From Halopseudomonas sabulinigri (GTDB lineage: Bacteria > Pseudomonadota > Gammaproteobacteria > Pseudomonadales > Pseudomonadaceae), in the NCBI RefSeq assembly GCF_900105255.1, contig NZ_LT629763.1, positions 3,187,001-3,251,000 of the forward strand: a stretch of 64,000 nt of DNA, in the 5' to 3' direction. Within the stretch, counting starts at the first letter, position 1; every line of letters starts with the position of its first letter. The notes under the pieces are model-generated. The model saw nothing but the letters and a program-made list of their open reading frames with translations. It ran no database searches and was not told the origin of the DNA. The translations under genes were made by a program, and so were the position numbers. Of the stretch, positions 1 to 64,000 are shown piece by piece.

Positions 1-1219
1 TTGGGTTGTTCAGCGAGTCGTTGCCGTACTGGAAGCCGGCGCGGGCCTGAATGGTCAGCTCTGGCGAACCGTTGGAGAAGCTGGTGTCGGCCAGGTTGCT
101 GAGGCTGGCAGTTACCTCGATTGGAATGATCGGTTGCCCGCTGGTCACACTGGCAAAGGGCACTGCCAGCACCACCAGCTTGTCGCCGGCCTGCATGCCG
201 AAGTCGGCCGCATTGATAATCAGCGCTTCACCGTTGGCGTCAACAGCCAGGGGGTGAGTGGCCAGCCCGTTTTCGTCAAAGGTTACGGTACGGCTGGTGA
301 GGCTCTGACCCAGGTAGCTGGCCGAAATAAACTCGACGCCATCGTCGCCGTCTCTCCCGGTAGCCGGTATGAACAGGTCGACAAAGGGTGCATAGCCCTC
401 TTGGCTGGCGGGGTTGCTGAGGTTGACCGTGAAATTGAACTGATCACCCAGCAGCACGCTACTACCACCGCTGCTGAGGGTGGTGGTGGGTTCGGCGTCG
501 GCCAGCAGGCCATCAAAGGCCGCCACGGCGGCGGCATCGAGCGCCAGGGTTTTGTCGATATCGCCTACGCGGGTTTCCAGTTCCCAGTCGCCACCGGCGG
601 CGATACTGCCGGTATCGTCAGCCGAGGCAGCGACATCGGCCCCGGTCCAGCGCGCCAGTTCAGCCACCAGGGTCTGCCCCGCCTCGCCAGCGCCAATGCG
701 GCAGCCGTAAAGCTGAATGTCGGCGGTCTCGCTGAGTTGGCTCTTCCAGCTCTCCAGGCTATCGGAGATGCCCGCCAGGTTGCTGCTGGTGATGTTACTG
801 CTGCCGAGATTGAACTGCCCGGCGCTGCCGTGTGACAGAATCTGAATGGAGTCGACATCCTGCATCTGTTGCAGCGCGGCGGTAATGGCAGCGATACCGT
901 CTTGGTCGCCGTTGATGATCAGTGCCTGTACGTCATCCGGTAGCTGAGCGGCCAGTTGCTCGTGGTTCTCCACCCGACTGTCGATGACCACCAGGTGGCG
1001 CGGTGCGGCCGCAACAGCGGGGTTGGCCATGGCCTCGGGTTGCAGCGGGGCATGGTCGTCGGTGGTATTGGCGGCGGCGTGGTGGGTAGCGCTGTCGTCA
1101 ATCTGATCTGCCGCGGCGGTCACTGCAGCACCGTCAAACAGAATTCGCTGTTCCAGAGCCATGGCCTGGCTTTGGGGCTTGAGCGGTTTGAACGCGTTGC
1201 TTGACGGCGGCTTCTGCAT
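1..1219 (-). CDS. DUF4347-domain large adhesin-like protein, N-terminal part (partial)
   Basis: This reading frame is open from an ATG at 1219 to the left edge, so about 406 residues of the N-terminus are visible. Near residues 20-33 it carries MALEQRILFDGAA, a form of the LEPR-XLL-type motif found at the start of very large surface or secreted proteins. A DUF4347 domain follows at about residues 75-235, with VVIDSRV, SHGSAGQFNLGSS and LYGCRIGAG. Next comes a region resembling Ig- or cadherin-like repeat modules. A Shine-Dalgarno AGGA lies 9 bases before the start. Family knowledge suggests a giant repetitive adhesin or biofilm matrix protein exported by a type I system. That role is inferred, because the repeats and export signal lie outside the window. 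Confidence 0.85.
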   Translation of the reverse strand, partial: MQKPPSSNAFKPLKPQSQAMALEQRILFDGAAVTAAADQIDDSATHHAAANTTDDHAPLQPEAMANPAVAAAPRHLVVIDSRVENHEQLAAQLPDDVQALIINGDQDGIAAITAALQQMQDVDSIQILSHGSAGQFNLGSSNITSSNLAGISDSLESWKSQLSETADIQLYGCRIGAGEAGQTLVAELARWTGADVAASADDTGSIAAGGDWELETRVGDIDKTLALDAAAVAAFDGLLADAEPTTTLSSGGSSVLLGDQFNFTVNLSNPASQEGYAPFVDLFIPATGRDGDDGVEFISASYLGQSLTSRTVTFDENGLATHPLAVDANGEALIINAADFGMQAGDKLVVLAVPFASVTSGQPIIPIEVTASLSNLADTSFSNGSPELTIQARAGFQYGNDSLNNP

Positions 1220-1279
1220 CGACCCAAATCCTTTGATAGTCTGGTCCCGGTATGCGGAGCGCCGGGCTGGTTACTGCTG

Positions 1280-1315
1280 TTGCGTGCCAATCAGCTCCTG
1301 GAACCGGGCACGCAA
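1280..1315. repeat. 9-bp inverted repeat in the divergent promoter region
   Basis: TTGCGTGCC at 1280-1288 is repeated exactly inverted at 1307-1315, with an 18-base spacer. It sits in the 220-base gap between the divergently transcribed adhesin-like gene and the sirtuin gene. It could be an operator or a 5' UTR hairpin. Nothing else in the gap (1220-1439) is recognisable apart from the two ribosome binding sites. Confidence 0.4.
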
Positions 1316-1439
1316 TGACCACGCTAAGGTATTTGTATAGTCAAGGGTTGGCCGGGCGTAAAGGCAGCAGGCCTTGTTTTAGAGCCGTTTTGCAAAAAGG
1401 TGACGCGGTTCCTGACGACCGCACGAGGATGGCATTTTT

Positions 1440-2228
1440 ATGACGATCACCGGGCCGCCCGGATGGCAAAGTGACCACCTGTTGGCCACTACACTGAGGG
1501 CTTCGCAGCGCGTGCTGGTTTTCACTGGTGCCGGGGTATCTGCAGAGAGCGGTATCGCCACCTTTCGAGATGCACTGACCGGCCTGTGGGCCAACTTTGA
1601 TCCCGCGCGATTGGCCACCGTCGAGGCCTTCGAGCACGACCCAGCGCTGGTCTGGGGGTGGTACGAGTGGCGCCGCATGCAGGTGCTGGCAGCGCAGCCC
1701 AATGCCGCACACCGGGCGATTGCCGATCTGGCCGCCAGCGTCCGCGAGGTCACGCTGGTGACTCAGAACGTGGATGACTTGCACGAGCGTGCGGGCAGCA
1801 TCGGCGTAGTGCATTTGCACGGCAGTTTGCAACAGCCGCGGTGCCACGCCTGCGGCGCCGGTCATCAGCTACCGGAGCAGGCGCCTCGCGAGCCGGACGG
1901 CGGGCGCCGACTGGCGCCACCCTGCTGTGAATACTGTGGCGGTAAGGTCAGGCCGGGGGTGGTGTGGTTCGGCGAGGCATTGCCGAGCGCTGCGCTGGAG
2001 ACGGCGTTTGCGGCGGCCGCAGACTGCGATTTACTGTTGTCGGTGGGTACTTCGGGGGTGGTATACCCTGCCGCGCAGGTGCCGGAAATCGCCCTGCGCG
2101 CGGGCGCCGCGGTGCTGCATATCAACCCGCAGCCACAACTGCTCGGTGGTGGGCGTGAATGGGCATTGGCGGGCACGGCTGCTGAAGTACTGCCTGCGCT
2201 GGTGGCGCAGTTAAATGCGGGGTGTTGA
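1440..2228 (+). CDS. SIR2-family NAD-dependent protein deacylase (sirtuin)
   Basis: 262 residues, a normal length for a bacterial sirtuin. Visible motifs are GAGVSAESGI (residues 30-39, NAD binding), TQNVDDLHERAG with the following HLHGS (catalytic His), and a four-cysteine zinc site made of CHACG and CEYCGG. Y75 and R78 form the YxxR pair that marks class III sirtuins of the SIRT5/CobB type, which remove succinyl or other acidic acyl groups as well as acetyl. This suggests desuccinylase activity. The enzyme would act on cytoplasmic proteins, releasing nicotinamide and O-acyl-ADP-ribose. It appears to be a single-gene unit, with a GAGG about 12 bases before the ATG, and faces a small convergent gene downstream. 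Confidence 0.9.
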   Translation: MTITGPPGWQSDHLLATTLRASQRVLVFTGAGVSAESGIATFRDALTGLWANFDPARLATVEAFEHDPALVWGWYEWRRMQVLAAQPNAAHRAIADLAASVREVTLVTQNVDDLHERAGSIGVVHLHGSLQQPRCHACGAGHQLPEQAPREPDGGRRLAPPCCEYCGGKVRPGVVWFGEALPSAALETAFAAAADCDLLLSVGTSGVVYPAAQVPEIALRAGAAVLHINPQPQLLGGGREWALAGTAAEVLPALVAQLNAGC

Positions 2229-2230
2229 CC

Positions 2231-2259
2231 ATCGGCAGCGGCGTACTGCGGCTGCCGAT
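2231..2259. terminator. Hairpin between convergent genes, possible terminator
   Basis: A perfect 9-bp stem, ATCGGCAGC at 2231-2239 and its complement at 2251-2259, with an 11-base loop. It lies between the ends of the sirtuin gene and the convergent small gene. No T-tract follows on either strand, so intrinsic termination is uncertain. Confidence 0.4.
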
Positions 2260-2266
2260 AACAGGG

Positions 2267-2548
2267 TCAGACGTAGGCTTGCTGACCAAAGCCGCGAGGT
2301 AGCCGTTGCGGCCCGCTGAGGGCCGCCAATCGCTGGCTCCAGGCCGTGCGCCAGGCACTCGTGCTGTGCGCTGCATCGCCCTTACGCGCCGCACGGCGTG
2401 CGGCGTTGCGCTGATCTTTGCGGGCCTGCTTGTACACCTCGGTATTACGGCAGTTGCGGCATTTGACCTTGTTCAACTCGGTGCTGCTGGTCAGGTCGCC
2501 TTCGCGGCCACAGGCAAGCTGACCGTCGTGCATGAAATGCGTCACCAT
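2267..2548 (-). CDS. Small conserved-looking protein with a Cys pair, function unknown
   Basis: 93 residues. A perfect AAGGAG stands 8 bases before the ATG, which supports translation. The N-terminal half holds a single Cys in the LACGREGD segment and then CRNCRN, a CxxC pair that could bind a metal. A basic stretch rich in Arg, Ala and Lys follows (QARKDQRNAARRAARKGD), which might bind nucleic acid. I do not recognise a named family. The gene stands alone, convergent with the sirtuin gene and co-directional with the cache-domain gene upstream, from which it is separated by a strong terminator. Confidence 0.6.
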   Translation of the reverse strand: MVTHFMHDGQLACGREGDLTSSTELNKVKCRNCRNTEVYKQARKDQRNAARRAARKGDAAHSTSAWRTAWSQRLAALSGPQRLPRGFGQQAYV

Positions 2549-2691
2549 GGGTGTTTCTCCTTGTTATAGACAGCGGAGCCGGCAGTACCTGTACGTTGCA
2601 GCAGCACAGTTTTTTGTCTGCGGCACTGTAATCTCTGACCTTGCCGCGCCGGTTAGGTTCTGCATCCCGGCGCGGGCGACCGGCGGGCAAG

Positions 2692-2722
2692 AAAAAGCCG
2701 ACCTGAAAAGGCCGGCTTTTTT
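2692..2722 (-). terminator. Rho-independent terminator of the cache-protein gene
   Basis: A 12-position stem with one mismatch and a GAAA loop, flanked by A5 on the left and T6 on the right. On the minus strand it ends in a T-tract about 50 bases after the stop of the gene at 2770-3648. The flanking tracts would let it work in both directions. Confidence 0.8.
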
Positions 2723-2769
2723 CGAAGGCGCCAGTGCGCGCGGTTGAGCTTTGGCTGGGCGCCGGGCAG

Positions 2770-3648
2770 TTACTCTGCCGCTGGCTCGATTTCCTGGTAG
2801 TAGCCGACCGCGACCAGATAATTACCAACCTTGCGGATCAGGGTTTCCTTTTCTTCCAGGTGCCCGGTGACGGGGTTTGGCCATTCATAGGTGACCGCAC
2901 TCTCGCCGGCGTTGGCGGCATCGATCAGCTTTTGGCCAACCTGAATACCCGCTGGGTTTTTCATGTCAGGGAAGTGAATACCGATCAGTCGGCGGTTGTA
3001 GCCATGCGCCACCATGGTCTGGCTGGTCAGGTCAGCCACAAACACGTAAAGGTCGTCGCGGTTGAACTGGGGATCGAGCTGGTTAATGCGCTGAATAGCC
3101 TGTTGCGGGTTTTCCTGTACTGCCGCGGCAGCGTCGTCGAGCAGTTTTTTTGCAGCCTCGGGGCTGGAGCGCTGCACGAAATAGCCCACAGCAAAAGATT
3201 TGTCGTCATACAGTTGGTAGTAAACCCGCTTGGGCTCCACCTTGCCGTCGCGCCAGTTCATCCAGCGATACTCGTCGCTGTAGATCTTGTCAGAGTCGGG
3301 CTGTTTGAGCGCTTCGGCCAGGTGCTCTTTCAGCTCGTCGTCCAGCAGCGGCGACACGTCGCGTCCGATCAGCGCGGCAGAAGGGCCGCCGGCGGCGAGC
3401 ATGCGCCCATCACGGTCGAGCACGTAGACGTAAAGGTCGCCATCGGTAAACTCGCCCTGGCGGCTGAATTTGGCAAAGGCGGTTTTACCTTCTTCCTTGT
3501 ACAGAGCCACTGCCTTGTTCAGCAGTGCGGTGGCGCGGGCCGCTTCTTCTTCGTAGCCGGGGGCTACCGGGGAGTCTGCCATGCTGGCAGTGGACAGAAG
3601 CGACAGCAAGGCTGCCGCTGCAAGCAGGGCCGGGGTCAATAGTTTCAT
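2770..3648 (-). CDS. Secreted double-cache-domain protein
   Basis: 292 residues. The ATG at 3648 was chosen because AGAGGA stands just upstream and it opens a clear signal peptide of about 25 residues (MKLLTPALLAAAALLSLLSTASMA). Two similar modules follow, each with a cache-like core: one has DLYVYVLDRDGRMLAAGG and the other DLYVFVADLTSQ with VAHGYN. No transmembrane anchor or signalling domain follows, so this appears to be a free periplasmic cache (sCache/dCache) protein. In this family cache domains bind small ligands such as organic acids. The protein may feed a separate sensor. Ligand and partner are not visible. Confidence 0.8.
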   Translation of the reverse strand: MKLLTPALLAAAALLSLLSTASMADSPVAPGYEEEAARATALLNKAVALYKEEGKTAFAKFSRQGEFTDGDLYVYVLDRDGRMLAAGGPSAALIGRDVSPLLDDELKEHLAEALKQPDSDKIYSDEYRWMNWRDGKVEPKRVYYQLYDDKSFAVGYFVQRSSPEAAKKLLDDAAAAVQENPQQAIQRINQLDPQFNRDDLYVFVADLTSQTMVAHGYNRRLIGIHFPDMKNPAGIQVGQKLIDAANAGESAVTYEWPNPVTGHLEEKETLIRKVGNYLVAVGYYQEIEPAAE

Positions 3649-3830
3649 AGGGTTTCCTCTGCGGGATTTGTGACTACTGGGTGGGGCGCAGCCGGCTGCG
3701 CCCTTGTCCAGCTTAGAAGTATACGCAGTCCTGTCTAGCCCCGCGCCGCGCCGTGCGCATTGGTCGCGGTGCTCAGCCGGTGAGCGCAATGTGAAAGCCC
3801 GCTGAAGCGTCAGGCCGGAATGAATCTTGC

Positions 3831-3865
3831 TTTAATTGCTAGCAATTAAATAAATTTTGGCTAGG
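3831..3865. promoter_or_regulatory. Candidate operator pair upstream of the GGT-like gene
   Basis: TTTAATTGCTAGCAATTAAA at 3831-3850 is a perfect 20-bp palindrome. A weaker copy of its core, GCTAGG at 3860-3865, lies with its centre 22 bp further on, just before the ribosome binding site of the gene at 3880. The core recurs as a pair upstream of the ABC-transporter operon (12162-12192). The rest of the 3649-3879 gap shows only the ribosome binding sites. Confidence 0.6.
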
Positions 3866-3879
3866 AAAGAGAGGTTTGA

Positions 3880-5451
3880 ATGCTGGCGCAATCCCACGGC
3901 GGGGTGATCTGTACTCCCCACGGCGAAGCAAGTGCAGCAGGTATGCGGGTTCTGCAGGCGGGCGGCACCGCGATTGACGCCATGCTGGCAGCCAGCGCCA
4001 TGCTGGCGGCGGTGTATCCGCACATGACTGGATTGGGTGGTGACGCCCTGTGGATGATTCACGACAAGCGTGTGCGCACCATTATGGGGATCGGTCAGGC
4101 CGGGCAGCAGCTGCCCGAGGGTGGGGTGATTGGCTTGCGCGGGCCGAGCGCGGTGGCGACCACGGCGGGGGCATTGGCCAGCTGGCAGACCGCGCAGAAT
4201 ATCAGCCGGCAGGAGTGGGGCTCGCGCCTGGGCTGGCAGGACCTGCTCGGGGACGCCGCGCAGGTCGCGCGGACAGGGGCCGAGGTCTCGGCGTCGCACC
4301 TGTTCTGGCAACAGCAGCGGCAAGCGCTGATCGAAACCCTGCCGGATCTCAAGACGCTGTGTCAGGTAGACGGGCGCTGGCTGCAGGCCGGTGACCGGCT
4401 GCGCCAACCGCAACTGGCCAACACCCTTGAGCAGTTGGCGCGGCATGGCGTGCAGGACTTTTATCACGGTGAGCTGGCCAGTGCTTTTGCCGAGCATTTC
4501 ACGCGGATTGGCTGCGGCTTGCGCCGTGAAGACTTGGCAGCGACCCGCGCTGAAGAGCTGGCGCCGCTGTCGATTCGTTATCGGCAGGGCACTCTGTATA
4601 ACGTCGCGCCGCCCTGTCAGGGGTTGTATACCCTGCAAGCCATGGCCGCCCTGCAGCACAAGGCGCTGGCGGCCTGCGGCAATGGCAGCACGCGTTACTA
4701 CCATTATCTGGTCGAGGCGATCAAACAGGGGCTGTTGCGGCGCAATGCTGAGCTATGTGATCCGGCCAGCATCGACTGGGATTACGCTGCCAGCCTGTCG
4801 AGTGGCTGTGGCCGCGATTATGCGGCAATCATTGATGACCAGCGCGCTGCGCCCTGGAGCGAGCCGGGCCGTCCGGCGGATACCATCTGGATGGCCGCGA
4901 CCGATGCGCAGGGTCGCACCGCCTGCCTGATCCAGAGTCTGTTCCACGACTTTGGCTCGGGTTGCGTGATGGGTGACACCGGGGTGCTCTGGCAGAACCG
5001 CGCGGCCGGCTTCAATGCCGCCCCGACCCATCCCAACGCCTGGGCGCCCGGCAAGCGGCCGGCGCATACGCTGAACCCCTCGGCGTATCTGGCAGACAAT
5101 GGCCGCCGGCTGTTTTTCGGTACCCAGGGCGGCGATGGCCAGCCGCAGACGCAGATGGTGCTGGCAACGCAGCTGGTGGACTTCGCGCAACCGATCGACA
5201 AGGCGCTGCGCATGCCACGCTTCCTGTTGGGACGCAGCTTCTTCGACAGTACCGACAATCTCAAACTGGAGGCGGATATCGACCCTGCCGTGGTAACCGG
5301 GCTGGCGCAGATGGGGCATGAGGTGGAAAGCATTCCGGCGCTCAGCCCGTTCACCGGGCAGGCCGGCGCCATCGCCATCGAAACCGATGGCCGGCGGTAT
5401 GCGATGCACGATCCGCGTGGGCAGGGTACGGCGCTGGGCGAGCCTGGCTGA
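3880..5451 (+). CDS. Gamma-glutamyltransferase-family hydrolase (Ntn fold)
   Basis: 523 residues, the usual size for this self-cleaving family. The N-terminus carries the GGT signature (ASAAGMRVLQAGGTAIDA, then MTGLGGD). The predicted autocleavage and catalytic threonine is T335 in ADTIWMAATDAQG, which aligns with the TTHxSVVD region of classical enzymes. FGSGCVMGDTGVLWQN after it matches the small-subunit core. Unlike secreted GGTs it has no signal peptide, so it should be cytoplasmic. Members of this family also hydrolyse other amides, for example oxamate (HpxW). Linkage to an amidohydrolase, an importer and an NTF2-like protein makes an amide hydrolase of a catabolic pathway more likely than glutathione turnover. 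The substrate is not determined. Confidence 0.82.
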   Translation: MLAQSHGGVICTPHGEASAAGMRVLQAGGTAIDAMLAASAMLAAVYPHMTGLGGDALWMIHDKRVRTIMGIGQAGQQLPEGGVIGLRGPSAVATTAGALASWQTAQNISRQEWGSRLGWQDLLGDAAQVARTGAEVSASHLFWQQQRQALIETLPDLKTLCQVDGRWLQAGDRLRQPQLANTLEQLARHGVQDFYHGELASAFAEHFTRIGCGLRREDLAATRAEELAPLSIRYRQGTLYNVAPPCQGLYTLQAMAALQHKALAACGNGSTRYYHYLVEAIKQGLLRRNAELCDPASIDWDYAASLSSGCGRDYAAIIDDQRAAPWSEPGRPADTIWMAATDAQGRTACLIQSLFHDFGSGCVMGDTGVLWQNRAAGFNAAPTHPNAWAPGKRPAHTLNPSAYLADNGRRLFFGTQGGDGQPQTQMVLATQLVDFAQPIDKALRMPRFLLGRSFFDSTDNLKLEADIDPAVVTGLAQMGHEVESIPALSPFTGQAGAIAIETDGRRYAMHDPRGQGTALGEPG

Positions 5452-5583
5452 TCGTGGCTCTGACGCTGTGGTCGCCAGCGCGGCGCAAGCGGCCGGTTGT
5501 ATCAGCCCGTTGCGCAGGGTGATAATGCGCTACTGCTAGCCATCGCCCTTTTGCCCAGACCAAAAGGGTCCGACGAGAGAATC

Positions 5584-6279
5584 ATGGTCGCGAAAACCCA
5601 AACCGCCAAACAAGCCGAAGTTCAGCGTATTTTCGATGCGCTCTCCAAGGCAATTGCCCAGCACCGCCTGCGGCCGGGCACCCGGCTGGTCGAGGCGCAG
5701 ATCGTTGAAGCGCTCAAGGCCAACCGCAATCACGTGCAGAGCGCGTTGCAGCGGCTGGCGTTGCAGCGCATTGTGACCATCGAGCCGAACCGGGGCGCGC
5801 TGGTGTCGCAGCCCAGTGCTGCCGAGGCGCGGGATGTGTTTGTGGCGCGGCGGGCGATTGAGCGGGCGATTGTCGAGAGTATTACGCCTGCCGCCATGCA
5901 CAAGCACCGGCAGCGAGTGAGCAACCATGTGTGCAATGAGCGCAAGGCGACCGACTCCACCGACCGCCGCGACATCGTGCGTGAGCTGAGTGAATTTCAT
6001 CTGATGCTCGGCGATCTCAGTGGCAATCAGGTGCTGAAGGAAATTCTGGCCAACCTGATGGTGCGCAGCTCGCTGATAGTCGCGCTTTACCAGCGCAATG
6101 ACGTGCCGTCCTGCGCCTCGGACGAGCACGAAGAGATTCTCGCCGCGCTGGAGCAGGGCGATCATGGGCGCGCCGTGCGGGTGATGATCGAGCACCTCGA
6201 TGAGCTGGAAAGTCAGCTCGACCTGAACGAGGTGCCCGCCGCCGAGATAGACCTACGCCAGGCGCTGTCCGATCTCTAG
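5584..6279 (+). CDS. GntR-family regulator, FadR/FCD subfamily
   Basis: 231 residues from the ATG at 5584, preceded by GAGAGA. An upstream in-frame start at 5497 gives an unlikely N-terminus. Residues about 10-70 form the GntR winged helix (ALSKAIAQHRLRPGTRLVEAQIVEAL and NHVQSALQRLALQRIV). The rest is an FCD ligand-binding domain with the metal-ligand pattern in EFHLML, DEHEEIL and MIEHLDEL. It lies 130 bases after the GGT-like gene. Its 3' end overlaps the convergent amidohydrolase gene by 27 bases. The likely role is ligand-responsive control of the 3.8-12.7 kb locus through the shared GCTAGC palindromes. That link is inferred from position and symmetry only. Confidence 0.85.
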   Translation: MVAKTQTAKQAEVQRIFDALSKAIAQHRLRPGTRLVEAQIVEALKANRNHVQSALQRLALQRIVTIEPNRGALVSQPSAAEARDVFVARRAIERAIVESITPAAMHKHRQRVSNHVCNERKATDSTDRRDIVRELSEFHLMLGDLSGNQVLKEILANLMVRSSLIVALYQRNDVPSCASDEHEEILAALEQGDHGRAVRVMIEHLDELESQLDLNEVPAAEIDLRQALSDL

Positions 6280-7512
6280 CGGCTGATGCCGGTGCGGAGC
6301 CAGCAGCTGCGGCTGCTCGCGCACAAAGGTCTGGCGCCCGGCCTTGAAGCCCATCAGTGGTGCCTTGATCTGCGCGACCACCGCCGCCGCACTCGGGGCA
6401 TCAAACACCACAAAATCCGCCTTGCAGCCGGGTGTCAGGCCGTAGTCCGGCAGCCGCAGCAAGCGCGCCGATTCAGTTGAAACCCAAGCCAGACAGCGCA
6501 GCAATTCGGCCTCGGTAGCCAGCTGGCTGACGTTGGCAAACAGGTTCGCCTGACGCACCAGCGAGGCATCACCGTAGGGCGTGAAGGGGTTGTCGATGTT
6601 GTTGGTCGAGAGCGAGCAGGTCACGCCGCACTGATCCAGTTGCGCCAGCGGCGCCAGGCCGCGTGGCTTGTTGTGGAATAGCTCGCGGCCGGTCAGAAAC
6701 AGGTCGGTGCTCGGCAGGCAGGTGACATTCACCCCGGCTTGCGCCAACTGCGCCGCCTTGGCCAGCAGTTCCTCGCGGGGTAGTGCCGAGAGCTTGGTGA
6801 CGTGGCCTACCGTAACGCGGCCTCGCCAGCCGTAGCGTTCGGCGCATTCGATAACCTTGTCGATGCCCATCTGCTGCGGGTTCAAATCAAAGTCGAGATG
6901 AAAGTCCAGGTCGCAGTTGTGCGCCTGCGCCAGCGCGAACAGGCGTTCTATTTGGCCATCAGGGTCACTGTCGGTGTAGGGGCAGCCGCCCAGCAGATCG
7001 GCGCCTTGCTGCAGCGCGCGCACCAGCAGCGCCTCGGTGCCGGGGTTGTTGAGCATGCCCTCCTGCGGGAAAACACAGATTTGCAGGCTGATGGCCCAGG
7101 CGTAATCCTCGCGCAGTCGCAAAACCGCGTGCAGCCCGGTCAGGCCGATCTGCGGGTCGATTTCCACGTGGGTGCGCATGTGGGTGGTGCCTTGCAGTAT
7201 GGCCTGCTCGAGCACCTGCGCGCCGCGCTGGTAAACGTCCTCTTCGCTAAAGGCCGCCTTGGCCTGCCGGGTCTGCTCAACCGCTTCGGCGAGGGTGCCG
7301 TGCTGCAGCTGGCAGCGGCTCATGATGCAGGCCTTGTCCAGGTGGATATGGGTTTCCAGCAGGCCGGGTAGCACCAGTTGGCTCTGCAGGTCGAGGCTGG
7401 CTGGTGTTTGTCCGGTACTGAAATCGCTGACGAAGTAGCCATTTTCAATGCGCAGCTCGCACAGCTCGGCCTGTTCCGGCAGGCGGGCGTTGATCAGGCG
7501 TAAGGCGGTCAT
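6253..7512 (-). CDS. Cytosine deaminase-like amidohydrolase (COG0402 type)
   Basis: 419 residues. Metal and active-site segments typical of the amidohydrolase superfamily are present: HIHLDKA near residue 57, THVEID, DFHLDFDL and VGHVTKLSAL. The late position where E. coli CodA has a metal-binding Asp (GHDDV) reads STNNIDNPFTPYGD here. This is a variant seen in a CodA-like subgroup of unknown substrates, so cytosine itself is not assured. The enzyme would deaminate or ring-open a cyclic amide or amidine imported by the adjacent transporter. The ATG overlaps the stop of the transporter fusion gene (ATGA), so they are co-translated, and this is the last gene of the operon. Confidence 0.82.
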   Translation of the reverse strand: MTALRLINARLPEQAELCELRIENGYFVSDFSTGQTPASLDLQSQLVLPGLLETHIHLDKACIMSRCQLQHGTLAEAVEQTRQAKAAFSEEDVYQRGAQVLEQAILQGTTHMRTHVEIDPQIGLTGLHAVLRLREDYAWAISLQICVFPQEGMLNNPGTEALLVRALQQGADLLGGCPYTDSDPDGQIERLFALAQAHNCDLDFHLDFDLNPQQMGIDKVIECAERYGWRGRVTVGHVTKLSALPREELLAKAAQLAQAGVNVTCLPSTDLFLTGRELFHNKPRGLAPLAQLDQCGVTCSLSTNNIDNPFTPYGDASLVRQANLFANVSQLATEAELLRCLAWVSTESARLLRLPDYGLTPGCKADFVVFDAPSAAAVVAQIKAPLMGFKAGRQTFVREQPQLLAPHRHQPLEIGQRLA

Positions 7513-10025
7513 GCCACTGCTCCTGCGCCTTGACCTGTGCCCTGACCTTGGCCCAGGTAGGCTGCCTCTAGCTCGCGGTCGCCGCGTAATGCCTCGGCAC
7601 TGCCGGATTTGACGATGCGACCGGTTTCCAGCACATAGGCGCGGTCGGCAACCTGCAATGCCAGATTGGCCATCTGATCGACCAGCAGCAGGGTCACGCC
7701 TTCATCGCGCAGTGCGGCCAGGGCGTCGTACAGCTCGCCGATCATCGCCGGGGACAGTCCCAGTGAGGGCTCATCCAGCAGCAGGATTTTCGGTTTGGCC
7801 ATCAGCCCGCGGCCGACTGCGACCATTTGTTGCTCGCCGCCGGACAGCAGTCCGGCAGGGCTGTCGATGCGGTCACGCAAGCGCGGGAAGCGGCGCAGAA
7901 TGGCGTCGATTTCCGCCGCCTCATCGACCTTGTCGGTGCGCGAAAACGCGCCGAGCAGCAGGTTGTCGCGTACCGTCAGCTGCGGGAACATCTGCCGGCC
8001 CTCCGGCACCAGCGCCAAACCGCGTTTGGCGATCTGGCTGGCATCCAGGTGATGAATGCTTTCGTTATCCAGCAGGATCGAGCCGGCGGTGGCCGGGTGC
8101 AGGCCAGCCAGGCTTTGCAGAATGCTGGATTTGCCCGCGCCGTTGGCGCCAAGAATGGCAATCAGCTCGCCGGGATTGACCACCAGATTGACCTTGTCGA
8201 CCACCGGTGCAGCGCCGTAGTCGAGTACCAGATCCTTGATATACAAACGCGCATCGCGCGAACCGCGCCAGGCCTGTTCACGCGGGGTGGCCTGATAGCT
8301 GGTGCCGCCCAGATAGGCCGCAATCACTGCCGGGTTCTGGCGCACCTCTGCGGCCGAGCCCCAGGCGATCGGGCGGCCGGCATCGAGGACCAGAATGCGC
8401 TCGGACACCGCCATCACCAGCGTCATGTCGTGCTCCACCAGAATCACCGCAATGCCGTAGCCGGCGAGCGTGCGAAAGAGCGCGGCGAGCTGTTGGGTGT
8501 CCTGTTGGCTGAGGCCGGCGGCGGGTTCGTCGAGCAGTAGCACCCGTGGTTTCGAGGCCAGCGCGCGGGCGATCTCGACCAGGCGGCGATCCACGTGGGG
8601 CAGTTCGTCCGCCAGGGTGTTGATAGAGCCGCGGTAGCCAACCAGTGCCAGCAGTTGCAGCGCCAGCTCGCGTTGCTGGCTGCTGGCGCCTTTGATGATG
8701 TTACCCAGCTGGCCTTGCTGCATGCCGGCCAACAGGTTGTCGAGCACACTGAGTTCACCGAACAGCTGAGTGGTCTGGTAGGTGCGGGCAATACCGGCGC
8801 GCGCCAGTTTCCAGGCTGGCAGACCGGCGACTTCCTGGTCCAGCTGGATGCTGCCGCTGTTAGGCGCGTAGAAGCCGCTGATCATGTTCAACACCGTGGT
8901 CTTGCCCGCCCCGTTGGGGCCGATGATGCTGGTGATGCTGCCGGGCGGTGCGCTAAAGCTCACATCCTTGGCCGCCTGCACGCCGCCAAAACGAATGCTG
9001 ATGTCGGTCACCTCAAGCCCATTGCCGGCTTGTCCTCCGGCAAAGAAAGCGCTCAATACGGGCAGGTCAGCCTGAGCAGGTGCGGGCTGTTTAACCGGCT
9101 TCAGCCACAGCCGCGCCGCGCTACCCAGCAGGCCGCGCGGGGCGACCCAGAGCACGCCCAGCAGCAGGCCGGAGAAAATCAGCAGGCGGTACTCGGCCGC
9201 GCCGGACAGCGCCTCCGGCAAGAGCACAATCAGCAGTGCGCCCAGCACTGGCCCCAGCACGGTACCGGCACCGCCGACGATCACCGCCAGCACAAAGAGA
9301 ATCGATTGGGTAAAGGGGAAGGACGCCGGGTTGATGAACATCATCAGCGGCGAGACCACCGCGCCGGCCACGCCGGTCAGCAGAGCCGATAACGCAAAAG
9401 CCAGGGTCTTGGTCTGCACCGGGTTGAAGCCTAGCGAGCGAGCGGCGATTTCAGAAGCCTTGACTGCGCGCATGGCGCGGCCCCAGCCACTGTTGCGCAG
9501 CAACTGGAAGAACAGCAACGCGCCGAGCATCAGCGCACTGGAGATCAAGGCCAGCAGCACCGCCGGGTCGGTATCACCCAGGCTTGGCATGGGAATGCCC
9601 ATCAATCCGTTGGCGCCGCCGGTCAGGCTGCGCCATTCCACCAGACCGTGATGGACCACCAGCGCGAAGGCAATGGTGATCATCGCCAGATAGGGGCCGT
9701 TGACCCGCAGCGCCGGAATCGCCAGCAGGCCGCCGGCAATCGCGCACACCAGCCCGGCAGCGGGCAGCGCCAGCCACAGCGAAAAGCCCTGCATGGTCAG
9801 CAGTGCCGAGACGTAGGCGCCGATCGCGTAGAAGGCGATGTGGCCGAAGGAAATCTGCCCGCTCAGACCGATCAGAATGTTCAGCCCCACGCCGACCACC
9901 ACGGCCAGTGCGAAGAAACTGAACACCAGCAACGAGTAGCTATCCAGCGTGAAGGCCATGCTCACGCTGGCGATGGCCAGCGCGATCAGGCAGAGGGTCA
10001 GCAGGGCCTTGGCTTGCTTGTTCAT
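7509..10025 (-). CDS. LivM-LivG-LivF triple-fusion ABC transporter protein
   Basis: 838 residues combine three normally separate proteins. Residues 1-310 are a LivM-type permease with many membrane segments (LIGLSGQISFGHIAFYAIGA). Residues 335-575 are a LivG-type ATPase (Walker A GPNGAGKTT 369-377, Walker B LLLDEP 496-501). Residues 592-825 are a LivF-type ATPase (Walker A GANGAGKSS 626-634, signature LSGGEQQ 727-733, Walker B 748-753). The first ATPase has LPHVDR at 475-480 where the ABC signature normally reads LSxGQ, so it may be a degenerate site. A Gly/Gln-rich tail ends the chain. With the LivH permease and binding protein upstream it forms a branched-chain-amino-acid-type importer. ATGA overlaps join it to both neighbours. 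Confidence 0.92.
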   Translation of the reverse strand: MNKQAKALLTLCLIALAIASVSMAFTLDSYSLLVFSFFALAVVVGVGLNILIGLSGQISFGHIAFYAIGAYVSALLTMQGFSLWLALPAAGLVCAIAGGLLAIPALRVNGPYLAMITIAFALVVHHGLVEWRSLTGGANGLMGIPMPSLGDTDPAVLLALISSALMLGALLFFQLLRNSGWGRAMRAVKASEIAARSLGFNPVQTKTLAFALSALLTGVAGAVVSPLMMFINPASFPFTQSILFVLAVIVGGAGTVLGPVLGALLIVLLPEALSGAAEYRLLIFSGLLLGVLWVAPRGLLGSAARLWLKPVKQPAPAQADLPVLSAFFAGGQAGNGLEVTDISIRFGGVQAAKDVSFSAPPGSITSIIGPNGAGKTTVLNMISGFYAPNSGSIQLDQEVAGLPAWKLARAGIARTYQTTQLFGELSVLDNLLAGMQQGQLGNIIKGASSQQRELALQLLALVGYRGSINTLADELPHVDRRLVEIARALASKPRVLLLDEPAAGLSQQDTQQLAALFRTLAGYGIAVILVEHDMTLVMAVSERILVLDAGRPIAWGSAAEVRQNPAVIAAYLGGTSYQATPREQAWRGSRDARLYIKDLVLDYGAAPVVDKVNLVVNPGELIAILGANGAGKSSILQSLAGLHPATAGSILLDNESIHHLDASQIAKRGLALVPEGRQMFPQLTVRDNLLLGAFSRTDKVDEAAEIDAILRRFPRLRDRIDSPAGLLSGGEQQMVAVGRGLMAKPKILLLDEPSLGLSPAMIGELYDALAALRDEGVTLLLVDQMANLALQVADRAYVLETGRIVKSGSAEALRGDRELEAAYLGQGQGTGQGAGAVA

Positions 10026-10891
10026 ACCTTCACCAGTGTCTTGCTGCCGAACAGGCCGTTGGGGCGCAACGCGAGCGCCAGAATGACCAGTCCGAACGTG
10101 AATATTTGGGTAAATGCCGAGCCGAAGTAGATGGTCACCAGCGCTTCTACCAGACCAAACAGCAGCCCGGCGAGAAACACCCCGCTGGCGCTGGAGATAC
10201 CGCCCAGAATCGCTACGGCAAAGGCCTTGAGGCCAAACAGCGTGCCCATTTCGGCACTGACGTTGAACAGCGGCGCGATCAACATGCCGGCAATCGCGGC
10301 GAACACCGCCGAAACGGCGAAGGCAATGGCCACCACGCGGTTGACGCGGATGCCCATCAGCATGGCGGCTTGCGGGTTCTGCACGCAGGCTTCCAGCACC
10401 TTGCCAAGCCGCGTGTAACGGCGCACTAGCAAGAGTGCGAGGGCGATGGCAGCGCCGATCACCGGAATCAGCATCTGCAATACGGAAATATTGGCGCCCA
10501 ACAGGGTGACGCCAGTGTTGGCCAGTTCGGAGGTGAACTGGCGAGGTTCCTTGCCGAAGGTAAACATGGCCAGGTTGTCGACCAGAATACCGGCGGCCAC
10601 GGTCGCCATCAGCCAGGCTTCAGAGCCACGCGAGCTGAACGGGCGCACCAGAAAGCGTTCGACCGCCAGCCCGTAAACGGCGCAGAGGGTCAGGGTCATG
10701 GGTACCGCTAGCCAGATCGGCCAGCCCCAGGTGATATGAAAGCTGTAACCCAGCACGGCGCCGACCATCATGGCGCTGCCCTGGGCAAAGTTCACCGTTC
10801 GCGAGACCACGTAGGTAATGTGAAAGCCCAGCGCCAGCAGGGCATACATACTGCCCAGTCCGAGACCGCTAATAAGGGCGGCGGTAATCAT
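10022..10891 (-). CDS. LivH-type ABC permease
   Basis: 289 residues, hydrophobic throughout, with about eight predicted membrane helices. The opening MITAALISGLGLGSMYALLALGFHITYVVSRTVNFAQG is the family pattern, with the NFAQG motif of LivH proteins. It is the partner of the permease domain in the fused downstream protein. An AGGAGC stands before the ATG. The stop overlaps the next start by 4 bases. The substrate follows that of the binding protein and is unknown. Confidence 0.92.
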   Translation of the reverse strand: MITAALISGLGLGSMYALLALGFHITYVVSRTVNFAQGSAMMVGAVLGYSFHITWGWPIWLAVPMTLTLCAVYGLAVERFLVRPFSSRGSEAWLMATVAAGILVDNLAMFTFGKEPRQFTSELANTGVTLLGANISVLQMLIPVIGAAIALALLLVRRYTRLGKVLEACVQNPQAAMLMGIRVNRVVAIAFAVSAVFAAIAGMLIAPLFNVSAEMGTLFGLKAFAVAILGGISSASGVFLAGLLFGLVEALVTIYFGSAFTQIFTFGLVILALALRPNGLFGSKTLVKV

Positions 10892-10907
10892 GTTGATGCT
10901 CCTTCAA

Positions 10908-10929
10908 GGCGGCGACGGGTTACGCCGCC
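10908..10929 (-). other. Intercistronic hairpin after the binding-protein gene
   Basis: A perfect 7-bp GC stem (GGCGGCG 10908-10914 and CGCCGCC 10923-10929) with an 8-base loop, in the 66-base gap between the binding-protein and permease genes. Such hairpins often protect the upstream mRNA, so that binding protein is made in excess of the membrane parts. That role is inferred. Confidence 0.55.
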
Positions 10930-10957
10930 GCGGTATAGCCAGGTAATGCGAGTTTGC

Positions 10958-12145
10958 TCAGGGCTTGACCGGCACGATGCTGCCGTCAACAAAGTGGGTA
11001 AAGATGTAGTCCTTTGGCCCCAGGGCGTCGTGCTGCTCGGGGGTGAAGGCAGGCTTGTAGTCCTTGATCAGGCCCTTGTACTCGTCAATGGCATAAAACC
11101 CATCGCGTACCGCGGTGCCGTCGGTCGAGCCGGCCTTTTCAATCGCCAGGGCAGCCAGGTGCATGCCGTCATAGGCGTTGGCGATGCCGACTGCCGGGGT
11201 GATGTCGGCCAGGGTTTTGATCTCGGGGTACTTGGCTTTCAACGCGGCCAGTACCTGATCGCCCTTGGCGCTGTTGTTGTCGGTAAATACGTAGGTCTGG
11301 ATGAAGTGCACACGGCTGGCGTTCGGGCCGGCCAGCTCACTGAAACGGCCACCGGCCGGACCCCAGTGGGAAACTACTGGCACGTCCCACTCCATGCGGT
11401 CCAGCGATTTGACCACCTGCGCCGAGGGGCCAACGTTGCCGACCATCAGCAGGGTATCAGCGCCGGCATTTTTCAGGCGGGTGAGCTGCGGGATCACGTC
11501 CAGGTCGCTGCTTTCAATACGCTCGATGCCGGCCCACTCCATATCGCGCGACTCCAGCGCATGGCGGAAACCTTTCTCGTTGGACTCACCCCAGGGGTTG
11601 TTGATCAGCAGCATGCCCGGCTTGCTCATGCCGTACTCATCGATGCCGTATTGCACCAGGGCTTCATCGACGATCTCGTCCATGGCCGACACGCGGAACA
11701 CGTAGTTGTCCTTGGCACCGTTCTGAGTAATGGAGGTGCCGGCGGCCCACGGGCCCATGAAAGGCACTTTCATCTGATTGACCAGCGGCACTATGGCCAG
11801 CGACACCGGGGTGTCCAGGCCGCCAAACAGCACCGCGACCTTCTCGCGCTGCACCAGCTCGCGGGCTGCCAGCATGCCCTTGGCCGGGTTGCTTTCATCG
11901 TCGCGGCGGATCAGCTCGACCGGCTGGCCAAGAATGCCGCCGGCGGCGTTGATCTCGTCGATGGCGATGGTCAGACCACGGGTCAGCGCTTCACCAGATT
12001 TCGCCGATTGGCCCGACAGCGCCGCAACCAGACCGATCTTGATGGTGTCGGCGGCCTGCACCGGGCTCAGCACCATGAAGCTCAACGCGGTGACCACAGC
12101 GGCCTGTGGCCAGAGTCGGCGCAACGGGGTAAGTACCTTTTTCAT
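10958..12145 (-). CDS. Periplasmic substrate-binding protein, LivK/amide-binding type
   Basis: 395 residues with a signal peptide ending near SPVQAAD (about residue 32) and the Peripla_BP_6 core beginning DTIKIGLVAALSGQSAKSGEALTRGLTIAIDEINAAGG. It is the first gene of the minus-strand operon and delivers the solute to the LivH and fused LivMGF proteins. An AGGAG lies before the ATG. The promoter region upstream carries the double GCTAGC operator candidate. Binding proteins of this class carry amino acids, amides, urea and aromatic acids. The neighbouring amidohydrolases suggest an amide or N-heterocycle. Confidence 0.9.
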   Translation of the reverse strand: MKKVLTPLRRLWPQAAVVTALSFMVLSPVQAADTIKIGLVAALSGQSAKSGEALTRGLTIAIDEINAAGGILGQPVELIRRDDESNPAKGMLAARELVQREKVAVLFGGLDTPVSLAIVPLVNQMKVPFMGPWAAGTSITQNGAKDNYVFRVSAMDEIVDEALVQYGIDEYGMSKPGMLLINNPWGESNEKGFRHALESRDMEWAGIERIESSDLDVIPQLTRLKNAGADTLLMVGNVGPSAQVVKSLDRMEWDVPVVSHWGPAGGRFSELAGPNASRVHFIQTYVFTDNNSAKGDQVLAALKAKYPEIKTLADITPAVGIANAYDGMHLAALAIEKAGSTDGTAVRDGFYAIDEYKGLIKDYKPAFTPEQHDALGPKDYIFTHFVDGSIVPVKP

Positions 12146-12161
12146 GTTGTTTCTCCTTGAT

Positions 12162-12192
12162 GGCTAGCATTTGTACGATATTTGCTAGCAAA
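12162..12192. promoter_or_regulatory. Candidate double operator of the ABC-transporter operon
   Basis: GGCTAGCA at 12162-12169 and the 12-bp palindrome TTTGCTAGCAAA at 12181-12192 have core centres 21 bp apart, two helical turns. They lie about 15-45 bases upstream of the binding-protein start. The same core, again as a pair at about 22 bp, is upstream of the gene at 3880. The FCD-type GntR regulator inside the locus is the natural candidate to bind. Confidence 0.6.
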
Positions 12193-12208
12193 ATGGAGGC
12201 CATGCTTT

Positions 12209-12280
12209 AAAACCGGAATTCAACCGCGTTTTAGCCGGTTTTTTGCCATTTTTGCGCACCCTGGTGGTGCGCTGCGCACC
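12209..12280. repeat. Terminator-like and mutually exclusive hairpins upstream of the NTF2-like gene
   Basis: AAAACCGG (12209-12216) pairs with CCGGTTTT (12235-12242), and T residues continue to 12244, so it resembles an intrinsic terminator with an 18-base loop. Downstream, GCGCACC (12254-12260), GGTGCGC (12266-12272) and GCGCACC (12274-12280) allow two alternative hairpins that share the middle arm. This could be a 5' leader switch for the gene at 12344 or the promoter-proximal border of the divergent operon. No known riboswitch class is recognisable. Confidence 0.4.
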
Positions 12281-12343
12281 GAATTCAGGCAGTGGCAGCG
12301 ATGCCCTGCGTTTAGTAAACAGTGAGTAATCAAGAGACAGACA

Positions 12344-12742
12344 ATGAGCATTGAAAATCAGGCGGTACAGATTGTTAGCGATTTTCTGGCGGCGTCCATG
12401 GCGCCAGACCCGGTCAAGGCCGCTACCTATATGAGCAGCGATGTACGCATCACCTTCACTGGTGGCCGCGTGATGCCCTCAGCGACCGAGATCACCGCGT
12501 TCAACGCCGCGCGCTACAACTGGGTAAAGAAAGAACTGGGCCAGTTCGACTGGACCGAGCACGCCGACCACACGGTGGTGTACTCCAACGGCACGCTGTA
12601 CGGCGAATGGCCCGATGGCCGCAGCTTCAGCGGTAACCGCTATCTTGATCGTTTTGAGGTGCGCAACGGCAAGATCACCCGCATGGATGTGTGGAATGAC
12701 AGCGCCGAATGGATTCTGGTCCCCGCGATCGCTAAACCCTGA
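12344..12742 (+). CDS. NTF2/SnoaL-like small protein
   Basis: 132 residues with the alpha-beta cone pattern of the NTF2-like superfamily: an N-terminal helix (IVSDFLAASMAPDP), DVRITFTGG, and a strand-rich C-terminus (GEWPDGRSFSGNRYLDRFEVRNGKITRMDVW). The RDRFEV/NGKIxxM ending is typical of SnoaL-like members, which act as isomerases, lyases or hydrolases on small polar molecules. It is transcribed divergently from the transporter operon and probably belongs to the same pathway; HpxZ of oxalurate catabolism is a similar-fold neighbour of a GGT-like enzyme. The exact reaction is unknown. Confidence 0.75.
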   Translation: MSIENQAVQIVSDFLAASMAPDPVKAATYMSSDVRITFTGGRVMPSATEITAFNAARYNWVKKELGQFDWTEHADHTVVYSNGTLYGEWPDGRSFSGNRYLDRFEVRNGKITRMDVWNDSAEWILVPAIAKP

Positions 12743-12745
12743 AGA

Positions 12746-13570
12746 TCAACGCGGCGGCAGCGCCGCAGTGAGTTGCCCGTGTTGTTCGCCGAAAGCGCTG
12801 GGCGTTAGCCCCATGTGCCGGCGAAAGGCGGCGATGAAAGCCGAGGTCGAGTCGTAGCCGCAGGCCAGTGACACATCGGTCACCCGTTCGCCCTGCTGCA
12901 GCAGGGGCAGGGCACTGAGCAGCCGCAGGCGCTGGCGCCAGGCCCGGAAGCTCAGCCCTGTGTGCTGCACAAACAGCCGGGTCAGGGTTTTCTCCGATAG
13001 CGCTAGTTGCTGCGCCCAGTCACTGAGGGTGTCGGGCAGGTCGGGGCTGCGATATAGCGCTTCGCACAGCGGCTGCAGGCGCGGTTCGGTCGGCCAGGGA
13101 AGGTATAACCCGGTATCGGCAGCGGCTTGCAGTTGATCCAGCAGAACCGCGACCAGACGGCCATCGGCGCTGCGCTCATCGTACTCGGCGGGCAGGCTGC
13201 CGAAGTGGTTGATCAGCTCGCGCGTCAGCGGATTGATCTCCAGCACCTTGCAGTGCTCTGCCACCCAGGGAATGGCGCTACGCTCGATATACAGGCTGCG
13301 CATCTCGGTGGCCGGTGAGCTGATCACGGCGTGCGGCAGATCCGGCGGTACCAGGATGGCCCGCTGCGGCGGGGCAAGAAAGCGGCCGCGTGCGGTGTGC
13401 ACCGACAGCACCCCGCGAATGGCGTACGACAATTGCGCCCAAGGATGGCTGTGCCACTCGGTGGCGGCACTGCGCGGCAGCGACTCCACTCGCGCATAGA
13501 GCGGGCGGGGCAGGCCAGCCAGCTCGGGTACGCTGCGGTGAATGGGTGATTTGTGTCCGTTTTTCGACAT
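12746..13570 (-). CDS. AraC-family regulator with N-terminal cupin domain
   Basis: 274 residues from the ATG at 13570. The open frame extends further upstream, but that part overlaps the divergent transporter gene and reads poorly. Residues about 35-110 form a small cupin (EWHSHPWAQLSYAIRGVLSV, LVPPDLPH). The C-terminal 100 residues hold the two helix-turn-helix motifs (TLSDWAQQLALSEKTLTRLF and RVTDVSLACGYDSTSAFIAAFRRHMGLTPSAF). This architecture is typical of regulators of an adjacent exporter or transporter gene. It probably controls the divergent BASS gene at 13707. Confidence 0.9.
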   Translation of the reverse strand: MSKNGHKSPIHRSVPELAGLPRPLYARVESLPRSAATEWHSHPWAQLSYAIRGVLSVHTARGRFLAPPQRAILVPPDLPHAVISSPATEMRSLYIERSAIPWVAEHCKVLEINPLTRELINHFGSLPAEYDERSADGRLVAVLLDQLQAAADTGLYLPWPTEPRLQPLCEALYRSPDLPDTLSDWAQQLALSEKTLTRLFVQHTGLSFRAWRQRLRLLSALPLLQQGERVTDVSLACGYDSTSAFIAAFRRHMGLTPSAFGEQHGQLTAALPPR

Positions 13571-13706
13571 TGTGTTGTCAGATCGCGTTAGTCGGTCGTG
13601 ATGGCACACAGTAAACTGCGGCATTGCTGGTAACAAGCCAGTCGTTCGTAAGCCGCTGTGATAGGTAACTCCTGATAACACGCAGCACCGATAAAGAGAG
13701 CAGAGC

Positions 13707-14699
13707 ATGGCTAGACCGCGTTTCCTTCCCGATAACATGACCCTTTGCCTGATCGCCGTGGTGATCGCTGCCAGCCTGTTCCCGGTCAGTGGCCAGGCGG
13801 CGGTGGCCTTCGATGGGTTGACCAACGCGGCCATAGCCCTGCTGTTTTTCATGCACGGCGCCAAGCTGTCACGCGAGGCGATCATCTCCGGCATGACGCA
13901 CTGGCGCCTGCACCTGCTGGTATTTGCCTGCACATTTATTCTTTTCCCGCTGTTGGGGCTGGCGCTGAAACCCGTGCTGGTGCCGCTGGTCGGAGATGAG
14001 CTCTATCTGGGCATCCTGTTTCTCTGTGCGTTGCCGGCCACAGTGCAGTCGGCGATTGCGTTCACCTCGCTGGCGCGGGGTAATGTGGCGGCTGCGGTGT
14101 GCAGTGCGGCGACGTCGAGCCTGCTGGGTATCTTTGTCACGCCGCTGCTGGTGCTGCTGATGATCGGCGCCCAGGCCGGTGAGTCCAACACGCTGGATGC
14201 CATCGGCAAGATCGTGGTGCAGCTGCTGCTGCCGTTTATCGCTGGTCAGATTGCCCGGCGCTGGATTGGCGACTGGGTGACCCGCAACAAGGGCTGGCTC
14301 AAGTCGGTGGATCAGGGCTCGATTCTGCTGGTGGTGTTTGGTGCCTTCAGTCACGCGGTGGTAGAGGGTATCTGGCAGCAGGTGCCGCTGTTCCAATTGG
14401 CCGGTCTGGTGATCGCCTGCTGTCTGCTGCTGGCGCTGGTGCTGTTTATCGTCAGCTTTCTGGCCCGCCGCGCTGGCTTCAATACGGAAGATCGCATCAC
14501 CATCCTGTTTGCCGGCTCGAAGAAGAGTCTGGCCACCGGGGTACCCATGGCGCAGGTATTGTTTGCCGGCGGCGCGATTGGTGCGCTGATTCTGCCGCTG
14601 ATGCTGTTCCACCAGATTCAGCTGATGGTCTGTGCGGTGCTGGCGGAGCGGTATGCGCGGCGGCCTGAAGTGGCAGAGGGCGCGGTGGCCGACTCCTGA
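13707..14699 (+). CDS. Bile acid:sodium symporter (BASS/SBF-like) family transporter
   Basis: 330 residues with about ten membrane segments. Family features are the start LPDNMTLCLIAVVIAASLFPVSG, LFFMHGAKLSREAI, FLCALPATVQSAIAFTSLARGNVAAAVCSAATSSLLGIFVTP (the crossover region) and FAGSKKSLATGVPMAQVLF. The match is to the SBF-like branch (YfeH type), whose substrates are mostly unknown organic anions. AGAGAG precedes the ATG. The divergent AraC gene, 136 bases away, is the likely regulator. A weak inverted repeat CCGGGC/GCCCGG (14715-14741) follows the stop. Confidence 0.88.
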   Translation: MARPRFLPDNMTLCLIAVVIAASLFPVSGQAAVAFDGLTNAAIALLFFMHGAKLSREAIISGMTHWRLHLLVFACTFILFPLLGLALKPVLVPLVGDELYLGILFLCALPATVQSAIAFTSLARGNVAAAVCSAATSSLLGIFVTPLLVLLMIGAQAGESNTLDAIGKIVVQLLLPFIAGQIARRWIGDWVTRNKGWLKSVDQGSILLVVFGAFSHAVVEGIWQQVPLFQLAGLVIACCLLLALVLFIVSFLARRAGFNTEDRITILFAGSKKSLATGVPMAQVLFAGGAIGALILPLMLFHQIQLMVCAVLAERYARRPEVAEGAVADS

Positions 14700-14781
14700 T
14701 CGGCCCCCGTTCCACCGGGCTTCTGACGGCTAGAGGCCCGGCGCAGTCTGCTATGAGAGCTTGAACGCGCAAGTGACAAGC

Positions 14782-15150
14782 TTAGTTGCCGATATCTCTG
14801 AAGCTCGCACAGGTATGGTCCAGGAAGCGTTCAACCTTATCTATTGCGCGCTCACTCAGGGTGACCAGCCGAATACGCTTGTCGGTCTCACACTCGTGCT
14901 CAATCAATACGCCATCGTCAATGGCCTTTTGAACGTACTTCACCGCCGTACGCCGGCTGATATTGGGCATCAGATTATAAAGCTCGGTTTTCGGCTGTGG
15001 GGTGTCGTGGCGCATTAGCCACATCTGGGTAAACAGGTCGCAATAGTTCAGGTCGCTGAGCGTTGTATCTGCGAAAGTCTCTGCCCAGAAGCTGTCAATC
15101 GCAAAAATTGCCTGAGCGGCCTGGATACGCTGCGTGTTGGCTTTCTTCAT
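14782..15150 (-). CDS. MarR-like winged-helix regulator
   Basis: 122 residues, short but complete. The winged helix is visible in KTELYNLMPNISRRTAVKYVQKAIDDGVLIEHECETDKRIRLVTLSERA, with recognition helix and a wing ending in DKRIRLV. It is transcribed away from the TIM-barrel/desaturase/transporter operon across a 408-base gap with three related palindromes, so it is probably the local and auto-regulator. Whether it represses or activates is not visible. Confidence 0.8.
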   Translation of the reverse strand: MKKANTQRIQAAQAIFAIDSFWAETFADTTLSDLNYCDLFTQMWLMRHDTPQPKTELYNLMPNISRRTAVKYVQKAIDDGVLIEHECETDKRIRLVTLSERAIDKVERFLDHTCASFRDIGN

Positions 15151-15558
15151 CCGGGTGCTGGTGTCCGTGTCGGTCGATGCTTTTATTAGGCGTCATTGTC
15201 ATGGCTTGTGCAACGTTGCACCTGTTTCAGGCAGCGCGAGTGCAAAGCCTCACTCGCCTTTAGTCAAGCTGTGTGACCTATTTCGCGATCCCTACCCGTG
15301 TTGCACAGAACATAAAGTGCGCACTACGCCGTTGTGTTTTGGCTTCCTCCCTGAAAAGGGAAGCGCGGCGGGCTGGTCGTCGCAATCTGGTGCACCTTGC
15401 CGCGCGCTGCGCTTGATCTGTGCACAATTGCATCTAAGTGCGAGCGTGCTCATACATGCTGAAGTGCATGTAAAACAAGGGAATATGCAACTTTGCATCT
15501 ATATGGCATGGGCTTTGCTACCTCTTGGTAAGGCAACTTATCAGGCTGGAGTAGTTTC
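15151..15558. promoter_or_regulatory. Divergent control region with three TGCAANNTTGCA-like sites
   Basis: GTGCAACGTTGCAC at 15208-15221 is a perfect palindrome. TGCAACTTTGCA at 15486-15497 matches the same 12-base pattern TGCAANNTTGCA, and TGCACAATTGCA at 15421-15432 has one mismatch. Another inverted repeat, ACATGC-N6-GCATGT, spans 15454-15471. All lie between the MarR gene and the operon starting at 15559, with the first closest to the regulator gene and the last about 60 bases before the operon start. They are good operator candidates for the MarR protein. No coding potential is seen in this gap. Confidence 0.65.
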
Positions 15559-16428
15559 ATGCGACTGGATTTGTTCAAGACGCTGTGGGGGCACGCGGGC
15601 AGTGTGCAAGAGGCCGCAACCTTGGCGGTAGACGCAGGATTTGTGGGCTTGGAGGCACCAGCGCCGGCTGATGATGCGGCGGTGGAGCAATTGCAGGCCA
15701 CGCTGACGGAGCATCGGCTCGATTACATTGCCGAGATATGTACCACCGGCAGTTACGTACCTGATCGCCATGCCACGCCGGAGGACCACCTGGTGTCTCT
15801 GGAGCAGAAACTCCAGCGCAGCAAACGGCTGAACCCGCGTTTTTGTAACGTCATGGGAGGCTGTGACGCCTGGCCGCTGGACGTGCAGATCGATTTCTTT
15901 CGGCGTGCCAAGGATCTCGCTGACCGGTGCGGGATCATCTGCAGCTTTGAAACCCACCGGGGCCGCTCATTTTTCAATCCCTGGGTAACGCGTGACGTGC
16001 TGCGTGCCTTGCCCGATCTGCGTATCACCTGTGATTTCAGCCATTGGGTGGTGGTCTGTGAGCGGCTCATGGATGCGGAATGGGAAACCATTTTGGAAGT
16101 GGCGGAGCAAGCGCATCACGTGCATAGCCGGGTGGGTTATGACCAAGGCCCGCAAGTTCCTCACCCTGCAGCGCCGGAGTACGCCGTGGCGCTGGAATCC
16201 CACGAACGTTGCTGGCAGGCGATCTGGGCCAGCCAGAGCAAGCGAAACTACGCCAGCAGCACCATGACCCCGGAATTTGGGCCGGACGGTTATCTGCACA
16301 CCCAGCCTTTTACCAGTATGCCGGTCGCTGACCTTTGGCAGGTAAACCGCTGGATAGGCTTGCGTGAGCGTGATCAATTCGAGGTCTGGCGAGCTGCGCG
16401 CAAAGAAAGCGCTGGCGCCAGCGCTTAG
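15559..16428 (+). CDS. Sugar-phosphate isomerase/epimerase-like TIM-barrel protein
   Basis: 289 residues of the xylose isomerase-like TIM-barrel (AP endonuclease family 2) fold. Probable metal and active-site residues are E131 in SFETHRGR, D159 and H162 in CDFSHW, H187/H189 in HHVHSR, and E239 in TPEFGPDGY. Such proteins isomerise, epimerise or dehydrate sugars and hydroxy acids. It is the first gene of a five-gene operon with a diiron desaturase-like enzyme and an NMT1/Tau-type importer. This is an unusual partnership, and the substrate is not evident. There is no signal peptide, so it should be cytoplasmic. Confidence 0.8.
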   Translation: MRLDLFKTLWGHAGSVQEAATLAVDAGFVGLEAPAPADDAAVEQLQATLTEHRLDYIAEICTTGSYVPDRHATPEDHLVSLEQKLQRSKRLNPRFCNVMGGCDAWPLDVQIDFFRRAKDLADRCGIICSFETHRGRSFFNPWVTRDVLRALPDLRITCDFSHWVVVCERLMDAEWETILEVAEQAHHVHSRVGYDQGPQVPHPAAPEYAVALESHERCWQAIWASQSKRNYASSTMTPEFGPDGYLHTQPFTSMPVADLWQVNRWIGLRERDQFEVWRAARKESAGASA

Positions 16429-16546
16429 ACAAATAGCGCTCTCACCGTCAGTAATGGCGGTCGAGACCAGATGTTGAAACACAAATAAGAGCGCCGCGTA
16501 ACCCGGTGTGCGTTTTATGTTGGAAAGTGAGCAGGAGACATTGGTT

Positions 16547-17560
16547 ATGCAGTTCTACAAAAACCTATGGCGTGATAGCGGCATGTTACCCAACACACTG
16601 GCAGTGGGTTACGTACTGTTGACCTATTTCGGCGGTTGGGCGCTGCTGTTTCTCGGCACTTGGTGGAGCCTGTTATTGGGCACGCTGGCTGTTGCGCACG
16701 GGATGACCATCGCGGCCTATCTGTTGCACGATTGTGGACATAACGCCTTGTGCAAGAAGGTGGAGCACAACACACGCCTCGGGCGCTGGATGAACGTAAT
16801 TACCGGATCGCATTACGGCACTTATGAAGACATGCGATACAAGCACATGCGTCATCACGTCGACAACTGCGAGCCGGTGGCATTCGACTATCGCGCCTGG
16901 CTGGTCCAGCGTCCCGTCCTGCATAAGTTCGTACGTGCCCTGGAGTGGTGTTACATCCCGGCAGTGGAACTACTGATGCACGGCATGCTGATCGCCGCGC
17001 CCTTTGTCTATGACAGCAAGAAAGCGCAGCGCAGCCGCGTGCTTCGCATTACTTTGCTGCGCGTCGCCTGCTTTGGCTTGGTTGGCTGGTTCGCGCCTTT
17101 GGCGCTGTTGGGCTACGCGCTGGCTTACTGCCTGTTTCTCACGTTCCTGCGGTTTATGGATTCGTTTCAGCACAACTATGAGATTTTCTACACGCTGGAC
17201 ACGCCCGACGCCAAGCCACCGTACAAAGGCAACCGTGACTACGAAGAATGTAATACCTACAGCAACCTGATCTCGGCACGCTGGCCATGGCTGAACCTGC
17301 TAGCGCTGAATTTCTCCTATCACAATGCGCATCACACCAAGCCAAACATGCCCTGGTATCGACTGCCGGCTTACCACCGGGAAATTTACGGTGATAACTG
17401 CCCGCAGCAATTGAGCATTTGGGGGCAGGTAAAAAGCTTTCACCGCCACCGGGTTGAGCGCGTACTGGCAGAGGAATACGGCACGGCTGATGTGCGTGAA
17501 ACTGTGCGTGAAGGCAAGGCTGTTGGGGTTAATGCGCTGTCTTTCCTGACCGCATTCTGA
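16547..17560 (+). CDS. Membrane diiron fatty-acid desaturase/hydroxylase family protein
   Basis: 337 residues from the ATG at 16547, chosen because AGGAGA stands 9 bases upstream. In-frame GTG 16508 and ATG 16517 lack a ribosome binding site. The three histidine boxes of the family are intact: HDCGH (61-65), HMRHH (100-104) and HNAHH (259-263). Four or more membrane segments lie between them. Such enzymes use O2 and a diiron centre to desaturate or hydroxylate a lipid or hydrophobic compound. Its place between a TIM-barrel protein and an importer suggests a catabolic hydroxylation rather than membrane lipid tailoring. That is an inference. Confidence 0.87.
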   Translation: MQFYKNLWRDSGMLPNTLAVGYVLLTYFGGWALLFLGTWWSLLLGTLAVAHGMTIAAYLLHDCGHNALCKKVEHNTRLGRWMNVITGSHYGTYEDMRYKHMRHHVDNCEPVAFDYRAWLVQRPVLHKFVRALEWCYIPAVELLMHGMLIAAPFVYDSKKAQRSRVLRITLLRVACFGLVGWFAPLALLGYALAYCLFLTFLRFMDSFQHNYEIFYTLDTPDAKPPYKGNRDYEECNTYSNLISARWPWLNLLALNFSYHNAHHTKPNMPWYRLPAYHREIYGDNCPQQLSIWGQVKSFHRHRVERVLAEEYGTADVRETVREGKAVGVNALSFLTAF

Positions 17561-17598
17561 GTGCATATCCGCTGTATGACGGTGCCGGGAGAGAGTTG

Positions 17599-18414
17599 AT
17601 GCGGGGATTGGGTACAGAAATTTGGAGCAGCTTTGATTTCAAACAACGGGTAACACCCACCACCAAGCTGATATTAGGTGTCGTCGCTTGGTTGGCCTTT
17701 GTTCTGTTATGGCACGTGGCCGCCAATGCCAAGGATACCCTCAGTCCGCTGTTTCCCGGCCCGCTACAGGTGCTGGAAGCCTTGCGCGAGCTCTTTTGGG
17801 AGCGTGAGTTCAGCGCTGACGTGTTGAGCAGTCTGCAGCGTATCGGTATCAGCTTTGCGGTGGCCGTCGCCATTGCATTACCGCTGGGTGTGTTAATGGG
17901 GGCGTTTCCGCTGATCGCGGCATTCTTCAGTCCATTGGTCTCGGCGTTCCGCTATTTACCGGACCCGGCGTTTATTCCGTTGTTGCTGATGTGGCTGGGT
18001 ACCGGGAATGAACAGAAGATTGCACTGCTGGTTCTGGGCGTGATTTGGTTCCTGATTACCTTGGTCAGCGATGTCGTCCGGCAGGTACCGACAGATTTTA
18101 TCGAAACGTCGAAAACACTGGGCGGCTCACGCAAGGTAATTCTCTGGACGGTGGTAGTACCTGCCGCGTTACCCGCAATTGTGGATACCTGCCGGCAGAT
18201 GCTTGCCGTCAGCTGGACCTATCTGGTCATCGCCGAGATTGTCGCTGCCACCGACGGTATCGGCGCCATGATGATGCGCGCCAAACGCTTTGTGCATGTG
18301 GACGACATCATGGCCGGCATCCTGGTGATAGGTCTGCTGGGACTGCTGTGTGATCTGGCGTTTCGCGCAATCCACTGGCTGGCTTTTCCCTATCTGCGGC
18401 AAAGAGCACGTTAG
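17599..18414 (+). CDS. ABC transporter permease, TauC/SsuC type
   Basis: 271 residues, about six membrane helices, with the BPD-transporter EAA region ETSKTLGGSRKVILWTVVVPAALPAIVD. The start LSPLFPGPLQVLEAL matches nitrate/sulfonate/taurine permeases. The ATG at 17599 follows GGGAGAG closely. It works with the binding protein at 18530 and the ATPase at 19576. Confidence 0.9.
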   Translation: MRGLGTEIWSSFDFKQRVTPTTKLILGVVAWLAFVLLWHVAANAKDTLSPLFPGPLQVLEALRELFWEREFSADVLSSLQRIGISFAVAVAIALPLGVLMGAFPLIAAFFSPLVSAFRYLPDPAFIPLLLMWLGTGNEQKIALLVLGVIWFLITLVSDVVRQVPTDFIETSKTLGGSRKVILWTVVVPAALPAIVDTCRQMLAVSWTYLVIAEIVAATDGIGAMMMRAKRFVHVDDIMAGILVIGLLGLLCDLAFRAIHWLAFPYLRQRAR

Positions 18415-18529
18415 CGCCCGTGAGGGGCCTGCGTGATGCGGTGACGGATAAAGCCGTCGATTCAGCTTGAGGGGCAGGCGTTACGGCAATAAGGCGGTTA
18501 CAGGGTTTATTCCATCTAGGAGAGCGATA

Positions 18530-19579
18530 ATGAAATTAGGCAACTGGAGCAAGGCAGCCAAGGGCTGCGTACTGGGCGCGGCGCTGATGTGCTCTAACGG
18601 CATGGTGCAGGCGGCAGAGAGCGTCAATGTGTCACTGTTTTCCTGGCCGGGGTATGGCTTCTGGTTCATCGCCAAGGAGAAAAACCTGGTACCTGAGCTG
18701 GATCTGAATATCAGTATTATTGAAGACCCCTACGAAAGTTTCGGGCTGATGACAGCAGGGCAGCTGGATGTCACCTCCAGCACGGTTGAATACGGGCCGA
18801 TTGCGGTAGACAAGAACATCCCCATCAAACTGGTGACCTACACCAACCCGTCGTACGGCACGGACAAGATCATCTTGGCGCCGGGCATCAATTCGGCCAA
18901 GGATCTGATCGGTAAAAAGATCGCTGTGATGGAAGGTGGTTTGACCCAGATATTCATGGGCATCTGGCTGGAGCAGAATGGAGTCGCTATCGATGAGGTG
19001 GAATTCGTCAACGTGATCATGGATGAGGCCGTGGGCGCGATGCTGGGCGGCAGCGTGAGTGCGGTTGAGCTCTGGGAACCCTTTGGCAGCCAACTGCTGA
19101 AGAACATGCCGGGCGCTACTGTGGTGGCGGACTCCAGTCAGGGAGACTGGATCAGCACCGCGTTGCTGGGTGACGGCATGTACATGAGCGAAGCCTTTCT
19201 CACCGAAAGGCCGGAAGCGGCGAATTTGGCGATGCAGGCCTATTTCAAGGCGGTCGAATTCTGGAAGCAGAACCCGGAGGAGGGAAACCGGATTATTGCC
19301 GACGCCATTCAATTTGATGTGAGTGATGTGGAGATGGTCATTGGCGTCGATGGCGAGATCCACAAGGGCGGCATCATGGTGTTCGATCTGGACGAGGCTG
19401 CTCGGTTCATGGGCGTCAAAGACGGCGACCTGCCGCTGGGCATGTCCAATGGACAGATTGCCGAGCACTGGAAGACTACCAACACCTGGTGGCAAAAGTT
19501 CGGTATGGCCGACGCCATGCATGACTGGACAGAGGGCGTAGACCTGTCGCCGCTCAAGGCTGCAGTGGAGGCTGAATGA
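18530..19579 (+). CDS. ABC transporter substrate-binding protein, NMT1/TauA type
   Basis: 349 residues. The ATG at 18530 follows AGGAGAG and begins a signal peptide cleaved near MVQAAES (about residue 29). The body is the NMT1/THI5-like fold: WPGYGFWFIAKEKNLV, SFGLMTAGQLDVTSSTVEYGP and GKKIAVMEGGLTQIFMGIWLEQNG. This family binds taurine, sulfonates, nitrate, pyrimidines and aromatic acids. It is co-transcribed with permease and ATPase (ATGA overlap to the latter). The 115-base gap before it contains an imperfect 14-base direct repeat (18421-18434 and 18468-18481). Confidence 0.9.
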   Translation: MKLGNWSKAAKGCVLGAALMCSNGMVQAAESVNVSLFSWPGYGFWFIAKEKNLVPELDLNISIIEDPYESFGLMTAGQLDVTSSTVEYGPIAVDKNIPIKLVTYTNPSYGTDKIILAPGINSAKDLIGKKIAVMEGGLTQIFMGIWLEQNGVAIDEVEFVNVIMDEAVGAMLGGSVSAVELWEPFGSQLLKNMPGATVVADSSQGDWISTALLGDGMYMSEAFLTERPEAANLAMQAYFKAVEFWKQNPEEGNRIIADAIQFDVSDVEMVIGVDGEIHKGGIMVFDLDEAARFMGVKDGDLPLGMSNGQIAEHWKTTNTWWQKFGMADAMHDWTEGVDLSPLKAAVEAE

Positions 19580-20388
19580 GTGCATCGCTAGCAGCAGAGC
19601 CGGGAGCCGCTCCTGCGGGCTTGCAGGTTCGGCAAGTGGGCAAGGTGTTTGCTGATCATGGCCGACAGGTTGTCGCCGTTGATGGCGTCAGCTTTGAGGT
19701 GGCGCCCAAACAGGTCTGCGTGCTGCTGGGGCCGTCGGGCTGTGGCAAGTCGACAGTGCTGCGCATGATGGCGGGATTGGAGTGTCCTTCTAGCGGCAGC
19801 GTCAGCCTGGATGGGGAAGCGGTGCGCGGCCCGCACCGCGACCGGGGGATGGTCTTTCAGGGGTACACCTCTTTCCCTTGGCTCAAGGTGCGGCAGAACG
19901 TGGCCTATGGGCTGCGCATAAATGGGGATGCCTCAGCGATGCGCGAAGGCACGGTCGATTATTTCCTCGACAGGGTTGGCCTCACAGCCTTTGCCGGCGC
20001 CTATCCACATCAGCTTTCCGGTGGCATGCGCCAACGGGTTGCCCTGGCCCGTGCCTTGGCCAATTCACCCAAAGTCCTGCTCATGGACGAACCTTTCGGT
20101 GCACTGGATGCGGAAACACGCTGGCAGATGCAAGAGCTGCTGCTGGATGTGATCCGCAAGGAAAGCATGACGGTGGTGATGGTCACGCACGATGTGGAAG
20201 AAGCGCTGCTACTCGCCGATCAGATTGTATTTCTGTCGAGTCATCCCGGGCGGGTAAAAACGGTTTTGCATCCGCCCTTCAAGGCCAATGGCAGCATCAC
20301 TACCCGCGAGGACCTGCATGCCCACCCCGAGTACGCCGCGCTGGAGAAACGCATTCTGGAAATGATGCGTGAGGAAGGCCGGGCCTGA
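19576..20388 (+). CDS. ABC transporter ATPase, TauB/SsuB type
   Basis: 270 residues with Walker A GPSGCGKST, Q-loop FQGYTSFPW, signature LSGGMRQRVALARAL, Walker [13 protein letters not shown] and switch His in VTHDVEEAL. It energises the importer encoded by the two preceding genes. The start overlaps the stop of the binding-protein gene by 4 bases. It is the last gene of the operon; a strong hairpin follows. Confidence 0.93.
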   Translation: MSASLAAEPGAAPAGLQVRQVGKVFADHGRQVVAVDGVSFEVAPKQVCVLLGPSGCGKSTVLRMMAGLECPSSGSVSLDGEAVRGPHRDRGMVFQGYTSFPWLKVRQNVAYGLRINGDASAMREGTVDYFLDRVGLTAFAGAYPHQLSGGMRQRVALARALANSPKVLLMDEPFGALDAETRWQMQELLLDVIRKESMTVVMVTHDVEEALLLADQIVFLSSHPGRVKTVLHPPFKANGSITTREDLHAHPEYAALEKRILEMMREEGRA

Positions 20389-20417
20389 AACGCACCTGCG
20401 ACCGGCGGCGTGCGAAC

Positions 20418-20447
20418 AGGTCAGCGAACGCCATTGTTCGCTGACCT
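20418..20447. terminator. Hairpin between convergent transporter and ppnN genes
   Basis: A perfect 12-bp stem: AGGTCAGCGAAC (20418-20429) and its complement (20436-20447) with a 6-base loop, placed between two convergent genes. No strong T-tract follows, but position and stability fit a shared transcription end. Confidence 0.6.
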
Positions 20448-20478
20448 CAAGTGGTTATGGCGATGCCAAGAGCCGCGC

Positions 20479-21852
20479 TCAGCTCACCACCCGATAACAA
20501 GGCACATAATCCGCGCCACCCGGCAGCTTCATCCGGTGCTGGCTTACAAAGGCCTGTAGCAGACGGTCCAGTGGCTGCATGACCTCGGCGTCGCCGTGGA
20601 TTTCGTAGGGGCCGAATTCTTCGATGCGGCGGATGCCCTTGTCCTTCACGTTGCCAGCGACGATGCCGGAGAAGGCGCGGCGCAGATTGGCGGCCAGTTC
20701 GTGCGGGGGCAGGTTGCGGCTTAGCTGCAGACTGGCCATGTTCTCGTGGGTGGGGTCGAAGGGACGCTGGAAGCCTTCTTCAATCCGCAGCAGCCAGTTG
20801 AAGTGGAAGGCATCGTTGCGTTGCCGGCGGAAACGCTCGACCTCACCCAGGGCACTGGTCATTTGCCGGGCCACGTCGGCGGGGTCGTCGATGATGATTT
20901 GATAGTGCTGTTGCGCCGCCTCACCCAGGGTAGCGCCAACAAATTCATGCAACTGCTGCAGATAGGCCTTGGCGCTGGCCGGCCCGGTGAGAATCACCGG
21001 AAAGGGCAGCTCGGCGTTGCTCGGGTGCATCAGAATGCCCAGCAGATAGAGAAACTCCTCCGCCGTGCCGGCGCCGCCAGGGAAGATGATGATGCCGTGG
21101 CCCACGCGCACGAAGGCTTCCAGACGTTTCTCGATGTCCGGCAGTATCACCAGTTCATTGACGATCGGGTTGGGCGCTTCGGCAGCAATGATGCCGGGCT
21201 CGGTCAGCCCCAGGTAGCGGCCGCCGCGGTTGCGCTGTTTGGCATGGGCAATGGTGGCGCCCTTCATTGGCCCCTTCATCACGCCAGGCCCGCAGCCGGT
21301 GCAGATATCCAGGCTGCGCAGGCCAAGTTCATGGCCAACCTTCTTGGTGTATTTGTACTCTTCGGTGCTGATCGAGTGACCGCCCCAGCACACCACCATT
21401 TTCGGCTCCACGGCCGGGCGGAGCGTGCGCGCGTTGCGCAGCAGGTGGAACACGTAGTCGGTGATTCCTTCCGAGCTGCTCAGGTCGATGCGCTGGCTTT
21501 CCAGCTCGCTCTCGGTGTAAACGATATCGCGCAACGCGCTGAACAGCATCTCGCGGGTACTGGCAATCATCTCGCCATCAACGAAGGCATCGGCCGGTGC
21601 GTTGACCAGCTCCAGGCGCACGCCGCGATCCTGTTGATGAATGTAAACATCAAAGTCCTGATACGCCTCAAGAATGGTTTTGGCGTTATCGACGTGGGCG
21701 CCGGTATTCAGAATGGCCAGGGCGCATTGGCGGAACAGGCTGTAGGTGCTACCGGAGCCGGCGGCGCTGAGTTGTTGTACTTCACGTTGTGACAGGGTTT
21801 CCAGACTGCCCTTGGGGCTGACTGAGGCGTTGATGACCTTCTTTACTGGCAT
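20479..21852 (-). CDS. ppnN: Pyrimidine/purine 5'-nucleotide nucleosidase PpnN
   Basis: 457 residues, close to E. coli PpnN (YgdH, 454). The start at 21852 is preceded by AGGA; a further in-frame start at 21906 is less likely. The Rossmann-like LOG core is visible in MVVCWGGHSISTEEY, CTGCGPGVMKGPMKGA and the PGGAGTAEEFLYLLGIL motif that binds the nucleotide phosphate. Flanking N- and C-terminal domains (N-terminal about 150 residues, C-terminal after ENMASLQLSRNLPPHELAANLRRAFSG) match PpnN. The enzyme splits nucleoside monophosphates into base and ribose-5-phosphate, supporting nucleotide salvage, and in E. coli it responds to (p)ppGpp. Confidence 0.93.
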   Translation of the reverse strand: MPVKKVINASVSPKGSLETLSQREVQQLSAAGSGSTYSLFRQCALAILNTGAHVDNAKTILEAYQDFDVYIHQQDRGVRLELVNAPADAFVDGEMIASTREMLFSALRDIVYTESELESQRIDLSSSEGITDYVFHLLRNARTLRPAVEPKMVVCWGGHSISTEEYKYTKKVGHELGLRSLDICTGCGPGVMKGPMKGATIAHAKQRNRGGRYLGLTEPGIIAAEAPNPIVNELVILPDIEKRLEAFVRVGHGIIIFPGGAGTAEEFLYLLGILMHPSNAELPFPVILTGPASAKAYLQQLHEFVGATLGEAAQQHYQIIIDDPADVARQMTSALGEVERFRRQRNDAFHFNWLLRIEEGFQRPFDPTHENMASLQLSRNLPPHELAANLRRAFSGIVAGNVKDKGIRRIEEFGPYEIHGDAEVMQPLDRLLQAFVSQHRMKLPGGADYVPCYRVVS

Positions 21853-22027
21853 GCGGTATTCCTGAGGTGGCGATCGGCCGAAGGGTAAATTCCGTGTTGT
21901 CTGCATTCTCCACGCGATGCGCTATTCAACGCAAACCCTGTGCAATCACAGTGGCCACGCCCAGAGGGCAGACGGCTGTTGAAAGGGCAGAAACGAAGCT
22001 GCTCTCTTATCTCTAAAAAGAATATAA

Positions 22028-22074
22028 AAATAAATAAACAGTATTTATTTGAATAAAGGTTTTATGGCTATGAT
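22028..22074 (+). promoter_or_regulatory. AT-rich promoter of the oscA-sbp-cys operon
   Basis: A very AT-rich stretch contains a perfect 9-bp inverted repeat AAATAAATA-N5-TATTTATTT (22028-22050), followed by TATGAT at 22069-22074 as a -10 candidate. No good -35 is present, which would suit an activator-dependent promoter. CysB is the expected activator for sulfur-starvation genes. CysB binding is inferred. Confidence 0.5.
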
Positions 22075-22120
22075 CTGCCGGTCGACACATGGTGTGTCGC
22101 GCCAACTACAGGAATCAGCC

Positions 22121-22300
22121 ATGACCGCAACCAACAAACTTAACGCGGCGGTGGATGATCAGCAGGTTATTGCCGTGATTGCCGAGGCCTTGCGCAGCAT
22201 TCAGTTCGGCGCGCTGGAAATAACTCTGCACAACGGTCAGGTGGTACAGATTGAGCGCAAGGAAAAGCTGCGTTTTCAACCGCCGGCCAGATCGTCCTGA
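22121..22300 (+). CDS. oscA: Small OscA/YezD-family (DUF2292) protein
   Basis: 59 residues from the ATG at 22121, preceded by AGGA; an upstream in-frame ATG at 22049 lies in the promoter. The family core is clear: VIAVIAEALRSIQFGALEITLHNGQVVQIERKEKLRF. Small proteins of this kind are encoded just upstream of the periplasmic sulfate-binding protein in pseudomonads. OscA has been linked to use of organosulfur sources and to oxidative or chromate stress. The order oscA-sbp-cysTWA is preserved here. Molecular function is not established. Confidence 0.85.
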   Translation: MTATNKLNAAVDDQQVIAVIAEALRSIQFGALEITLHNGQVVQIERKEKLRFQPPARSS

Positions 22301-22399
22301 GTTAACCCGGCGACGGGATCAACCAAGTTTTACAACAACGCATCACCACCGACTGGACCGCCAGAGGTAGCTGACCAATCTTTACCTCAGGAGCACCTT

Positions 22400-22480
22400 A
22401 TGCACCAGTCCATCGCTTTGGTAACACCTCGTTTCTCTGCTCTGCATCAGCTCTGTCGAATGTGTCGCCCTGGCACCTGA
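22400..22480 (+). CDS. Candidate leader peptide upstream of sbp
   Basis: A 26-codon frame begins at an ATG 8 bases after a strong AGGAG and ends at 22480, 52 bases before the sbp start. It ends in LCRMCRPGT, with two Cys and one Met codons close together in a sulfur-assimilation operon. That is what a ribosome-mediated attenuator sensing cysteine or methionine charging would look like. I see no clear terminator hairpin between it and sbp, so translation coupling or Rho control are alternatives. It could also be a chance frame. Confidence 0.5.
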   Translation: MHQSIALVTPRFSALHQLCRMCRPGT

Positions 22481-22532
22481 ATTCGGCAGCACCCCTTACT
22501 GATTGCACTGTTGCATAGAGAGAGAAAGCACC

Positions 22533-23549
22533 ATGAAAAATTCCTTGCGCCACACCCTGATCGGTGGCCTGGCTACGCTGTTTGCCGCCTCGGCGTCAGC
22601 CGCTCAGATTGAACTGTTGAACGTATCCTACGACCCGACCCGCGAGTTTTATCGCGAATACAACGCCGCATTCAGCCAGCACTGGAATGGGCTGACGGGT
22701 GATGAGGTGAAAGTGCGCCAGTCCCACGGCGGTTCCGGCTCGCAGGCACGCGCGGTGATCGATGGCCTGGATGCCGATGTGGTCACCCTGGCGCTGGCCT
22801 ATGACGTGGATGCGCTGCGTCAGCAGGCGGAGCTGATCCCTGAAGACTGGCAAAGCCGGTTGCCGGACAACAGCGCGCCCTATACCTCGACCATTGTGTT
22901 GCTGGTGCGCAAGGGCAACCCGAAAAATATCCACGACTGGGACGATCTGGTGCGCGACGATGTGGCGGTGATCACCCCCAACCCCAAGACCTCCGGCGGC
23001 GCACGCTGGAATTACCTGGCTGCCTGGGGCTACGCGTTGCAAAAGTTTGCTGGCGATGAAGACAAGACCTACCAGTTCATCAGCAAGTTGTTCCAGAACG
23101 TGCCGGTGCTGGACTCCGGCGCGCGTGGCGCCACCAACACCTTTGTGCAACGCGGGCTGGGTGATGTGTTCATCGCCTGGGAAAACGAGGCCTTTCTCGC
23201 GGTAGAGCAGTTGGGCAAGGGCGAGTTCGAGATAGTGGTGCCTTCGGTGAGCATTCTGGCGGAGCCGCCGGTGACCCTGGTCGACAGGAACGTGGATCGC
23301 AAGGGCACCCGCGAGGTAGCCGAAGCTTACTTGCAATACCTCTACAGCGATGAGGCGCAGCGGCTGGCGGGCAAGCATTACTACCGCCCGTCCAACCCGG
23401 CCATCGGCAAGGAGTTTGCCGATAGTTTTCCGCAGGTTGAGCTGTTCAGGATCGACGAGGTATTCGGCGGCTGGCAACAGGCGCAGGAAACCCACTTCAA
23501 CGATGGCGGCAAGTTCGACAGCATTCTGGAAGCCATCTCCCGGCGCTGA
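22533..23549 (+). CDS. sbp: Periplasmic sulfate-binding protein
   Basis: 338 residues from the ATG at 22533, with GAGAGAG upstream and a signal peptide ending ASASAAQ (about residue 25). The mature protein has the sulfate-binding signatures ELLNVSYDPTREFYREYNAAF, VRQSHGGSGSQARAVIDGLDADVVTLALAYDVDAL and NPKTSGGARWNYLAAWGYAL. It delivers sulfate or thiosulfate to CysTWA. Ligation to the periplasmic SBP class rather than CysP is by overall similarity, and the two are close. It is followed by cysT after 59 bases. Confidence 0.93.
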   Translation: MKNSLRHTLIGGLATLFAASASAAQIELLNVSYDPTREFYREYNAAFSQHWNGLTGDEVKVRQSHGGSGSQARAVIDGLDADVVTLALAYDVDALRQQAELIPEDWQSRLPDNSAPYTSTIVLLVRKGNPKNIHDWDDLVRDDVAVITPNPKTSGGARWNYLAAWGYALQKFAGDEDKTYQFISKLFQNVPVLDSGARGATNTFVQRGLGDVFIAWENEAFLAVEQLGKGEFEIVVPSVSILAEPPVTLVDRNVDRKGTREVAEAYLQYLYSDEAQRLAGKHYYRPSNPAIGKEFADSFPQVELFRIDEVFGGWQQAQETHFNDGGKFDSILEAISRR

Positions 23550-23608
23550 ACACGAGCTTACCAACCAACCCGGGCGACCATCGCCCGGGACTCCGCTTGA
23601 GGTGATTT

Positions 23609-24436
23609 ATGTCGCTGACGAGAAGGCGCCGCGTTATACCCGGCTTCGGGTTGACCATGGGGTTTACGCTGTTTTATTTGAGTTTCATCTTGCTGATCCC
23701 GGTCGGCGGCTTGCTGCTGTACACCTCGTTGATGAGTTGGGAGGACTTTTGGCAGGCGATCAGCCACCCGCAGGTGGTGGCCTCGTACAAATTGTCGTTC
23801 GGCGCATCGCTGATCGGCGCCTCTATCAACCTGGTGTTTGGTGCGCTGGTGGCCTGGGTGCTGGTGCGTTACCGCTTTCCGGGCAAAAAGCTGGTCGATG
23901 CCCTGGTTGATCTGCCCTTTGCGCTGCCAACGGCAGTCGCCGGTATCGCTCTGGTGACGCTGTATGCCAGCTCGGGTTGGGTTGGCCAGTATCTGCAGGT
24001 GGCCGGCATCAAGGTGGCTTACACCCAATTGGGTGTGGTGGTAGCGCTGACCTACATAGGCTTGCCCTTTGTCGTGCGCACGGTGCAGCCGGTGCTGGAA
24101 GACCTTGAGGCCGAGCGTGAGGAGGCCTCGGCCAGCCTGGGCGCGAGCCGCTTTACCACCATCAGACGGGTCATTTTGCCCTCGCTGCTGCCGGCCTTGA
24201 TGACCGGTTACGCGCTGGCGTTTGCTCGCGCGGTGGGTGAGTACGGCTCGGTGGTTTTTATTTCCGGCAACATGCCCTATCGCACCGAAATCACCCCCTT
24301 GCTGATCGTCGCCAAGGCCGAGCAGTTTGACTACCACGGCGCTGCGGCTATCGGCACGGTCATGCTGCTGGCGGCGTTCGCGCTGCTGTTGCTGATCAAC
24401 GGTCTGCAGTGGTGGACCGCAAGGCGTGGCGTATGA
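23609..24436 (+). CDS. cysT: Sulfate/thiosulfate ABC permease CysT
   Basis: 275 residues, six membrane helices, with IPGFGLTMGFTLFYLSFILLIP at the start, DLPFALPTAVAGIALVTLY and the cytoplasmic EAA loop EREEASASLGASRFTTIRRVILPSLLPALMTG. The ending GEYGSVVFISGNMPYRTEITPLLI is diagnostic for CysT. GAGGTGA lies before the ATG. It forms the channel with CysW. Confidence 0.95.
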   Translation: MSLTRRRRVIPGFGLTMGFTLFYLSFILLIPVGGLLLYTSLMSWEDFWQAISHPQVVASYKLSFGASLIGASINLVFGALVAWVLVRYRFPGKKLVDALVDLPFALPTAVAGIALVTLYASSGWVGQYLQVAGIKVAYTQLGVVVALTYIGLPFVVRTVQPVLEDLEAEREEASASLGASRFTTIRRVILPSLLPALMTGYALAFARAVGEYGSVVFISGNMPYRTEITPLLIVAKAEQFDYHGAAAIGTVMLLAAFALLLLINGLQWWTARRGV

Positions 24437-24449
24437 GGGGGAGAATCGC

Positions 24450-25373
24450 ATGACAACAAAAACCGCAACTGGCTACCTGGTGCGCCACGAGGCCAATCCG
24501 CAGCTCGCCGCGCGCTGGCGCCGGGCGACCGAAGAGCCGGCCTGGGTGCGCTGGACCCTGATAACCATTGCGCTGACCTTCCTTGCGCTGTTTCTGGTCC
24601 TGCCGCTGCTGGTGGTGCTGTATGGCGCATTCGAGCAAGGCCTGAGCGTCTGGTTCGCGGCGATCAACGAGCCCGATGCCCTGGCAGCGATTCGCCTGTC
24701 TTTGCTGGTGGTGGTGATCGTAGTGCCGATCAATGTGCTGTTCGGCGTTGCCGCAGCCTGGGCCATCGCCAAGCACGAGTTTCGCGGCAAGCCGATTCTG
24801 ATTTCGCTGATCGACATGCCCTTTGCCATCTCGCCGGTGGTGGTGGGGCTTATCTTCGTCATTCTGTTCGGCTCGCAGGGCTGGCTTGGGCCCTGGCTAG
24901 CAGCCCATGACCTGCGCATCATTTTTGCGGTGCCGGGCATCATCATCGTGATCGCGTTCGGCACCATGCCCTTTATTGCCCGCGAGCTGATCCCCCTGAT
25001 GCAGCAACAGGGCAAGGAAGAAGAAGAGGCATCGCTGACGCTGGGCGCCAACGGCTGGAAGACCTTCTGGTACGTGACCCTGCCCAATATCAAGTGGGGG
25101 CTGATCTACGGAGTCATCCTGTGTAACGCCCGCGCGCTAGGCGAGTTTGGCGCCGTGGCGGTGGTCTCCGGGCGAATTCGCGGCGAGACCAACACTATGC
25201 CGCTGCACATTGAAGTGCTCTACAACGAATACCTGTTTACCGCCGCCTTTGCCGTGTCGTCGTTACTGACCGGGCTGGCGCTGGTGACCATCGCAATCAA
25301 GAGTTTCGTCGAATGGCTGGATGAACGCAGCCGCGAAGCTACCGCTATCAGCCATGAAGGGGCCGCGTCATGA
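24450..25373 (+). CDS. cysW: Sulfate/thiosulfate ABC permease CysW
   Basis: 307 residues from the ATG at 24450, preceded by GGGGGAG; an in-frame ATG at 24426 overlaps the cysT end. Six membrane helices are visible, with [20 protein letters not shown], the EAA loop [25 protein letters not shown] and [22 protein letters not shown], which identify CysW. It is the second channel subunit. Its end overlaps cysA by 4 bases. Confidence 0.95.
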
Positions 25374-26452
25374 GTATTGAAATTGATCAGGTGAACAAGC
25401 GTTTCGGCGATTTTGTGGCGGTGGATAACGTCAGCCTCAGCTTGAACGACGGCGAGCTGACCGCGCTGCTGGGGCCGTCCGGTTCCGGCAAGACCACCTT
25501 GCTGCGGATCATCGCCGGGCTAGAGCAGCCGGACTCGGGCCGTATTCGCTTTCAGGGCCAGGACACCACCGATCTGCACGTCAGTGATCGCGGTGTGGGC
25601 TTCGTATTCCAGCACTACGCGCTGTTCAAGCACATGAGCGTGTATGAAAACGTCGCCTACGGCCTGACGGTCAAACCTCGCAGCCAGCGCCCAAGCAAGG
25701 CCGAGATCCGTAAGCGGGTGATGCACCTGCTGGAGATGGTGCAGCTGGACTGGACCGCAGACCGTCTACCCTCGCAGCTGTCCGGCGGTCAGCGTCAGCG
25801 CATCGCCCTGGCCCGCGCGCTGGCGGTCGAGCCGCAGGTGCTGCTGCTGGATGAGCCCTTCGGCGCGCTGGATGCCAAGGTACGCGCCGAGCTGCGCAGC
25901 TGGCTGCGGCGGCTGCACGATGAGCTGCACGTCACCAGCGTGTTTGTCACCCACGATCAGGAGGAAGCGCTGGAAGTGGCAGACCGCGTGGTGGTGATGA
26001 ACCACGGCGCAGTTGAACAGGATGGCCAGCCGGAAGCGGTCTACGACCACCCAGCCAACGCCTTTGTTTACGGCTTTCTGGGGCAGGTAAATCGCTTCAA
26101 TGCGCAGGTGCAGGGTGGCGTTGCCCGCATTGGTCCGCTGCAGTTGCCGGCAGCGGAGTTTGCCGGTCAGGCAAACCGCCGGGCCACCGCCTATGTACGC
26201 CCCCACGACATAGACGTGTTGGCCACGGCGCAGCACGGCGCCCTGCCTGCGCAGATCGAGCAGGTGTTGATTGTGGGCCCGCATGCGCGGCTGGCGTTGC
26301 GCACGGCTGAGGCCGAGGAAGCGGTGAAGGTAGAGCTGTCGCGCGCACGCTTTCGCGAATTGGGCCTGCAGCAGGGCGCAGATGCCTGGCTCAAGCCGCT
26401 GTACTCGCGGGTGTTCCTGAACGACGACCAACTGGCTGACGCACTGGACTAA
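25370..26452 (+). CDS. cysA: Sulfate/thiosulfate ABC ATPase CysA
   Basis: 360 residues. Walker [10 protein letters not shown], signature [15 protein letters not shown], Walker [20 protein letters not shown] and [21 protein letters not shown] are present. A C-terminal regulatory (TOBE-like) domain follows from about residue 240, including [11 protein letters not shown]. It drives sulfate uptake with Sbp and CysTW. A short GC hairpin and T-rich run follow the stop. Confidence 0.95.
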
Positions 26453-26459
26453 AGGGCCT

Positions 26460-26498
26460 CGGCTCGGGCCGTTGCTTTTTATGTATTATGGTTATAAT
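26460..26498 (+). promoter_or_regulatory. Short terminator-like hairpin and TATAAT promoter element
   Basis: CGGC-TCGG-GCCG at 26460-26471 followed by a T-rich run could end cysA transcription, though the stem has only 4 bp. TATAAT at 26493-26498 is a perfect -10 hexamer about 110 bases before the next gene, with TTGCTT (26472-26477) as a poor -35 at 15-bp spacing. Both are weak calls. Confidence 0.35.
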
Positions 26499-26608
26499 TT
26501 AAAGGCGGTCTGTTGTTGCACCTGGGGCGCTAATTTGGATGCAAGCTGTCTTCAGCCGAACATTCACCGCGCGCTGGCGCGCTTCATCTGCCTGTTACAG
26601 GAGTTGCT

Positions 26609-27499
26609 ATGACCATTTCATCCGCCAAGCACAGCAAGACCGCCACTGGTGCCGCACTGGCCACCTTCGAGGCATCGGTAGAGCATCATTACGCCGATAA
26701 CCGCGGCGTGCGCATTCACTACGCAGCCGCCGGCAGCGGGCCTTTGCTGGTGTTTTTGCACGGCTTTCCGGATCACTGGCTCGGCTGGTGGCAAGTGATG
26801 GACAGCCTACGCTCGGACTACCGCGTGGTGGCGCTCGATATGCGCGGCTACAACCTGAGCGATCAGCCGGCTGAGCCGCAGGCCTACGCTGTGAGCGAGT
26901 TGGTCAAGGATGTGCGGGCGGTGATCAACCACGAGGGTGCTGAAAGGGCGACCATCATCGGTCACGATTGGGGCGGCTTCGTCGCCTGGCATCTGGCCAT
27001 GGACATGCCCGAGCTGGTTGAGCGCTTGGTGGTGCTCAACATGCCGCACCCCTGGGCCATCTCGCGCGAGCTGGCCAGCAACCCGGCGCAGCAAAAAGCC
27101 AGTGAGTACGTGACCTTGTTCAGCCATCCACAGGCGCATCTGCAGTTCCCTCGCGAGCGGCTGGCAGCCTGGGTCACCGACCCCGCCTTCCAGGCCCGGC
27201 AGCAACAGGCCATGGACAACTCATCGCTCAATGGCATGCTCAATTACTACCGGGTGAACTGGCCGACGCCACCCTGCAGCCAGCACGCCGCCCCGCCCCC
27301 CAAGGTGCAGGCGCCCACCTTGCTGATGCACGGCCTGCAGGACCCCTACGCACTGCCCGCCGGGCTGAACGACGTGTGGCAATGGATCAACAACACGCTG
27401 GATATCTACACCCTGCCCGAGGCCGCGCATTTCATTCAGCATGATCATGCGCCTGAGGTGACGGCGCGTTTGCGGGCGTGGTTGGCGCGGGGAAGTTAA
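26609..27499 (+). CDS. Alpha/beta hydrolase, epoxide hydrolase-like
   Basis: 296 residues. HGFPDHWLGWW holds the oxyanion-hole HGxP, GHDWGGFVAW places the nucleophile as D120 (the Asp-type elbow of epoxide hydrolases and haloalkane dehalogenases), and AAHFIQHDHAPEVT carries the catalytic His. DMRGYNLSDQP is the usual strand-4 motif. A lid Tyr is present in NYYRVNW. Epoxide hydrolase is the best guess, with dehalogenase as the alternative. A short N-terminal extension of about 20 residues lacks a clear signal. It is a single gene with an A+T-rich promoter. Confidence 0.83.
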   Translation: MTISSAKHSKTATGAALATFEASVEHHYADNRGVRIHYAAAGSGPLLVFLHGFPDHWLGWWQVMDSLRSDYRVVALDMRGYNLSDQPAEPQAYAVSELVKDVRAVINHEGAERATIIGHDWGGFVAWHLAMDMPELVERLVVLNMPHPWAISRELASNPAQQKASEYVTLFSHPQAHLQFPRERLAAWVTDPAFQARQQQAMDNSSLNGMLNYYRVNWPTPPCSQHAAPPPKVQAPTLLMHGLQDPYALPAGLNDVWQWINNTLDIYTLPEAAHFIQHDHAPEVTARLRAWLARGS

Positions 27500-27612
27500 T
27501 TGGTTGGGGCAGTGGAATGCGCTGAGATTTATTCCCATTACATTTTGCATCAGCCTGATGCGAGGGCGGCCCGAAGCGGCTGTCTTTTGTTTTGGTGTAA
27601 AGCTCGGATACT

Positions 27613-27658
27613 GTCCGATAAGACTGTGCTCAGCCTTATCGGACTGAGCACAGTCTTA
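27613..27658. repeat. Two interleaved perfect inverted repeats (pseudoknot-like)
   Basis: GTCCGATAAG (27613-27622) pairs perfectly with 27635-27644. TAAGACTGTGCTCAG (27619-27633) pairs perfectly with 27644-27658. The arms alternate A-B-A'-B', so only one hairpin can form fully at a time, or both join as an H-type pseudoknot. The element lies between two convergent hydrolase genes and ends 5 bases from the stop codon of the minus-strand one. It may be a bidirectional terminator, although no T-tract follows. Confidence 0.75.
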
Positions 27659-27662
27659 GCTC

Positions 27663-28793
27663 TTAGAGCTCTTCTGGTTGGAAGAAGTCCAATAGTATCC
27701 GCAAAAATTCCTGCGGGTTATCTAGATGCACGACGTGCTCGGCGGCCACCTTTACGTAGGTGCCGTTCTGCAGCAGTGACGCGGCCTGGTCTGCTTCTTC
27801 CTGACTCATGGCGCCGTTCAGCGTACCGTCTTCCATAATCTCGGTGTTGGCGTGCAGCAGCAGCGTGGGTGCGGTGATCTGCATCAGCGCGGTTGCGTGA
27901 TCAAAGCCGTAGTTCCAACTGCCATCGTAGAATGCGGCGCCGAACCGTGGGTCGTATTGATCAAGCCCACGAAGCAGAAGACGCACTATGTCATCTTTGA
28001 TAATGCCAAGTTCGATTGGCTGGTTCGGATGAGTCAGCCGGTAGGCTTTGATGGTCTGCTTGAGAATGAACGGGGAGCCGACGCCGATGTTGTTGCGAAA
28101 GAAGTCGGCGTTGCCATCAATCCAGTACAACAGGAAGTCGTCCGGGTGGTCCACGGTCGCCGCTTCGTGGCTGGTCCGGAACGCACGGTAGGCAATGGTC
28201 TCTGTAATGCGCGGATACTCGGAAGAGAAGAGCGGAGGGTCTTCGAGCAGAACCGAGGTAACTAGCTCTGGCCGGTAGGCCGCCAACCAAGTGGCCAGAA
28301 GACCGCCGGAAGAGTTGCCGGTTATGTATACCGGCTCCCCAATCTCGTTCTCAATGAAGTTGGCCAAGTCTGCGCCAATCTGATCGGCATTCATTGGGTA
28401 GTTTGCCGGGGTTACAGTCTTGCCGTGCCCGGGATAGTCAATATTGAAGACGTGGAAGTGCTGAGCCAGCTCTGGCATGACGCGACTATAGCTGAACCAG
28501 TCCATGAGTTGGGCGTGGAGTAGTACCAGCGGAGGCCCATTGTCCGGCCCTTCAACATAACTTAACTGAACCTGATTGACTTGGGCGGTCTTCTCTACGT
28601 AGCCCGCGTCGGCGACCAGTTGATGGTAGGGGTCGACGTAGTTACCTGGCAGTGTTATCGCTGCGCTGCTTGTGTTGATAAAGAGGGCATGTCCGATAAA
28701 AACGGTAGCGGCAGCCATGGTTTTCCACAACGTGCGTGGGCGTTTCTTGCGTTGTTGCTTCCGGTCACTAAAGGGGACTTGTATTTTTAGCAT
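27663..28793 (-). CDS. Secreted or membrane-anchored alpha/beta hydrolase
   Basis: 376 residues. The ATG at 28793 is preceded by AGGAGG; the frame continues upstream without support. A basic N-terminus (RKQQRKKRPRTLWK) and one hydrophobic segment near residues 27-43 ending in SSAAIT indicate a signal peptide or anchor. The fold shows LVLLHAQLMDWFSYSRVMP, NIDYPGHGKT and GNSSGGLLATWLA, where the nucleophile is Ser in a GNSSG elbow, plus a late His in AAEHVVHLDN. Substrate unknown; esterase or lipase-like activity is likely. It is convergent with the epoxide hydrolase-like gene. Confidence 0.8.
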   Translation of the reverse strand: MLKIQVPFSDRKQQRKKRPRTLWKTMAAATVFIGHALFINTSSAAITLPGNYVDPYHQLVADAGYVEKTAQVNQVQLSYVEGPDNGPPLVLLHAQLMDWFSYSRVMPELAQHFHVFNIDYPGHGKTVTPANYPMNADQIGADLANFIENEIGEPVYITGNSSGGLLATWLAAYRPELVTSVLLEDPPLFSSEYPRITETIAYRAFRTSHEAATVDHPDDFLLYWIDGNADFFRNNIGVGSPFILKQTIKAYRLTHPNQPIELGIIKDDIVRLLLRGLDQYDPRFGAAFYDGSWNYGFDHATALMQITAPTLLLHANTEIMEDGTLNGAMSQEEADQAASLLQNGTYVKVAAEHVVHLDNPQEFLRILLDFFQPEEL

Positions 28794-29014
28794 TGTCAAT
28801 CCTCCTGCTTTTGATTGTGTTCCACCGCTGCGCTGCAGACGGCGGATGACGGTAACGCGGCGCATACCTCTGCTGTTGAGTAGGCGGTGCACCAACTGAT
28901 CTCTGGTTCGTATTTTTCCTCCCGGTTGTTTTTCTTGCTCTGCCTGTCAGGGAATTGGACGTCTTCCATCCATACGCTGACGGCTGGCTTAAATATTAGA
29001 CCAAAACATAACAA

Positions 29015-29032
29015 TTGAACACTGATGTCCAT
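29015..29032. promoter_or_regulatory. Degenerate copy of the TTGAACA-N4-TGTTCAA operator
   Basis: TTGAACA-CTGA-TGTCCAT differs from the two perfect palindromes at 32968 and 35402 in two positions of the right arm. It lies about 330 bases upstream of the amidohydrolase operon, in a 569-base gap (28794-29362) that otherwise holds one possible small gene. Confidence 0.45.
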
Positions 29033-29063
29033 TTCTGATAATTTGCAAAAGCAAGTTATTCGA

Positions 29064-29285
29064 TCATGCCGCTCGCTTTTTTTTGGCCGCAAGGCAAGGG
29101 CGAGCTAGATGCGGTGATGCGCCGATTGGAAGTGGCTGCTGCTTTCCGTCTGCCGGCTCGGAGTAGCTTGGTCGCTTAAGCGCTTGCAGTGTGCTGGCAA
29201 CCTTCTTGCTGTTGATTGCAGGTAGCGGAGCCGGGCTGAAGCGAGTGCCTACATAATAAAAATCACTACCCAGAGGCTGTGCCAT
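29064..29285 (-). CDS. Possible small proline-rich protein, unknown
   Basis: 73 residues from an ATG at 29285 with TAAGG upstream. The composition looks protein-like (GSDFYYVGTRFSPAPLP near the start, a Lys-rich KKKR end), and it occupies the otherwise empty gap before the operon at 29363, read divergently. I recognise no family. The frame stays open upstream to 29369. It may be spurious. Confidence 0.4.
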   Translation of the reverse strand: MAQPLGSDFYYVGTRFSPAPLPAINSKKVASTLQALKRPSYSEPADGKQQPLPIGASPHLARPCLAAKKKRAA

Positions 29286-29362
29286 GCCCTTACTTTTGAT
29301 TTCGCCGCGGTCCAGCGGCCGTTCGTCTTGGACCGGCACCCTTACGGTTTTGGGGGGCTGAA

Positions 29363-30436
29363 ATGACAATCAAGCAGGGACTGATCGACGTCCACCACCA
29401 CATTATTCCGCCGCTTTACGCCGAGGCGTTGCGCAAGTACGGACTGGATCTGCACGCCGGCATGCCGCTGCCGAAGTGGTCGCTTGAGCAGTCGCTGGAG
29501 GTCATGGAGATCAATGGCATCCAGTACGCCGTGACCTCGTTGACCACGCCCGGCGCGCATCTGGGCGGCGGCGTACAGCAGGCGGCGACCCTGGCGCGTC
29601 AGTGCAACGAGTACGCCGCTGAGCTACGCCAGCAGCAGCCGACGCGTTTCGGCAGCTTTGCGCTGCTGCCGCTGCCGTTCACCGAGGCCTCCTGCGCCGA
29701 GGCCATTTACGCGCTCGACGTGCTGGGTGCGGAGGGGGTGGTGGTGTTTAGCAGCAATGACGGCGTATTTCTTGGCGATCCGTCGCTGGATGAGCTGATG
29801 GCCGAGCTGGACCGCCGCGCGGCGGTGGTGTTTGTGCACCCCAACCTGCACAAGACCAGCGAGGAGCTGGGCTCGCCGCTGCCGGGCTTTCTGGTCGAGT
29901 TTCTCTGTGACACCACCCGCGCGGCAGTGAACCTGATCTTTAACGGCACCCTGCAGCGCTACCCACGCATTCGCTGGATTCTGGCCCACGGTGGAGGGTT
30001 TCTACCGGCGATCAGCGGTCGCCTTCAGGGCCTGGAGCAAACCGAGCGTTACCAGGCGCAGGGGCTCGACAGCGTCGACAGTTATCTGCGGGGTTTCTAC
30101 TACGACACCGCGCTCTCGCCGTCGCGCTATTCACAGGTGGCGTTGAAGCACCTGGTGCCGCAGACGCAGATTCTGTCTGGCTCGGATTTTCCCTTTGCCC
30201 CGGCGCCGCTGACGGCGTTGCAGCGTCAGACGTTGGACGAGAGCCCGTTGTGGGATGAGCGTCAGCGCTACGCCATTTATCGCGGCAACGCCATTGGCTT
30301 GTGGCCGGCACTGCGCCAAGCCGACGAGCAACCGGTTGCCGAGCCCATCGTCGTAGACGAGCCCTTCGCCCTGCGTCTCAAGCGCAGTTTGTCCAAACCC
30401 GTCGCGTCGCTGGTCGACGGCGTACGCAGCCGCTGA
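29363..30436 (+). CDS. Amidohydrolase-2 family metal-dependent hydrolase/decarboxylase
   Basis: 357 residues of the ACMSD/gamma-resorcylate decarboxylase type. Metal ligands are intact: H11 and H13 in DVHHHIIPP, H159 in FVHPNLH, H209 in LAHGGG and D275 in GSDFPFAP. Members decarboxylate or hydrolyse aromatic acids and ring-cleavage products with a single metal ion. GGGGGG precedes the ATG. It leads a short operon with its Tat-type paralogue and an OYE-like reductase, upstream of a TetR gene. An extra C-terminal tail of about 40 residues (EPIVVDEPFALRLKRSLSKP) is shared in style with the next gene. Confidence 0.85.
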   Translation: MTIKQGLIDVHHHIIPPLYAEALRKYGLDLHAGMPLPKWSLEQSLEVMEINGIQYAVTSLTTPGAHLGGGVQQAATLARQCNEYAAELRQQQPTRFGSFALLPLPFTEASCAEAIYALDVLGAEGVVVFSSNDGVFLGDPSLDELMAELDRRAAVVFVHPNLHKTSEELGSPLPGFLVEFLCDTTRAAVNLIFNGTLQRYPRIRWILAHGGGFLPAISGRLQGLEQTERYQAQGLDSVDSYLRGFYYDTALSPSRYSQVALKHLVPQTQILSGSDFPFAPAPLTALQRQTLDESPLWDERQRYAIYRGNAIGLWPALRQADEQPVAEPIVVDEPFALRLKRSLSKPVASLVDGVRSR

Positions 30437-30444
30437 GGGTCGTC

Positions 30445-31629
30445 ATGAAACGTAGAGAATTTGTTACAGGCATGGGCCTGCTGATGGGCGCCTCTATGCT
30501 GAGTCGTGGCGTTTTTGCATCGGGCATAGAGCCTGGGCTGGCGGTGAGTGAGTTACGGAACGGCGCGTCTGGCACCACGTCTTCGTCGGCATTGGCCGGG
30601 CACTTTGATGTGCACCAGCAGGTTATTCCGGCGGCTTATGTCGCTGCGTTGCAGGCCCGTGGAATCGACCACTTTGCCGGCCGCACCCTGGCGGTCGACT
30701 CCGCTGGGCAGGCGCTGTCGGCGTTAAGTGCGCAGGGCAGTGGCTGCGCCTTGCTGTCGCTGCCGGCGCCGGGTGTCTGGCTCGGCGACGGCAAGGGCGC
30801 GGCGCAGCTGGCGCGCGACTGCAACGATCAGTTGGCCGCCTTCGCCGCGCAGCAACCCCAGCAGCTCGGCTGGCTGGCGGCCTTGCCGCTGCCGGATGTC
30901 GAACAGGCCGTCGCTGAGGCCGCGCGGGCTCTGGATCAGCTGGGGGCGGATGGCGTTGCGCTGATGGCCAGTGTGGACGGGCGCTTTCTGGGGGATAGCG
31001 AGTTTGACCCGTTGCTGGCGGAGCTGAATCGCCGCGAGGCGCGGGTTTTGGTGCTGCCCAACCTGCACCCAACGAGCGCCGAGTTGCAGCTGGATGTGCC
31101 GGGGTTCGCGGTTGAACAGGCCTGCGATCTGACCCGTGCAGCAGTCAATCTGGTGCTGTCTGGCAGCATGGAACGTTACCCGGCGATCCGCTGGATTCTC
31201 GCTGAGGGTGGCGGCTTTTTGCCCTACGCTGCCTGGCGGGTGTCGCTGGCCAACGCGATGCCTGGCTTCGCTGACTTGGCCCCCCAGGGCGTGATGACCT
31301 ACCTGCGGCGCTTTTATTTTGCCACCTCCAGCCTGGCGCTGCCGGCTCTGGCCGTGCTGGGCGAATTGGTCGAGCCAAGCCGCGTCCTGTATGCCCGTGC
31401 TGATCAGGCTGCGCCGCCGCTGGCGAAGGCGCAGCAAGTGGGTATCTGGTCGGCGGCGGAGCTGGCCGGTATTCGGCGCGGCCACGCGCTGAGCCTGTTT
31501 CCGCGTTTTGCGCAGCCGGGTGAGGGGGTGGTGCCGGCGCCGGTATTTACCTCTGAAACTTCCCTGCAGCGGCTGAAGCGCGCCGCTGCCCAACCGCTTG
31601 CCGCGCTGATGCAGCGCATGAAGGACTGA
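30445..31629 (+). CDS. Exported amidohydrolase-2 paralogue lacking metal ligands (pseudoenzyme)
   Basis: 394 residues from the ATG at 30445, preceded by GAGGG. The N-terminus MKRREFVTGMGLLMGASML with cleavage near FASG resembles a Tat signal. The rest aligns along its length with the preceding gene product, but the ligands are gone: DVHHH becomes DVHQQ (H57 kept, Q59), the VHP His becomes L204, LAHGGG becomes LAEGGG (E254), and GSDFP becomes ARADQ. Catalysis by the family mechanism is therefore unlikely. It may bind the substrate in the periplasm or help the OM/periplasmic proteins encoded downstream. The C-terminal tail QRLKRAAAQPLAALMQRMK parallels that of its neighbour. Confidence 0.8.
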   Translation: MKRREFVTGMGLLMGASMLSRGVFASGIEPGLAVSELRNGASGTTSSSALAGHFDVHQQVIPAAYVAALQARGIDHFAGRTLAVDSAGQALSALSAQGSGCALLSLPAPGVWLGDGKGAAQLARDCNDQLAAFAAQQPQQLGWLAALPLPDVEQAVAEAARALDQLGADGVALMASVDGRFLGDSEFDPLLAELNRREARVLVLPNLHPTSAELQLDVPGFAVEQACDLTRAAVNLVLSGSMERYPAIRWILAEGGGFLPYAAWRVSLANAMPGFADLAPQGVMTYLRRFYFATSSLALPALAVLGELVEPSRVLYARADQAAPPLAKAQQVGIWSAAELAGIRRGHALSLFPRFAQPGEGVVPAPVFTSETSLQRLKRAAAQPLAALMQRMKD

Positions 31630-31632
31630 CCC

Positions 31633-32874
31633 ATGACCGACCTGTTCCAACCGCTCACTCTGCCCAACGGGCAGCAGATTCCCAACCGCCTGGCCAAGGC
31701 TGCAACCGAAGAGAATCTGGCGGACAGCGAACACCAGCCTGGCAGTGCGCTGCGCACGCTTTATGGCACCTGGGCCGACGGCGGCGTGGGGCTGATTATT
31801 ACTGGTAACGTGATGGTCGACCGTCATGCGCTGACCGGGCCGGGGGGGGTGGTGCTGGAAGATGACCGCCAGTTGCCAGCGTTCCGCGCCTGGGCGAAGG
31901 CTTGCCGCAGCCACGGCGCGCAGGCGTGGATGCAGATCAACCATCCGGGGCGTCAGATGATGGCGGCGCTGGGCCAGCCGGCGCGCGGCCCCTCGGCAGT
32001 GTCGGTAGCAATTCCGGGCATGGAAAAGCTGTTTGCGGTGCCGCAAGCGCTCACTGAAGCCGAGATCGAAGGGATAATCCAGCGTTATGTCAACGCAGCC
32101 AAGCTGGCCGAGCAGGCAGGGTTTGCCGGGGTGCAGATTCACGCCGCGCACGGCTATCTGTTCAGCCAGTTTCTCTCACCATTGACCAACCAGCGCAGCG
32201 ATCAATGGGGCGGCACGCTGGAAAACCGCGCGCGCATTCTGCTACGTACAGTCGATGCAGTGCGCGCGGCGGTGTCGCGGCAGTTCTGTGTGGCGGTGAA
32301 ACTCAATTCGGCGGATTTTCAGCGCGGTGGCTTCGCGGTGGATGACGCCATTGCCGTGGTGCAGATGCTCAACGAGCGGGCGGTGGACCTGATTGAGCTG
32401 TCGGGCGGCAGCTACGAGAGTCCGGCGATGCAGGGCCAGTCCCGCGATGGCTCTACCTTGGCGCGCGAGGCTTACTTCCTGACCTTCGCTGAGCAGGTGC
32501 AGCAGGTCGCGCGCATGCCGCTGATGGTGACGGGCGGGGTGCGGCGGCCGCAGGTGGCACAGCAGGTGCTTGATAGCGGCATTGCCATGGTCGGTATGGC
32601 TACGGCCCTGGCGCTGCAGCCCGATCTGCCCAGGCGTTGGCGCAGCGGTGAAAGGATCGCGGTTGAGCCGGTGCGGGTGAACTGGAAAAACCGCACCCTG
32701 GCGTCGGTGGCTACCCAGGCTATCGTCAAGAAGCAACTGGTGCGGCTAAGCCAGGGCAAGCCGACCAAGGTCAAGGTGTCGCCGTTGCTGGCGCTGGTGA
32801 CCAGCCAGCTGAAAATCAAGCGTCAATCAAAGCGCTACCGTCGCTGGGTCGCGGACGTCGACCAGCGGGATTGA
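31633..32874 (+). CDS. Old yellow enzyme-family NADH:flavin oxidoreductase
   Basis: 413 residues. The FMN barrel signatures are present: LPNGQQIPNRLAKAATEENLAD at the start, WMQINHPGRQ (family His), HAAHGYLFSQFLSPLTNQRSDQWGGTLENR and VTGGVRRPQVAQQ near the phosphate site. It is a single-domain member without the C-terminal FeS/FAD part of 2,4-dienoyl-CoA reductase. The C-terminal 60 residues are basic. It would reduce an activated double bond, such as an enone of an aromatic or steroid-like intermediate. It starts 3 bases after the previous stop, so it is co-translated. Confidence 0.88.
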   Translation: MTDLFQPLTLPNGQQIPNRLAKAATEENLADSEHQPGSALRTLYGTWADGGVGLIITGNVMVDRHALTGPGGVVLEDDRQLPAFRAWAKACRSHGAQAWMQINHPGRQMMAALGQPARGPSAVSVAIPGMEKLFAVPQALTEAEIEGIIQRYVNAAKLAEQAGFAGVQIHAAHGYLFSQFLSPLTNQRSDQWGGTLENRARILLRTVDAVRAAVSRQFCVAVKLNSADFQRGGFAVDDAIAVVQMLNERAVDLIELSGGSYESPAMQGQSRDGSTLAREAYFLTFAEQVQQVARMPLMVTGGVRRPQVAQQVLDSGIAMVGMATALALQPDLPRRWRSGERIAVEPVRVNWKNRTLASVATQAIVKKQLVRLSQGKPTKVKVSPLLALVTSQLKIKRQSKRYRRWVADVDQRD

Positions 32875-32967
32875 AACCAGCTGCGTGCCGGTCTGTTGGA
32901 TGGGGGCTGTATGCTTGCAGGGTTTACGGGCTAATCTGCAGAATCGAGATCAACGCCTTGAACTAAT

Positions 32968-32985
32968 TTGAACATTGTTGTTCAA
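32968..32985. promoter_or_regulatory. Perfect operator TTGAACA-N4-TGTTCAA upstream of the TetR gene
   Basis: Perfect 7-bp arms with spacer TTGT, 37 bases before the TetR start codon. It recurs with spacer CTGT at 35402-35419 between the divergent monooxygenase and dioxygenase genes, and in degenerate form at 29015. Position and symmetry fit an autoregulated TetR-family operator. The half-site ATTGTTGTTC also appears at 47695 after the acyl-CoA dehydrogenase gene. Confidence 0.75.
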
Positions 32986-33021
32986 TCTTGCCCAGTCCAA
33001 CATAAGGCACGCATAGAACCC

Positions 33022-33627
33022 ATGACAGCAGCACAGCGACGCATCCACGAGGCCGCCCTCAAGTTATTTGCCGAAAAGGGCATTGGCGAAGTCAATGTCA
33101 GCGCCCTTGCCGAGGCCGCCGGGGTCGCCCGGGGTACCATCTACAACAATCTGGACAGTATTGAGTCACTGTTTGAGAAGGTGGCCAAGGAATTGAGCGA
33201 GGAAATGATCGTGCGGGTGGCGCTGAGTCTGCCTGCCGACGTTGAACCTGCGCAGCGGCTTGCCACCGGCATCCGCTTCTATATTCGCCGGGCGCATGAC
33301 GAACCCAGTTGGGGGCGTTTTTTGGTGCGCTACGGATTCAGCTCCGAGGCCCTACGCAGCATGTGGTCTGGTCAGCCGCTCGCTGATCTGCAGGATGGCC
33401 TGCAGCGTGGTGCCTATGACTTTGAGCCGGAACAGGCTACGTCAGTACTGGCGCTGATCGCCGGTGGCGTGCTGACTGCCATGATCCTGGTGCAGGAGGG
33501 GCGCAAGACCTGGCGCGATGCCGGTAGCGATGTGGCGGAGATGCTGCTGCGGGCGGTCGGGGTTGAGTCGCGGCAGGCTCAGAGCCTGGCCCGCGACGAA
33601 TTGCCGGCGTTGGTTGAGGCGGCCTGA
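33022..33627 (+). CDS. TetR-family transcriptional regulator
   Basis: 201 residues from the ATG at 33022. An in-frame TTG at 32968 is rejected because it lies in the palindrome. The N-terminal helix-turn-helix reads AALKLFAEKGIGEVNVSALAEAAGVARGTIYNNLDSIESLF. The C-terminal ligand domain is unassigned. It lies between the amidohydrolase/OYE operon and the convergent monooxygenase gene, next to a perfect palindrome, and probably represses the whole 29-47 kb catabolic island until an intermediate binds. Confidence 0.88.
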   Translation: MTAAQRRIHEAALKLFAEKGIGEVNVSALAEAAGVARGTIYNNLDSIESLFEKVAKELSEEMIVRVALSLPADVEPAQRLATGIRFYIRRAHDEPSWGRFLVRYGFSSEALRSMWSGQPLADLQDGLQRGAYDFEPEQATSVLALIAGGVLTAMILVQEGRKTWRDAGSDVAEMLLRAVGVESRQAQSLARDELPALVEAA

Positions 33628-33662
33628 CCGGGCGCTGTGTGCCGCGGCCGGACAGGCACGTT

Positions 33663-35294
33663 TCACTCTGTTTCCAGTTGACGCAGGCATGAGCTGAGCA
33701 GGCGGTTGGCATCGCCATCCTCGGCGCAAGCCATGATGATGCGGTCGGGGCGTACGACACAGAGCATGCCTTCGGGTGCTTTATCCAGCAGGCTTTGGGG
33801 AGCTTGCGCCACCATCGTTCCTGTTCCTGTTCCTGTTCCTGTTCCTGTTCTGGCGCAGCTATCGTTTTGCCGCGCCAGTTGCACGAACCCTCCGCCCATC
33901 TGCTCCCAGCGTCGGCGCAGGCTTGGCCCCAGATGTCGAGCGGGATCACTCTGAAAGCCGACCAATGTAAGCTGGTCGTCGAGCAAGCTGTCACTCAGGG
34001 CAATGTCACCAGTGGAGAGTCTCACGCCGGCCTGTGGAAACAAGCCGCCACAGATCAGCTGTCCACGCTGTTTTGCAGGGATAAATAGCCCCTGTTTGAA
34101 TACGTTCTTGGGCTTGATCTCCATTTCCTCGAAACGCCGCCTGGCCGCGGGGATGGTGCGCATCAGCTTCATCATGCCGTGCGACAAAATAGCCGCCGGC
34201 ACGGTGCGCGGCATCACCAGTTTGCCCATGAACTTGGCCAGGTTGATCATCTCGTGGGCGTGCGGGCGCCGCTCTTGGTCGTAGCTGTCGAGGATGCTCC
34301 GTGCGACGCGTCCCTGTAGTACCCAAGCGAGCTTCCAGGCCAGGTTGGCGGCATCGCGCAGGCCAGCTACCAGCCCCTGACCGACAAAGGGTGGGGTGAT
34401 GTGTGCGGCATCGCCAATCAGAAAGATATCGCCCTTGCTGAACGCGCTGCAGCAGCGCGCGTGAAAGCGGTACACCGCCTTGCGCTCGATCTGCAGCTGA
34501 TCGGCGGGTATCCAGCGTGCCAGTAGCTTGGCGACCTGTTCGCTGCTTTCCATGTAGGCCTGGTCTTCGCCGTCGCGCAGCATGAACTCCCAGCGCTCGC
34601 GTCCGCCCGGTGCCGGCATGTGCGGGGTCGGGCGGCGGTGGTCACAGAGAAACTCGACGTGGTCGATCGCCTTGCCCTCGCGGCCACGGGCGTCGACGAT
34701 CAGCCAATTCTCGCTGTAACTCTCGCCCTCGAAGTCCTGCCCGATCAGGCTGCGAACCAGTGAGCTGGCGCCGTCGGCGCCGACCACAAAGCGTGCCTCA
34801 AGTTGGTGTTCAATGCCGTTCTCGTCGCGCATCCGGGCGAGCACGCCCTTGGCTTGCTGCTGCAAATCAAGTAGCTCCAGGCCGGTTGCGGGGCGCACGC
34901 AATCGTAGCTGGCGTAACGTGCGCGCAGAGCGTGTTCAAGGTCTGGCTGATAGAAGGTCACCAGTTTGGGGTGGCCGTCCAGGCTGCCGCTGGTATTGGC
35001 GCGGCTGAACTCGCCCAGCATCGGGCAATGCATGCGTACCTGCGGAATCACAATGCGCTCGAAGGCGTCTTCGCTGAGACCCATTTGCTGCAGGATGCGC
35101 AAGGCCTCGTTGTCCAGCGCGATGGCACGTGGCATCAGCAGGACATCATGGACCTTGTCGATGACCAGAGTATTGATGCCCAGACGGCCGAGCAAGGTAG
35201 CCATGCCGGCGCCAACCGGACCGTTGCCGACCAGCAGCACGTCCACGGAGGTAGGCAGGGGGGCGGAGTTTTTATTGTTCATTTGCAGACCCAT
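33663..35294 (-). CDS. FAD-dependent aromatic monooxygenase (MhpA/phenol hydroxylase-like)
   Basis: 543 residues. FAD motifs are clear: VDVLLVGNGPVGAGMATLLGRLG near residue 17 (GxGxxG-like), the DG motif VVGADGASSLVRSLIG and GDAAHITPPFVGQGLVAGLRDAANLAWKLAWVL (GD motif, about residue 300). This is the class A flavin monooxygenase pattern of 3-(3-hydroxyphenyl)propionate hydroxylases, which add OH ortho to a phenol to make a catechol. The next divergent gene, an extradiol dioxygenase, would cleave it. A (Thr-Gly)5 tract from a hexanucleotide repeat lies near residue 485. Either ATG 35294 or 35282 may be used; neither has a strong ribosome binding site. Confidence 0.88.
   Translation of the reverse strand: MGLQMNNKNSAPLPTSVDVLLVGNGPVGAGMATLLGRLGINTLVIDKVHDVLLMPRAIALDNEALRILQQMGLSEDAFERIVIPQVRMHCPMLGEFSRANTSGSLDGHPKLVTFYQPDLEHALRARYASYDCVRPATGLELLDLQQQAKGVLARMRDENGIEHQLEARFVVGADGASSLVRSLIGQDFEGESYSENWLIVDARGREGKAIDHVEFLCDHRRPTPHMPAPGGRERWEFMLRDGEDQAYMESSEQVAKLLARWIPADQLQIERKAVYRFHARCCSAFSKGDIFLIGDAAHITPPFVGQGLVAGLRDAANLAWKLAWVLQGRVARSILDSYDQERRPHAHEMINLAKFMGKLVMPRTVPAAILSHGMMKLMRTIPAARRRFEEMEIKPKNVFKQGLFIPAKQRGQLICGGLFPQAGVRLSTGDIALSDSLLDDQLTLVGFQSDPARHLGPSLRRRWEQMGGGFVQLARQNDSCARTGTGTGTGTGTMVAQAPQSLLDKAPEGMLCVVRPDRIIMACAEDGDANRLLSSCLRQLETE
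33817..33850. repeat. Hexanucleotide simple repeat inside the monooxygenase gene
   Basis: Five complete GTTCCT units and a partial sixth on the plus strand, encoding alternating Thr-Gly on the minus strand. A six-base unit changes length without shifting the frame, so copy number may vary between strains with little harm. The tract lies in a poorly conserved loop of the C-terminal domain. Confidence 0.9.
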
Positions 35295-35401
35295 CTCAAA
35301 TCGGTTTTGAAAACGTCGCGGAGTGCGATGTCACTTGCAAGGCGCCCAAGGGTGGGTTCGACTTGTCGATGGCGTCGAGTATAGGTTGATGTTGACTAAA
35401 A

Positions 35402-35419
35402 TTGAACACTGTTGTTCAA
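35402..35419. promoter_or_regulatory. Perfect operator TTGAACA-N4-TGTTCAA in the divergent promoter
   Basis: TTGAACA-CTGT-TGTTCAA lies 108 bases upstream of the monooxygenase start and 103 bases upstream of the dioxygenase start, so it could control both directions. It is identical in its arms to the site before the TetR gene. A flanking AT pair extends the palindrome to 35401-35420. Confidence 0.75.
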
Positions 35420-35521
35420 TTGCGCTGTCGCGATGATGAGGCAATCGCTGCGAGCAAGCTGCCGCAAGCCAGGTGCCTCGTCATGACGCAGTAAATCTCA
35501 GTCCCAGAGCCGAGAAGAAAA

Positions 35522-36613
35522 ATGACAATAGACAACGCTCCAGTCGCCTTGCGCTGTGAACAGCCACGTCGACACCCGCACCCGACCGTTAAGGCGCAGG
35601 CGATCACGCACTTGATATTCGAGCGGCCTGACCTGGATCGAGCCGAAGCCTTTCTGACTGATTTCGGATTGATCCCGGTCAGCCGCGTTGCCGATTGCCT
35701 GTACTTTCGTGGCACCGGTGCTGCGCCTTATGTCTACCGCGTTCATCGCGGCAGCCAGGCGCGTTTCGTCGGTTTCGGCCTGAGTGTGGACAGTGTTGCT
35801 GATCTGGAGCGCCTGGCCGCCTTGCCGGGTGCCTCTGCGATCAAAGACAGTCCGCATCCGGGGGGTGGGCATGCGCTCAGCCTTAACGACCCATCCGGCT
35901 TTCTCGTGGAAGTACTTTCCGGGCAGCGTCGGGTACCTGAGCTCGCGCATCGGTCGGCCCTGGCGTTCAATGCAGTTGATGCGCTACCGCGCATCAACAG
36001 TACGCAGCGGCCGCCTATTGCTCCGGCAGAAGTTATCCGGCTGGGGCATGTAGTGCTGGAATTGGCGGATTTTCAAGCCACCTGTGCCTGGTACACCCAG
36101 CACTTCGGCTTCATTCCCAGCGATGTACAACTGCTGCCAGACGGCTCTCCTGCAGTCGCCTTCATGCGTTTGGATCTGGGTTCTACTCCCGCTGACCACC
36201 ACACCCTGGCGCTCGCTCAGACCTTTATGGCTGCTTACAGTCACAGCGCTTTTGAAGTGGTAGACGCGGACGCGGTTGGTATGGGGCAACGGGTACTGGC
36301 TGAGCGTGGCTGGAAGCACGCTTGGGGTATGGGGCGACACATTCTCGGTAGCCAGATTTTTGATTACTGGCAGGACCCTTGGGGCGACAAGCACGAGCAT
36401 TATTGCGATGGCGACCTGTTTACCGCCGAGCGTCCTACGGGCTACCACCAAGTTAGCCCCGACGCGATGGCCCAATGGGGTCAGCGCATGCCCAAGAGCT
36501 TTACCAAACCACGCATGAACGGTGCCGCCTTCAAGGCGTTGCTGGTCAACCTGCGGCGCAGTCCGGATGTGACGCTACGCAAGCTGATCACCATGGCCCG
36601 GATGTTCGGTTAA
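35522..36613 (+). CDS. Two-domain extradiol (VOC) ring-cleavage dioxygenase
   Basis: 363 residues with two VOC modules, residues 25-140 and 170-305. The C-terminal module has the full metal triad of type I extradiol dioxygenases: H176 (RLGHVVLEL), H241 (SHSAFEVVD) and E292 (KHEHYCDGD), with spacings of 65 and 51 that match BphC. Fe(II) or Mn(II) would catalyse meta-cleavage of a catechol, probably the product of the divergent flavin monooxygenase. The C-terminal 60 residues are basic. It opens an operon leading into the FAH-type hydrolase and CoA ligase genes. Confidence 0.87.
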   Translation: MTIDNAPVALRCEQPRRHPHPTVKAQAITHLIFERPDLDRAEAFLTDFGLIPVSRVADCLYFRGTGAAPYVYRVHRGSQARFVGFGLSVDSVADLERLAALPGASAIKDSPHPGGGHALSLNDPSGFLVEVLSGQRRVPELAHRSALAFNAVDALPRINSTQRPPIAPAEVIRLGHVVLELADFQATCAWYTQHFGFIPSDVQLLPDGSPAVAFMRLDLGSTPADHHTLALAQTFMAAYSHSAFEVVDADAVGMGQRVLAERGWKHAWGMGRHILGSQIFDYWQDPWGDKHEHYCDGDLFTAERPTGYHQVSPDAMAQWGQRMPKSFTKPRMNGAAFKALLVNLRRSPDVTLRKLITMARMFG

Positions 36614-36703
36614 TGCAGCGTTCCCCTTGTTCTGGCGGCCTGCGTCAGACACCACAACAACAAAAGCTCGGCACGCCTGGCGGCCGACAGCGGAGTAAGC
36701 GTT

Positions 36704-37663
36704 ATGGCAATCAATATTGTGCGATTTGAACATCAGGGTGTGGTCGGCTGGGGTGTCCTGCAGGGCATCCAGATTGCCCGGGTTGAAGGTAACTTTGCGA
36801 CTACCGGCGACTTTATCGCAGGCACCAGCTTGGCGGCTCTCAAGGCGCTGGCGCCAGGGCAACTGGCGGTCAGCGAGGTCAAGCTGCTGTCGCCGGTCAC
36901 CCGCAACCAACAGTTTGTCTGCCAGGGCGCCAACTACCGCCAGCACATGATCGAGTCCGGCCTGGATCCGGACGCCAAGCACTACAACATGATCTTCACC
37001 AAGGCGGCGAGCTGCATCGTTGCTGCCGACAGTGATCTGATCAAGCCCAAGGGCGTGCGCTTTCTCGATTACGAAGTCGAATTGGGGCTGATCATCAAGC
37101 GTGAGATCACCGGGTCGGTCAAGGTGACCGATGCTAACCTGCTGGACTATGTGGCCGGCTTGGTGGTGGTCAACGACTACTCAGCGCGCGATGTGCAGAT
37201 TCCGCAGATGCAGTTCTACAAGGGCAAGAGTTTCCGCACCTTCGGGCCGGTTGGGCCCTACCTGTGCCTGCTCGAACCGGGCGATGCCGGTTATCTGAAA
37301 AACCTGAATCTTTCGCTCAAGGTCAACGGCCAGAGCCGCCAGGCAGACAGCACCGCCAACATGGTGTTCGGTCCGGCCGAGACGCTGACCGAGCTGTCTG
37401 GAGTGCATGATTTTGCGCCGGGTGACCTGATCGCCACGGGCACGCCGCACGGCTGCGCACTGACGGTGCCCTCTCCGGCCAAGCAGCGCCTTGCTGCTGC
37501 TCTGTTGTCGCCGGCCAAACGCATGCAAACCTTTCTGAAAATGCAGGAGGCGCGGGCTAACTATTACTTGAAAGCGGGTGATGTGGTTGAAACCGGTATT
37601 CGCAGTGCAGATGGCGTGATCGACCTCGGTGTTCAACGCAATCGCGTGGTGGAGCAGGGCTGA
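36704..37663 (+). CDS. Fumarylacetoacetate hydrolase-family protein
   Basis: 319 residues. The family core appears in FICQGANYR-like CQGANYRQHMIESG, LDYEVELGLIIKREI (metal-binding E-x-E), VVNDYSARDVQIPQMQFYKGKSFRTFGPVGPYL and GDLIATGTPHGCAL. Such enzymes hydrolyse C-C bonds of ring-cleavage products or hydrate/isomerise them. Placed after an extradiol dioxygenase it is the natural next step. GGAG precedes the ATG. Its stop overlaps the CoA ligase start (TGATG), so the two are co-translated. Confidence 0.9.
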   Translation: MAINIVRFEHQGVVGWGVLQGIQIARVEGNFATTGDFIAGTSLAALKALAPGQLAVSEVKLLSPVTRNQQFVCQGANYRQHMIESGLDPDAKHYNMIFTKAASCIVAADSDLIKPKGVRFLDYEVELGLIIKREITGSVKVTDANLLDYVAGLVVVNDYSARDVQIPQMQFYKGKSFRTFGPVGPYLCLLEPGDAGYLKNLNLSLKVNGQSRQADSTANMVFGPAETLTELSGVHDFAPGDLIATGTPHGCALTVPSPAKQRLAAALLSPAKRMQTFLKMQEARANYYLKAGDVVETGIRSADGVIDLGVQRNRVVEQG

Positions 37664-39561
37664 TGGCGACCCGGTGTCTGGCGGATATCCACACCATCGA
37701 GCAGGTGCCCTTGGCCAGCCGTAACTTGCCGGCCAGTACCTACGCGGCACTGCGCGCGGCTGCGGATCGTCACCCTGCCGCGCTGGCGCTGCGCTTTGTA
37801 CCCGATGTGCGAGACCTGCAGGCGAGTCATGCCTGGAGCTACAGCGAATTACTGGCCGAGATCACCCGTGTCGCTAATACGCTGAACGCAATTGCTCTTG
37901 GTAAGGATGATGTCGTCGCCTTCCTGTTGCCAAACCTGCCGGAAACCCACTTCGTGATCTGGGGCGGCGAGGCGGCTGGCGTAGTGATGGCGGTCAATCC
38001 GTTGCTGGAGGCAGAACAGATTGCCAAGCTGTTGCGTGCTGCCAACGCCCGGGTTGTGGTAACGCTGGCGCCCACTCCAGGTACCGACCTGTGGGAAAAA
38101 ATCAGCAGCATCGCTGACGATCTGCCCAGCGTAAGCCATTACTTCTGGGTCAGCATGGCGCCCTACGTCGCCCCGGCTCAGCGCGAAGCCTTGCAGCAAC
38201 TGGGCGAACAGCGGCGTGCCGAGCATGCCGCACTGGATATTCGCTGGCTGCATCACAGCATGCAGGCGCAGGCGGCTGATGCCCTGGATAGCGGGCGGGA
38301 CATTCAAGGGTCGGACCTTTCCTCGTTATTTTGCACTGGCGGTACCACAGGGCTGCCGAAGATCGCCCGACGCACCCATGCCAGCGAGGTATTCAATGCC
38401 TGGGCCATGTCGGAGAACCTGCAGCCGCAGGCCCAGGGCCAGGTGTATTTCTGCGGGCTGCCACTGTTTCACGTTAACGGCCAGCTGGTTACCGGGCTGA
38501 TGCCATGGATGCGCGGTGATTCAGTGCTGATCGGCAGTGCGAAGGGCTATCGCGGTGACGGCGTTCTGGAGAACTTCTGGGCACTGGTCGAACGTTATCG
38601 GGTGAGCTTCTTTTCGGGTGTGCCGACGGTCTACTCCAGTCTTTTGCAGTACCCGGTGGGTGGCCGCGACATTGGTTCGCTGAAGTACGCATTGTGCGGC
38701 GCAGCTCCAATGCCAGTGGCACTGTTCAATACGTTCGAGCAGGTCACAGGTGTGCGGATTCTGGAGGGCTACGGGCTCACTGAAGGGGCATGTGTATCGT
38801 CCTCTAACCCGGCGGATGGCGAGCGCCGCGTTGGTTCTATTGGTCTGCGCCTGGCCTATCAGCATATGCGCGCGGTGGTGTTGGATGACGAAGGTGGCTA
38901 TCTGCGCGATGCCCCAACCAACGAAGCTGGCCTGTTGGTTATTCGAGGGCCCAACGTGTTTGCCGGCTACATCGAGGCGGCCCACAACCAGAGTGTCTGG
39001 ATCGAGATCGACGGTGAGCAGTGGCTCAACACCGGCGACCTGGGGCGTCAGGACGCCGATGGGTATTTCTGGCTGACCGGTCGCAAGAAGGAACTGATCA
39101 TTCGCGGCGGCCACAACATCGACCCGGGGCAAATCGAGTCGGTCCTGCAGTCGCATCCGGATGTTGGCCTGTGCGCTGCGGTCGGCAGCCCCGATGCGCA
39201 TGCCGGTGAAGTGCCAGTGGCCTATGTCCAGCTGCGCGTTGGTGCGGTTGTAAGCGAAGCGCAGTTGCAGGCCTTTGCCTCTGAGCACATCAGCGAGCGG
39301 GCGGCTGTTCCCAAGCGTATTCATGTGGTCGAGGCGCTGCCGACGACCGCGGTTGGCAAGTTGTTCAAGCCAGCTCTGCAACAGCAGGAAATACGCAACA
39401 CCCTACAGGCAGAAGTCGAGCGGGCGGGCCTGCGGAACCTTGGCTTTGACGTAGTGCAGGACGCCAGCAGAGGCTTGCTGGCGCGGATTGACGGGCAGGT
39501 TTCTGCCGCCTTTCGAGAGGCTATCGAGAGGTACGCTTTCAAGGTCGAGTGGATCGACTGA
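37663..39561 (+). CDS. AMP-forming acyl-CoA synthetase/ligase
   Basis: 632 residues of the ANL superfamily. The phosphate loop is SSLFCTGGTTGLPKIARRTH, the A5 motif YGLTEGACVSS, the A7-A8 hinge TGDLGRQDADGYFWLTGRKKELIIRGGHNIDPGQIES and the catalytic Lys lies in TTAVGKLFKP. An additional C-terminal segment of about 55 residues follows the usual end. It would activate a carboxylic side chain to its CoA ester for beta-oxidation by the acyl-CoA dehydrogenase and crotonase encoded downstream. The substrate class (fatty, aryl-alkyl or bile-type acid) is not resolved. Confidence 0.92.
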   Translation: MATRCLADIHTIEQVPLASRNLPASTYAALRAAADRHPAALALRFVPDVRDLQASHAWSYSELLAEITRVANTLNAIALGKDDVVAFLLPNLPETHFVIWGGEAAGVVMAVNPLLEAEQIAKLLRAANARVVVTLAPTPGTDLWEKISSIADDLPSVSHYFWVSMAPYVAPAQREALQQLGEQRRAEHAALDIRWLHHSMQAQAADALDSGRDIQGSDLSSLFCTGGTTGLPKIARRTHASEVFNAWAMSENLQPQAQGQVYFCGLPLFHVNGQLVTGLMPWMRGDSVLIGSAKGYRGDGVLENFWALVERYRVSFFSGVPTVYSSLLQYPVGGRDIGSLKYALCGAAPMPVALFNTFEQVTGVRILEGYGLTEGACVSSSNPADGERRVGSIGLRLAYQHMRAVVLDDEGGYLRDAPTNEAGLLVIRGPNVFAGYIEAAHNQSVWIEIDGEQWLNTGDLGRQDADGYFWLTGRKKELIIRGGHNIDPGQIESVLQSHPDVGLCAAVGSPDAHAGEVPVAYVQLRVGAVVSEAQLQAFASEHISERAAVPKRIHVVEALPTTAVGKLFKPALQQQEIRNTLQAEVERAGLRNLGFDVVQDASRGLLARIDGQVSAAFREAIERYAFKVEWID

Positions 39562-39650
39562 GACGCTGTCTGGTGGTTTCCGGTTGCTGTCTGGGAGTGG
39601 ATGGCAGCAGGCGTGGTTGGGTTCAACATCAATAACAAGAAGGAAAGAAG

Positions 39651-41477
39651 ATGAATACAAGAACAATATGTGCTTTTCCTGTCTTCCTCGGGTTGTGCGG
39701 CGTCTTTGCAACGCCGGCCTTTGCGCTGAATTTCACCCTGGGCGAGGTTGAAGGGCAGCTCGACTCGGTGCTGTCGATTGGCTCCAGCTGGTCGACCCAG
39801 TCACGCGAGCAAGAGCTGCTGGCATCCAGTGGCGATGATGGGCGCCGCAACTTCGACAAGGGCGATGCCTTTTCCACGGTTTTCAAAGGTATCCATGACC
39901 TGGATCTGCGCTATCACGACTCCGGGGTCCTGGTGCGTGGCCGCTATTGGTACGATTTCGAGCTGGCCGACGGCGATCATCCGTTCAAGGAGATCAGCGA
40001 CGACGGCCGCGCGAATATGGCCCAAAGCTCCGGCTTTCAGCTGCTGGATGCGTTCTTCTATCACAACTACCAGGTCGGTGATCTGGGCGGTACCGTGCGT
40101 ATCGGCCGGCAGGTGATCAACTGGGGCGAGAGTACCTTTATTCGTGGCGGCATCAATGGCATGAATCCGGTAGACATCTCGGCCCTGCGCCAGCCGGGCG
40201 CCGAGATCAAGGAAGGTTTGTTGCCGGCAAATACCTTCTTTATCTCCCAGGCACTGACCGACAGTTTCACGCTGGATGCTTTCTACCAATTTGAATGGCA
40301 GAAGACGGTGGTCGATAACTGCGGCACTTTCTTCGCTGCTAACGACTTCGTCGCCGACGGTTGTGGCGGCGCCACCGTTGGCCCGGTGCTGGACCAGAAC
40401 GCCATTGCTCAGGCGGCGCTGAGCCCTTTTGGTGTCAACTTGACCAGCGAAGGTGTTGAAATCAAACGCATGCGCGACAAGGAGCCGCGAGACAGCGGGC
40501 AGTTCGGGGTCGCCGGGCGTTGGTATGTTGGCAGTCTCGATGCCGAGATTGGCGCCTACTTCGCCAACTACCATAGCAAGCAGCCCTACGTCAGCTCGCG
40601 CTTCAGTCCGAATGTGGAGGACACCGCGTTTGTACCGCAGCTGTGTGCCAACGTCGGGCTGGCAGGGCCAGCTTGTGGTGCGCTGATGGGCAGCCAGCTT
40701 GGGCCGGCACTGGTGGCGGCCTATCGTATGGGTACCGCCGGGTATTACATCGATTACCCCGAGGACATCCGTCTCTATGGCCTGAGCTTTAGCACTGCGC
40801 TGGATATTGGTACCAGCCTGGCGGGGGAGATCAGCTACCGGCCAAACATGCCGATCCAGCTCAACTCCGTGGATCAGACCATCGCGGCCGTCGGCATTCC
40901 GGCTAACACCCCGTTGCTGTCATCGGGCGAATATACCGCGACCAATAACGGCTTCTTCAACGGCTACCAGCGCAAGGAAGTCACCCAGGCGCAGATGACC
41001 GCTATCCACATGTTCGACCGCGTGATGGGCGCTGATCGCTTTACGCTGATCGCCGAGGCGGGGGCAACCTATGTTGGCGGCCTGGAAGGTAAGGGCGGGC
41101 TGCGCTATGGCCGTGCCAACACCTTTGGCCAGGGCGAACTCTACCCCGATAACAGCTTGTGCGGCGGCCCCCATTGCAATGACGAGGGCTTTGTCACCGA
41201 CTTCTCTGCCGGATATCGCATGCGCGGCGTGTGGGATTACAGCAGCCTGATTGCCGGGGTGGAACTGCGCCCAAGCGTGACCTGGTCGCATGACGTTTAT
41301 GGCTATGCCCCCTCGCCAGGCTTCGAGGAAGGCGCCCGTGCCATCGCGCTGGGCGTTGATGCGACCTACTTGAACCAGTATGGCGCCGGTATCAGCTACA
41401 CCAACTTCTTTGGCGGCAAGTACAACACTGCCGTAGATCGCGACTTTCTGTCGCTCAGCTTCAGCGTGTCCTTCTAA
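39651..41477 (+). CDS. DUF1302-family outer-membrane protein
   Basis: 608 residues with a signal peptide (about 25 residues, ending TPAFALN) and a beta-rich body ending in SLSFSVSF, a C-terminal Phe typical of outer-membrane barrels. Regions such as IGRQVINWGESTFIRGGINGMNPVDISALRQPG are characteristic of DUF1302. These proteins occur with DUF1329 partners in Pseudomonas and other degraders of sterols, aromatics and hydrophobic acids, and are thought to help substrate uptake. AAGGAAAG precedes the ATG. A DUF1329 gene follows after 9 bases. Confidence 0.9.
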   Translation: MNTRTICAFPVFLGLCGVFATPAFALNFTLGEVEGQLDSVLSIGSSWSTQSREQELLASSGDDGRRNFDKGDAFSTVFKGIHDLDLRYHDSGVLVRGRYWYDFELADGDHPFKEISDDGRANMAQSSGFQLLDAFFYHNYQVGDLGGTVRIGRQVINWGESTFIRGGINGMNPVDISALRQPGAEIKEGLLPANTFFISQALTDSFTLDAFYQFEWQKTVVDNCGTFFAANDFVADGCGGATVGPVLDQNAIAQAALSPFGVNLTSEGVEIKRMRDKEPRDSGQFGVAGRWYVGSLDAEIGAYFANYHSKQPYVSSRFSPNVEDTAFVPQLCANVGLAGPACGALMGSQLGPALVAAYRMGTAGYYIDYPEDIRLYGLSFSTALDIGTSLAGEISYRPNMPIQLNSVDQTIAAVGIPANTPLLSSGEYTATNNGFFNGYQRKEVTQAQMTAIHMFDRVMGADRFTLIAEAGATYVGGLEGKGGLRYGRANTFGQGELYPDNSLCGGPHCNDEGFVTDFSAGYRMRGVWDYSSLIAGVELRPSVTWSHDVYGYAPSPGFEEGARAIALGVDATYLNQYGAGISYTNFFGGKYNTAVDRDFLSLSFSVSF

Positions 41478-41486
41478 GGAGGCCCC

Positions 41487-42848
41487 ATGAAAACCCGTAT
41501 TTCCTTGCTTTCTGTACTAGCGCTTGCGCTGGCGGCTGCGCAGGCCAACGCGGCCGTGTCGGCTGATGAAGCCGCTCAATTGGGCGCAAGCCTCACACCC
41601 ACTGGCGCTGAGCGTGCCGGCAATGCCGACGGCTCTATACCTGAGTGGACCGGCGGCCTGCCAGAGAACGCCGGCAGCGTGGATGCCGCCGGCCGCCCTG
41701 CCAACCCTTATGCTAACGAGCAACCGCTGTTTGTCATCACAGCGGCTAATATGGATCAGTACCAAGCTCTGTTGAGCGACGGTCACAAGGCCATGCTGCG
41801 CCGCTATACCGACAGCTTCCGCCTGCCGGTTTATGCTAGCCACCGCAGTGCGGCGTTGCCTCAGTCGGTCTACGATGCGATTGCGCAAAACGCCGTAAAG
41901 ACCACCATGGTGGATGGTGGCGCCGGGCTGAAGAACTTCTCTATCGCCACGCCTTTCCCAATCCCCAAGGCGGCCAAGGAGGTGGTTTGGAACCACATTG
42001 GTCGATATCGCGGTGGCAGTGCACGCCGTCAGGTAATTCAGACAGCGCCGCTGGTCGATGGCACCTTTGTGCCGGTGCTGATGCAGCAGCAGTTCAGCTA
42101 CCGCGACCAGTTGAAGGACTTTGATCCGGCCAACCCGGACAATGTGCTGTATTACTTCATGCAGGAAATCAAGTCGCCAGCGCGGTTGTCCGGCAGCATC
42201 GTGCTGGTTCACGAAACGCTGGATCAGGTCAAGGAGCCACGGCGAGCCTGGCTCTACAATGCTGGCCAGCGCCGTGTACGTCGTGCGCCGCAGGTATCCT
42301 ATGACGGCCCTACTCCGGCCACAGACGGCCAGCGGGTTGCCGACAATCTGGACATGTTCAACGGCGCGATGGACAAGTACGACTGGGAGCTTAAAGGCAA
42401 GCGCGAGGTGCTGATGCCCTATAACAACTTCCAGATCGACTCTCCGAGCCTGAGCTATGACGATTTGATTCAGCCCGGACACCTCAACCCTGATGCCCTG
42501 CGTTACGAGCAGCACCGGGTCTGGGTGGTAGAAGCCACCCTAAAGCCGGACGAGCGTCATATCTACGCCAAGCGGGTGTTCTATATCGACGAGGACACCT
42601 GGCAGATCTCGCTGGCCGAGCAATACGATGCACGGGGACAACTGTGGCGGGTTTCGGAGGGCTTTATGATTCCACTGTATGACCGCAAGATTCCCTGGTT
42701 AGCCGCTGAGTCTATCTCTGACCTGCTCAATGGGCGCTATTCGGTATTCGGGCTGCGTAACGAAATCAACAGTCCGATCGAGTTCGGATTTACTGCCAGT
42801 TCATCGGAATACACGCCTAACGCGCTGCGTAACTCTGGCGTTCGGTAG
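41487..42848 (+). CDS. DUF1329-family periplasmic/lipoprotein-like protein
   Basis: 453 residues with a signal peptide cleaved after AQANAAV (about residue 22). The DUF1329 core is seen in LGASLTPTGAERAGNADGSIPEWTGG, AWLYNAGQRRVRRAPQVSYD and ERHIYAKRVFYIDEDTWQISLAEQYDARGQLWR. It has the LolA/LolB-like beta-sheet pattern and is the standard partner of DUF1302 proteins, probably shuttling a hydrophobic substrate across the periplasm. AAGGAGG precedes the ATG. A strong terminator follows. Confidence 0.9.
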   Translation: MKTRISLLSVLALALAAAQANAAVSADEAAQLGASLTPTGAERAGNADGSIPEWTGGLPENAGSVDAAGRPANPYANEQPLFVITAANMDQYQALLSDGHKAMLRRYTDSFRLPVYASHRSAALPQSVYDAIAQNAVKTTMVDGGAGLKNFSIATPFPIPKAAKEVVWNHIGRYRGGSARRQVIQTAPLVDGTFVPVLMQQQFSYRDQLKDFDPANPDNVLYYFMQEIKSPARLSGSIVLVHETLDQVKEPRRAWLYNAGQRRVRRAPQVSYDGPTPATDGQRVADNLDMFNGAMDKYDWELKGKREVLMPYNNFQIDSPSLSYDDLIQPGHLNPDALRYEQHRVWVVEATLKPDERHIYAKRVFYIDEDTWQISLAEQYDARGQLWRVSEGFMIPLYDRKIPWLAAESISDLLNGRYSVFGLRNEINSPIEFGFTASSSEYTPNALRNSGVR

Positions 42849-42889
42849 TGCTTCTTGCTGCTCCGTTGCGGTAATTGCTGCGACGCTTT

Positions 42890-42916
42890 GCCGCCCGGTA
42901 TCGGGCGGCTTTTTTT
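42890..42916 (+). terminator. Rho-independent terminator after the DUF1329 gene
   Basis: GCCGCCCG (42890-42897), loop GTAT, CGGGCGGC (42902-42909), then seven T. It separates the dioxygenase-to-DUF1329 transcript from the sulfatase gene, which should have its own promoter or rely on read-through. Confidence 0.9.
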
Positions 42917-42968
42917 GCGTCAGGCCGTCTGGTACTGATGAAGGGCTTATATAACAAGAGGGTTTTGA

Positions 42969-44948
42969 ATGTTCCGCTTTTGTGCGTTGTCCAGAGGCTG
43001 CCTCAAGCTGTCGATACTGCTGTTGTGTACCCTGACGGCCGTCACTGCGCAGGCTCGTTCTGAAAAGCCCAATGTGCTGTTCATCGTGGCCGATGACTTG
43101 GGCTTCAGTGATATCAGCCCTTTTGGCGGTAGCGAGATTCATACCCCGAACTTGCAGCGCTTGGCCGAGCAGGGTGTGGCATTTACCAACTTCCACACGC
43201 TGCCCACCTGCGCGCCCACGCGCTCGGTGCTGCTGACTGGCGCGGATAATCACTTGGCCGGCAAGGGCGCGCAAGTCATTACCCCGGAGCAGCAGGGGCA
43301 CGATGGCTATGAAGGACACCTCAACGACCGTGTGGTGACCTTGGCTGAAGTGCTCGGCAAGGCCGGTTATCGCACCTATTTCTCTGGCAAGTGGCATCTG
43401 GGCGATGAGCCTGAATATGCGCCGTTCAATCGTGGCTTTCAGGAATCCTTTGCGCTGTTGCCAGGCGGTGCCAGCCATTACGCTGACATGCGCCCGCTGC
43501 ATCCGGCTGAGCCTGTGGTCTATACCCGCAACGGCAAGATTGTTGATAGTTTGCCAGCGGATTTTTACTCAACCCGCAACTACACGGACTACCTGATTGA
43601 CTGGCTGCAACGCGACGCTGCCAGTGATCAGCCGTTCTTTGCCTATCTTGCCTACACCGCACCGCATGACCCCTTGCAGGCACCGGAGGAGTACATCCGC
43701 AAATATGACGGTGTTTACGACGAGGGATACGGGAAACTGCGTGCAGAGCGCTACGAACGGCTCAAAGCGCTTGGTGTCTTCGCCGACGTGCCGCTGCCAC
43801 CGTGGCCGGAGCTGATTGCCGAGTGGGACTCGTTGCCCGAGTCTGAAAAAGCCCTGCGACGTCGCGACATGCAGATCTACGCCGCCATGATCGATTACAT
43901 GGACGAGCAGATTGGCCGCGTGCTCGACGTGCTGCAGCAGCAGGGCCAATTGGATAACACCTTGATTGTGTTTTTGAGCGACAACGGTGCCAACGGTACG
44001 CCACCGAAGATCTATCCGGCGCATACCCGCGCCTTCCATGAGAGCTTTGATAACAGCCTGGAAAATCGCGGTGCGCCTGGCTCTTTCGCCTCGCAGGGAC
44101 CGGGCTGGGCGACGGCCAGCGGCGGTGGCCTGAACCTATTCAAGTATTTCGTCTATGAGGGTGGAATCCGCACGCCGGCCATCATGGTCTTGCCCGGTGC
44201 GCAGCAAGCGGGCATTCGGTCGGCTGCGTTCACGCACGTAAGGGATATCGTGCCCACGGTATTGGATGCTGTGCATCTCGTGCACCCTGGTCAGCAGGAT
44301 TCTAGTTTGGCCCCGCTGGAAGGGCGCACGCTGCTTCCGCTGCTAAGGGGTAAGACTGCTTCGACGACACCCTACGAAGTGGGTTACGAGTTGCATGGCT
44401 CGCGTGCTTACATCCGCGATAATTGGAAGGTGGTGCAGTCGGCAATACCCGCTGGAACAGGGCAGTGGCAGCTGTTTGATTTGAGTTCTGATCCGGCTGA
44501 GGTAAACGATCTGGCAGGTGAATACCCTGAAAGGCTTGCTGAACTCAAGCGAGCGCAGGCCGCCTACGAGCAAAAAAACGGTGTGATCTACAGCCCACCA
44601 GGATTCATCAGCAAAGCGCAGATGCTCAGCGCCATCCTGCTCTGTTTATTGGCAGCGGGTGCATTGCTGCAAATACTGCTGCAGCTGCGCACTGGCAGTA
44701 CAAGAAGTGTGTTGCGGCTGTTGTCTGCCGGCATACGGATAGCTCTATCTGCAGCGCTGCTGATGGATTGGCGTATTGGTCTTTTCTACTTGCTGTGCGG
44801 TCTGCAGCTGATTGATCTGTTGATGGCTTTACGGGGGCAGCGTTGGCTGCGTGCGCTACTTGGCGGTGGGTTGTTGCTGCTGGTAGTGGCGCTTGTCTGT
44901 TTACTGCATTCAGGGCTGGGTCTTTGGGTGCTTCTGCAGGACTACTGA
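42969..44948 (+). CDS. Sulfatase with C-terminal membrane domain
   Basis: 659 residues. After a hydrophobic N-terminus (signal or anchor, residues 8-28) comes the alkaline phosphatase-like sulfatase domain with ADDLGFSDISPFGGS (metal site), C81 in CAPTRSVLLTG (the Cys converted to formylglycine, with Thr in place of the usual Ser at position 4), GKWHLGD and FLSDNGANGTPP. Residues 550-659 hold three or four membrane helices (MLSAILLCLLAAGALLQILL to LLLLVVALVCLL), an unusual addition. It would remove sulfate from an ester in the periplasm, anchored to the inner membrane. No dedicated formylglycine-generating gene is seen nearby. Confidence 0.88.
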   Translation: MFRFCALSRGCLKLSILLLCTLTAVTAQARSEKPNVLFIVADDLGFSDISPFGGSEIHTPNLQRLAEQGVAFTNFHTLPTCAPTRSVLLTGADNHLAGKGAQVITPEQQGHDGYEGHLNDRVVTLAEVLGKAGYRTYFSGKWHLGDEPEYAPFNRGFQESFALLPGGASHYADMRPLHPAEPVVYTRNGKIVDSLPADFYSTRNYTDYLIDWLQRDAASDQPFFAYLAYTAPHDPLQAPEEYIRKYDGVYDEGYGKLRAERYERLKALGVFADVPLPPWPELIAEWDSLPESEKALRRRDMQIYAAMIDYMDEQIGRVLDVLQQQGQLDNTLIVFLSDNGANGTPPKIYPAHTRAFHESFDNSLENRGAPGSFASQGPGWATASGGGLNLFKYFVYEGGIRTPAIMVLPGAQQAGIRSAAFTHVRDIVPTVLDAVHLVHPGQQDSSLAPLEGRTLLPLLRGKTASTTPYEVGYELHGSRAYIRDNWKVVQSAIPAGTGQWQLFDLSSDPAEVNDLAGEYPERLAELKRAQAAYEQKNGVIYSPPGFISKAQMLSAILLCLLAAGALLQILLQLRTGSTRSVLRLLSAGIRIALSAALLMDWRIGLFYLLCGLQLIDLLMALRGQRWLRALLGGGLLLLVVALVCLLHSGLGLWVLLQDY

Positions 44949-45014
44949 GCAAGTGCTGCTGTATCCAAGTGTATTGATATATCTCAGATGGGCGCAGAGA
45001 CAGGGGCCGGATAG

Positions 45015-45800
45015 ATGAATGACAAAGTTTGCCTGACCTGTCAGGGCGACGTGCTTTGCATTGGGCTTAACCGGCCTGACAAGCTGAATGCCATGGATAT
45101 TGATCTCTATGTGCAACTGGCAGAGGCCTATGGCCGGTTGGATGGCGACCCTTCACTCCGCTGCGGCGTGCTCTACGCAGAAGGGGCTCACTTCACTGCC
45201 GGGCTGGAGTTGGACCAATGGGCTGAACAGTTCCGAAAGGGATGTTTCCCTAAGCTGCCAGCTGTCGCTTGCGATCCTTTCGGTCTGGACCCTGATCGAC
45301 GGCTATCCAAACCCATGGTGGTTGCAGTGCAAGGTATCTGTTTTACCGCCGGGTTGGAGCTCATGTTGGCCGGCGATATCAGGGTCGCCTCCGAGGATTG
45401 CCGCTTTGGCCAGATTGAGGTGAAGCGCGGGCTTTATCCAGTGGGCGGCGCGACTGTGCGCTTTATCCAGAATATGAGCTGGGGCAATGCAATGCGCTAC
45501 CTGCTGACCGGCGATGAGTTCTGCGCCCGGGAAGCGTACCGGCTTGGGCTGGTTCAAGAGGTGTGTGAGGTTGGTCAGGCATTCGAGCGGGCGCTAGATA
45601 TCGCGCAGCGCATTGCCCGGCAGGCGCCGCGTGCCGTTCTGCAGACGCTGAGCAGTGCGCGGAAATCGCTGGATGAGGGCGGACTGGAGGCTATTGATCG
45701 GCTCATTCCCGATCTGCTGCCGCTCCTTGGTAGTGAGGACTTTTCTGAAGGCGTAGCTTCTTTCCTTGAGCGCCGGCCGGCCCGTTTTGTAGGGCGTTGA
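45015..45800 (+). CDS. Enoyl-CoA hydratase/isomerase (crotonase) family protein
   Basis: 261 residues with the crotonase fold: GLNRPDKLNAMD (substrate loop), GAHFTAGLELDQWAEQF, GICFTAGLELMLAGDIRVASEDCRFGQIEVKRG. Both positions of the catalytic glutamates (GLELML and GQIEV) are acidic. It could hydrate a 2-enoyl-CoA in side-chain oxidation. The ribosome binding site is weak. A C-terminal fragment of a related crotonase lies downstream at 47765-47857. Confidence 0.87.
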   Translation: MNDKVCLTCQGDVLCIGLNRPDKLNAMDIDLYVQLAEAYGRLDGDPSLRCGVLYAEGAHFTAGLELDQWAEQFRKGCFPKLPAVACDPFGLDPDRRLSKPMVVAVQGICFTAGLELMLAGDIRVASEDCRFGQIEVKRGLYPVGGATVRFIQNMSWGNAMRYLLTGDEFCAREAYRLGLVQEVCEVGQAFERALDIAQRIARQAPRAVLQTLSSARKSLDEGGLEAIDRLIPDLLPLLGSEDFSEGVASFLERRPARFVGR

Positions 45801-45888
45801 ATTTTCTATGGTTAGCGCTGCCGCCCTGCCAGCAGGTGTGAGCCGCGAGCGACTGTATTTCAATTAGTTGGATTTCTACGAGGTAAAT

Positions 45889-47685
45889 ATGAGCATCAGG
45901 CTGCTGAACGAGCGCGAGCTGAACTTCCAGCTATATGAAGTGCTGGATACGGAAGCACTGCTGCAGCGACCGCGTTATGCAGAGCATGACCGCGCCGTAT
46001 TTGACGCGACACTGGAAACGGCGCGGGCTATAGCGACCGACTATCTTGCTCCGCACAATCAGAAGGGGGACGCCAACGAGCCGACATTTGATGGTGAAAA
46101 GGTGACCCTGATTCCGGAAACCAAGGTCGCATGGGCTGCCTTGTCGCAGGCTGGCTTTCATGCCGCGCACCACGATGCAGAGTATGGCGGTTTGCAGTTA
46201 CCAGAGGTAATTCTGCGTACCTGTGTGGCCTATTTTTCTGCTGCCAATATCGCCACGGCGGCCTATTCCTTTTTGACAATAGGCGCGGCTAACCTGGTAA
46301 AAAGCTTTGCCAGCGATGCCCTGCGCGATCGTTTTCTGCCGCCGATGCTGGATGGTCGTTACAGTGGCACCATGGCGCTGACCGAGCCAGGCCAGGGTTC
46401 GGCTTTGGGCGACATACGAACCTCCGCGCGCCAGAGCGCGGATGGGAGCTATCGCGTTTTTGGTCAGAAAATGTTCATTTCCGGTGGTGACCATGAGCTG
46501 ACCGAGAACATTGTGCACATGGTGTTGGCACGCATAGAGGGCGCGCCAGCCGGGGTCAAGGGCATTTCCTTGTTTCTGGTACCCAAGGTGCTGGTGAATG
46601 ACGCAGGTCATCTTGGCAAACGTAATGATGTGGCCTTGGCGGGGCTGCTGCACAAGATGGGGTATCGCAATACCACCTCAACGGTGCTCAGCTTCGGCGA
46701 GCAGGGCGGCGCGGTGGGATACCTGGTCGGTGAGCCCAATAAGGGCCTGTCATACATGTTCCAGATGATGAACGAAGCACGTATCGGCGTCGCCCTCGGT
46801 GCATCGGTCCTGGCGTACCAGAGCTACCTGCATGCGCTGGATTATGCCCGCGAACGCCCACAGGGACGAGCCCCTGCGAGCAAGGATCCGCTATCGCCTC
46901 AAGTGCGTATTGTTGAACATGCGGACGTTCGGCGGATGCTGCTGCAACAGAAAGTCTATGCAGAAGGCAGTCTGAGTCTGTGCCTGTACGCCAGCAGCCT
47001 GTTCGAGGACGCCCACACCGCGCCGACCGCTTCCGCCCGTGAAGATGCGGCCGAGCTGCTTGATTTACTGATCCCGATGGTTAAATCCTACCCGTCAAAA
47101 TACGGCGTCCTGGCCTCGGATCTGGGTATTCAGATACTGGGGGGCTCAGGTTACATCCGTGAATACCCCTTGGAGCAGTACTACCGAGACAACCGTCTGA
47201 ATCCTATTCACGAAGGTACCGAAGGCATTCACGGGCTTGACCTGCTGGCGCGAAAACTTAGCCAGCGCGGTGGCAAGGGGTATCGCCTGTTTCTGCAGGC
47301 TGCACGCAGCAGTATTGAAAGTGCCTCTGGCGCGTGTACTGAAATAGCCGCAGCACTGGCAGACGCGCTCGCTATCCTCGAACAAGTTAGTACTGACCTG
47401 CTGGCGCAGGTGAACGCGAATACAGATGCTGGGCTCGCCAACGCCACGGCTTATCTGGACTTATTCGGGCGAGTGCTGGTCGGTTGGATCTGGTTGCGCC
47501 AGGCCATGGTTGCCGACCGGGCGTTGGAGGCCGGCACAGGCAGCGATGAAACAGCCTTTTATCAAGGCAAAATCCATGCGGCGCGCTATTTCATGAACTG
47601 GGAACTGGCTGGTCTCGCGAGTCAGGCACGTTTGCTCAGTGCAGGAGACAGTTTGACCTATGACATGCAGGATAAGTGGTTTTAA
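45889..47685 (+). CDS. Large acyl-CoA dehydrogenase (FadE/DmdC type)
   Basis: 598 residues from the ATG at 45889, preceded by GAGG; the frame extends slightly upstream to a TTG. Motifs are MALTEPGQGSALGDIRTSA (FAD/substrate), FGQKMFISGGDHELTENIVHMVLARIEG, EARIGVALGASVLAYQSYLHALDYARER and NPIHEGTEGIHGLDLLARK with the catalytic Glu region of long ~600-residue acyl-CoA dehydrogenases such as DmdC. It probably oxidises the CoA ester made by the ligase at 37663. It closes the catabolic island before the insertion-sequence remnants. Confidence 0.9.
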   Translation: MSIRLLNERELNFQLYEVLDTEALLQRPRYAEHDRAVFDATLETARAIATDYLAPHNQKGDANEPTFDGEKVTLIPETKVAWAALSQAGFHAAHHDAEYGGLQLPEVILRTCVAYFSAANIATAAYSFLTIGAANLVKSFASDALRDRFLPPMLDGRYSGTMALTEPGQGSALGDIRTSARQSADGSYRVFGQKMFISGGDHELTENIVHMVLARIEGAPAGVKGISLFLVPKVLVNDAGHLGKRNDVALAGLLHKMGYRNTTSTVLSFGEQGGAVGYLVGEPNKGLSYMFQMMNEARIGVALGASVLAYQSYLHALDYARERPQGRAPASKDPLSPQVRIVEHADVRRMLLQQKVYAEGSLSLCLYASSLFEDAHTAPTASAREDAAELLDLLIPMVKSYPSKYGVLASDLGIQILGGSGYIREYPLEQYYRDNRLNPIHEGTEGIHGLDLLARKLSQRGGKGYRLFLQAARSSIESASGACTEIAAALADALAILEQVSTDLLAQVNANTDAGLANATAYLDLFGRVLVGWIWLRQAMVADRALEAGTGSDETAFYQGKIHAARYFMNWELAGLASQARLLSAGDSLTYDMQDKWF

Positions 47686-47764
47686 GGAGGACTATTGTTG
47701 TTCGCTCATGGGCTTACAACCTTCGGGTCGTAGGGTAACCGAACTCTTGGTGTAACGAGTTGCG

Positions 47765-47857
47765 CAGTATCTGCTGCCGATGCTCCACAGCGAGGACTTT
47801 GCCGAAGATGTCGCGTCATTTCTGGGGCGCCGGGCTGCGAACTTAAAGGGGCGTTGA
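47765..47857 (+). pseudogene. C-terminal remnant of a crotonase gene
   Basis: 31 codons reading LLPMLHSEDFAEDVASFL and then GRRAANLKGR before a TGA. Of the last 28 residues, 19 are identical to the end of the crotonase at 45015-45800. A stop lies just upstream in the frame, and the rest of the gene is missing. It is the stump of a second, diverged paralogue, probably cut off by deletion or IS activity. Confidence 0.85.
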
Positions 47858-47908
47858 TCCGTCGAGATCGCGGGCCGCACAAACTGCGTCGCCACTAGTG
47901 CGCCTAGC

Positions 47909-48109
47909 TGTGATCTTTCAGTAGGTTGTTCATTCGGGACATACCCGGCAGATTGGAGGTGCGAAACAACAAGCCCCCGGAGCCCCGAATGAACAACCAC
48001 AAAAATGCCCGATTAACTGTCCATGGTCGAGCCCTTTTGATCACGCGTATCCTTGAAGATGGTCTGCGCCCCTGCGAAGCTGCCCAAGCGATGGGTGTCA
48101 GCCTGCGTA
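47909..48109 (+). mobile_element. IS481-type insertion sequence remnant (left end and N-terminus)
   Basis: An ATG at 47989 opens MNNHKNARLTVHGRALLI and continues through EEGLRP-like EDGLRPCEAAQAMGVSLR, the N-terminal HTH of IS481-family transposases. The frame breaks after about 40 codons, where IS66-like sequence begins. TGTGATC near 47909 may be the left end. Only a non-functional fragment remains. Confidence 0.75.
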
Positions 48110-48416
48110 GTGCTGACGCGCTACCTGGATGCTGCTCCTGTGTCCATCGACAACTATGCGGTCGAGTACCGGATCAGGCCGTGGGCGCTTGGCAGGTAAA
48201 ACAGGCTCTCTGCGGGATCGTTGCGCAGCGGTAAGCGGGCTGCTGGGATCATAAGCCTGACCCAGTCGACTTGCATGAATGGCCATGACCCGTATGTCTA
48301 CCGCAACGACATGCTGACGCGGTTGCCAATGCAGGAGGCTAGCGAGATCGACCAACTGCTACCGCGTCAGTGGATGTCGGGCTGATCGGCGCGCGGTGTA
48401 TTCCCAGTACGCTTAC
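48110..48416 (+). mobile_element. IS66-type transposase C-terminal remnant and right end
   Basis: From 48110 the frame reads VLTRYLDAAPVSIDNYAVEY, RIRPWALGR, a TAA stop at 48197 in place of a codon, then SLRSGKRAAGIISL, MNGHDPYVYRNDMLTRLP and EIDQLLPRQW to a TGA at 48383. This is the end of an IS66 TnpC protein. CGCTTAC at 48410-48416 fits an IS66 right terminus. The joint to the IS481 fragment is direct. Confidence 0.85.
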
Positions 48417-48492
48417 CGTGTATGGCGTGGTTACAACGACAGAAGAGTTCCTCGCAAGCTGATTCCAGCCCCCGATGCTGAGCTGGTACTCC

Positions 48493-49368
48493 CTAGAGAC
48501 TGGACACTTGCAAGCTTAGTTCTTCGATAACCCATTTGGCCCGGCTAGAGAGAGGCCACTCCGAGCGATGGATCAGCCAGAGCGTGTCTTTAACCAACAC
48601 AGGCCCATCGATTACTTGGATGCTTTCAGGGCGTTGGAAGGCCAAGCGGGCGTAACGGGGCAAAATTGTGAATCCCAGCCCTCGCGCCACAGGTTCCAGG
48701 ATCATACTTATCTGGTTGGTAAATCCGTGAGAGGGAATGCTGTCAATTCCCTTCTCGCCTGGGTAGTAGCGGCTAAGTAGACGGCTTCCCATGGCACGAG
48801 CATCCGGGTGGTCAATGAAGCCGATGCGCGCTAGGTCCTCCCAGCTGTTGATACGCTCTGACGCTGGTGCCACAAGCTCTAGCGGTTCCTCGGTAAAGCG
48901 ACTCACGCTAATGCGCTGATCATCAGGCTTGAGGGCTGTTAGACCTAGTTCGTAGCGGTTCTCCAGGACGGCTTGGAGTATTTCATTATCAGGGGCAAAG
49001 CGCTGACGCATGATAAGCCCCGGGTTTTCTTGCTGTAATGCCAGCATCATTGGATGCAAGACCAAGCCTATGCTGCCAGGACAGATCAGCCCGATTTCTC
49101 CATAGGTATCGTCTGCCTCTGACAGCTTTCTGCGAAGCCGCTGATCGGCGGCGCCGACCTCCCTGCAGTAGTCCAACAGTGCATGACCAGCGGGTGTGAG
49201 CTCAAGTTGTCGAGGGCGACGTATCAGCAAGGGCCCAAGCTGTTCTTCCAGCTTCCTCACGTGCTGACTGACCGCGGCCTGGGTCAGGTCGAGATGCTCG
49301 GCACAGCGTGTGAAACTGCCTTGATCCCTCAGGGCCAAGAAGGTGCGCAGCCATTGTGGATTTAGCAT
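48493..49368 (-). CDS. LysR-family transcriptional regulator
   Basis: 291 residues. The helix-turn-helix is MLNPQWLRTFLALRDQGSFTRCAEHLDLTQAAVSQHVRKLEEQLG, with a periplasmic-binding-like effector domain from about residue 90. It is transcribed away from the VOC gene at 49464, the typical arrangement for a LysR activator and its target. A LysR-type box overlaps its own start. The stop is close to the end of the insertion-sequence remnants. Confidence 0.92.
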   Translation of the reverse strand: MLNPQWLRTFLALRDQGSFTRCAEHLDLTQAAVSQHVRKLEEQLGPLLIRRPRQLELTPAGHALLDYCREVGAADQRLRRKLSEADDTYGEIGLICPGSIGLVLHPMMLALQQENPGLIMRQRFAPDNEILQAVLENRYELGLTALKPDDQRISVSRFTEEPLELVAPASERINSWEDLARIGFIDHPDARAMGSRLLSRYYPGEKGIDSIPSHGFTNQISMILEPVARGLGFTILPRYARLAFQRPESIQVIDGPVLVKDTLWLIHRSEWPLSSRAKWVIEELSLQVSSL

Positions 49369-49392
49369 AATGATATCTTATGGTTTCAATAA
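49366..49392. promoter_or_regulatory. LysR-type binding boxes
   Basis: CATAA-N7-TTATG spans 49366-49382 and TTAT-N7-ATAA spans 49378-49392. The second fits the T-N11-A pattern of LysR regulators. They overlap the start of the lysR gene and stand about 70 bases upstream of the VOC gene, which suits autorepression and divergent activation. Confidence 0.55.
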
Positions 49393-49463
49393 CTTTCTTG
49401 TTGTTTTAATTATAGGCTTGCCTCCCTAGACTGGCCACTGATCAAACATCAGGAGATACAGTC

Positions 49464-49964
49464 ATGTCGCAGGCTTATCCGAGAAGCTTTTCCCATATCG
49501 GTCTTTCTGTTACCGATCTGGATGCCGCAGTGAAATTCTACACAGAGGTGATGGGTTGGTATCTCATCATGCCACCAACCACTATCAGTGAGGACGACTC
49601 AGCGATTGGGGTCATGTGCAGCGACGTATTCGGTGCCGGCTGGGGCTCATTCCGGATTGCTCATCTATCAACCAGTGACAGGGTTGGTGTGGAGATCTTT
49701 GAGTTTAAAAATGCCGAAAAGCCTGAAAACAACTTTGAGTATTGGAAAACAGGTGTTTTCCACTTCTGTGTTCAGGACCCAGATGTTGAGGGTTTGGCGG
49801 CTAAGGTTGTCGCGGCTGGTGGAAAGCAGCGCATGCCGGTACGCGAATATTTTCCCGGTGAAAAGCCGTATCGCATGGTTTACATGGAAGACCCCTTCGG
49901 CAACATCCTTGAGATCTACAGCCACAGCTATGAGTTGATTTATTCGGCTGGCGCCTACGAGTGA
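49464..49964 (+). CDS. VOC-family (glyoxalase-like) protein
   Basis: 166 residues in two beta-alpha-beta-beta-beta halves: FSHIGLSVTDLDAAVKFYTEVMGW and FHFCVQDPDVEGLAAKVVAAGG, ending KPYRMVYMEDPFGNILEIYSH. Metal-ligand candidates are H11 in the first half, the E of VGVEIFEF, H95 (VFHFCV) and the E of NILEIY. Fold members include glyoxalase I, resistance proteins and dioxygenases. Co-location with a quinone-reductase-like protein and a formate-dehydrogenase-like molybdoenzyme hints at detoxification of reactive carbonyls. AGGAGA precedes the ATG. Confidence 0.8.
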   Translation: MSQAYPRSFSHIGLSVTDLDAAVKFYTEVMGWYLIMPPTTISEDDSAIGVMCSDVFGAGWGSFRIAHLSTSDRVGVEIFEFKNAEKPENNFEYWKTGVFHFCVQDPDVEGLAAKVVAAGGKQRMPVREYFPGEKPYRMVYMEDPFGNILEIYSHSYELIYSAGAYE

Positions 49965-50181
49965 AGCCCTTCAGTTCTACGGGCGCATCACTTCTGGCTG
50001 TGCCGGTGCCGCGTTGATCAGGGCGTGCGGGATAGCATGGCTCTCTGGCTAAAGCTCTCCCCGCGTAGGCCCAATGCAATCGGAGAAAAACATGCCTTGT
50101 AAGCCATTCATTGCTGCCTTGCACCGCTCAAACAGCATTTTGATTTAATGCCTAAGTTGCCGAAGCCTGTAAGAAATCGAT

Positions 50182-50242
50182 CTAGAGGTGCTTCTAGTTT
50201 TATTAAAAAAAGGGAGCGCACGCCTCGAGGCGATTACTCCCT
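50182..50242 (-). terminator. Terminators in the 49965-50279 gap
   Basis: On the minus strand AGGGAG (50242-50237), an internal loop, CGCC-TCGA-GGCG, a second internal loop and CTCCCT (50216-50211) are followed by seven T, a good terminator for the gene at 50280-51206. A shorter plus-strand hairpin CTAGA/TCTAG (50182-50197) followed by TTTTATT could end the VOC transcript. The rest of the 315-base gap shows nothing recognisable. Confidence 0.7.
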
Positions 50243-50279
50243 AGGAGAAAGGGTTGTCAGTTCGAGATGAGAAAACAGG

Positions 50280-51206
50280 CTAATTGAGCTTCGCGTAAAT
50301 TTTGGCGTGGGGGCCGTTCTGCTGAGCTTGCCATGCATCTGACGTATCGGAGAAAGAGAACTCCGAGTAGTCCACGGTGATGTTTTGCTCTTGAGAGATT
50401 TTCAGCAGTCGCTGCCAAATTTTCTGGCGGTCTGCAGGCGGCCTTTGTCCGGTGCCGATGCATGACAGAGTTTTGAATAACAGGTCAGCGATATCCAAAT
50501 TGATCTGGCGGCCGGCACCCGTTCCTATCGTCATTATTCGTGCGCCCCAGCGACAGGCCTTTAATGCGTAAAGTAATGGCTGGCCACATACTAAATCCAA
50601 CACTACATCGTAGCCTTCACCAGCCTCGCTCTTCAGGGCTTGTACATCGCTTTCATCGCCTTTAAGGCAGACGACGCTATCGGCAATTCCGCGCTCGGTG
50701 AGTCTTGCCAGGGCTTCGGCGCTGCGCCCGGCAGCAACCACTTTTCCTGCACCGAGGTAACGCGCAAGTTGCAGAGCTATCTGCCCCAGCGTTCCTGTCC
50801 CGCCAAGTATCAGAACGGTCTCACCCTGCTTGATGTTCGCTGCTTCGAGAGGAACGAGGGCGCCTGTGGCCGCTATGCCCATGGTGATAGCGGTACGGTC
50901 ATCGATGTGGTCAGGTACCTCCCAAACTTCTTCTGCTGGAACCAGAGTTTTTTCCGCCCAAGCGCCAAAAGGTAATACCGACCGTTCACCAAAATAAACG
51001 CGCGTGCCTTCAGCATTACGGCCAACACCTTCGCCGCGAATGACGCAGGGGTACTCAACACCCAAGCGGTAAGCGCCAAGCACATCCCAGCCACCCAAGC
51101 CGGCGGTGTCTACACTGATAAGTACAGAACCTTCTTGTGGGGCAGGCTCTTTGAAGTCTTGAATGACGGGCAGTGCGCCGCGTTCATTAATAACAGCTGC
51201 TTTCAT
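50280..51206 (-). CDS. MDR-superfamily oxidoreductase (quinone reductase-like)
   Basis: 308 residues of the medium-chain dehydrogenase/reductase fold. The N-terminal GroES-like domain has VDTAGLGGWDVLGAYRLGVEYPCVIRGEGVG, and the coenzyme domain has GGTGTLGQIALQLARYLGAGKVVAAGRS for NADP(H). The Cys and His zinc ligands of alcohol dehydrogenases are absent, pointing to a zinc-free quinone or enone reductase. It is divergent from fdhD, and the shared promoter contains three CATTCT half-sites. Confidence 0.87.
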   Translation of the reverse strand: MKAAVINERGALPVIQDFKEPAPQEGSVLISVDTAGLGGWDVLGAYRLGVEYPCVIRGEGVGRNAEGTRVYFGERSVLPFGAWAEKTLVPAEEVWEVPDHIDDRTAITMGIAATGALVPLEAANIKQGETVLILGGTGTLGQIALQLARYLGAGKVVAAGRSAEALARLTERGIADSVVCLKGDESDVQALKSEAGEGYDVVLDLVCGQPLLYALKACRWGARIMTIGTGAGRQINLDIADLLFKTLSCIGTGQRPPADRQKIWQRLLKISQEQNITVDYSEFSFSDTSDAWQAQQNGPHAKIYAKLN

Positions 51207-51309
51207 GATTGTGTTCCTTGGAGCGATAGCTTGGCTGTAACCTTAGGTCTAAAACACGCAGCAATAGCTTTTGTTTTTCAGGGTGTTTGTGTGTTCTGTG
51301 ATGGGTTAT

Positions 51310-51346
51310 CATTCTGAAATAAGATTTCCATTCTGTCAAAAGAATG
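51310..51346. promoter_or_regulatory. Repeated CATTCT half-sites in the qor-like/fdhD promoter
   Basis: CATTCTG occurs at 51310-51316 and 51329-51335 in the same orientation, and AGAATG inverted at 51341-51346. ATCATTCT and AGAATGAT thus form an 8-bp inverted repeat (51308-51348), with the middle copy as a direct repeat 19 bp from the first. This looks like a multi-site operator in the 175-base divergent region. The binding protein is unknown. Confidence 0.5.
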
Positions 51347-51381
51347 ATTGAGAGTCCCGTTATGCTCGTATTGAGCTAGAG

Positions 51382-52209
51382 GTGCCCCCCTTGCCTTATT
51401 CATCCAATAACCAATCAGGTTTTCAAGCAGCCCATCCGCAGCTTCATTCGTACACCGAACTAGGTGGTCAAAAAGGGACTGCCTCGATTTTTTTACCTGA
51501 AGAGGTGCCTGTTGCTTTCGTCTATAACGGCATCAGTCAGGCCGTCATGATGGCAAGCCCTTTTGACCTTGAAGACTTGGCGATCGGCTATAGCATTGGC
51601 AGCGGCTTGATAAAGGATGCAGCTTGTATCTACGGCATAGAGGTTACCCAGGGCCTTGTTGGTATTCAGTTGCAGATAAGTGTGAGTCAGCGCGCTTTCA
51701 CCAAGATCAAGCAGCTACGCAGGTCGCAGGCAGGGTCGACCGGCTGCGGCCTGTGTGGTGTAGAGTCACTTGCCAACGCGCTACCGGACTTGCCGGTTCA
51801 TCCCACACGAGCGTTACCTCCAGCCCAGCACCTGAGCAAGTTACGTTCTTGTCTGGCCAGCCACCAACTACTGGCCAAACAGACAGGTGCGTTGCACGCC
51901 GCGCTCTATGTGGATGAAAGGGGCGAGATCAAGCTATGTCGTGAGGACGTGGGGCGGCACAACGCCATGGACAAGTTGATTGGCGCGCTGCTAAACGATC
52001 AGCGCCTCCCAAGTAATGGTTTTGTGGTGGTCACCAGCCGCTGTAGCCTTGAGCTGATACAGAAAGCGGTGCGCGCAGGGTTTTCTACCCTTGCCACCTT
52101 GTCAGCTCCAACCGACATTAGTGTTTCCTGGGCTCGCTACTGCAATTTGAACCTTGTGCACATACCGCGTTCCAGCGCTCCCAGAGTCTATAGTCCGGAG
52201 CCAGTATGA
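51382..52209 (+). CDS. fdhD: Formate dehydrogenase accessory sulfurtransferase FdhD
   Basis: 275 residues, as in E. coli (277). The CxxC motif lies in GSTGCGLCGVES, and CREDVGRHNAMDKLIG is the conserved family segment. FdhD transfers sulfur from IscS to the bis-MGD cofactor of formate dehydrogenase-like enzymes. No ATG is available near the N-terminus: GTG 51382 or TTG 51391 must start it, and AGAGG at 51377-51382 would fit TTG 51391 better. It overlaps the molybdoenzyme gene by 4 bases, so the two are coupled. Confidence 0.92.
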   Translation: MPPLPYSSNNQSGFQAAHPQLHSYTELGGQKGTASIFLPEEVPVAFVYNGISQAVMMASPFDLEDLAIGYSIGSGLIKDAACIYGIEVTQGLVGIQLQISVSQRAFTKIKQLRRSQAGSTGCGLCGVESLANALPDLPVHPTRALPPAQHLSKLRSCLASHQLLAKQTGALHAALYVDERGEIKLCREDVGRHNAMDKLIGALLNDQRLPSNGFVVVTSRCSLELIQKAVRAGFSTLATLSAPTDISVSWARYCNLNLVHIPRSSAPRVYSPEPV

Positions 52210-54542
52210 GTACGCCAAAAGCCGGCAAGGAAAAATTTAAACGTTATACGGGGCCGGCGGCAGGTTGGGGTGCGTTGAGCAGCGTTACCAATGCATGGCT
52301 GGGCAGCAGCCAACCAATCAAGAATATTCGTGCGCTGTTGAAGACTAATCAGCACGGAGGTTTTGATTGTCCAGGGTGCGCCTGGGGAGAAGAGCCCGGC
52401 ACGGGGCGCGTGAAGTTTTGTGAGAATGGCGCCAAGGCTGTGAACTGGGAGGCAACCTCCCGAAAAGTTGATGCTGATTTCTTTGCACGGCATAGTGTTG
52501 CGCAACTGCGCCGGCAAACGGATTACTGGTTAGAGTACCAAGGTCGGTTGACCGAGCCGATGCGCTATGACCGAGATAGCGATCATTACGTGCCCATCAG
52601 TTGGGACGATGCCTTTGCGCTTATCGGGCAGCATCTGAACGCCTTGGATTCACCAGGCGAGGCAGAGTTTTATACCTCTGGGCGGGCCAGTAATGAGGCG
52701 GCTTTCCTATATCAGTTATTCGTTCGCATATTTGGTACCAACAACTTTCCTGACTGCTCCAACATGTGTCATGAGGCGAGTGGAGTTGCCTTGGGGGCGA
52801 GTCTTGGCACCGGCAAAGGCACGGTCACCTTTGCCGACTTTGAGCAAGCTGACGCAATTTTTGTGCTGGGCCAGAATCCGGGAACCAACCATCCAAGAAT
52901 GCTAGAGCCCTTACGCGATGCAGTACGCCGCGGAGCACAGGTGGTTTGCTTCAATCCGCTGAAAGAGCGCGGGCTAGAACGCTTTCAGCATCCGCAAAGC
53001 ATGGCGAGAATGCTGAGCAATAGCGCTGACGCGATGCACACCGCTTATTTTCGGCCAGCTCTGGGTGGCGATCTCGCGGTACTGCGCGGGATGGCCAAGT
53101 ACATGCTGCAGTGGCAGCGTGAAGCTCAGCGGTATCGTCTGGAGGGTGTATTTGATGAGGCGTTCATACTTTCTCAGACCAGTGGCTTTCAGGATTATAT
53201 CGCCGTGCTGGATACAACTGATTGGGCTGATGTAGTTGCTCAGTCCGGTCTCCGCCTAGACGAGATAGAGCAGGCGGCGCGGCTTTTTTGCGATGCCGGA
53301 AACACTATTTTCTGCTGGGCAATGGGGATAACCCAACACCATCACGGTGTAGCGACAATTCAGGAAATTGTGAACCTGCAGCTGTTGCGAGGAAACATTG
53401 GCCGCGCTGGTTCCGGCGTGTGTCCGGTTCGGGGCCACAGTAACGTGCAAGGCGATAGAACAATGGGCATCGATGAGCGACCTAGCCCTGCGTTTCTGGA
53501 TCGCTTGCAGGAATACTTTGGTTTCAGCCCTCCGCGCAAGCCAGGCCATAACACAGTAGAAGCAATCAAGGCATTGCTGGAGGGGAGGGCAAAAGTCTTC
53601 ATCGGGTTGGGTGGGAATTTTGCCCAGGCAACACCGGACAGCAAGGTGACTCATGCCGCTTTGTCCCGCTGCGCGCTAAATGTGCAGATCAGTACCAAGC
53701 TGAACCGCAGCCATTTAATGGTGAGCAATGATGCGCTGATCTTGCCGTGCCTGGGCCGAACGGATATTGACCGTCAAGCCTCCGGCCACCAATGCGTTAC
53801 CGTGGAAGACTCGTTCAGCATGGTGCATGCATCTTTCGGCCAGCTAGAGCCGCTCTCTGAGGAAATGAGGTCTGAGCCCTGGATTATTGCTGGAATGGCG
53901 AGAGCGACAGTAGGTGATCACATTGTTGATTGGCAAGCAATGCGGGACGACTATCGGACTATCCGTGCCGCGATTAGCGCCTGTGTTCCAGGCTTCGAGC
54001 ATTTTGAGCAGCGACTGCAAAACCCGGGTGGGTTCCACCTTGCTAATACGGCGGCTACACGTTGTTGGCGCACGGATAGCGGTATGGCGAGGTTCATTGC
54101 CAGTGACTTGCCAGCAGATTTGCTACCGGAAGCGGTAAGGTCGTCCGGTGAGAAGCATGACCTGGTCCTGCAGAGCCTGCGCTCGCACGACCAATACAAC
54201 ACCACCATTTATGGGCTGGATGATCGCTACCGCGGCGTGACGGGACAGCGAGAGATTGTTTTCATCAACCAACACGACATCGATAGACTAGGTTTGATTG
54301 CTGGTGCCAAAGTCGACATGGTGTCGATCTGGAATGATGGCGTCGAAAGACGCGTGCGAGGTTTTCGAGTACTGCCCTACGATATTCCTCCAGGACAGGC
54401 AGCGGCCTACTACCCGGAAGTGAACCCCTTGGTGCCGTTGGATAGTTGCGGTGTTGGGAGCAGTACTCCGGTTTCGAAGTACATCCCCATCAGGGTGGAG
54501 CCGTCCCAAGGTGATGCTCCGCTGGCCTCCAGCGGAGCATAG
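52206..54542 (+). CDS. FdhF/YdeP-family molybdopterin oxidoreductase
   Basis: 778 residues. The N-terminal FDCPGCAWGEEP and FCENGAKA region is that of the YdeP-type (TIGR01701-like) group rather than of true FdhF. The Moco core shows FYTSGRASNEAAFLYQLFVRIFGTNNFPDCSNMCHEASGVAL, ILGQNPGTNHPRML-like VLGQNPGTNHPRMLEPL, GRAGSGVCPVRGHSNVQGDRTMGI and QYNTTIYGLDDRYRGV near the C-terminus. The substrate of this group is not settled; formate is possible, and YdeP is linked to acid resistance in E. coli. FdhD encoded just upstream supports a sulfurated bis-MGD cofactor. Confidence 0.9.
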   Translation: MSTPKAGKEKFKRYTGPAAGWGALSSVTNAWLGSSQPIKNIRALLKTNQHGGFDCPGCAWGEEPGTGRVKFCENGAKAVNWEATSRKVDADFFARHSVAQLRRQTDYWLEYQGRLTEPMRYDRDSDHYVPISWDDAFALIGQHLNALDSPGEAEFYTSGRASNEAAFLYQLFVRIFGTNNFPDCSNMCHEASGVALGASLGTGKGTVTFADFEQADAIFVLGQNPGTNHPRMLEPLRDAVRRGAQVVCFNPLKERGLERFQHPQSMARMLSNSADAMHTAYFRPALGGDLAVLRGMAKYMLQWQREAQRYRLEGVFDEAFILSQTSGFQDYIAVLDTTDWADVVAQSGLRLDEIEQAARLFCDAGNTIFCWAMGITQHHHGVATIQEIVNLQLLRGNIGRAGSGVCPVRGHSNVQGDRTMGIDERPSPAFLDRLQEYFGFSPPRKPGHNTVEAIKALLEGRAKVFIGLGGNFAQATPDSKVTHAALSRCALNVQISTKLNRSHLMVSNDALILPCLGRTDIDRQASGHQCVTVEDSFSMVHASFGQLEPLSEEMRSEPWIIAGMARATVGDHIVDWQAMRDDYRTIRAAISACVPGFEHFEQRLQNPGGFHLANTAATRCWRTDSGMARFIASDLPADLLPEAVRSSGEKHDLVLQSLRSHDQYNTTIYGLDDRYRGVTGQREIVFINQHDIDRLGLIAGAKVDMVSIWNDGVERRVRGFRVLPYDIPPGQAAAYYPEVNPLVPLDSCGVGSSTPVSKYIPIRVEPSQGDAPLASSGA

Positions 54543-54565
54543 CGCGACTTTTATCTAGTCGCGCT
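54514..54565. terminator. Two back-to-back hairpins at convergent gene ends
   Basis: ATGCTCCGCTGG (54514-54525) pairs perfectly with 54529-54540 across a 3-base loop, and AGCGCGAC (54541-54548) pairs perfectly with 54558-54565 across a 9-base loop. The first lies inside the last codons of the molybdoenzyme gene, and the second overlaps the stop of the convergent thiolase gene. Together they make a compact two-way transcription end. Confidence 0.65.
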
Positions 54566-55736
54566 CTACGGCTAGTGCCACTCCCTGGCCACCACCTATG
54601 CACAAGGTGGCCAGTCCTTTCTTGGCATCCCTTAGCGCCATTTCATGCAGCAGTGTTACTAGCACTCGACAGCCCGATGCGCCGATCGGGTGCCCCAAGG
54701 CGATAGCGCCTCCGTTCACATTGACCTTGTCGATATCCCACTGCAGCTCCTTGCCTACCGAGAGGCACTGGGCGGCGAAAGCCTCGTTGGCTTCAATCAG
54801 GTCCAGTTGGTCAAGGGTCCAGCCGGCTTTCGCCAAACAACGTTTGCTGGCCGGTACCGGCCCAATGCCCATGATCGCCGGATCCACGCCGGCACTCGCA
54901 TAGCCCTTGATTCGGGCCAGAACAGGCAGGCCCAATGCTTCTGCGCGCTTGGCCGACATCAGTAGCACAGCTGCCGCACCGTCATTGAGGGTCGAGGCAT
55001 TGCCCGCCGTTACGCTGCCGTCTTTTTTGAAGGCAGGACGCAACCCGGCAAGGCTATCCGCGGTGGTTGCTGAGCGGGGCTGCTCATCGATTTCAAAGAG
55101 AACAGGGTCGCCTTTGCGTTGAGGGATTGGTACGGGGGCAATTTCACTCTTGAAGCGCCCCGCCTTGATAGCCGCAGCAGCGCGCTGCTGGGATATCAGT
55201 GCGTAGGCATCCTGGTCCGCGCGGCTCAGTTGGTACTGGTCAGCTAGATTTTCCGCAGTGATGCCCATGTGGTAGTCATTAAAGGCATCAATCAAACCGT
55301 CTTTGAGTAGGCTGTCTTGTAGTTCGGCATGGCCCATCCGCAAGCCGGTGCGGGCCTTGGGTAGCACATAGGGCGCCAGGCTCATGCTTTCCATGCCGCC
55401 TGCAATGACGGCTTCTGCATCGCCGCAGCGAATCGCTTGCACCGCCATATGCACCGCTTTCAAGCCGGAGCCGCATAGTTTATTCAGCGTCATTGCTGGC
55501 GTTGAAAACGGCAGCCCTGCGTTAATGGCCGACTGACGAGCGGGATTCTGTCCGCATCCGGCACTGAGCACTTGTCCCATGATGACCTCGTCAATATCGG
55601 CAGCATCAACGCCACTTGTGCTGAGCAAGGCGCGAATGACAGTGCTGCCCAGTTCCACTGCGGAGATATTCGCCAGTGATCCTTGAAAGCTGCCAATAGC
55701 GGTACGTTTGGCAGCAACGATTACAACCTCATGCAT
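54555..55736 (-). CDS. atoB: Acetyl-CoA acetyltransferase (thiolase)
   Basis: 393 residues from the ATG at 55736, with GGAG upstream. The thiolase catalytic residues are C88 in [12 protein letters not shown], the His in [16 protein letters not shown] and the late Cys in [15 protein letters not shown]. It splits acetoacetyl-CoA to two acetyl-CoA, the last step after HMG-CoA lyase and the CoA transferase encoded upstream in the same direction. It is the last gene of the leucine/acetoacetate set. A terminator-like hairpin just upstream may make its expression partly separate. Confidence 0.92.
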
Positions 55737-55747
55737 ATTGATTCTCC

Positions 55748-55782
55748 AAAAAAAACGTGGCCTCCCGAAGGTTGAGCCACGT
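55748..55782 (-). terminator. Terminator or attenuator before the thiolase gene
   Basis: On the minus strand a 9-bp stem with one bulge (55782-55774 and 55764-55755) is followed by eight T (55755-55748), a classic intrinsic terminator. It lies inside the operon and ends about 12 bases before the thiolase start codon, next to its ribosome binding site. It could cut thiolase mRNA levels or mark the true operon end. Confidence 0.75.
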
Positions 55783-55801
55783 AAATGTTCCAACGGGCAG
55801 C

Positions 55802-55838
55802 ATTTGCCTCGCAGCAAGGGGGCAGCAGCAAGGCAAAT
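55802..55838. repeat. 8-bp inverted repeat in the CoA transferase-thiolase gap
   Basis: ATTTGCCT (55802-55809) and AGGCAAAT (55831-55838) pair perfectly across a 21-base GC-rich loop. It precedes the terminator-like hairpin on the transcript and could protect the upstream mRNA end. No known repeat family is recognised. Confidence 0.45.
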
Positions 55839-55860
55839 CCGGGTTACCTGTCAGTGCAGG

Positions 55861-56511
<651 letters not shown>

Positions 56512-56513
56512 GA

Positions 56514-57212
56514 TCAGGCGCTCCGTGTAGTGCGTTTTTCGATGCGTTTTTCGGGTGAGGTATTCAGTACCATGCGCTGGACATAGATGCCTGGCAGGTG
56601 AATTTGGTCGGCGTCCAGTTCGCCAATTTCAACAATTTCTTCTACCTCAACGATGCACACTTTGCCGGCAGTCGCGGCAAGTGGGTTGAAATTGCGAGCG
56701 GTTTTTCTAAATACAAGGTTGCCCGACTTATCGGCTTTCCAGGCCTTGATCAGTGCAACGTCTGCGGTCAGTGAGGTCTCCATGACATACCACTCGCCGT
56801 TGAACTGACGAGTTTCCTTACCTTCAGCGATGAGCGTGCCGTAGCCAGTCTTTGTGTAAAAGGCTGGTATGCCAGCACCTCCGGCGCGCAACTTTTCAGC
56901 CAAGGTACCTTGTGGTGTGAACTCAAGCTCAAGTTCCTTAGAAAGGTACTGGCGCTCAAACTCCTTGTTCTCGCCAACGTAGGACGAAACCATTTTGCGA
57001 ATCTGGCGCGTTTCAAGTAGCAGGCCTAAACCAAAGCCGTCTACACCAGCGTTGTTACTAATGACGGTAAGGTCTTTCTTGCCAGAATCGCGCAAGGCTT
57101 CAATGAGTGCCTCCGGTATGCCGCAGAGGCCAAACCCGCCAACTGCCAAGGTCATTCCATCGTCTATCAGCCCCTCTAGGGCGTGATGGGCATTGGGATA
57201 AATTTTGTTCAT
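56514..57212 (-). CDS. 3-oxoacid CoA-transferase subunit A
   Basis: 232 residues. The glycine-rich [20 protein letters not shown] and [19 protein letters not shown] are typical of the A subunit, and [33 protein letters not shown] is near the C-terminus. GAGGAG precedes the ATG. It partners with subunit B, and lies 41 bases after the HMG-CoA lyase gene in the same direction. Confidence 0.92.
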
Positions 57213-57253
57213 TGTTGTCGCTACTCCTCGTGCCGTTGAAACTTGAAATTGCG

Positions 57254-58159
57254 CTATGCGTGTTGCTTGTTTTTCGCCCTGGCAACCCTTGATCCATTGG
57301 GGCGTTCCAGAGTCTCGCTAATCCGATTGCCAGCTTCTATCAAGGAGCCGAGATCAACACCTGTTTCAATCCCAAGGCCATTCAAGAGGTACAAGACGTC
57401 TTCACTGGCAACATTTCCGGTCGCACCCTTGGCATAGGGGCAACCGCCTAGGCCCGCTACCGAACTGTCGAATACCTGCACACCCTCAAGCAGGCTGGCG
57501 TAGATATTCGCCAGAGCTTGGCCGTAGGTGTCGTGGAAATGCCCAGCGAGCGCCGAATTGGGCACCGCCTTGGATACGCTGGCAATCAGCTTGCGGGTAG
57601 CGCCAGGGGTGCCGGTGCCAATGGTGTCGCCCAGGGAAACTTCATAGCAGCCCATGGTATAAAGCTCACGCGCCACTGCTGCCACTTGTGAAGCTGGCAC
57701 GTCTCCGTCGTAAGGACAGCCGAGCACACAGGAAACATATCCACGCACGCGAATGCCGGCTTGCGCTGCTGCGGCAAGAACAGGCTCGAATCGTTGGAGA
57801 CTTTCGCTGATTGAGCAGTTGATGTTTTTCTGTGAGAAGCCCTCGGATGCAGCAGCAAACACTGCTACCTCTTGAGCGCCAGCAGCCAGCGCCTGTTCGA
57901 AGCCTTTCATATTGGGTGTTAACGCGGTGTAGGTACTGCCTGCATAACGGTTGATTCCGGCGAAAACCTGCTCTGATCCCGCCATCTGGGGTACCCACTT
58001 TGGCGATACAAAACTGCCGACTTCGATCACGGGTAGGCCGGCAGCACCAAGGTCGTTGATCAGCCGGATGCGGTCAGCGCTGCTGACCGGGTGAGACTCA
58101 TTCTGCAGACCATCGCGGGGGCCTACCTCCACCAGCTTGACCTTAGCAGGTAGGCTCAT
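57254..58159 (-). CDS. liuE: Hydroxymethylglutaryl-CoA lyase
   Basis: 301 residues. [12 protein letters not shown] opens the DRE-TIM barrel with the metal-binding Asp, and [42 protein letters not shown] and [29 protein letters not shown] (with the mobile-loop Cys) match HMG-CoA lyases. It cleaves HMG-CoA to acetoacetate and acetyl-CoA. The ATG overlaps the liuD stop by 4 bases. Confidence 0.94.
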
Positions 58160-60102
58160 TCCGACTCCTCCATCTCCACCAGCATGGTGCCTTCCGAGAT
58201 CAGATCGCCCTCACCGCAAAACACAGCTTTTACCCGCCCGTTAGTTGGGGCACGGATACTGTGCTCCATCTTCATTGCTTCAAGAACTAGCAACGGCGCG
58301 CCTGCTTCCACTTGCTGCCCCACTGTCGCCATTACTCGAACCACGCTGCCGTTCATAGGCGCTTGCAGGCCGCCCGCACTTTGCTGAGCGTGACCGGCTT
58401 CTTCGATCGGGTCATAGGTGTTGATCTGTTGCCAAGCGCCGTGCCAGTTGAGGTAAAGGTCTGCACCTTTGCGCACCGCACGGTAGCGAACCTTCTGCGC
58501 TCCTTCATCAATCGTCAGCAGCTCACTGTTGGGGCAATAGCTGGCGTTGTTGAGGCTAATGCTAGAGAAAACCTGATCTAACTCGGCGCAGCGCAAATGT
58601 AGCCGACTTTGCGTTGGCAAGCCTGCGCGCCAGCCAGGCAGTTGTTGCCAAAGGGCGGGAGGTGTCGGGCAGTCGTCACCCGCTGGGCGGGTAAGCAACC
58701 AAGCTTTGGCTGCTAGGTTCCAGAAGCTACTGTCCAACTCTGCAGGCTTGGGCAGTAGCTGCGCAGTGTGTTTTGCAATGAATCCGGTATCCAGCTCCTG
58801 CGCGGCGAAGGCCGGATGGGCTAAGATTTTTTCCAGAAAGCGCAGGTTGGTTTTTACCCCGGCTACTGAGGTATTGCGCAACATATCCAGCAACTCGAGA
58901 CGCGCCTGCTCACGGGTCTCGCCCCAAGCAACCAACTTCGCGAGCATTGGGTCATAAAAAGGAGAGATGCTATCGCCTTCACTGACGCCGCTATCGACTC
59001 TGCGGCCCCGGCCGGTACTCGGTTCACGATAAAGGGTGAGGGTGCCGCTGGCAGGTAGAAAATCCTGATCAGGGTCTTCGGCGTACAGCCGAACTTCAAT
59101 GGCGTGGCCGTGTAGTGGAATTTGCTCTTGAGTCATTGGCAGTGGCTCGCCTTGAGCGACGCGCAGTTGCCAAGCTACAAGATCCTGACCGGTAATGGCT
59201 TCGGTAACCGGGTGCTCTACCTGCAGGCGGGTGTTCATCTCCATAAAGAAAAACTCGCCACGTGCATCCAGCAAAAACTCCACGGTACCAGCGCCGACGT
59301 AGCCGATAGCCTGTGCGGCCTTGACTGCTGCTTCGCCCATCGCTTTACGCAGTTGTTCCGACAGGCCTGGTGCGGGCGCCTCTTCAACCACCTTCTGATG
59401 CCGTCTTTGAATGGAACAATCGCGTTCATGCAGGTAAACGGCATTACCGTGCTGGTCTGCGAAAACCTGAATTTCGACGTGGCGGGGTTGCAGTACATAC
59501 TTTTCCACCAGCATGCGGGCGTCGCCGAAGGAAGACTGGGCTTCGCGCTGAGCGGACGCCAGCGCATCTGCCAGCTCTCGTTCGCTTTCAACGACCTTCA
59601 TACCTTTGCCACCCCCGCCGGCGGTGGCTTTCAGTAGTACCGGGTAGCCAATTTCCTGAGATGCAGCCCGGAAAGTATCGAGTTGCTGATCGTCGCCATG
59701 GTAACCGGGTACCAGTGGTACTCCGGCTTTTTCCATCAAGGCCTTGGCGGCGGACTTGCTGCCCATAGCATCAATCGCCGAGGCGGGTGGGCCGACAAAA
59801 ATCAGGCCGCTAGCTTCAATAGAGCGAGCGAAGTCAGCGTTCTCAGAAAGAAAACCGTAGCCTGGGTGGATTGCTTGCGCGCCACTGGCCTTGGCGGCCT
59901 GAATGATGCGGTCGGCACGCAGATAGCTGTCTGCGGGTTTGGTTCCGCCCAGGTTGACTGCGATGTCGGCGAGCTTGGCGTGTGATGCGTGCTGGTCGAT
60001 GTCGCTGTGTACGGCAACCGTTTTGATGCCCAGCCGCTGAGCTGTCCGCATGATGCGACAAGCGATTTCTCCTCGGTTGGCGATTAGCAGAGTATTGATC
60101 AT
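58156..60102 (-). CDS. liuD: Methylcrotonyl-CoA carboxylase biotin-carrying alpha subunit
   Basis: 648 residues from the ATG at 60102. The biotin carboxylase domain shows [21 protein letters not shown], the ATP-grasp loop [13 protein letters not shown], and [32 protein letters not shown]. The C-terminal biotinyl domain has [11 protein letters not shown] with the biotin on K611. With LiuB it carboxylates 3-methylcrotonyl-CoA to 3-methylglutaconyl-CoA. The frame extends 5 codons upstream without better support. A ribosome binding site is weak (AGAAG). Confidence 0.94.
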
Positions 60103-60148
60103 TGTTCTTCTATCCACATGATTGCTTGGTTTGCCTCAGGCAGCGCTG

Positions 60149-60943
60149 TCAGGTCCGCAGCCACTGTGGCTTGCGTTTGTCGAGGAAGGCGGAAAGTCCC
60201 TCCTGACCCTCTTTGCTGACGCGAATACTGGCTATTGCCGACTCGGTGTAGTTGCGCAGATCGGGCGTTAGATCGCCGTGCTTTACCTGCTGCATTAGCG
60301 CCTTGGTGGCGCGCATCGCTTGCGGGCTGTTGAGTAGCAGGTTGGCCACCCACCCATGCAACTCGCTTTCCAGATCAGCTGCGGGATAGGTCTCTGCCAA
60401 CAAGCCCAGCTGCTGAGCGCGCTTGCCGTCAAAGCGCTCAGCCGTAAGGGCGTAACGCCTGGCGGCGCGTGGCCCAATGGCTTGGGCAACATAGGGGCTT
60501 ATGACGGCCGGTAATAAACCTATGCGCACTTCAGACAAACTGAACAGGCTGTCTTCGGTGCCAATGGCGATATCGCAACAACTGATCAGGCCCAGCGCGC
60601 CCCCGAAGGCTGCACCCTGCACCACGGCCAAGGTTGGAACTTTAAGCTGGGCCAGACTGGCCATCAGTTGGCCCAGCTCGCGGGCGTCATTGAGGTTAGC
60701 GTCGTAGTCCAATTGCGCGCAGGCCTGCATCCATGAAAGGTCTGCACCTGCAGAGAAATGTTTGCCACGTCCGCGCAAAATCAAGAAGCGCAGTTCGTCA
60801 TTCATCTGAATCTCGCTGAGTGCCATCAGAAGCTCGGCGATCATTTCAGCGTTGAACGCGTTGTTCTTTTCGGGGCGGTTTAGCCACAAGGTAGCTATGC
60901 CGCCTGCGTTGATCTCAAGTTCTAGGGTGTTAAATGCACTCAC
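60149..60943 (-). CDS. liuC: Methylglutaconyl-CoA hydratase
   Basis: 264 residues from GTG at 60943, chosen because GGAGGA stands 9 bases upstream. Alternatives are ATG 60967 and GTG 60979, the latter overlapping the liuB stop. The crotonase fold shows LWLNRPEKNNAFNAEMIAELL, GRGKHFSAGADLSWMQA and GAAFGGALGLISCCDIAIG, with LSEVRIGLLPAVISPYVAQAIG. Its position between the two carboxylase genes and pathway logic identify it as the hydratase converting 3-methylglutaconyl-CoA to HMG-CoA. Confidence 0.9.
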   Translation of the reverse strand: MSAFNTLELEINAGGIATLWLNRPEKNNAFNAEMIAELLMALSEIQMNDELRFLILRGRGKHFSAGADLSWMQACAQLDYDANLNDARELGQLMASLAQLKVPTLAVVQGAAFGGALGLISCCDIAIGTEDSLFSLSEVRIGLLPAVISPYVAQAIGPRAARRYALTAERFDGKRAQQLGLLAETYPAADLESELHGWVANLLLNSPQAMRATKALMQQVKHGDLTPDLRNYTESAIASIRVSKEGQEGLSAFLDKRKPQWLRT

Positions 60944-60975
60944 GCTTATTGGCTCCTCCGTTGGCATGGCTGGTC

Positions 60976-62583
60976 TCACATCCGGAACACGCCGAAGCGT
61001 GTCTGGTTGATTGGCGCATTCAATGCTGCGGAAATTGCCAAGCCGAGAATGTCGCGCGTTTGCGCTGGGTCGATGACTCCGTCATCCCATAGGCGGGCAC
61101 TTGAGTAGTAGGGGTGGCCCTGCTCTTCGTACTGCTCGAGGATGGGTTTGCGCAGGTGATTGGCTTGCTCGGCGCTGAACGTTTCGCCGCTGCGCTCCGC
61201 CTGCTCTTGCTTGACTTGGACCAGAACGCCTGCAGCTTGCTCGCCGCCCATGACCGAAATACGCGCGTTTGGCCACATCCAAAGGAAGCGGGGGTCGTAC
61301 GCACGGCCGCACATGCCGTAGTTGCCGGCGCCGAAGCTTCCACCGATGATCACCGTGAACTTTGGAACCTGCGCACAGGCCACAGCGGTAACCAGTTTGG
61401 CGCCGTGCTTGGCAATGCCTCCAGCTTCATATTTTTGGCCTACCATGAAGCCAGTTATATTCTGCAGAAACAGCAGAGGAATACCTCGCTGACAGGCAAG
61501 TTCAATGAAGTGCGCGCCTTTTTGCGCAGACTCGGCAAACAGGATGCCGTTGTTGGCCAGAACCGCGACAGGATGCCCATGCAAGTGGGCGAAGCCGCAC
61601 ACCAGGGTTGTTCCGTAGAGGGCTTTGAATTCATCGAAAGCGCTGTCGTCAACTAGTCGCGCGATGATTTCGCGCACATCAAACGGCTGCTTCGGGTCGG
61701 CAGGAATGATGCCGTACAGGTCACTCGGGGCATAACGTGGCGCCACCGGTTCGCGGAGGTTTAGTTGGCCCTGTTTGCGCCAGTTAAGGTTGGCGATACT
61801 GCGCCGGGCCAGTGCTAGCGCATGTTCGTCATTTTCCGCGTAGTGGTCGGCCACTCCCGAGGTTTTGCAATGGACATCGGCTCCGCCAAGGTCTTCGGCA
61901 CTGACCACTTCGCCAGTGGCTGCCCTGACCAGAGGCGGGCCGGCAAGAAAGATGGTTGCTTGTTCTCTCACCATGATGGCCTCATCTGCCATCGCTGGTA
62001 CGTATGCTCCACCTGCCGTGCATGACCCCATGACCACAGCGATCTGGGGAATGCCTTGGGCACTCATGTTGGCTTGGTTGAAAAAGATGCGGCCGAAGTG
62101 CTCACGATCAGGAAATACCTCATCCTGGCGCGGGAGGTTGGCGCCGCCCGAGTCGACCAGATAAATGCAGGGGAGGCGGTTTTGTTGTGCTATGGCCTGT
62201 GCTCTTAGGTGTTTCTTTACGCTAAGGGGATAGTAGGAGCCGCCTTTCACGGTCGCGTCGTTGGCGACGATCATGCACTCAACCCCTTCAACCCGACCAA
62301 TGCCCGCAATTATCCCTGCTGCCGGCACCTGTTCCCCGTAGACCTCATGGGCGGCGAGCTGACCGATTTCGAGAAATGGTGAGCCTTGGTCCAGTAGGGC
62401 GTCAACGCGCTGCCTAGGTAGCAGCTTGCCGCGAGAAAGATGCCGAGCTTGAGCCGCTGGGCCACCGCCTTCTGCTACTTTTCCTAGCAACTCCCGCAGA
62501 TTACCCACGAGCTCCTGCATCGCTGCCACATTGGTGCTGAACTCCGGCGAGCGAGTGTTGACCTGGCTTTTAAGTGAACTCAT
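60976..62583 (-). CDS. liuB: Methylcrotonyl-CoA carboxylase carboxyltransferase beta subunit
   Basis: 535 residues with two carboxyltransferase halves: [36 protein letters not shown] and [25 protein letters not shown] in the first, and [72 protein letters not shown] in the second, as in MCC beta subunits. It moves the carboxyl group from biotin on LiuD to methylcrotonyl-CoA. It lies 54 bases after liuA. Confidence 0.95.
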
Positions 62584-62637
62584 GCCGGCGCTCCTTGGGT
62601 TGCAAGCCGGCTTCTGAAGGTCGGGACGCGTACCTGT

Positions 62638-63819
62638 TTAACGTGTTTCATTGAACAGCTCCCGGCCAATCAACATACGGCGGACCTCGCTGGTACCGGC
62701 ACCGATTTCATAGAGTTTGGCGTCACGCCACAGGCGACCTGCCGGGTATTCGTTGATATAGCCGTTACCGCCAAGAATCTGGATTGCCTCGCCAGCCATC
62801 CAGGTCGCTTTTTCGGCGGTATACAGGATCACCCCGGCACAGTCCTTGCGCACCTGCCGTACATGTCCACTGCCCATGGCGTCTAGGTGCTTGCCGACGC
62901 TGTACTGATAGGCGCGGCAGGCTTGCAGGGTGGTATACATATCTGCAACTTTGCCCTGAATGAGCTGAAATTCGCCGATGCTTTGTCCGAACTGTTTTCG
63001 GTCGTGGATGTAAGGCGTGACGATGTCCATCGCTGCTTGCATCAGGCCCAGTGGGCCACCGCTGAGCACCGCGCGCTCGTAGTCAAGGCCACTCATGAGT
63101 ACGCGGGCACCTTCACCAACGCCGCCCAGAATGTTCTCTTCCGGAACTTCAACATTGTCGAAAACCAGTTCGCCGGTGTGTGATCCGCGCATGCCAAGCT
63201 TGTCCAGCTTCTGCGCAACGGAGAAACCGGGAGTGTCCGTTTCGAGGATGAAGGCCGTCATGCCCTTGGCGCCGGCAGCAACATCAGTTTTGGCGTAGAC
63301 CACCAGAACGTCGCAGTCTGGACCGTTGGTGATCCACATCTTGGTGCCGTTGAGGATGTAGCGGTCGCCCTGCTTGTCGGCACGCAGCTTCATACTGACG
63401 ACGTCAGAACCGGCGTTTGGTTCGCTCATTGCCAAAGCGCCGATATGCTCCCCCGATACCAGCTTGGGTAGAAACTTGGCTTTTTGTGCTTGGCTACCAT
63501 TGCGGTGGATCTGGTTTACGCAGAGGTTTGAATGAGCACCATAGGACAGTCCGATACCACCAGCTGCCCGGGAAATTTCTTCCATGGCAATCATGTGTGC
63601 GAGGTAGCCCATTCCGGAGCCACCGTACTCTTCGGCCACGGTTAGACCTAGCAGACCCATGTCGCCGAACTTGCGCCACAAGTCCATGGGGAACTCATCA
63701 GTGCGGTCTGCCTCGGCCGCACGGGGCGCGATTTCCTTGCCAGCAAAACCAGCGACTGATTCGCGCAGCATGTCTATTTCTTCGCCGAGGAAAAAGTCCA
63801 ATCCAGGTATTGCACTCAT
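62638..63819 (-). CDS. liuA: Isovaleryl-CoA dehydrogenase
   Basis: 393 residues. Acyl-CoA dehydrogenase motifs are [64 protein letters not shown] and, characteristic of isovaleryl-CoA enzymes, the catalytic Glu in [29 protein letters not shown] precedes the ATG. It oxidises isovaleryl-CoA from leucine to 3-methylcrotonyl-CoA. A MerR-type liuR gene, usual upstream of liuA in Pseudomonas, is not here: another coding frame ends only 26 bases upstream. Confidence 0.95.
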
Positions 63820-63845
63820 ACGTTTATCTCCTTTTGTTATTGGCG

Positions 63846-64000
63846 TTACAGCTGAGTGACGTTGATGCGCTCTGCTGGCTCTTGTGTCGTGGCGTCACGG
63901 AATAGCGCTTGGTGCTCTCCTCGCCATTGTTTTAGAAGGTTCTCGCGTTGTTTTTCGGCCTGCGCTAGGAAGCGTTCTTTCACAGGGCCGTAGCCGCGTA
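63846..64000 (-). CDS. C-terminus of an upstream gene, possibly indolepyruvate ferredoxin oxidoreductase-like (partial)
   Basis: The last 50 codons of a frame that enters from the right edge and stops at 63846. It begins [20 protein letters not shown], resembling the end of the large fused indolepyruvate/2-oxoacid ferredoxin oxidoreductases (RGFGHVKE-type ending). The stop is 26 bases before liuA, suggesting one operon in which an oxidative decarboxylation of a branched-chain 2-oxoacid could feed LiuA. The identification rests on a short piece. Confidence 0.5.

What the first reader, a model, noticed from the sequence alone, without database searches (positions are those of the whole stretch)
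29015..47685. A TetR-controlled catabolic island for an unidentified, possibly sulfated, aromatic or polycyclic acid
One stretch encodes a flavin hydroxylase, extradiol dioxygenase, FAH-type hydrolase, CoA ligase, acyl-CoA dehydrogenase, crotonase, OYE-type reductase, ACMSD-like amidohydrolase plus an exported paralogue, the DUF1302/DUF1329 pair, and a membrane sulfatase. The set reads as envelope capture, periplasmic desulfation, side-chain beta-oxidation and meta-cleavage. I know of no named pathway with this exact gene set. The enzyme families are established knowledge; the joint pathway and the sulfated substrate are inference.
Basis: partly seen in the sequence, partly recalled or inferred. 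Interest (0 to 1): 0.85.

Follow-up and report, generated by a model that had tools for sequence, protein, structure and literature searches.

The report
Sulfatase-linked aromatic ring-cleavage regulon
A Pseudomonas-family genome carries an apparently acquired, repressor-controlled gene set that probably strips sulfate from a greasy phenol, opens its ring and feeds the pieces to central metabolism; the chemistry class is known, the sulfate-linked version and its true food molecule are not.

Summary
The core (TetR, FAD hydroxylase, VOC-type extradiol dioxygenase, FAH hydrolase, acyl-CoA synthetase, in part of the relatives also OYE, amidohydrolase, DUF1302/DUF1329) recurs in Pseudomonas; its dioxygenase-hydrolase-ligase heart also in Burkholderia and others. 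I found a likely operator, TTGAACA-N4-TGTTCAA; its exact core occurs twice in the whole genome, both times in the island. The sulfatase link holds: P. kuykendallii has the same cluster with two sulfatases, each with an exact operator core upstream, and 5 of 12 close sulfatase relatives share contig lengths with cluster genes (0 of 30 distant ones). The terminal crotonase and acyl-CoA dehydrogenase are not conserved partners.

Best reading: a regulon for a hydrophobic, resorcinol-type phenol: hydroxylation, extradiol cleavage, FAH splitting, CoA activation of the released acid. Support: the published triad hcdABC works on such a ring; some sister clusters carry a pyrogallol-hydroxytransferase-like molybdenum enzyme beside or instead of the flavin hydroxylase; three distant clusters annotate a beta-keto-acid cleavage protein. 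I found no support for a polycyclic acid or beta-oxidation before ring cleavage. The exported amidohydrolase has four of five metal-ligand positions substituted. The substrate is unproven. New variant of a known kind.

The parts
29015..29032 (.). Operator-like site 1, 2 mismatches to TTGAACA-N4-TGTTCAA, upstream of amidohydrolase A
29363..30436 (+). Amidohydrolase A (ACMSD family, no signal seen by eye); five metal-ligand positions intact (HHHHD; ligand positions recalled)
   Evidence: Pfam PF04909, alignment; best PDB relative is an uncharacterised metal-dependent hydrolase (2f6k, 135 bits), then ACMSD, 5-carboxyvanillate and gamma-resorcylate decarboxylases at 44-60 bits
30445..31629 (+). 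Amidohydrolase paralogue B with RRxF twin-arginine-like N-terminus; four of five ligand positions substituted (H Q L E A), probably catalytically dead
31633..32874 (+). Old-yellow-enzyme family oxidoreductase
   Evidence: PF00724
32968..32985 (.). Operator site 2, exact palindrome, upstream of tetR
33022..33627 (+). TetR repressor (start chosen at the ATG after the operator; the ORF-list start 32968 lies in the operator)
   Evidence: PF00440 and PF21306, sequence
33663..35294 (-). Group A FAD monooxygenase (aromatic ring hydroxylase)
   Evidence: PF01494, NCBIfam subfamily NF004829 over cut-off
35402..35419 (.). Operator site 3, exact palindrome, between the divergent hydroxylase and dioxygenase genes
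35522..36613 (+). Two-domain VOC-type (type I) extradiol dioxygenase; H176, H241, E292 (taken as metal ligands from recalled motifs) identical in at least 80 of 81 sequences
36704..37663 (+). FAH-superfamily hydrolase
   Evidence: PF01557
37663..39561 (+). Acyl-CoA synthetase (NCBIfam subfamily NF005714, over cut-off)
39651..41477 (+). DUF1302 protein, probable outer-membrane barrel
   Evidence: PF06980, low-confidence strand-rich model
41487..42848 (+). DUF1329 protein, signal-like N-terminus by eye
   Evidence: PF07044, sequence
42890..42909 (+). Terminator-like hairpin (8 G-C pairs) followed by seven T, between DUF1329 and sulfatase; the scan as a whole is not above its shuffles (21 found, shuffles mean 17.4, sd 5.4)
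42969..44948 (+). S1 sulfatase with formylglycine motif CAPTR at residue 81, N-terminal signal-like and C-terminal hydrophobic segments (crude hydropathy scan)
45015..45800 (+). Crotonase-family protein; attached by position only
45868..47685 (+). Acyl-CoA dehydrogenase; close orthologues elsewhere in the genus, attached by position only

Best explanation
A TetR-repressed, apparently horizontally acquired regulon for using a hydrophobic aromatic compound with a resorcinol-type (1,3-dihydroxy) or otherwise polyhydroxylated ring, met at least partly as its sulfate ester. Proposed order: (1) the sulfate ester is cut by the membrane-anchored sulfatase facing the periplasm; (2) DUF1302/DUF1329 carry the hydrophobic phenol across the outer envelope; (3) if the ring bears a carboxyl group, amidohydrolase A removes it; (4) the FAD hydroxylase adds a third hydroxyl, giving a vicinal diol; (5) the dioxygenase cuts next to the diol, giving a tri-oxo acid; (6) the FAH enzyme splits that chain into a small oxo-acid and a carboxylic (or beta-keto) acid carrying the substituent; (7) the acyl-CoA synthetase activates this acid for ordinary beta-oxidation. 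TetR senses the substrate or an intermediate. Shown by computation: gene content, conservation, catalytic residues, operator, sulfatase operators in a relative. Inferred: ring type, order of steps, direction of transport, roles of OYE and of paralogue B. My favoured substrate within the class is a phenolic lipid such as an alkylresorcinol or alkylresorcylic acid (about 0.3); the 0.6 below is for the class-level statement.
For: Core conserved across genera. Dioxygenase residues H176, H241, E292 invariant. Published precedent hcdABC: FMO, type I extradiol dioxygenase and FAA hydrolase turn 3-(2,4-dihydroxyphenyl)propionate into the 2,3,5-trihydroxy ring, open it and consume the product; the final hydrolysis products are the authors' proposal (PMC6222606). 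Ring type: sister clusters carry a Mo enzyme whose large subunit scores 920 bits to pyrogallol hydroxytransferase. Two Cupriavidus plasmids have dioxygenase-FAH-ligase followed by the Mo pair in one (L088) and by the FAD hydroxylase in the other (L137). Of 9 annotated, less similar dioxygenase clusters viewed, 3 (L084, L085, L091) hold an annotated 3-keto-5-aminohexanoate (beta-keto acid) cleavage protein. Hydrophobicity: FadL in 41 of 80 loci, the DUF1302/1329 pair in 20, both in 3, neither in 22. Sulfate: both sulfatase genes of P. kuykendallii have exact operator cores in front; sulfatase relatives of 55% identity or more share contig lengths with cluster genes in 5 of 12, lower ones in 0 of 30; formylglycine-enzyme-family genes in the genome. 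Regulation: operator counts.
Against: No substrate shown. In this window the sulfatase has no operator of its own and follows a terminator-like hairpin. Of 398 family genomes only 2, the own among them, hold the close sulfatase while 37 hold the dioxygenase, so most clusters manage without it. The FAD/Mo exclusivity inside 10-kb flanks (60 FAD only, 12 Mo only, 1 both, 7 neither, of 80) is partly a flank artefact: 6 of the 12 Mo-only loci have the FAD gene elsewhere in the genome, in 3 seen cases just beyond the flank; C. oxalaticus also has a FAD gene elsewhere on the same plasmid. Nineteen of 80 loci have no operator-like site at up to two mismatches. The nearest solved relatives of the CoA synthetase are feruloyl-, fatty-acyl- and coumaroyl-CoA ligases at nearly equal scores, so a fatty chain is not favoured over an aryl chain. 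OYE has no firm role. Sequence homology to HcdA, HcdB, HcdC was not tested.
Confidence: 0.6

Rival explanations
1. A flavonoid or isoflavonoid A-ring pathway of the fde/ifc type, perhaps for sulfated flavonoids of seagrass: C8 hydroxylation, A-ring cleavage, then CoA activation of the released phenylpropanoid.
For: Published fde/ifc pathways use a FAD monooxygenase and a glyoxalase-type dioxygenase on the A ring, and IfcA homologues occur in Pseudomonas and Burkholderia (PMC11069340). The CoA synthetase's nearest solved relatives include feruloyl- and coumaroyl-CoA ligases. Seagrass flavonoid sulfates are recalled, not from a call.
Against: No cupin (IfcD type) among the 20 ORFs scanned from 25370 to 52209; the pyranone step of ifc uses cupins, here there is an FAH enzyme. 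FadL and DUF1302/1329 fit a more lipid-like substrate. FdeC and IfcB sequences were not compared.
Confidence: 0.2
2. The sulfatase serves sulfur scavenging and only happens to sit in the island; the ring-cleavage cluster has nothing to do with sulfate esters.
For: Nearest solved relative is an arylsulfatase (1hdh, 465 bits; that it is P. aeruginosa AtsA is recalled). Sulfate-transport-like genes lie upstream at 22503-26452. A terminator-like hairpin separates the sulfatase from the operon. Sulfatase present in 1 of 80 loci.
Against: P. kuykendallii has two sulfatases in the same cluster at another position, both with exact operator cores. Contig-length sharing in 5 of 12 close relatives against 0 of 30 distant ones.
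Confidence: 0.2
3. A classical 3-(3-hydroxyphenyl)propionate / hydroxycinnamate (Mhp) pathway, as automatic annotation of the hydroxylase says.
For: Databases name the hydroxylase family MhpA. Two alpha/beta hydrolases, the fold of MhpC (recalled), lie just upstream of the island (26609-28895).
Against: Score below all four MhpA equivalog cut-offs (best 448.8 against 546). About 31% identity to E. coli mhpA products. The ring-cleavage enzyme is VOC type, and none of the scanned island ORFs is an MhpD, MhpE or MhpF homologue.
Confidence: 0.05
4. A steroid-estrogen or other polycyclic pathway: A-ring 4-hydroxylation, meta-cleavage, CoA activation, with estrogen sulfates as natural substrate.
For: Logic resembles published estrogen clusters (search listing only; details recalled), and a sulfatase would suit estrone sulfate.
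Against: No steroid dehydrogenase or cytochrome P450 among the scanned ORFs. In the rows shown no steroid-specific NCBIfam model reached its cut-off; HsaC scored 30 against 450 for the dioxygenase.
Confidence: 0.05

Closest known systems
hcdABC, 7-hydroxycoumarin / 3-(2,4-dihydroxyphenyl)propionate pathway of Pseudomonas mandelii 7HK4 (PMC6222606; abstract, outline and passages seen)
   Same: Same enzyme triad in one operon: group A FAD hydroxylase, type I extradiol dioxygenase, FAA-family hydrolase; trihydroxy ring opened next to the diol, then hydrolysed.
   Different: No CoA ligase, OYE, amidohydrolase, DUF1302/1329 or sulfatase mentioned in the passages seen; sequence homology not tested.
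fde (Herbaspirillum) and ifc (Variovorax) naringenin / isoflavone A-ring pathways (PMC11069340; sections 15-17 and 19 and passages seen)
   Same: FAD monooxygenase plus glyoxalase-type ring-cleaving dioxygenase on the A ring.
   Different: ifc proceeds through a pyranone and cupin enzymes; here FAH and CoA ligase; no sulfatase mentioned in the parts seen.
Orcinol pathway and mhq methylhydroquinone pathway
   Same: Trihydroxytoluene to 2,4,6-trioxoheptanoate, the chemistry proposed here (intermediates named in passages of PMC8571283; the rest recalled).
   Different: Short methyl substituent; no envelope, ligase or sulfatase genes known to me.
Pyrogallol hydroxytransferase (transhydroxylase, 4v4c)
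   Same: A close relative is present in some sister clusters.
   Different: Not among the island's genes; there the FAD hydroxylase is the only ring hydroxylase seen.
Arylsulfatase 1hdh (AtsA of Pseudomonas aeruginosa, organism recalled)
   Same: S1 sulfatase, 465 bits over 516 residues, C-x-P-x-R motif.
   Different: Here a signal-like N-terminus and about 110 mostly hydrophobic C-terminal residues; operators in front of the relatives' genes in P. kuykendallii.

Membership tests
FMO-extradiol-FAH triad pathways (hcd type) | Adjacent group A FAD hydroxylase, type I extradiol dioxygenase and FAA hydrolase | tested here: met
FMO-extradiol-FAH triad pathways (hcd type) | Metal ligands of the dioxygenase (2-His-1-carboxylate; motif recalled) | tested here: met
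   H176, H241, E292 identical in at least 80 of 81 sequences
FMO-extradiol-FAH triad pathways (hcd type) | Acts on a resorcinol-type ring | not testable with these tools
   indirect only: Mo enzyme and beta-keto-acid cleavage protein in sister clusters
FMO-extradiol-FAH triad pathways (hcd type) | Sequence homology to HcdA, HcdB, HcdC | not tested
   no call fetched these sequences
Mhp 3-hydroxyphenylpropionate pathway | Hydroxylase over an MhpA equivalog cut-off | tested here: not met
   448.8 against 546 and 292.9, 284, 258.4 against higher cut-offs; only subfamily NF004829 passes (408.9 against 390)
Mhp 3-hydroxyphenylpropionate pathway | MhpB-type dioxygenase and MhpD/E/F enzymes in the cluster | tested here: not met
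   VOC-type dioxygenase, none of the others among the scanned island ORFs; alpha/beta hydrolases of the MhpC fold lie only upstream
ifc isoflavone cluster | Cupin IfcD acting after ring cleavage | tested here: not met
   no cupin among the 20 ORFs scanned from 25370 to 52209
ifc isoflavone cluster | Hydroxylase and dioxygenase homologous to IfcA and IfcB | not tested
   no call fetched these sequences
S1 formylglycine sulfatase | C-x-P-x-R motif and sulfatase domain | tested here: met
   CAPTR at residue 81; PF00884 199 bits
S1 formylglycine sulfatase | Formylglycine-generating enzyme in the genome | tested here: inconclusive
   PF03781: 3 matches over the cut-off, in what look like 2 genes; family membership does not prove the maturase activity
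ACMSD-like metal amidohydrolase | Metal ligands in A | tested here: met
   HHHHD (ligand positions recalled)
ACMSD-like metal amidohydrolase | Metal ligands in exported paralogue B | tested here: not met
   H Q L E A in the window; H Q Q N G in L048 and H N Q D G in L063; intact in L001, L002, L046
TetR-operator regulon | Shared palindrome at the cluster's promoters, exact core not elsewhere in the genome | tested here: met
   exact core 2 times in 4.03 Mb, both in the island; with one mismatch 7 further places outside it; binding not tested

The most novel reading that the evidence does not exclude
A dedicated regulon for sulfated phenolic lipids (for example sulfated alkylresorcinols or alkylresorcylic acids): one repressor controls surface desulfation, envelope uptake, ring opening and release of the fatty chain, with an exported, catalytically dead amidohydrolase kept as a periplasmic binding or shuttle protein. 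I know of no described catabolic route for such sulfates, and my literature searches showed none (open-access library).
Probability: 0.22. Interest if true: 0.68.

Novelty: new variant of a known kind. Interest (0 to 1): 0.48.

Why it matters
If right, it links periplasmic desulfation to aromatic ring cleavage under one operator. It gives a short list of substrates to test for a cluster whose dioxygenase is in 37 of 398 sampled Pseudomonas-family genomes and in Burkholderia and others, and whose hydroxylase is now labelled 'MhpA' by default. It also offers a marker (TTGAACA-N4-TGTTCAA) for finding the regulon, an apparent case where a molybdenum hydroxylase can stand in for a flavin hydroxylase, and an exported pseudoenzyme whose role can be asked directly.

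Tried and rejected
Mutual exclusion of FAD and Mo hydroxylases looked clean inside 10-kb flanks but weakened when whole genomes and extended flanks were searched; I keep only the weaker claim.

Structure prediction of paralogue B without an alignment was useless (pLDDT 37; the stretch submitted began one codon late, 393 residues). DUF1302 with ten sequences gave a strand-rich but low-confidence model (pLDDT 51); no fold search was run on either.

Estrogen and Mhp readings were set low for lack of marker genes. The idea that crotonase and dehydrogenase belong to the acquired island was dropped: close dehydrogenase orthologues (86-87%) sit in 6 of the other 36 genomes of the genus, none of which has the dioxygenase; four of those places show no other island gene nearby. 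Close crotonase relatives (67-70%) occur in 4 other family genomes, none of them among the dioxygenase holders. Sulfatase co-occurrence alone in 398 genomes is weak (1 of the other 397); position, operators and contig lengths carry the argument. In the contig-length test, relatives on contigs under 8 kb were dropped before counting, all lists were capped at 120, and one dioxygenase length missed was added with the same result.

A stricter, non-palindromic form of the site was found exactly in no locus other than the window's own stretch (1 of 144 loci), so only the palindrome is conserved. The promoter scan was not above its shuffles (5 found, mean 6.4).

Two of my notes are wrong and are corrected here: entry 1 says paralogue B lost all five ligand positions (it keeps the first His), and entry 2 counts L034 among the loci with the FAD gene just outside the flank (it lies on another contig).

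Rfam (gathering threshold) and tRNA scans of the window found nothing. Literature searches on alkylresorcinol, sorgoleone and sulfatase plus meta-cleavage gave no matching pathway; the library is open-access only.


Full report
Observation. Two starts need correcting. TetR most likely starts at the ATG at 33022, because the listed TTG start at 32968 lies inside an operator. The exported amidohydrolase starts at about 30445, with a KRREF twin-arginine-like N-terminus.

How general it is. A scan of named genomes with the dioxygenase gave 190 relatives, of which the best 80 were kept. In their fetched flanks lie FAH (80 of 80), acyl-CoA synthetase (76), a TetR relative (61), FAD hydroxylase (61), OYE (32), DUF1302 (21), DUF1329 (20), amidohydrolase A (13) and sulfatase (1); crotonase and dehydrogenase in none (at least 35% identity; some loci are cut by contig ends). 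The figure for amidohydrolase B in that call (12) includes cross-hits to A; an RRxF-bearing paralogue was seen in 5 of the 80 loci (L001, L002, L046, L048, L063). Hosts are mostly Pseudomonas, then Burkholderia, Paraburkholderia, Ralstonia, Pandoraea, Solimonas, Alcanivorax, Nevskia and a Myxococcales bin. An Agrobacterium plasmid carries amidohydrolase, OYE, FAH, ligase, TetR and hydroxylase together. Of 37 genomes of the window's genus only the own one has the dioxygenase at E up to 1e-60; in the family it is in 37 of 398 at E up to 1e-150. So the island looks like a recent arrival in this genus, and the core is a widespread module.

Operator. The palindrome TTGAACA-N4-TGTTCAA is exact at 32968 (before tetR) and at 35402 (between hydroxylase and dioxygenase), and has two mismatches at 29015 (before amidohydrolase A). 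The core TGAACA-N4-TGTTCA occurs exactly twice in the 4.03-Mb genome, both here, and in G070 exactly four times, all in the cluster; with one mismatch allowed there are 10 places in each genome against 2 and 3 for the reversed control pattern, and in the own genome 7 of the 10 lie outside the island, five of them one repeated sequence. Base composition predicts 0.04 to 0.18 exact matches per genome at 55-65% G+C. In the 80 loci there are 126 sites with up to two mismatches, in 61 loci; five shuffled sets gave 5, 1, 4, 1 and 2. Of the 126, 120 lie close to the start of a cluster gene and 116 near a TetR-family gene; 19 loci have none.

The sulfatase. There the cluster is the same gene for gene from amidohydrolase A to DUF1329, apart from the place of TetR. 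Two sulfatases (58% and 40% identical) lie upstream around TetR, each with an exact operator core in front. Equal lengths are strong but not absolute proof of one contig. In the window itself the sulfatase follows a terminator-like hairpin and has no operator of its own, so its co-expression here is inferred. All three sulfatases keep C-x-P-x-R and a hydrophobic C-terminal segment; a hydrophobic N-terminal segment was flagged in the window's protein and the 58% one, not in the 40% one. The genome has formylglycine-enzyme-family genes. The closest named relative is from Halopseudomonas pachastrellae (82%).

What kind of ring. (a) The published hcdABC operon has the same triad and acts on 3-(2,4-dihydroxyphenyl)propionate through a 2,3,5-trihydroxy ring (PMC6222606; outline, abstract and passages seen); the products of the last hydrolysis were proposed, not identified. 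(b) In 13 of 80 loci a two-subunit molybdenum enzyme is present. Its large subunit scores 920 bits against pyrogallol hydroxytransferase. Residues I recall as active-site (His144, Asp174, Trp176, Tyr404, Tyr560) are kept, while Arg153 is Tyr; that numbering rests on memory and the printed alignment. Of 12 loci with the Mo enzyme and no FAD enzyme in the flank, 6 genomes have no FAD enzyme at E up to 1e-100 and 6 do; in 3 extended flanks it sits just beyond. (c) Three of nine annotated, less similar dioxygenase clusters viewed carry an annotated beta-keto-acid cleavage protein. Together these point to a polyhydroxylated ring yielding an oxo-acid chain. (d) FadL in 41 loci and the DUF1302/1329 pair in 20, rarely both (3), point to a hydrophobic substrate; 22 loci show neither. 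DUF1302/1329 proteins of P. putida were essential for Tween 20 use in transposon data (PMC10866462, passages).

Order of steps. The CoA synthetase travels with dioxygenase and FAH (76 of 80), which fits activation of the acid that FAH releases. The beta-oxidation genes at the end of the window's cluster have other histories: the dehydrogenase has 86-87% orthologues in six other genomes of the genus without the dioxygenase, and the crotonase's close relatives are in genomes without it. They may still serve, but nothing ties them to the regulon.

The exported amidohydrolase. A has the five ligand positions (HHHHD); exported B has H Q L E A. B is also degenerate in L048 and L063 but intact in L001, L002 and L046, with the RRxF N-terminus in all six. 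So the catalytic site was lost while the export signal and length were kept: a pseudoenzyme, perhaps a binding protein. This is inference.

Against my reading. No substrate is shown; the ligase does not discriminate fatty from aryl acids; OYE is unexplained; most clusters lack a sulfatase; the published triads were not compared by sequence. Flavonoid-type rings (PMC11069340, sections 15-17 and 19 and passages seen) remain a serious rival.

Verdict. The finding is real and better supported than its author could show, but the polycyclic-acid and beta-oxidation-first parts should be dropped. It is a new, sulfate-linked variant of a known ring-cleavage chemistry.

Noticed in passing
L142:2574-4619, L143:4093-6138; also L029:1447-3582, L042:1628-4003: A second dioxygenase-FAH pair (42-46% identical to the window's in L142 and L143) beside the molybdenum hydroxylase in some Pseudomonas clusters.
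   Followed up: partly
L138:3950-5058: In the Agrobacterium larrymoorei plasmid the dioxygenase seems replaced by, or split into, two overlapping VOC reading frames.
   Followed up: no
window 22503-26452: Sulfate/thiosulfate-type ABC transporter genes lie upstream of the island, followed by an alpha/beta hydrolase (26609-27499) found in none of the other 36 genomes of the genus at E up to 1e-50.
   Followed up: partly
L134:9717-11297 (G070): An Amidohydro_1/3 protein in G070 (P. kuykendallii by inference) has a one-mismatch operator core just upstream and may be a further regulon member.
   Followed up: no
G000:C1:201599, 833758, 2968090, 3587259, 3590379: Five places in the own genome with one identical one-mismatch operator-like sequence, probably inside a repeated element.
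   Followed up: no
P0037, P0050, P0126, P0129: Some records named Pseudomonas aeruginosa carry dioxygenase and hydroxylase relatives (72% and 63-64% identity).
   Followed up: no
L141:3000-9421: In the genome of L009 (P. akapageensis) cupins, a CoA-transferase, a crotonase, an AtuA protein and an acyl-CoA dehydrogenase lie between the Mo hydroxylase and the FAD hydroxylase.
   Followed up: partly
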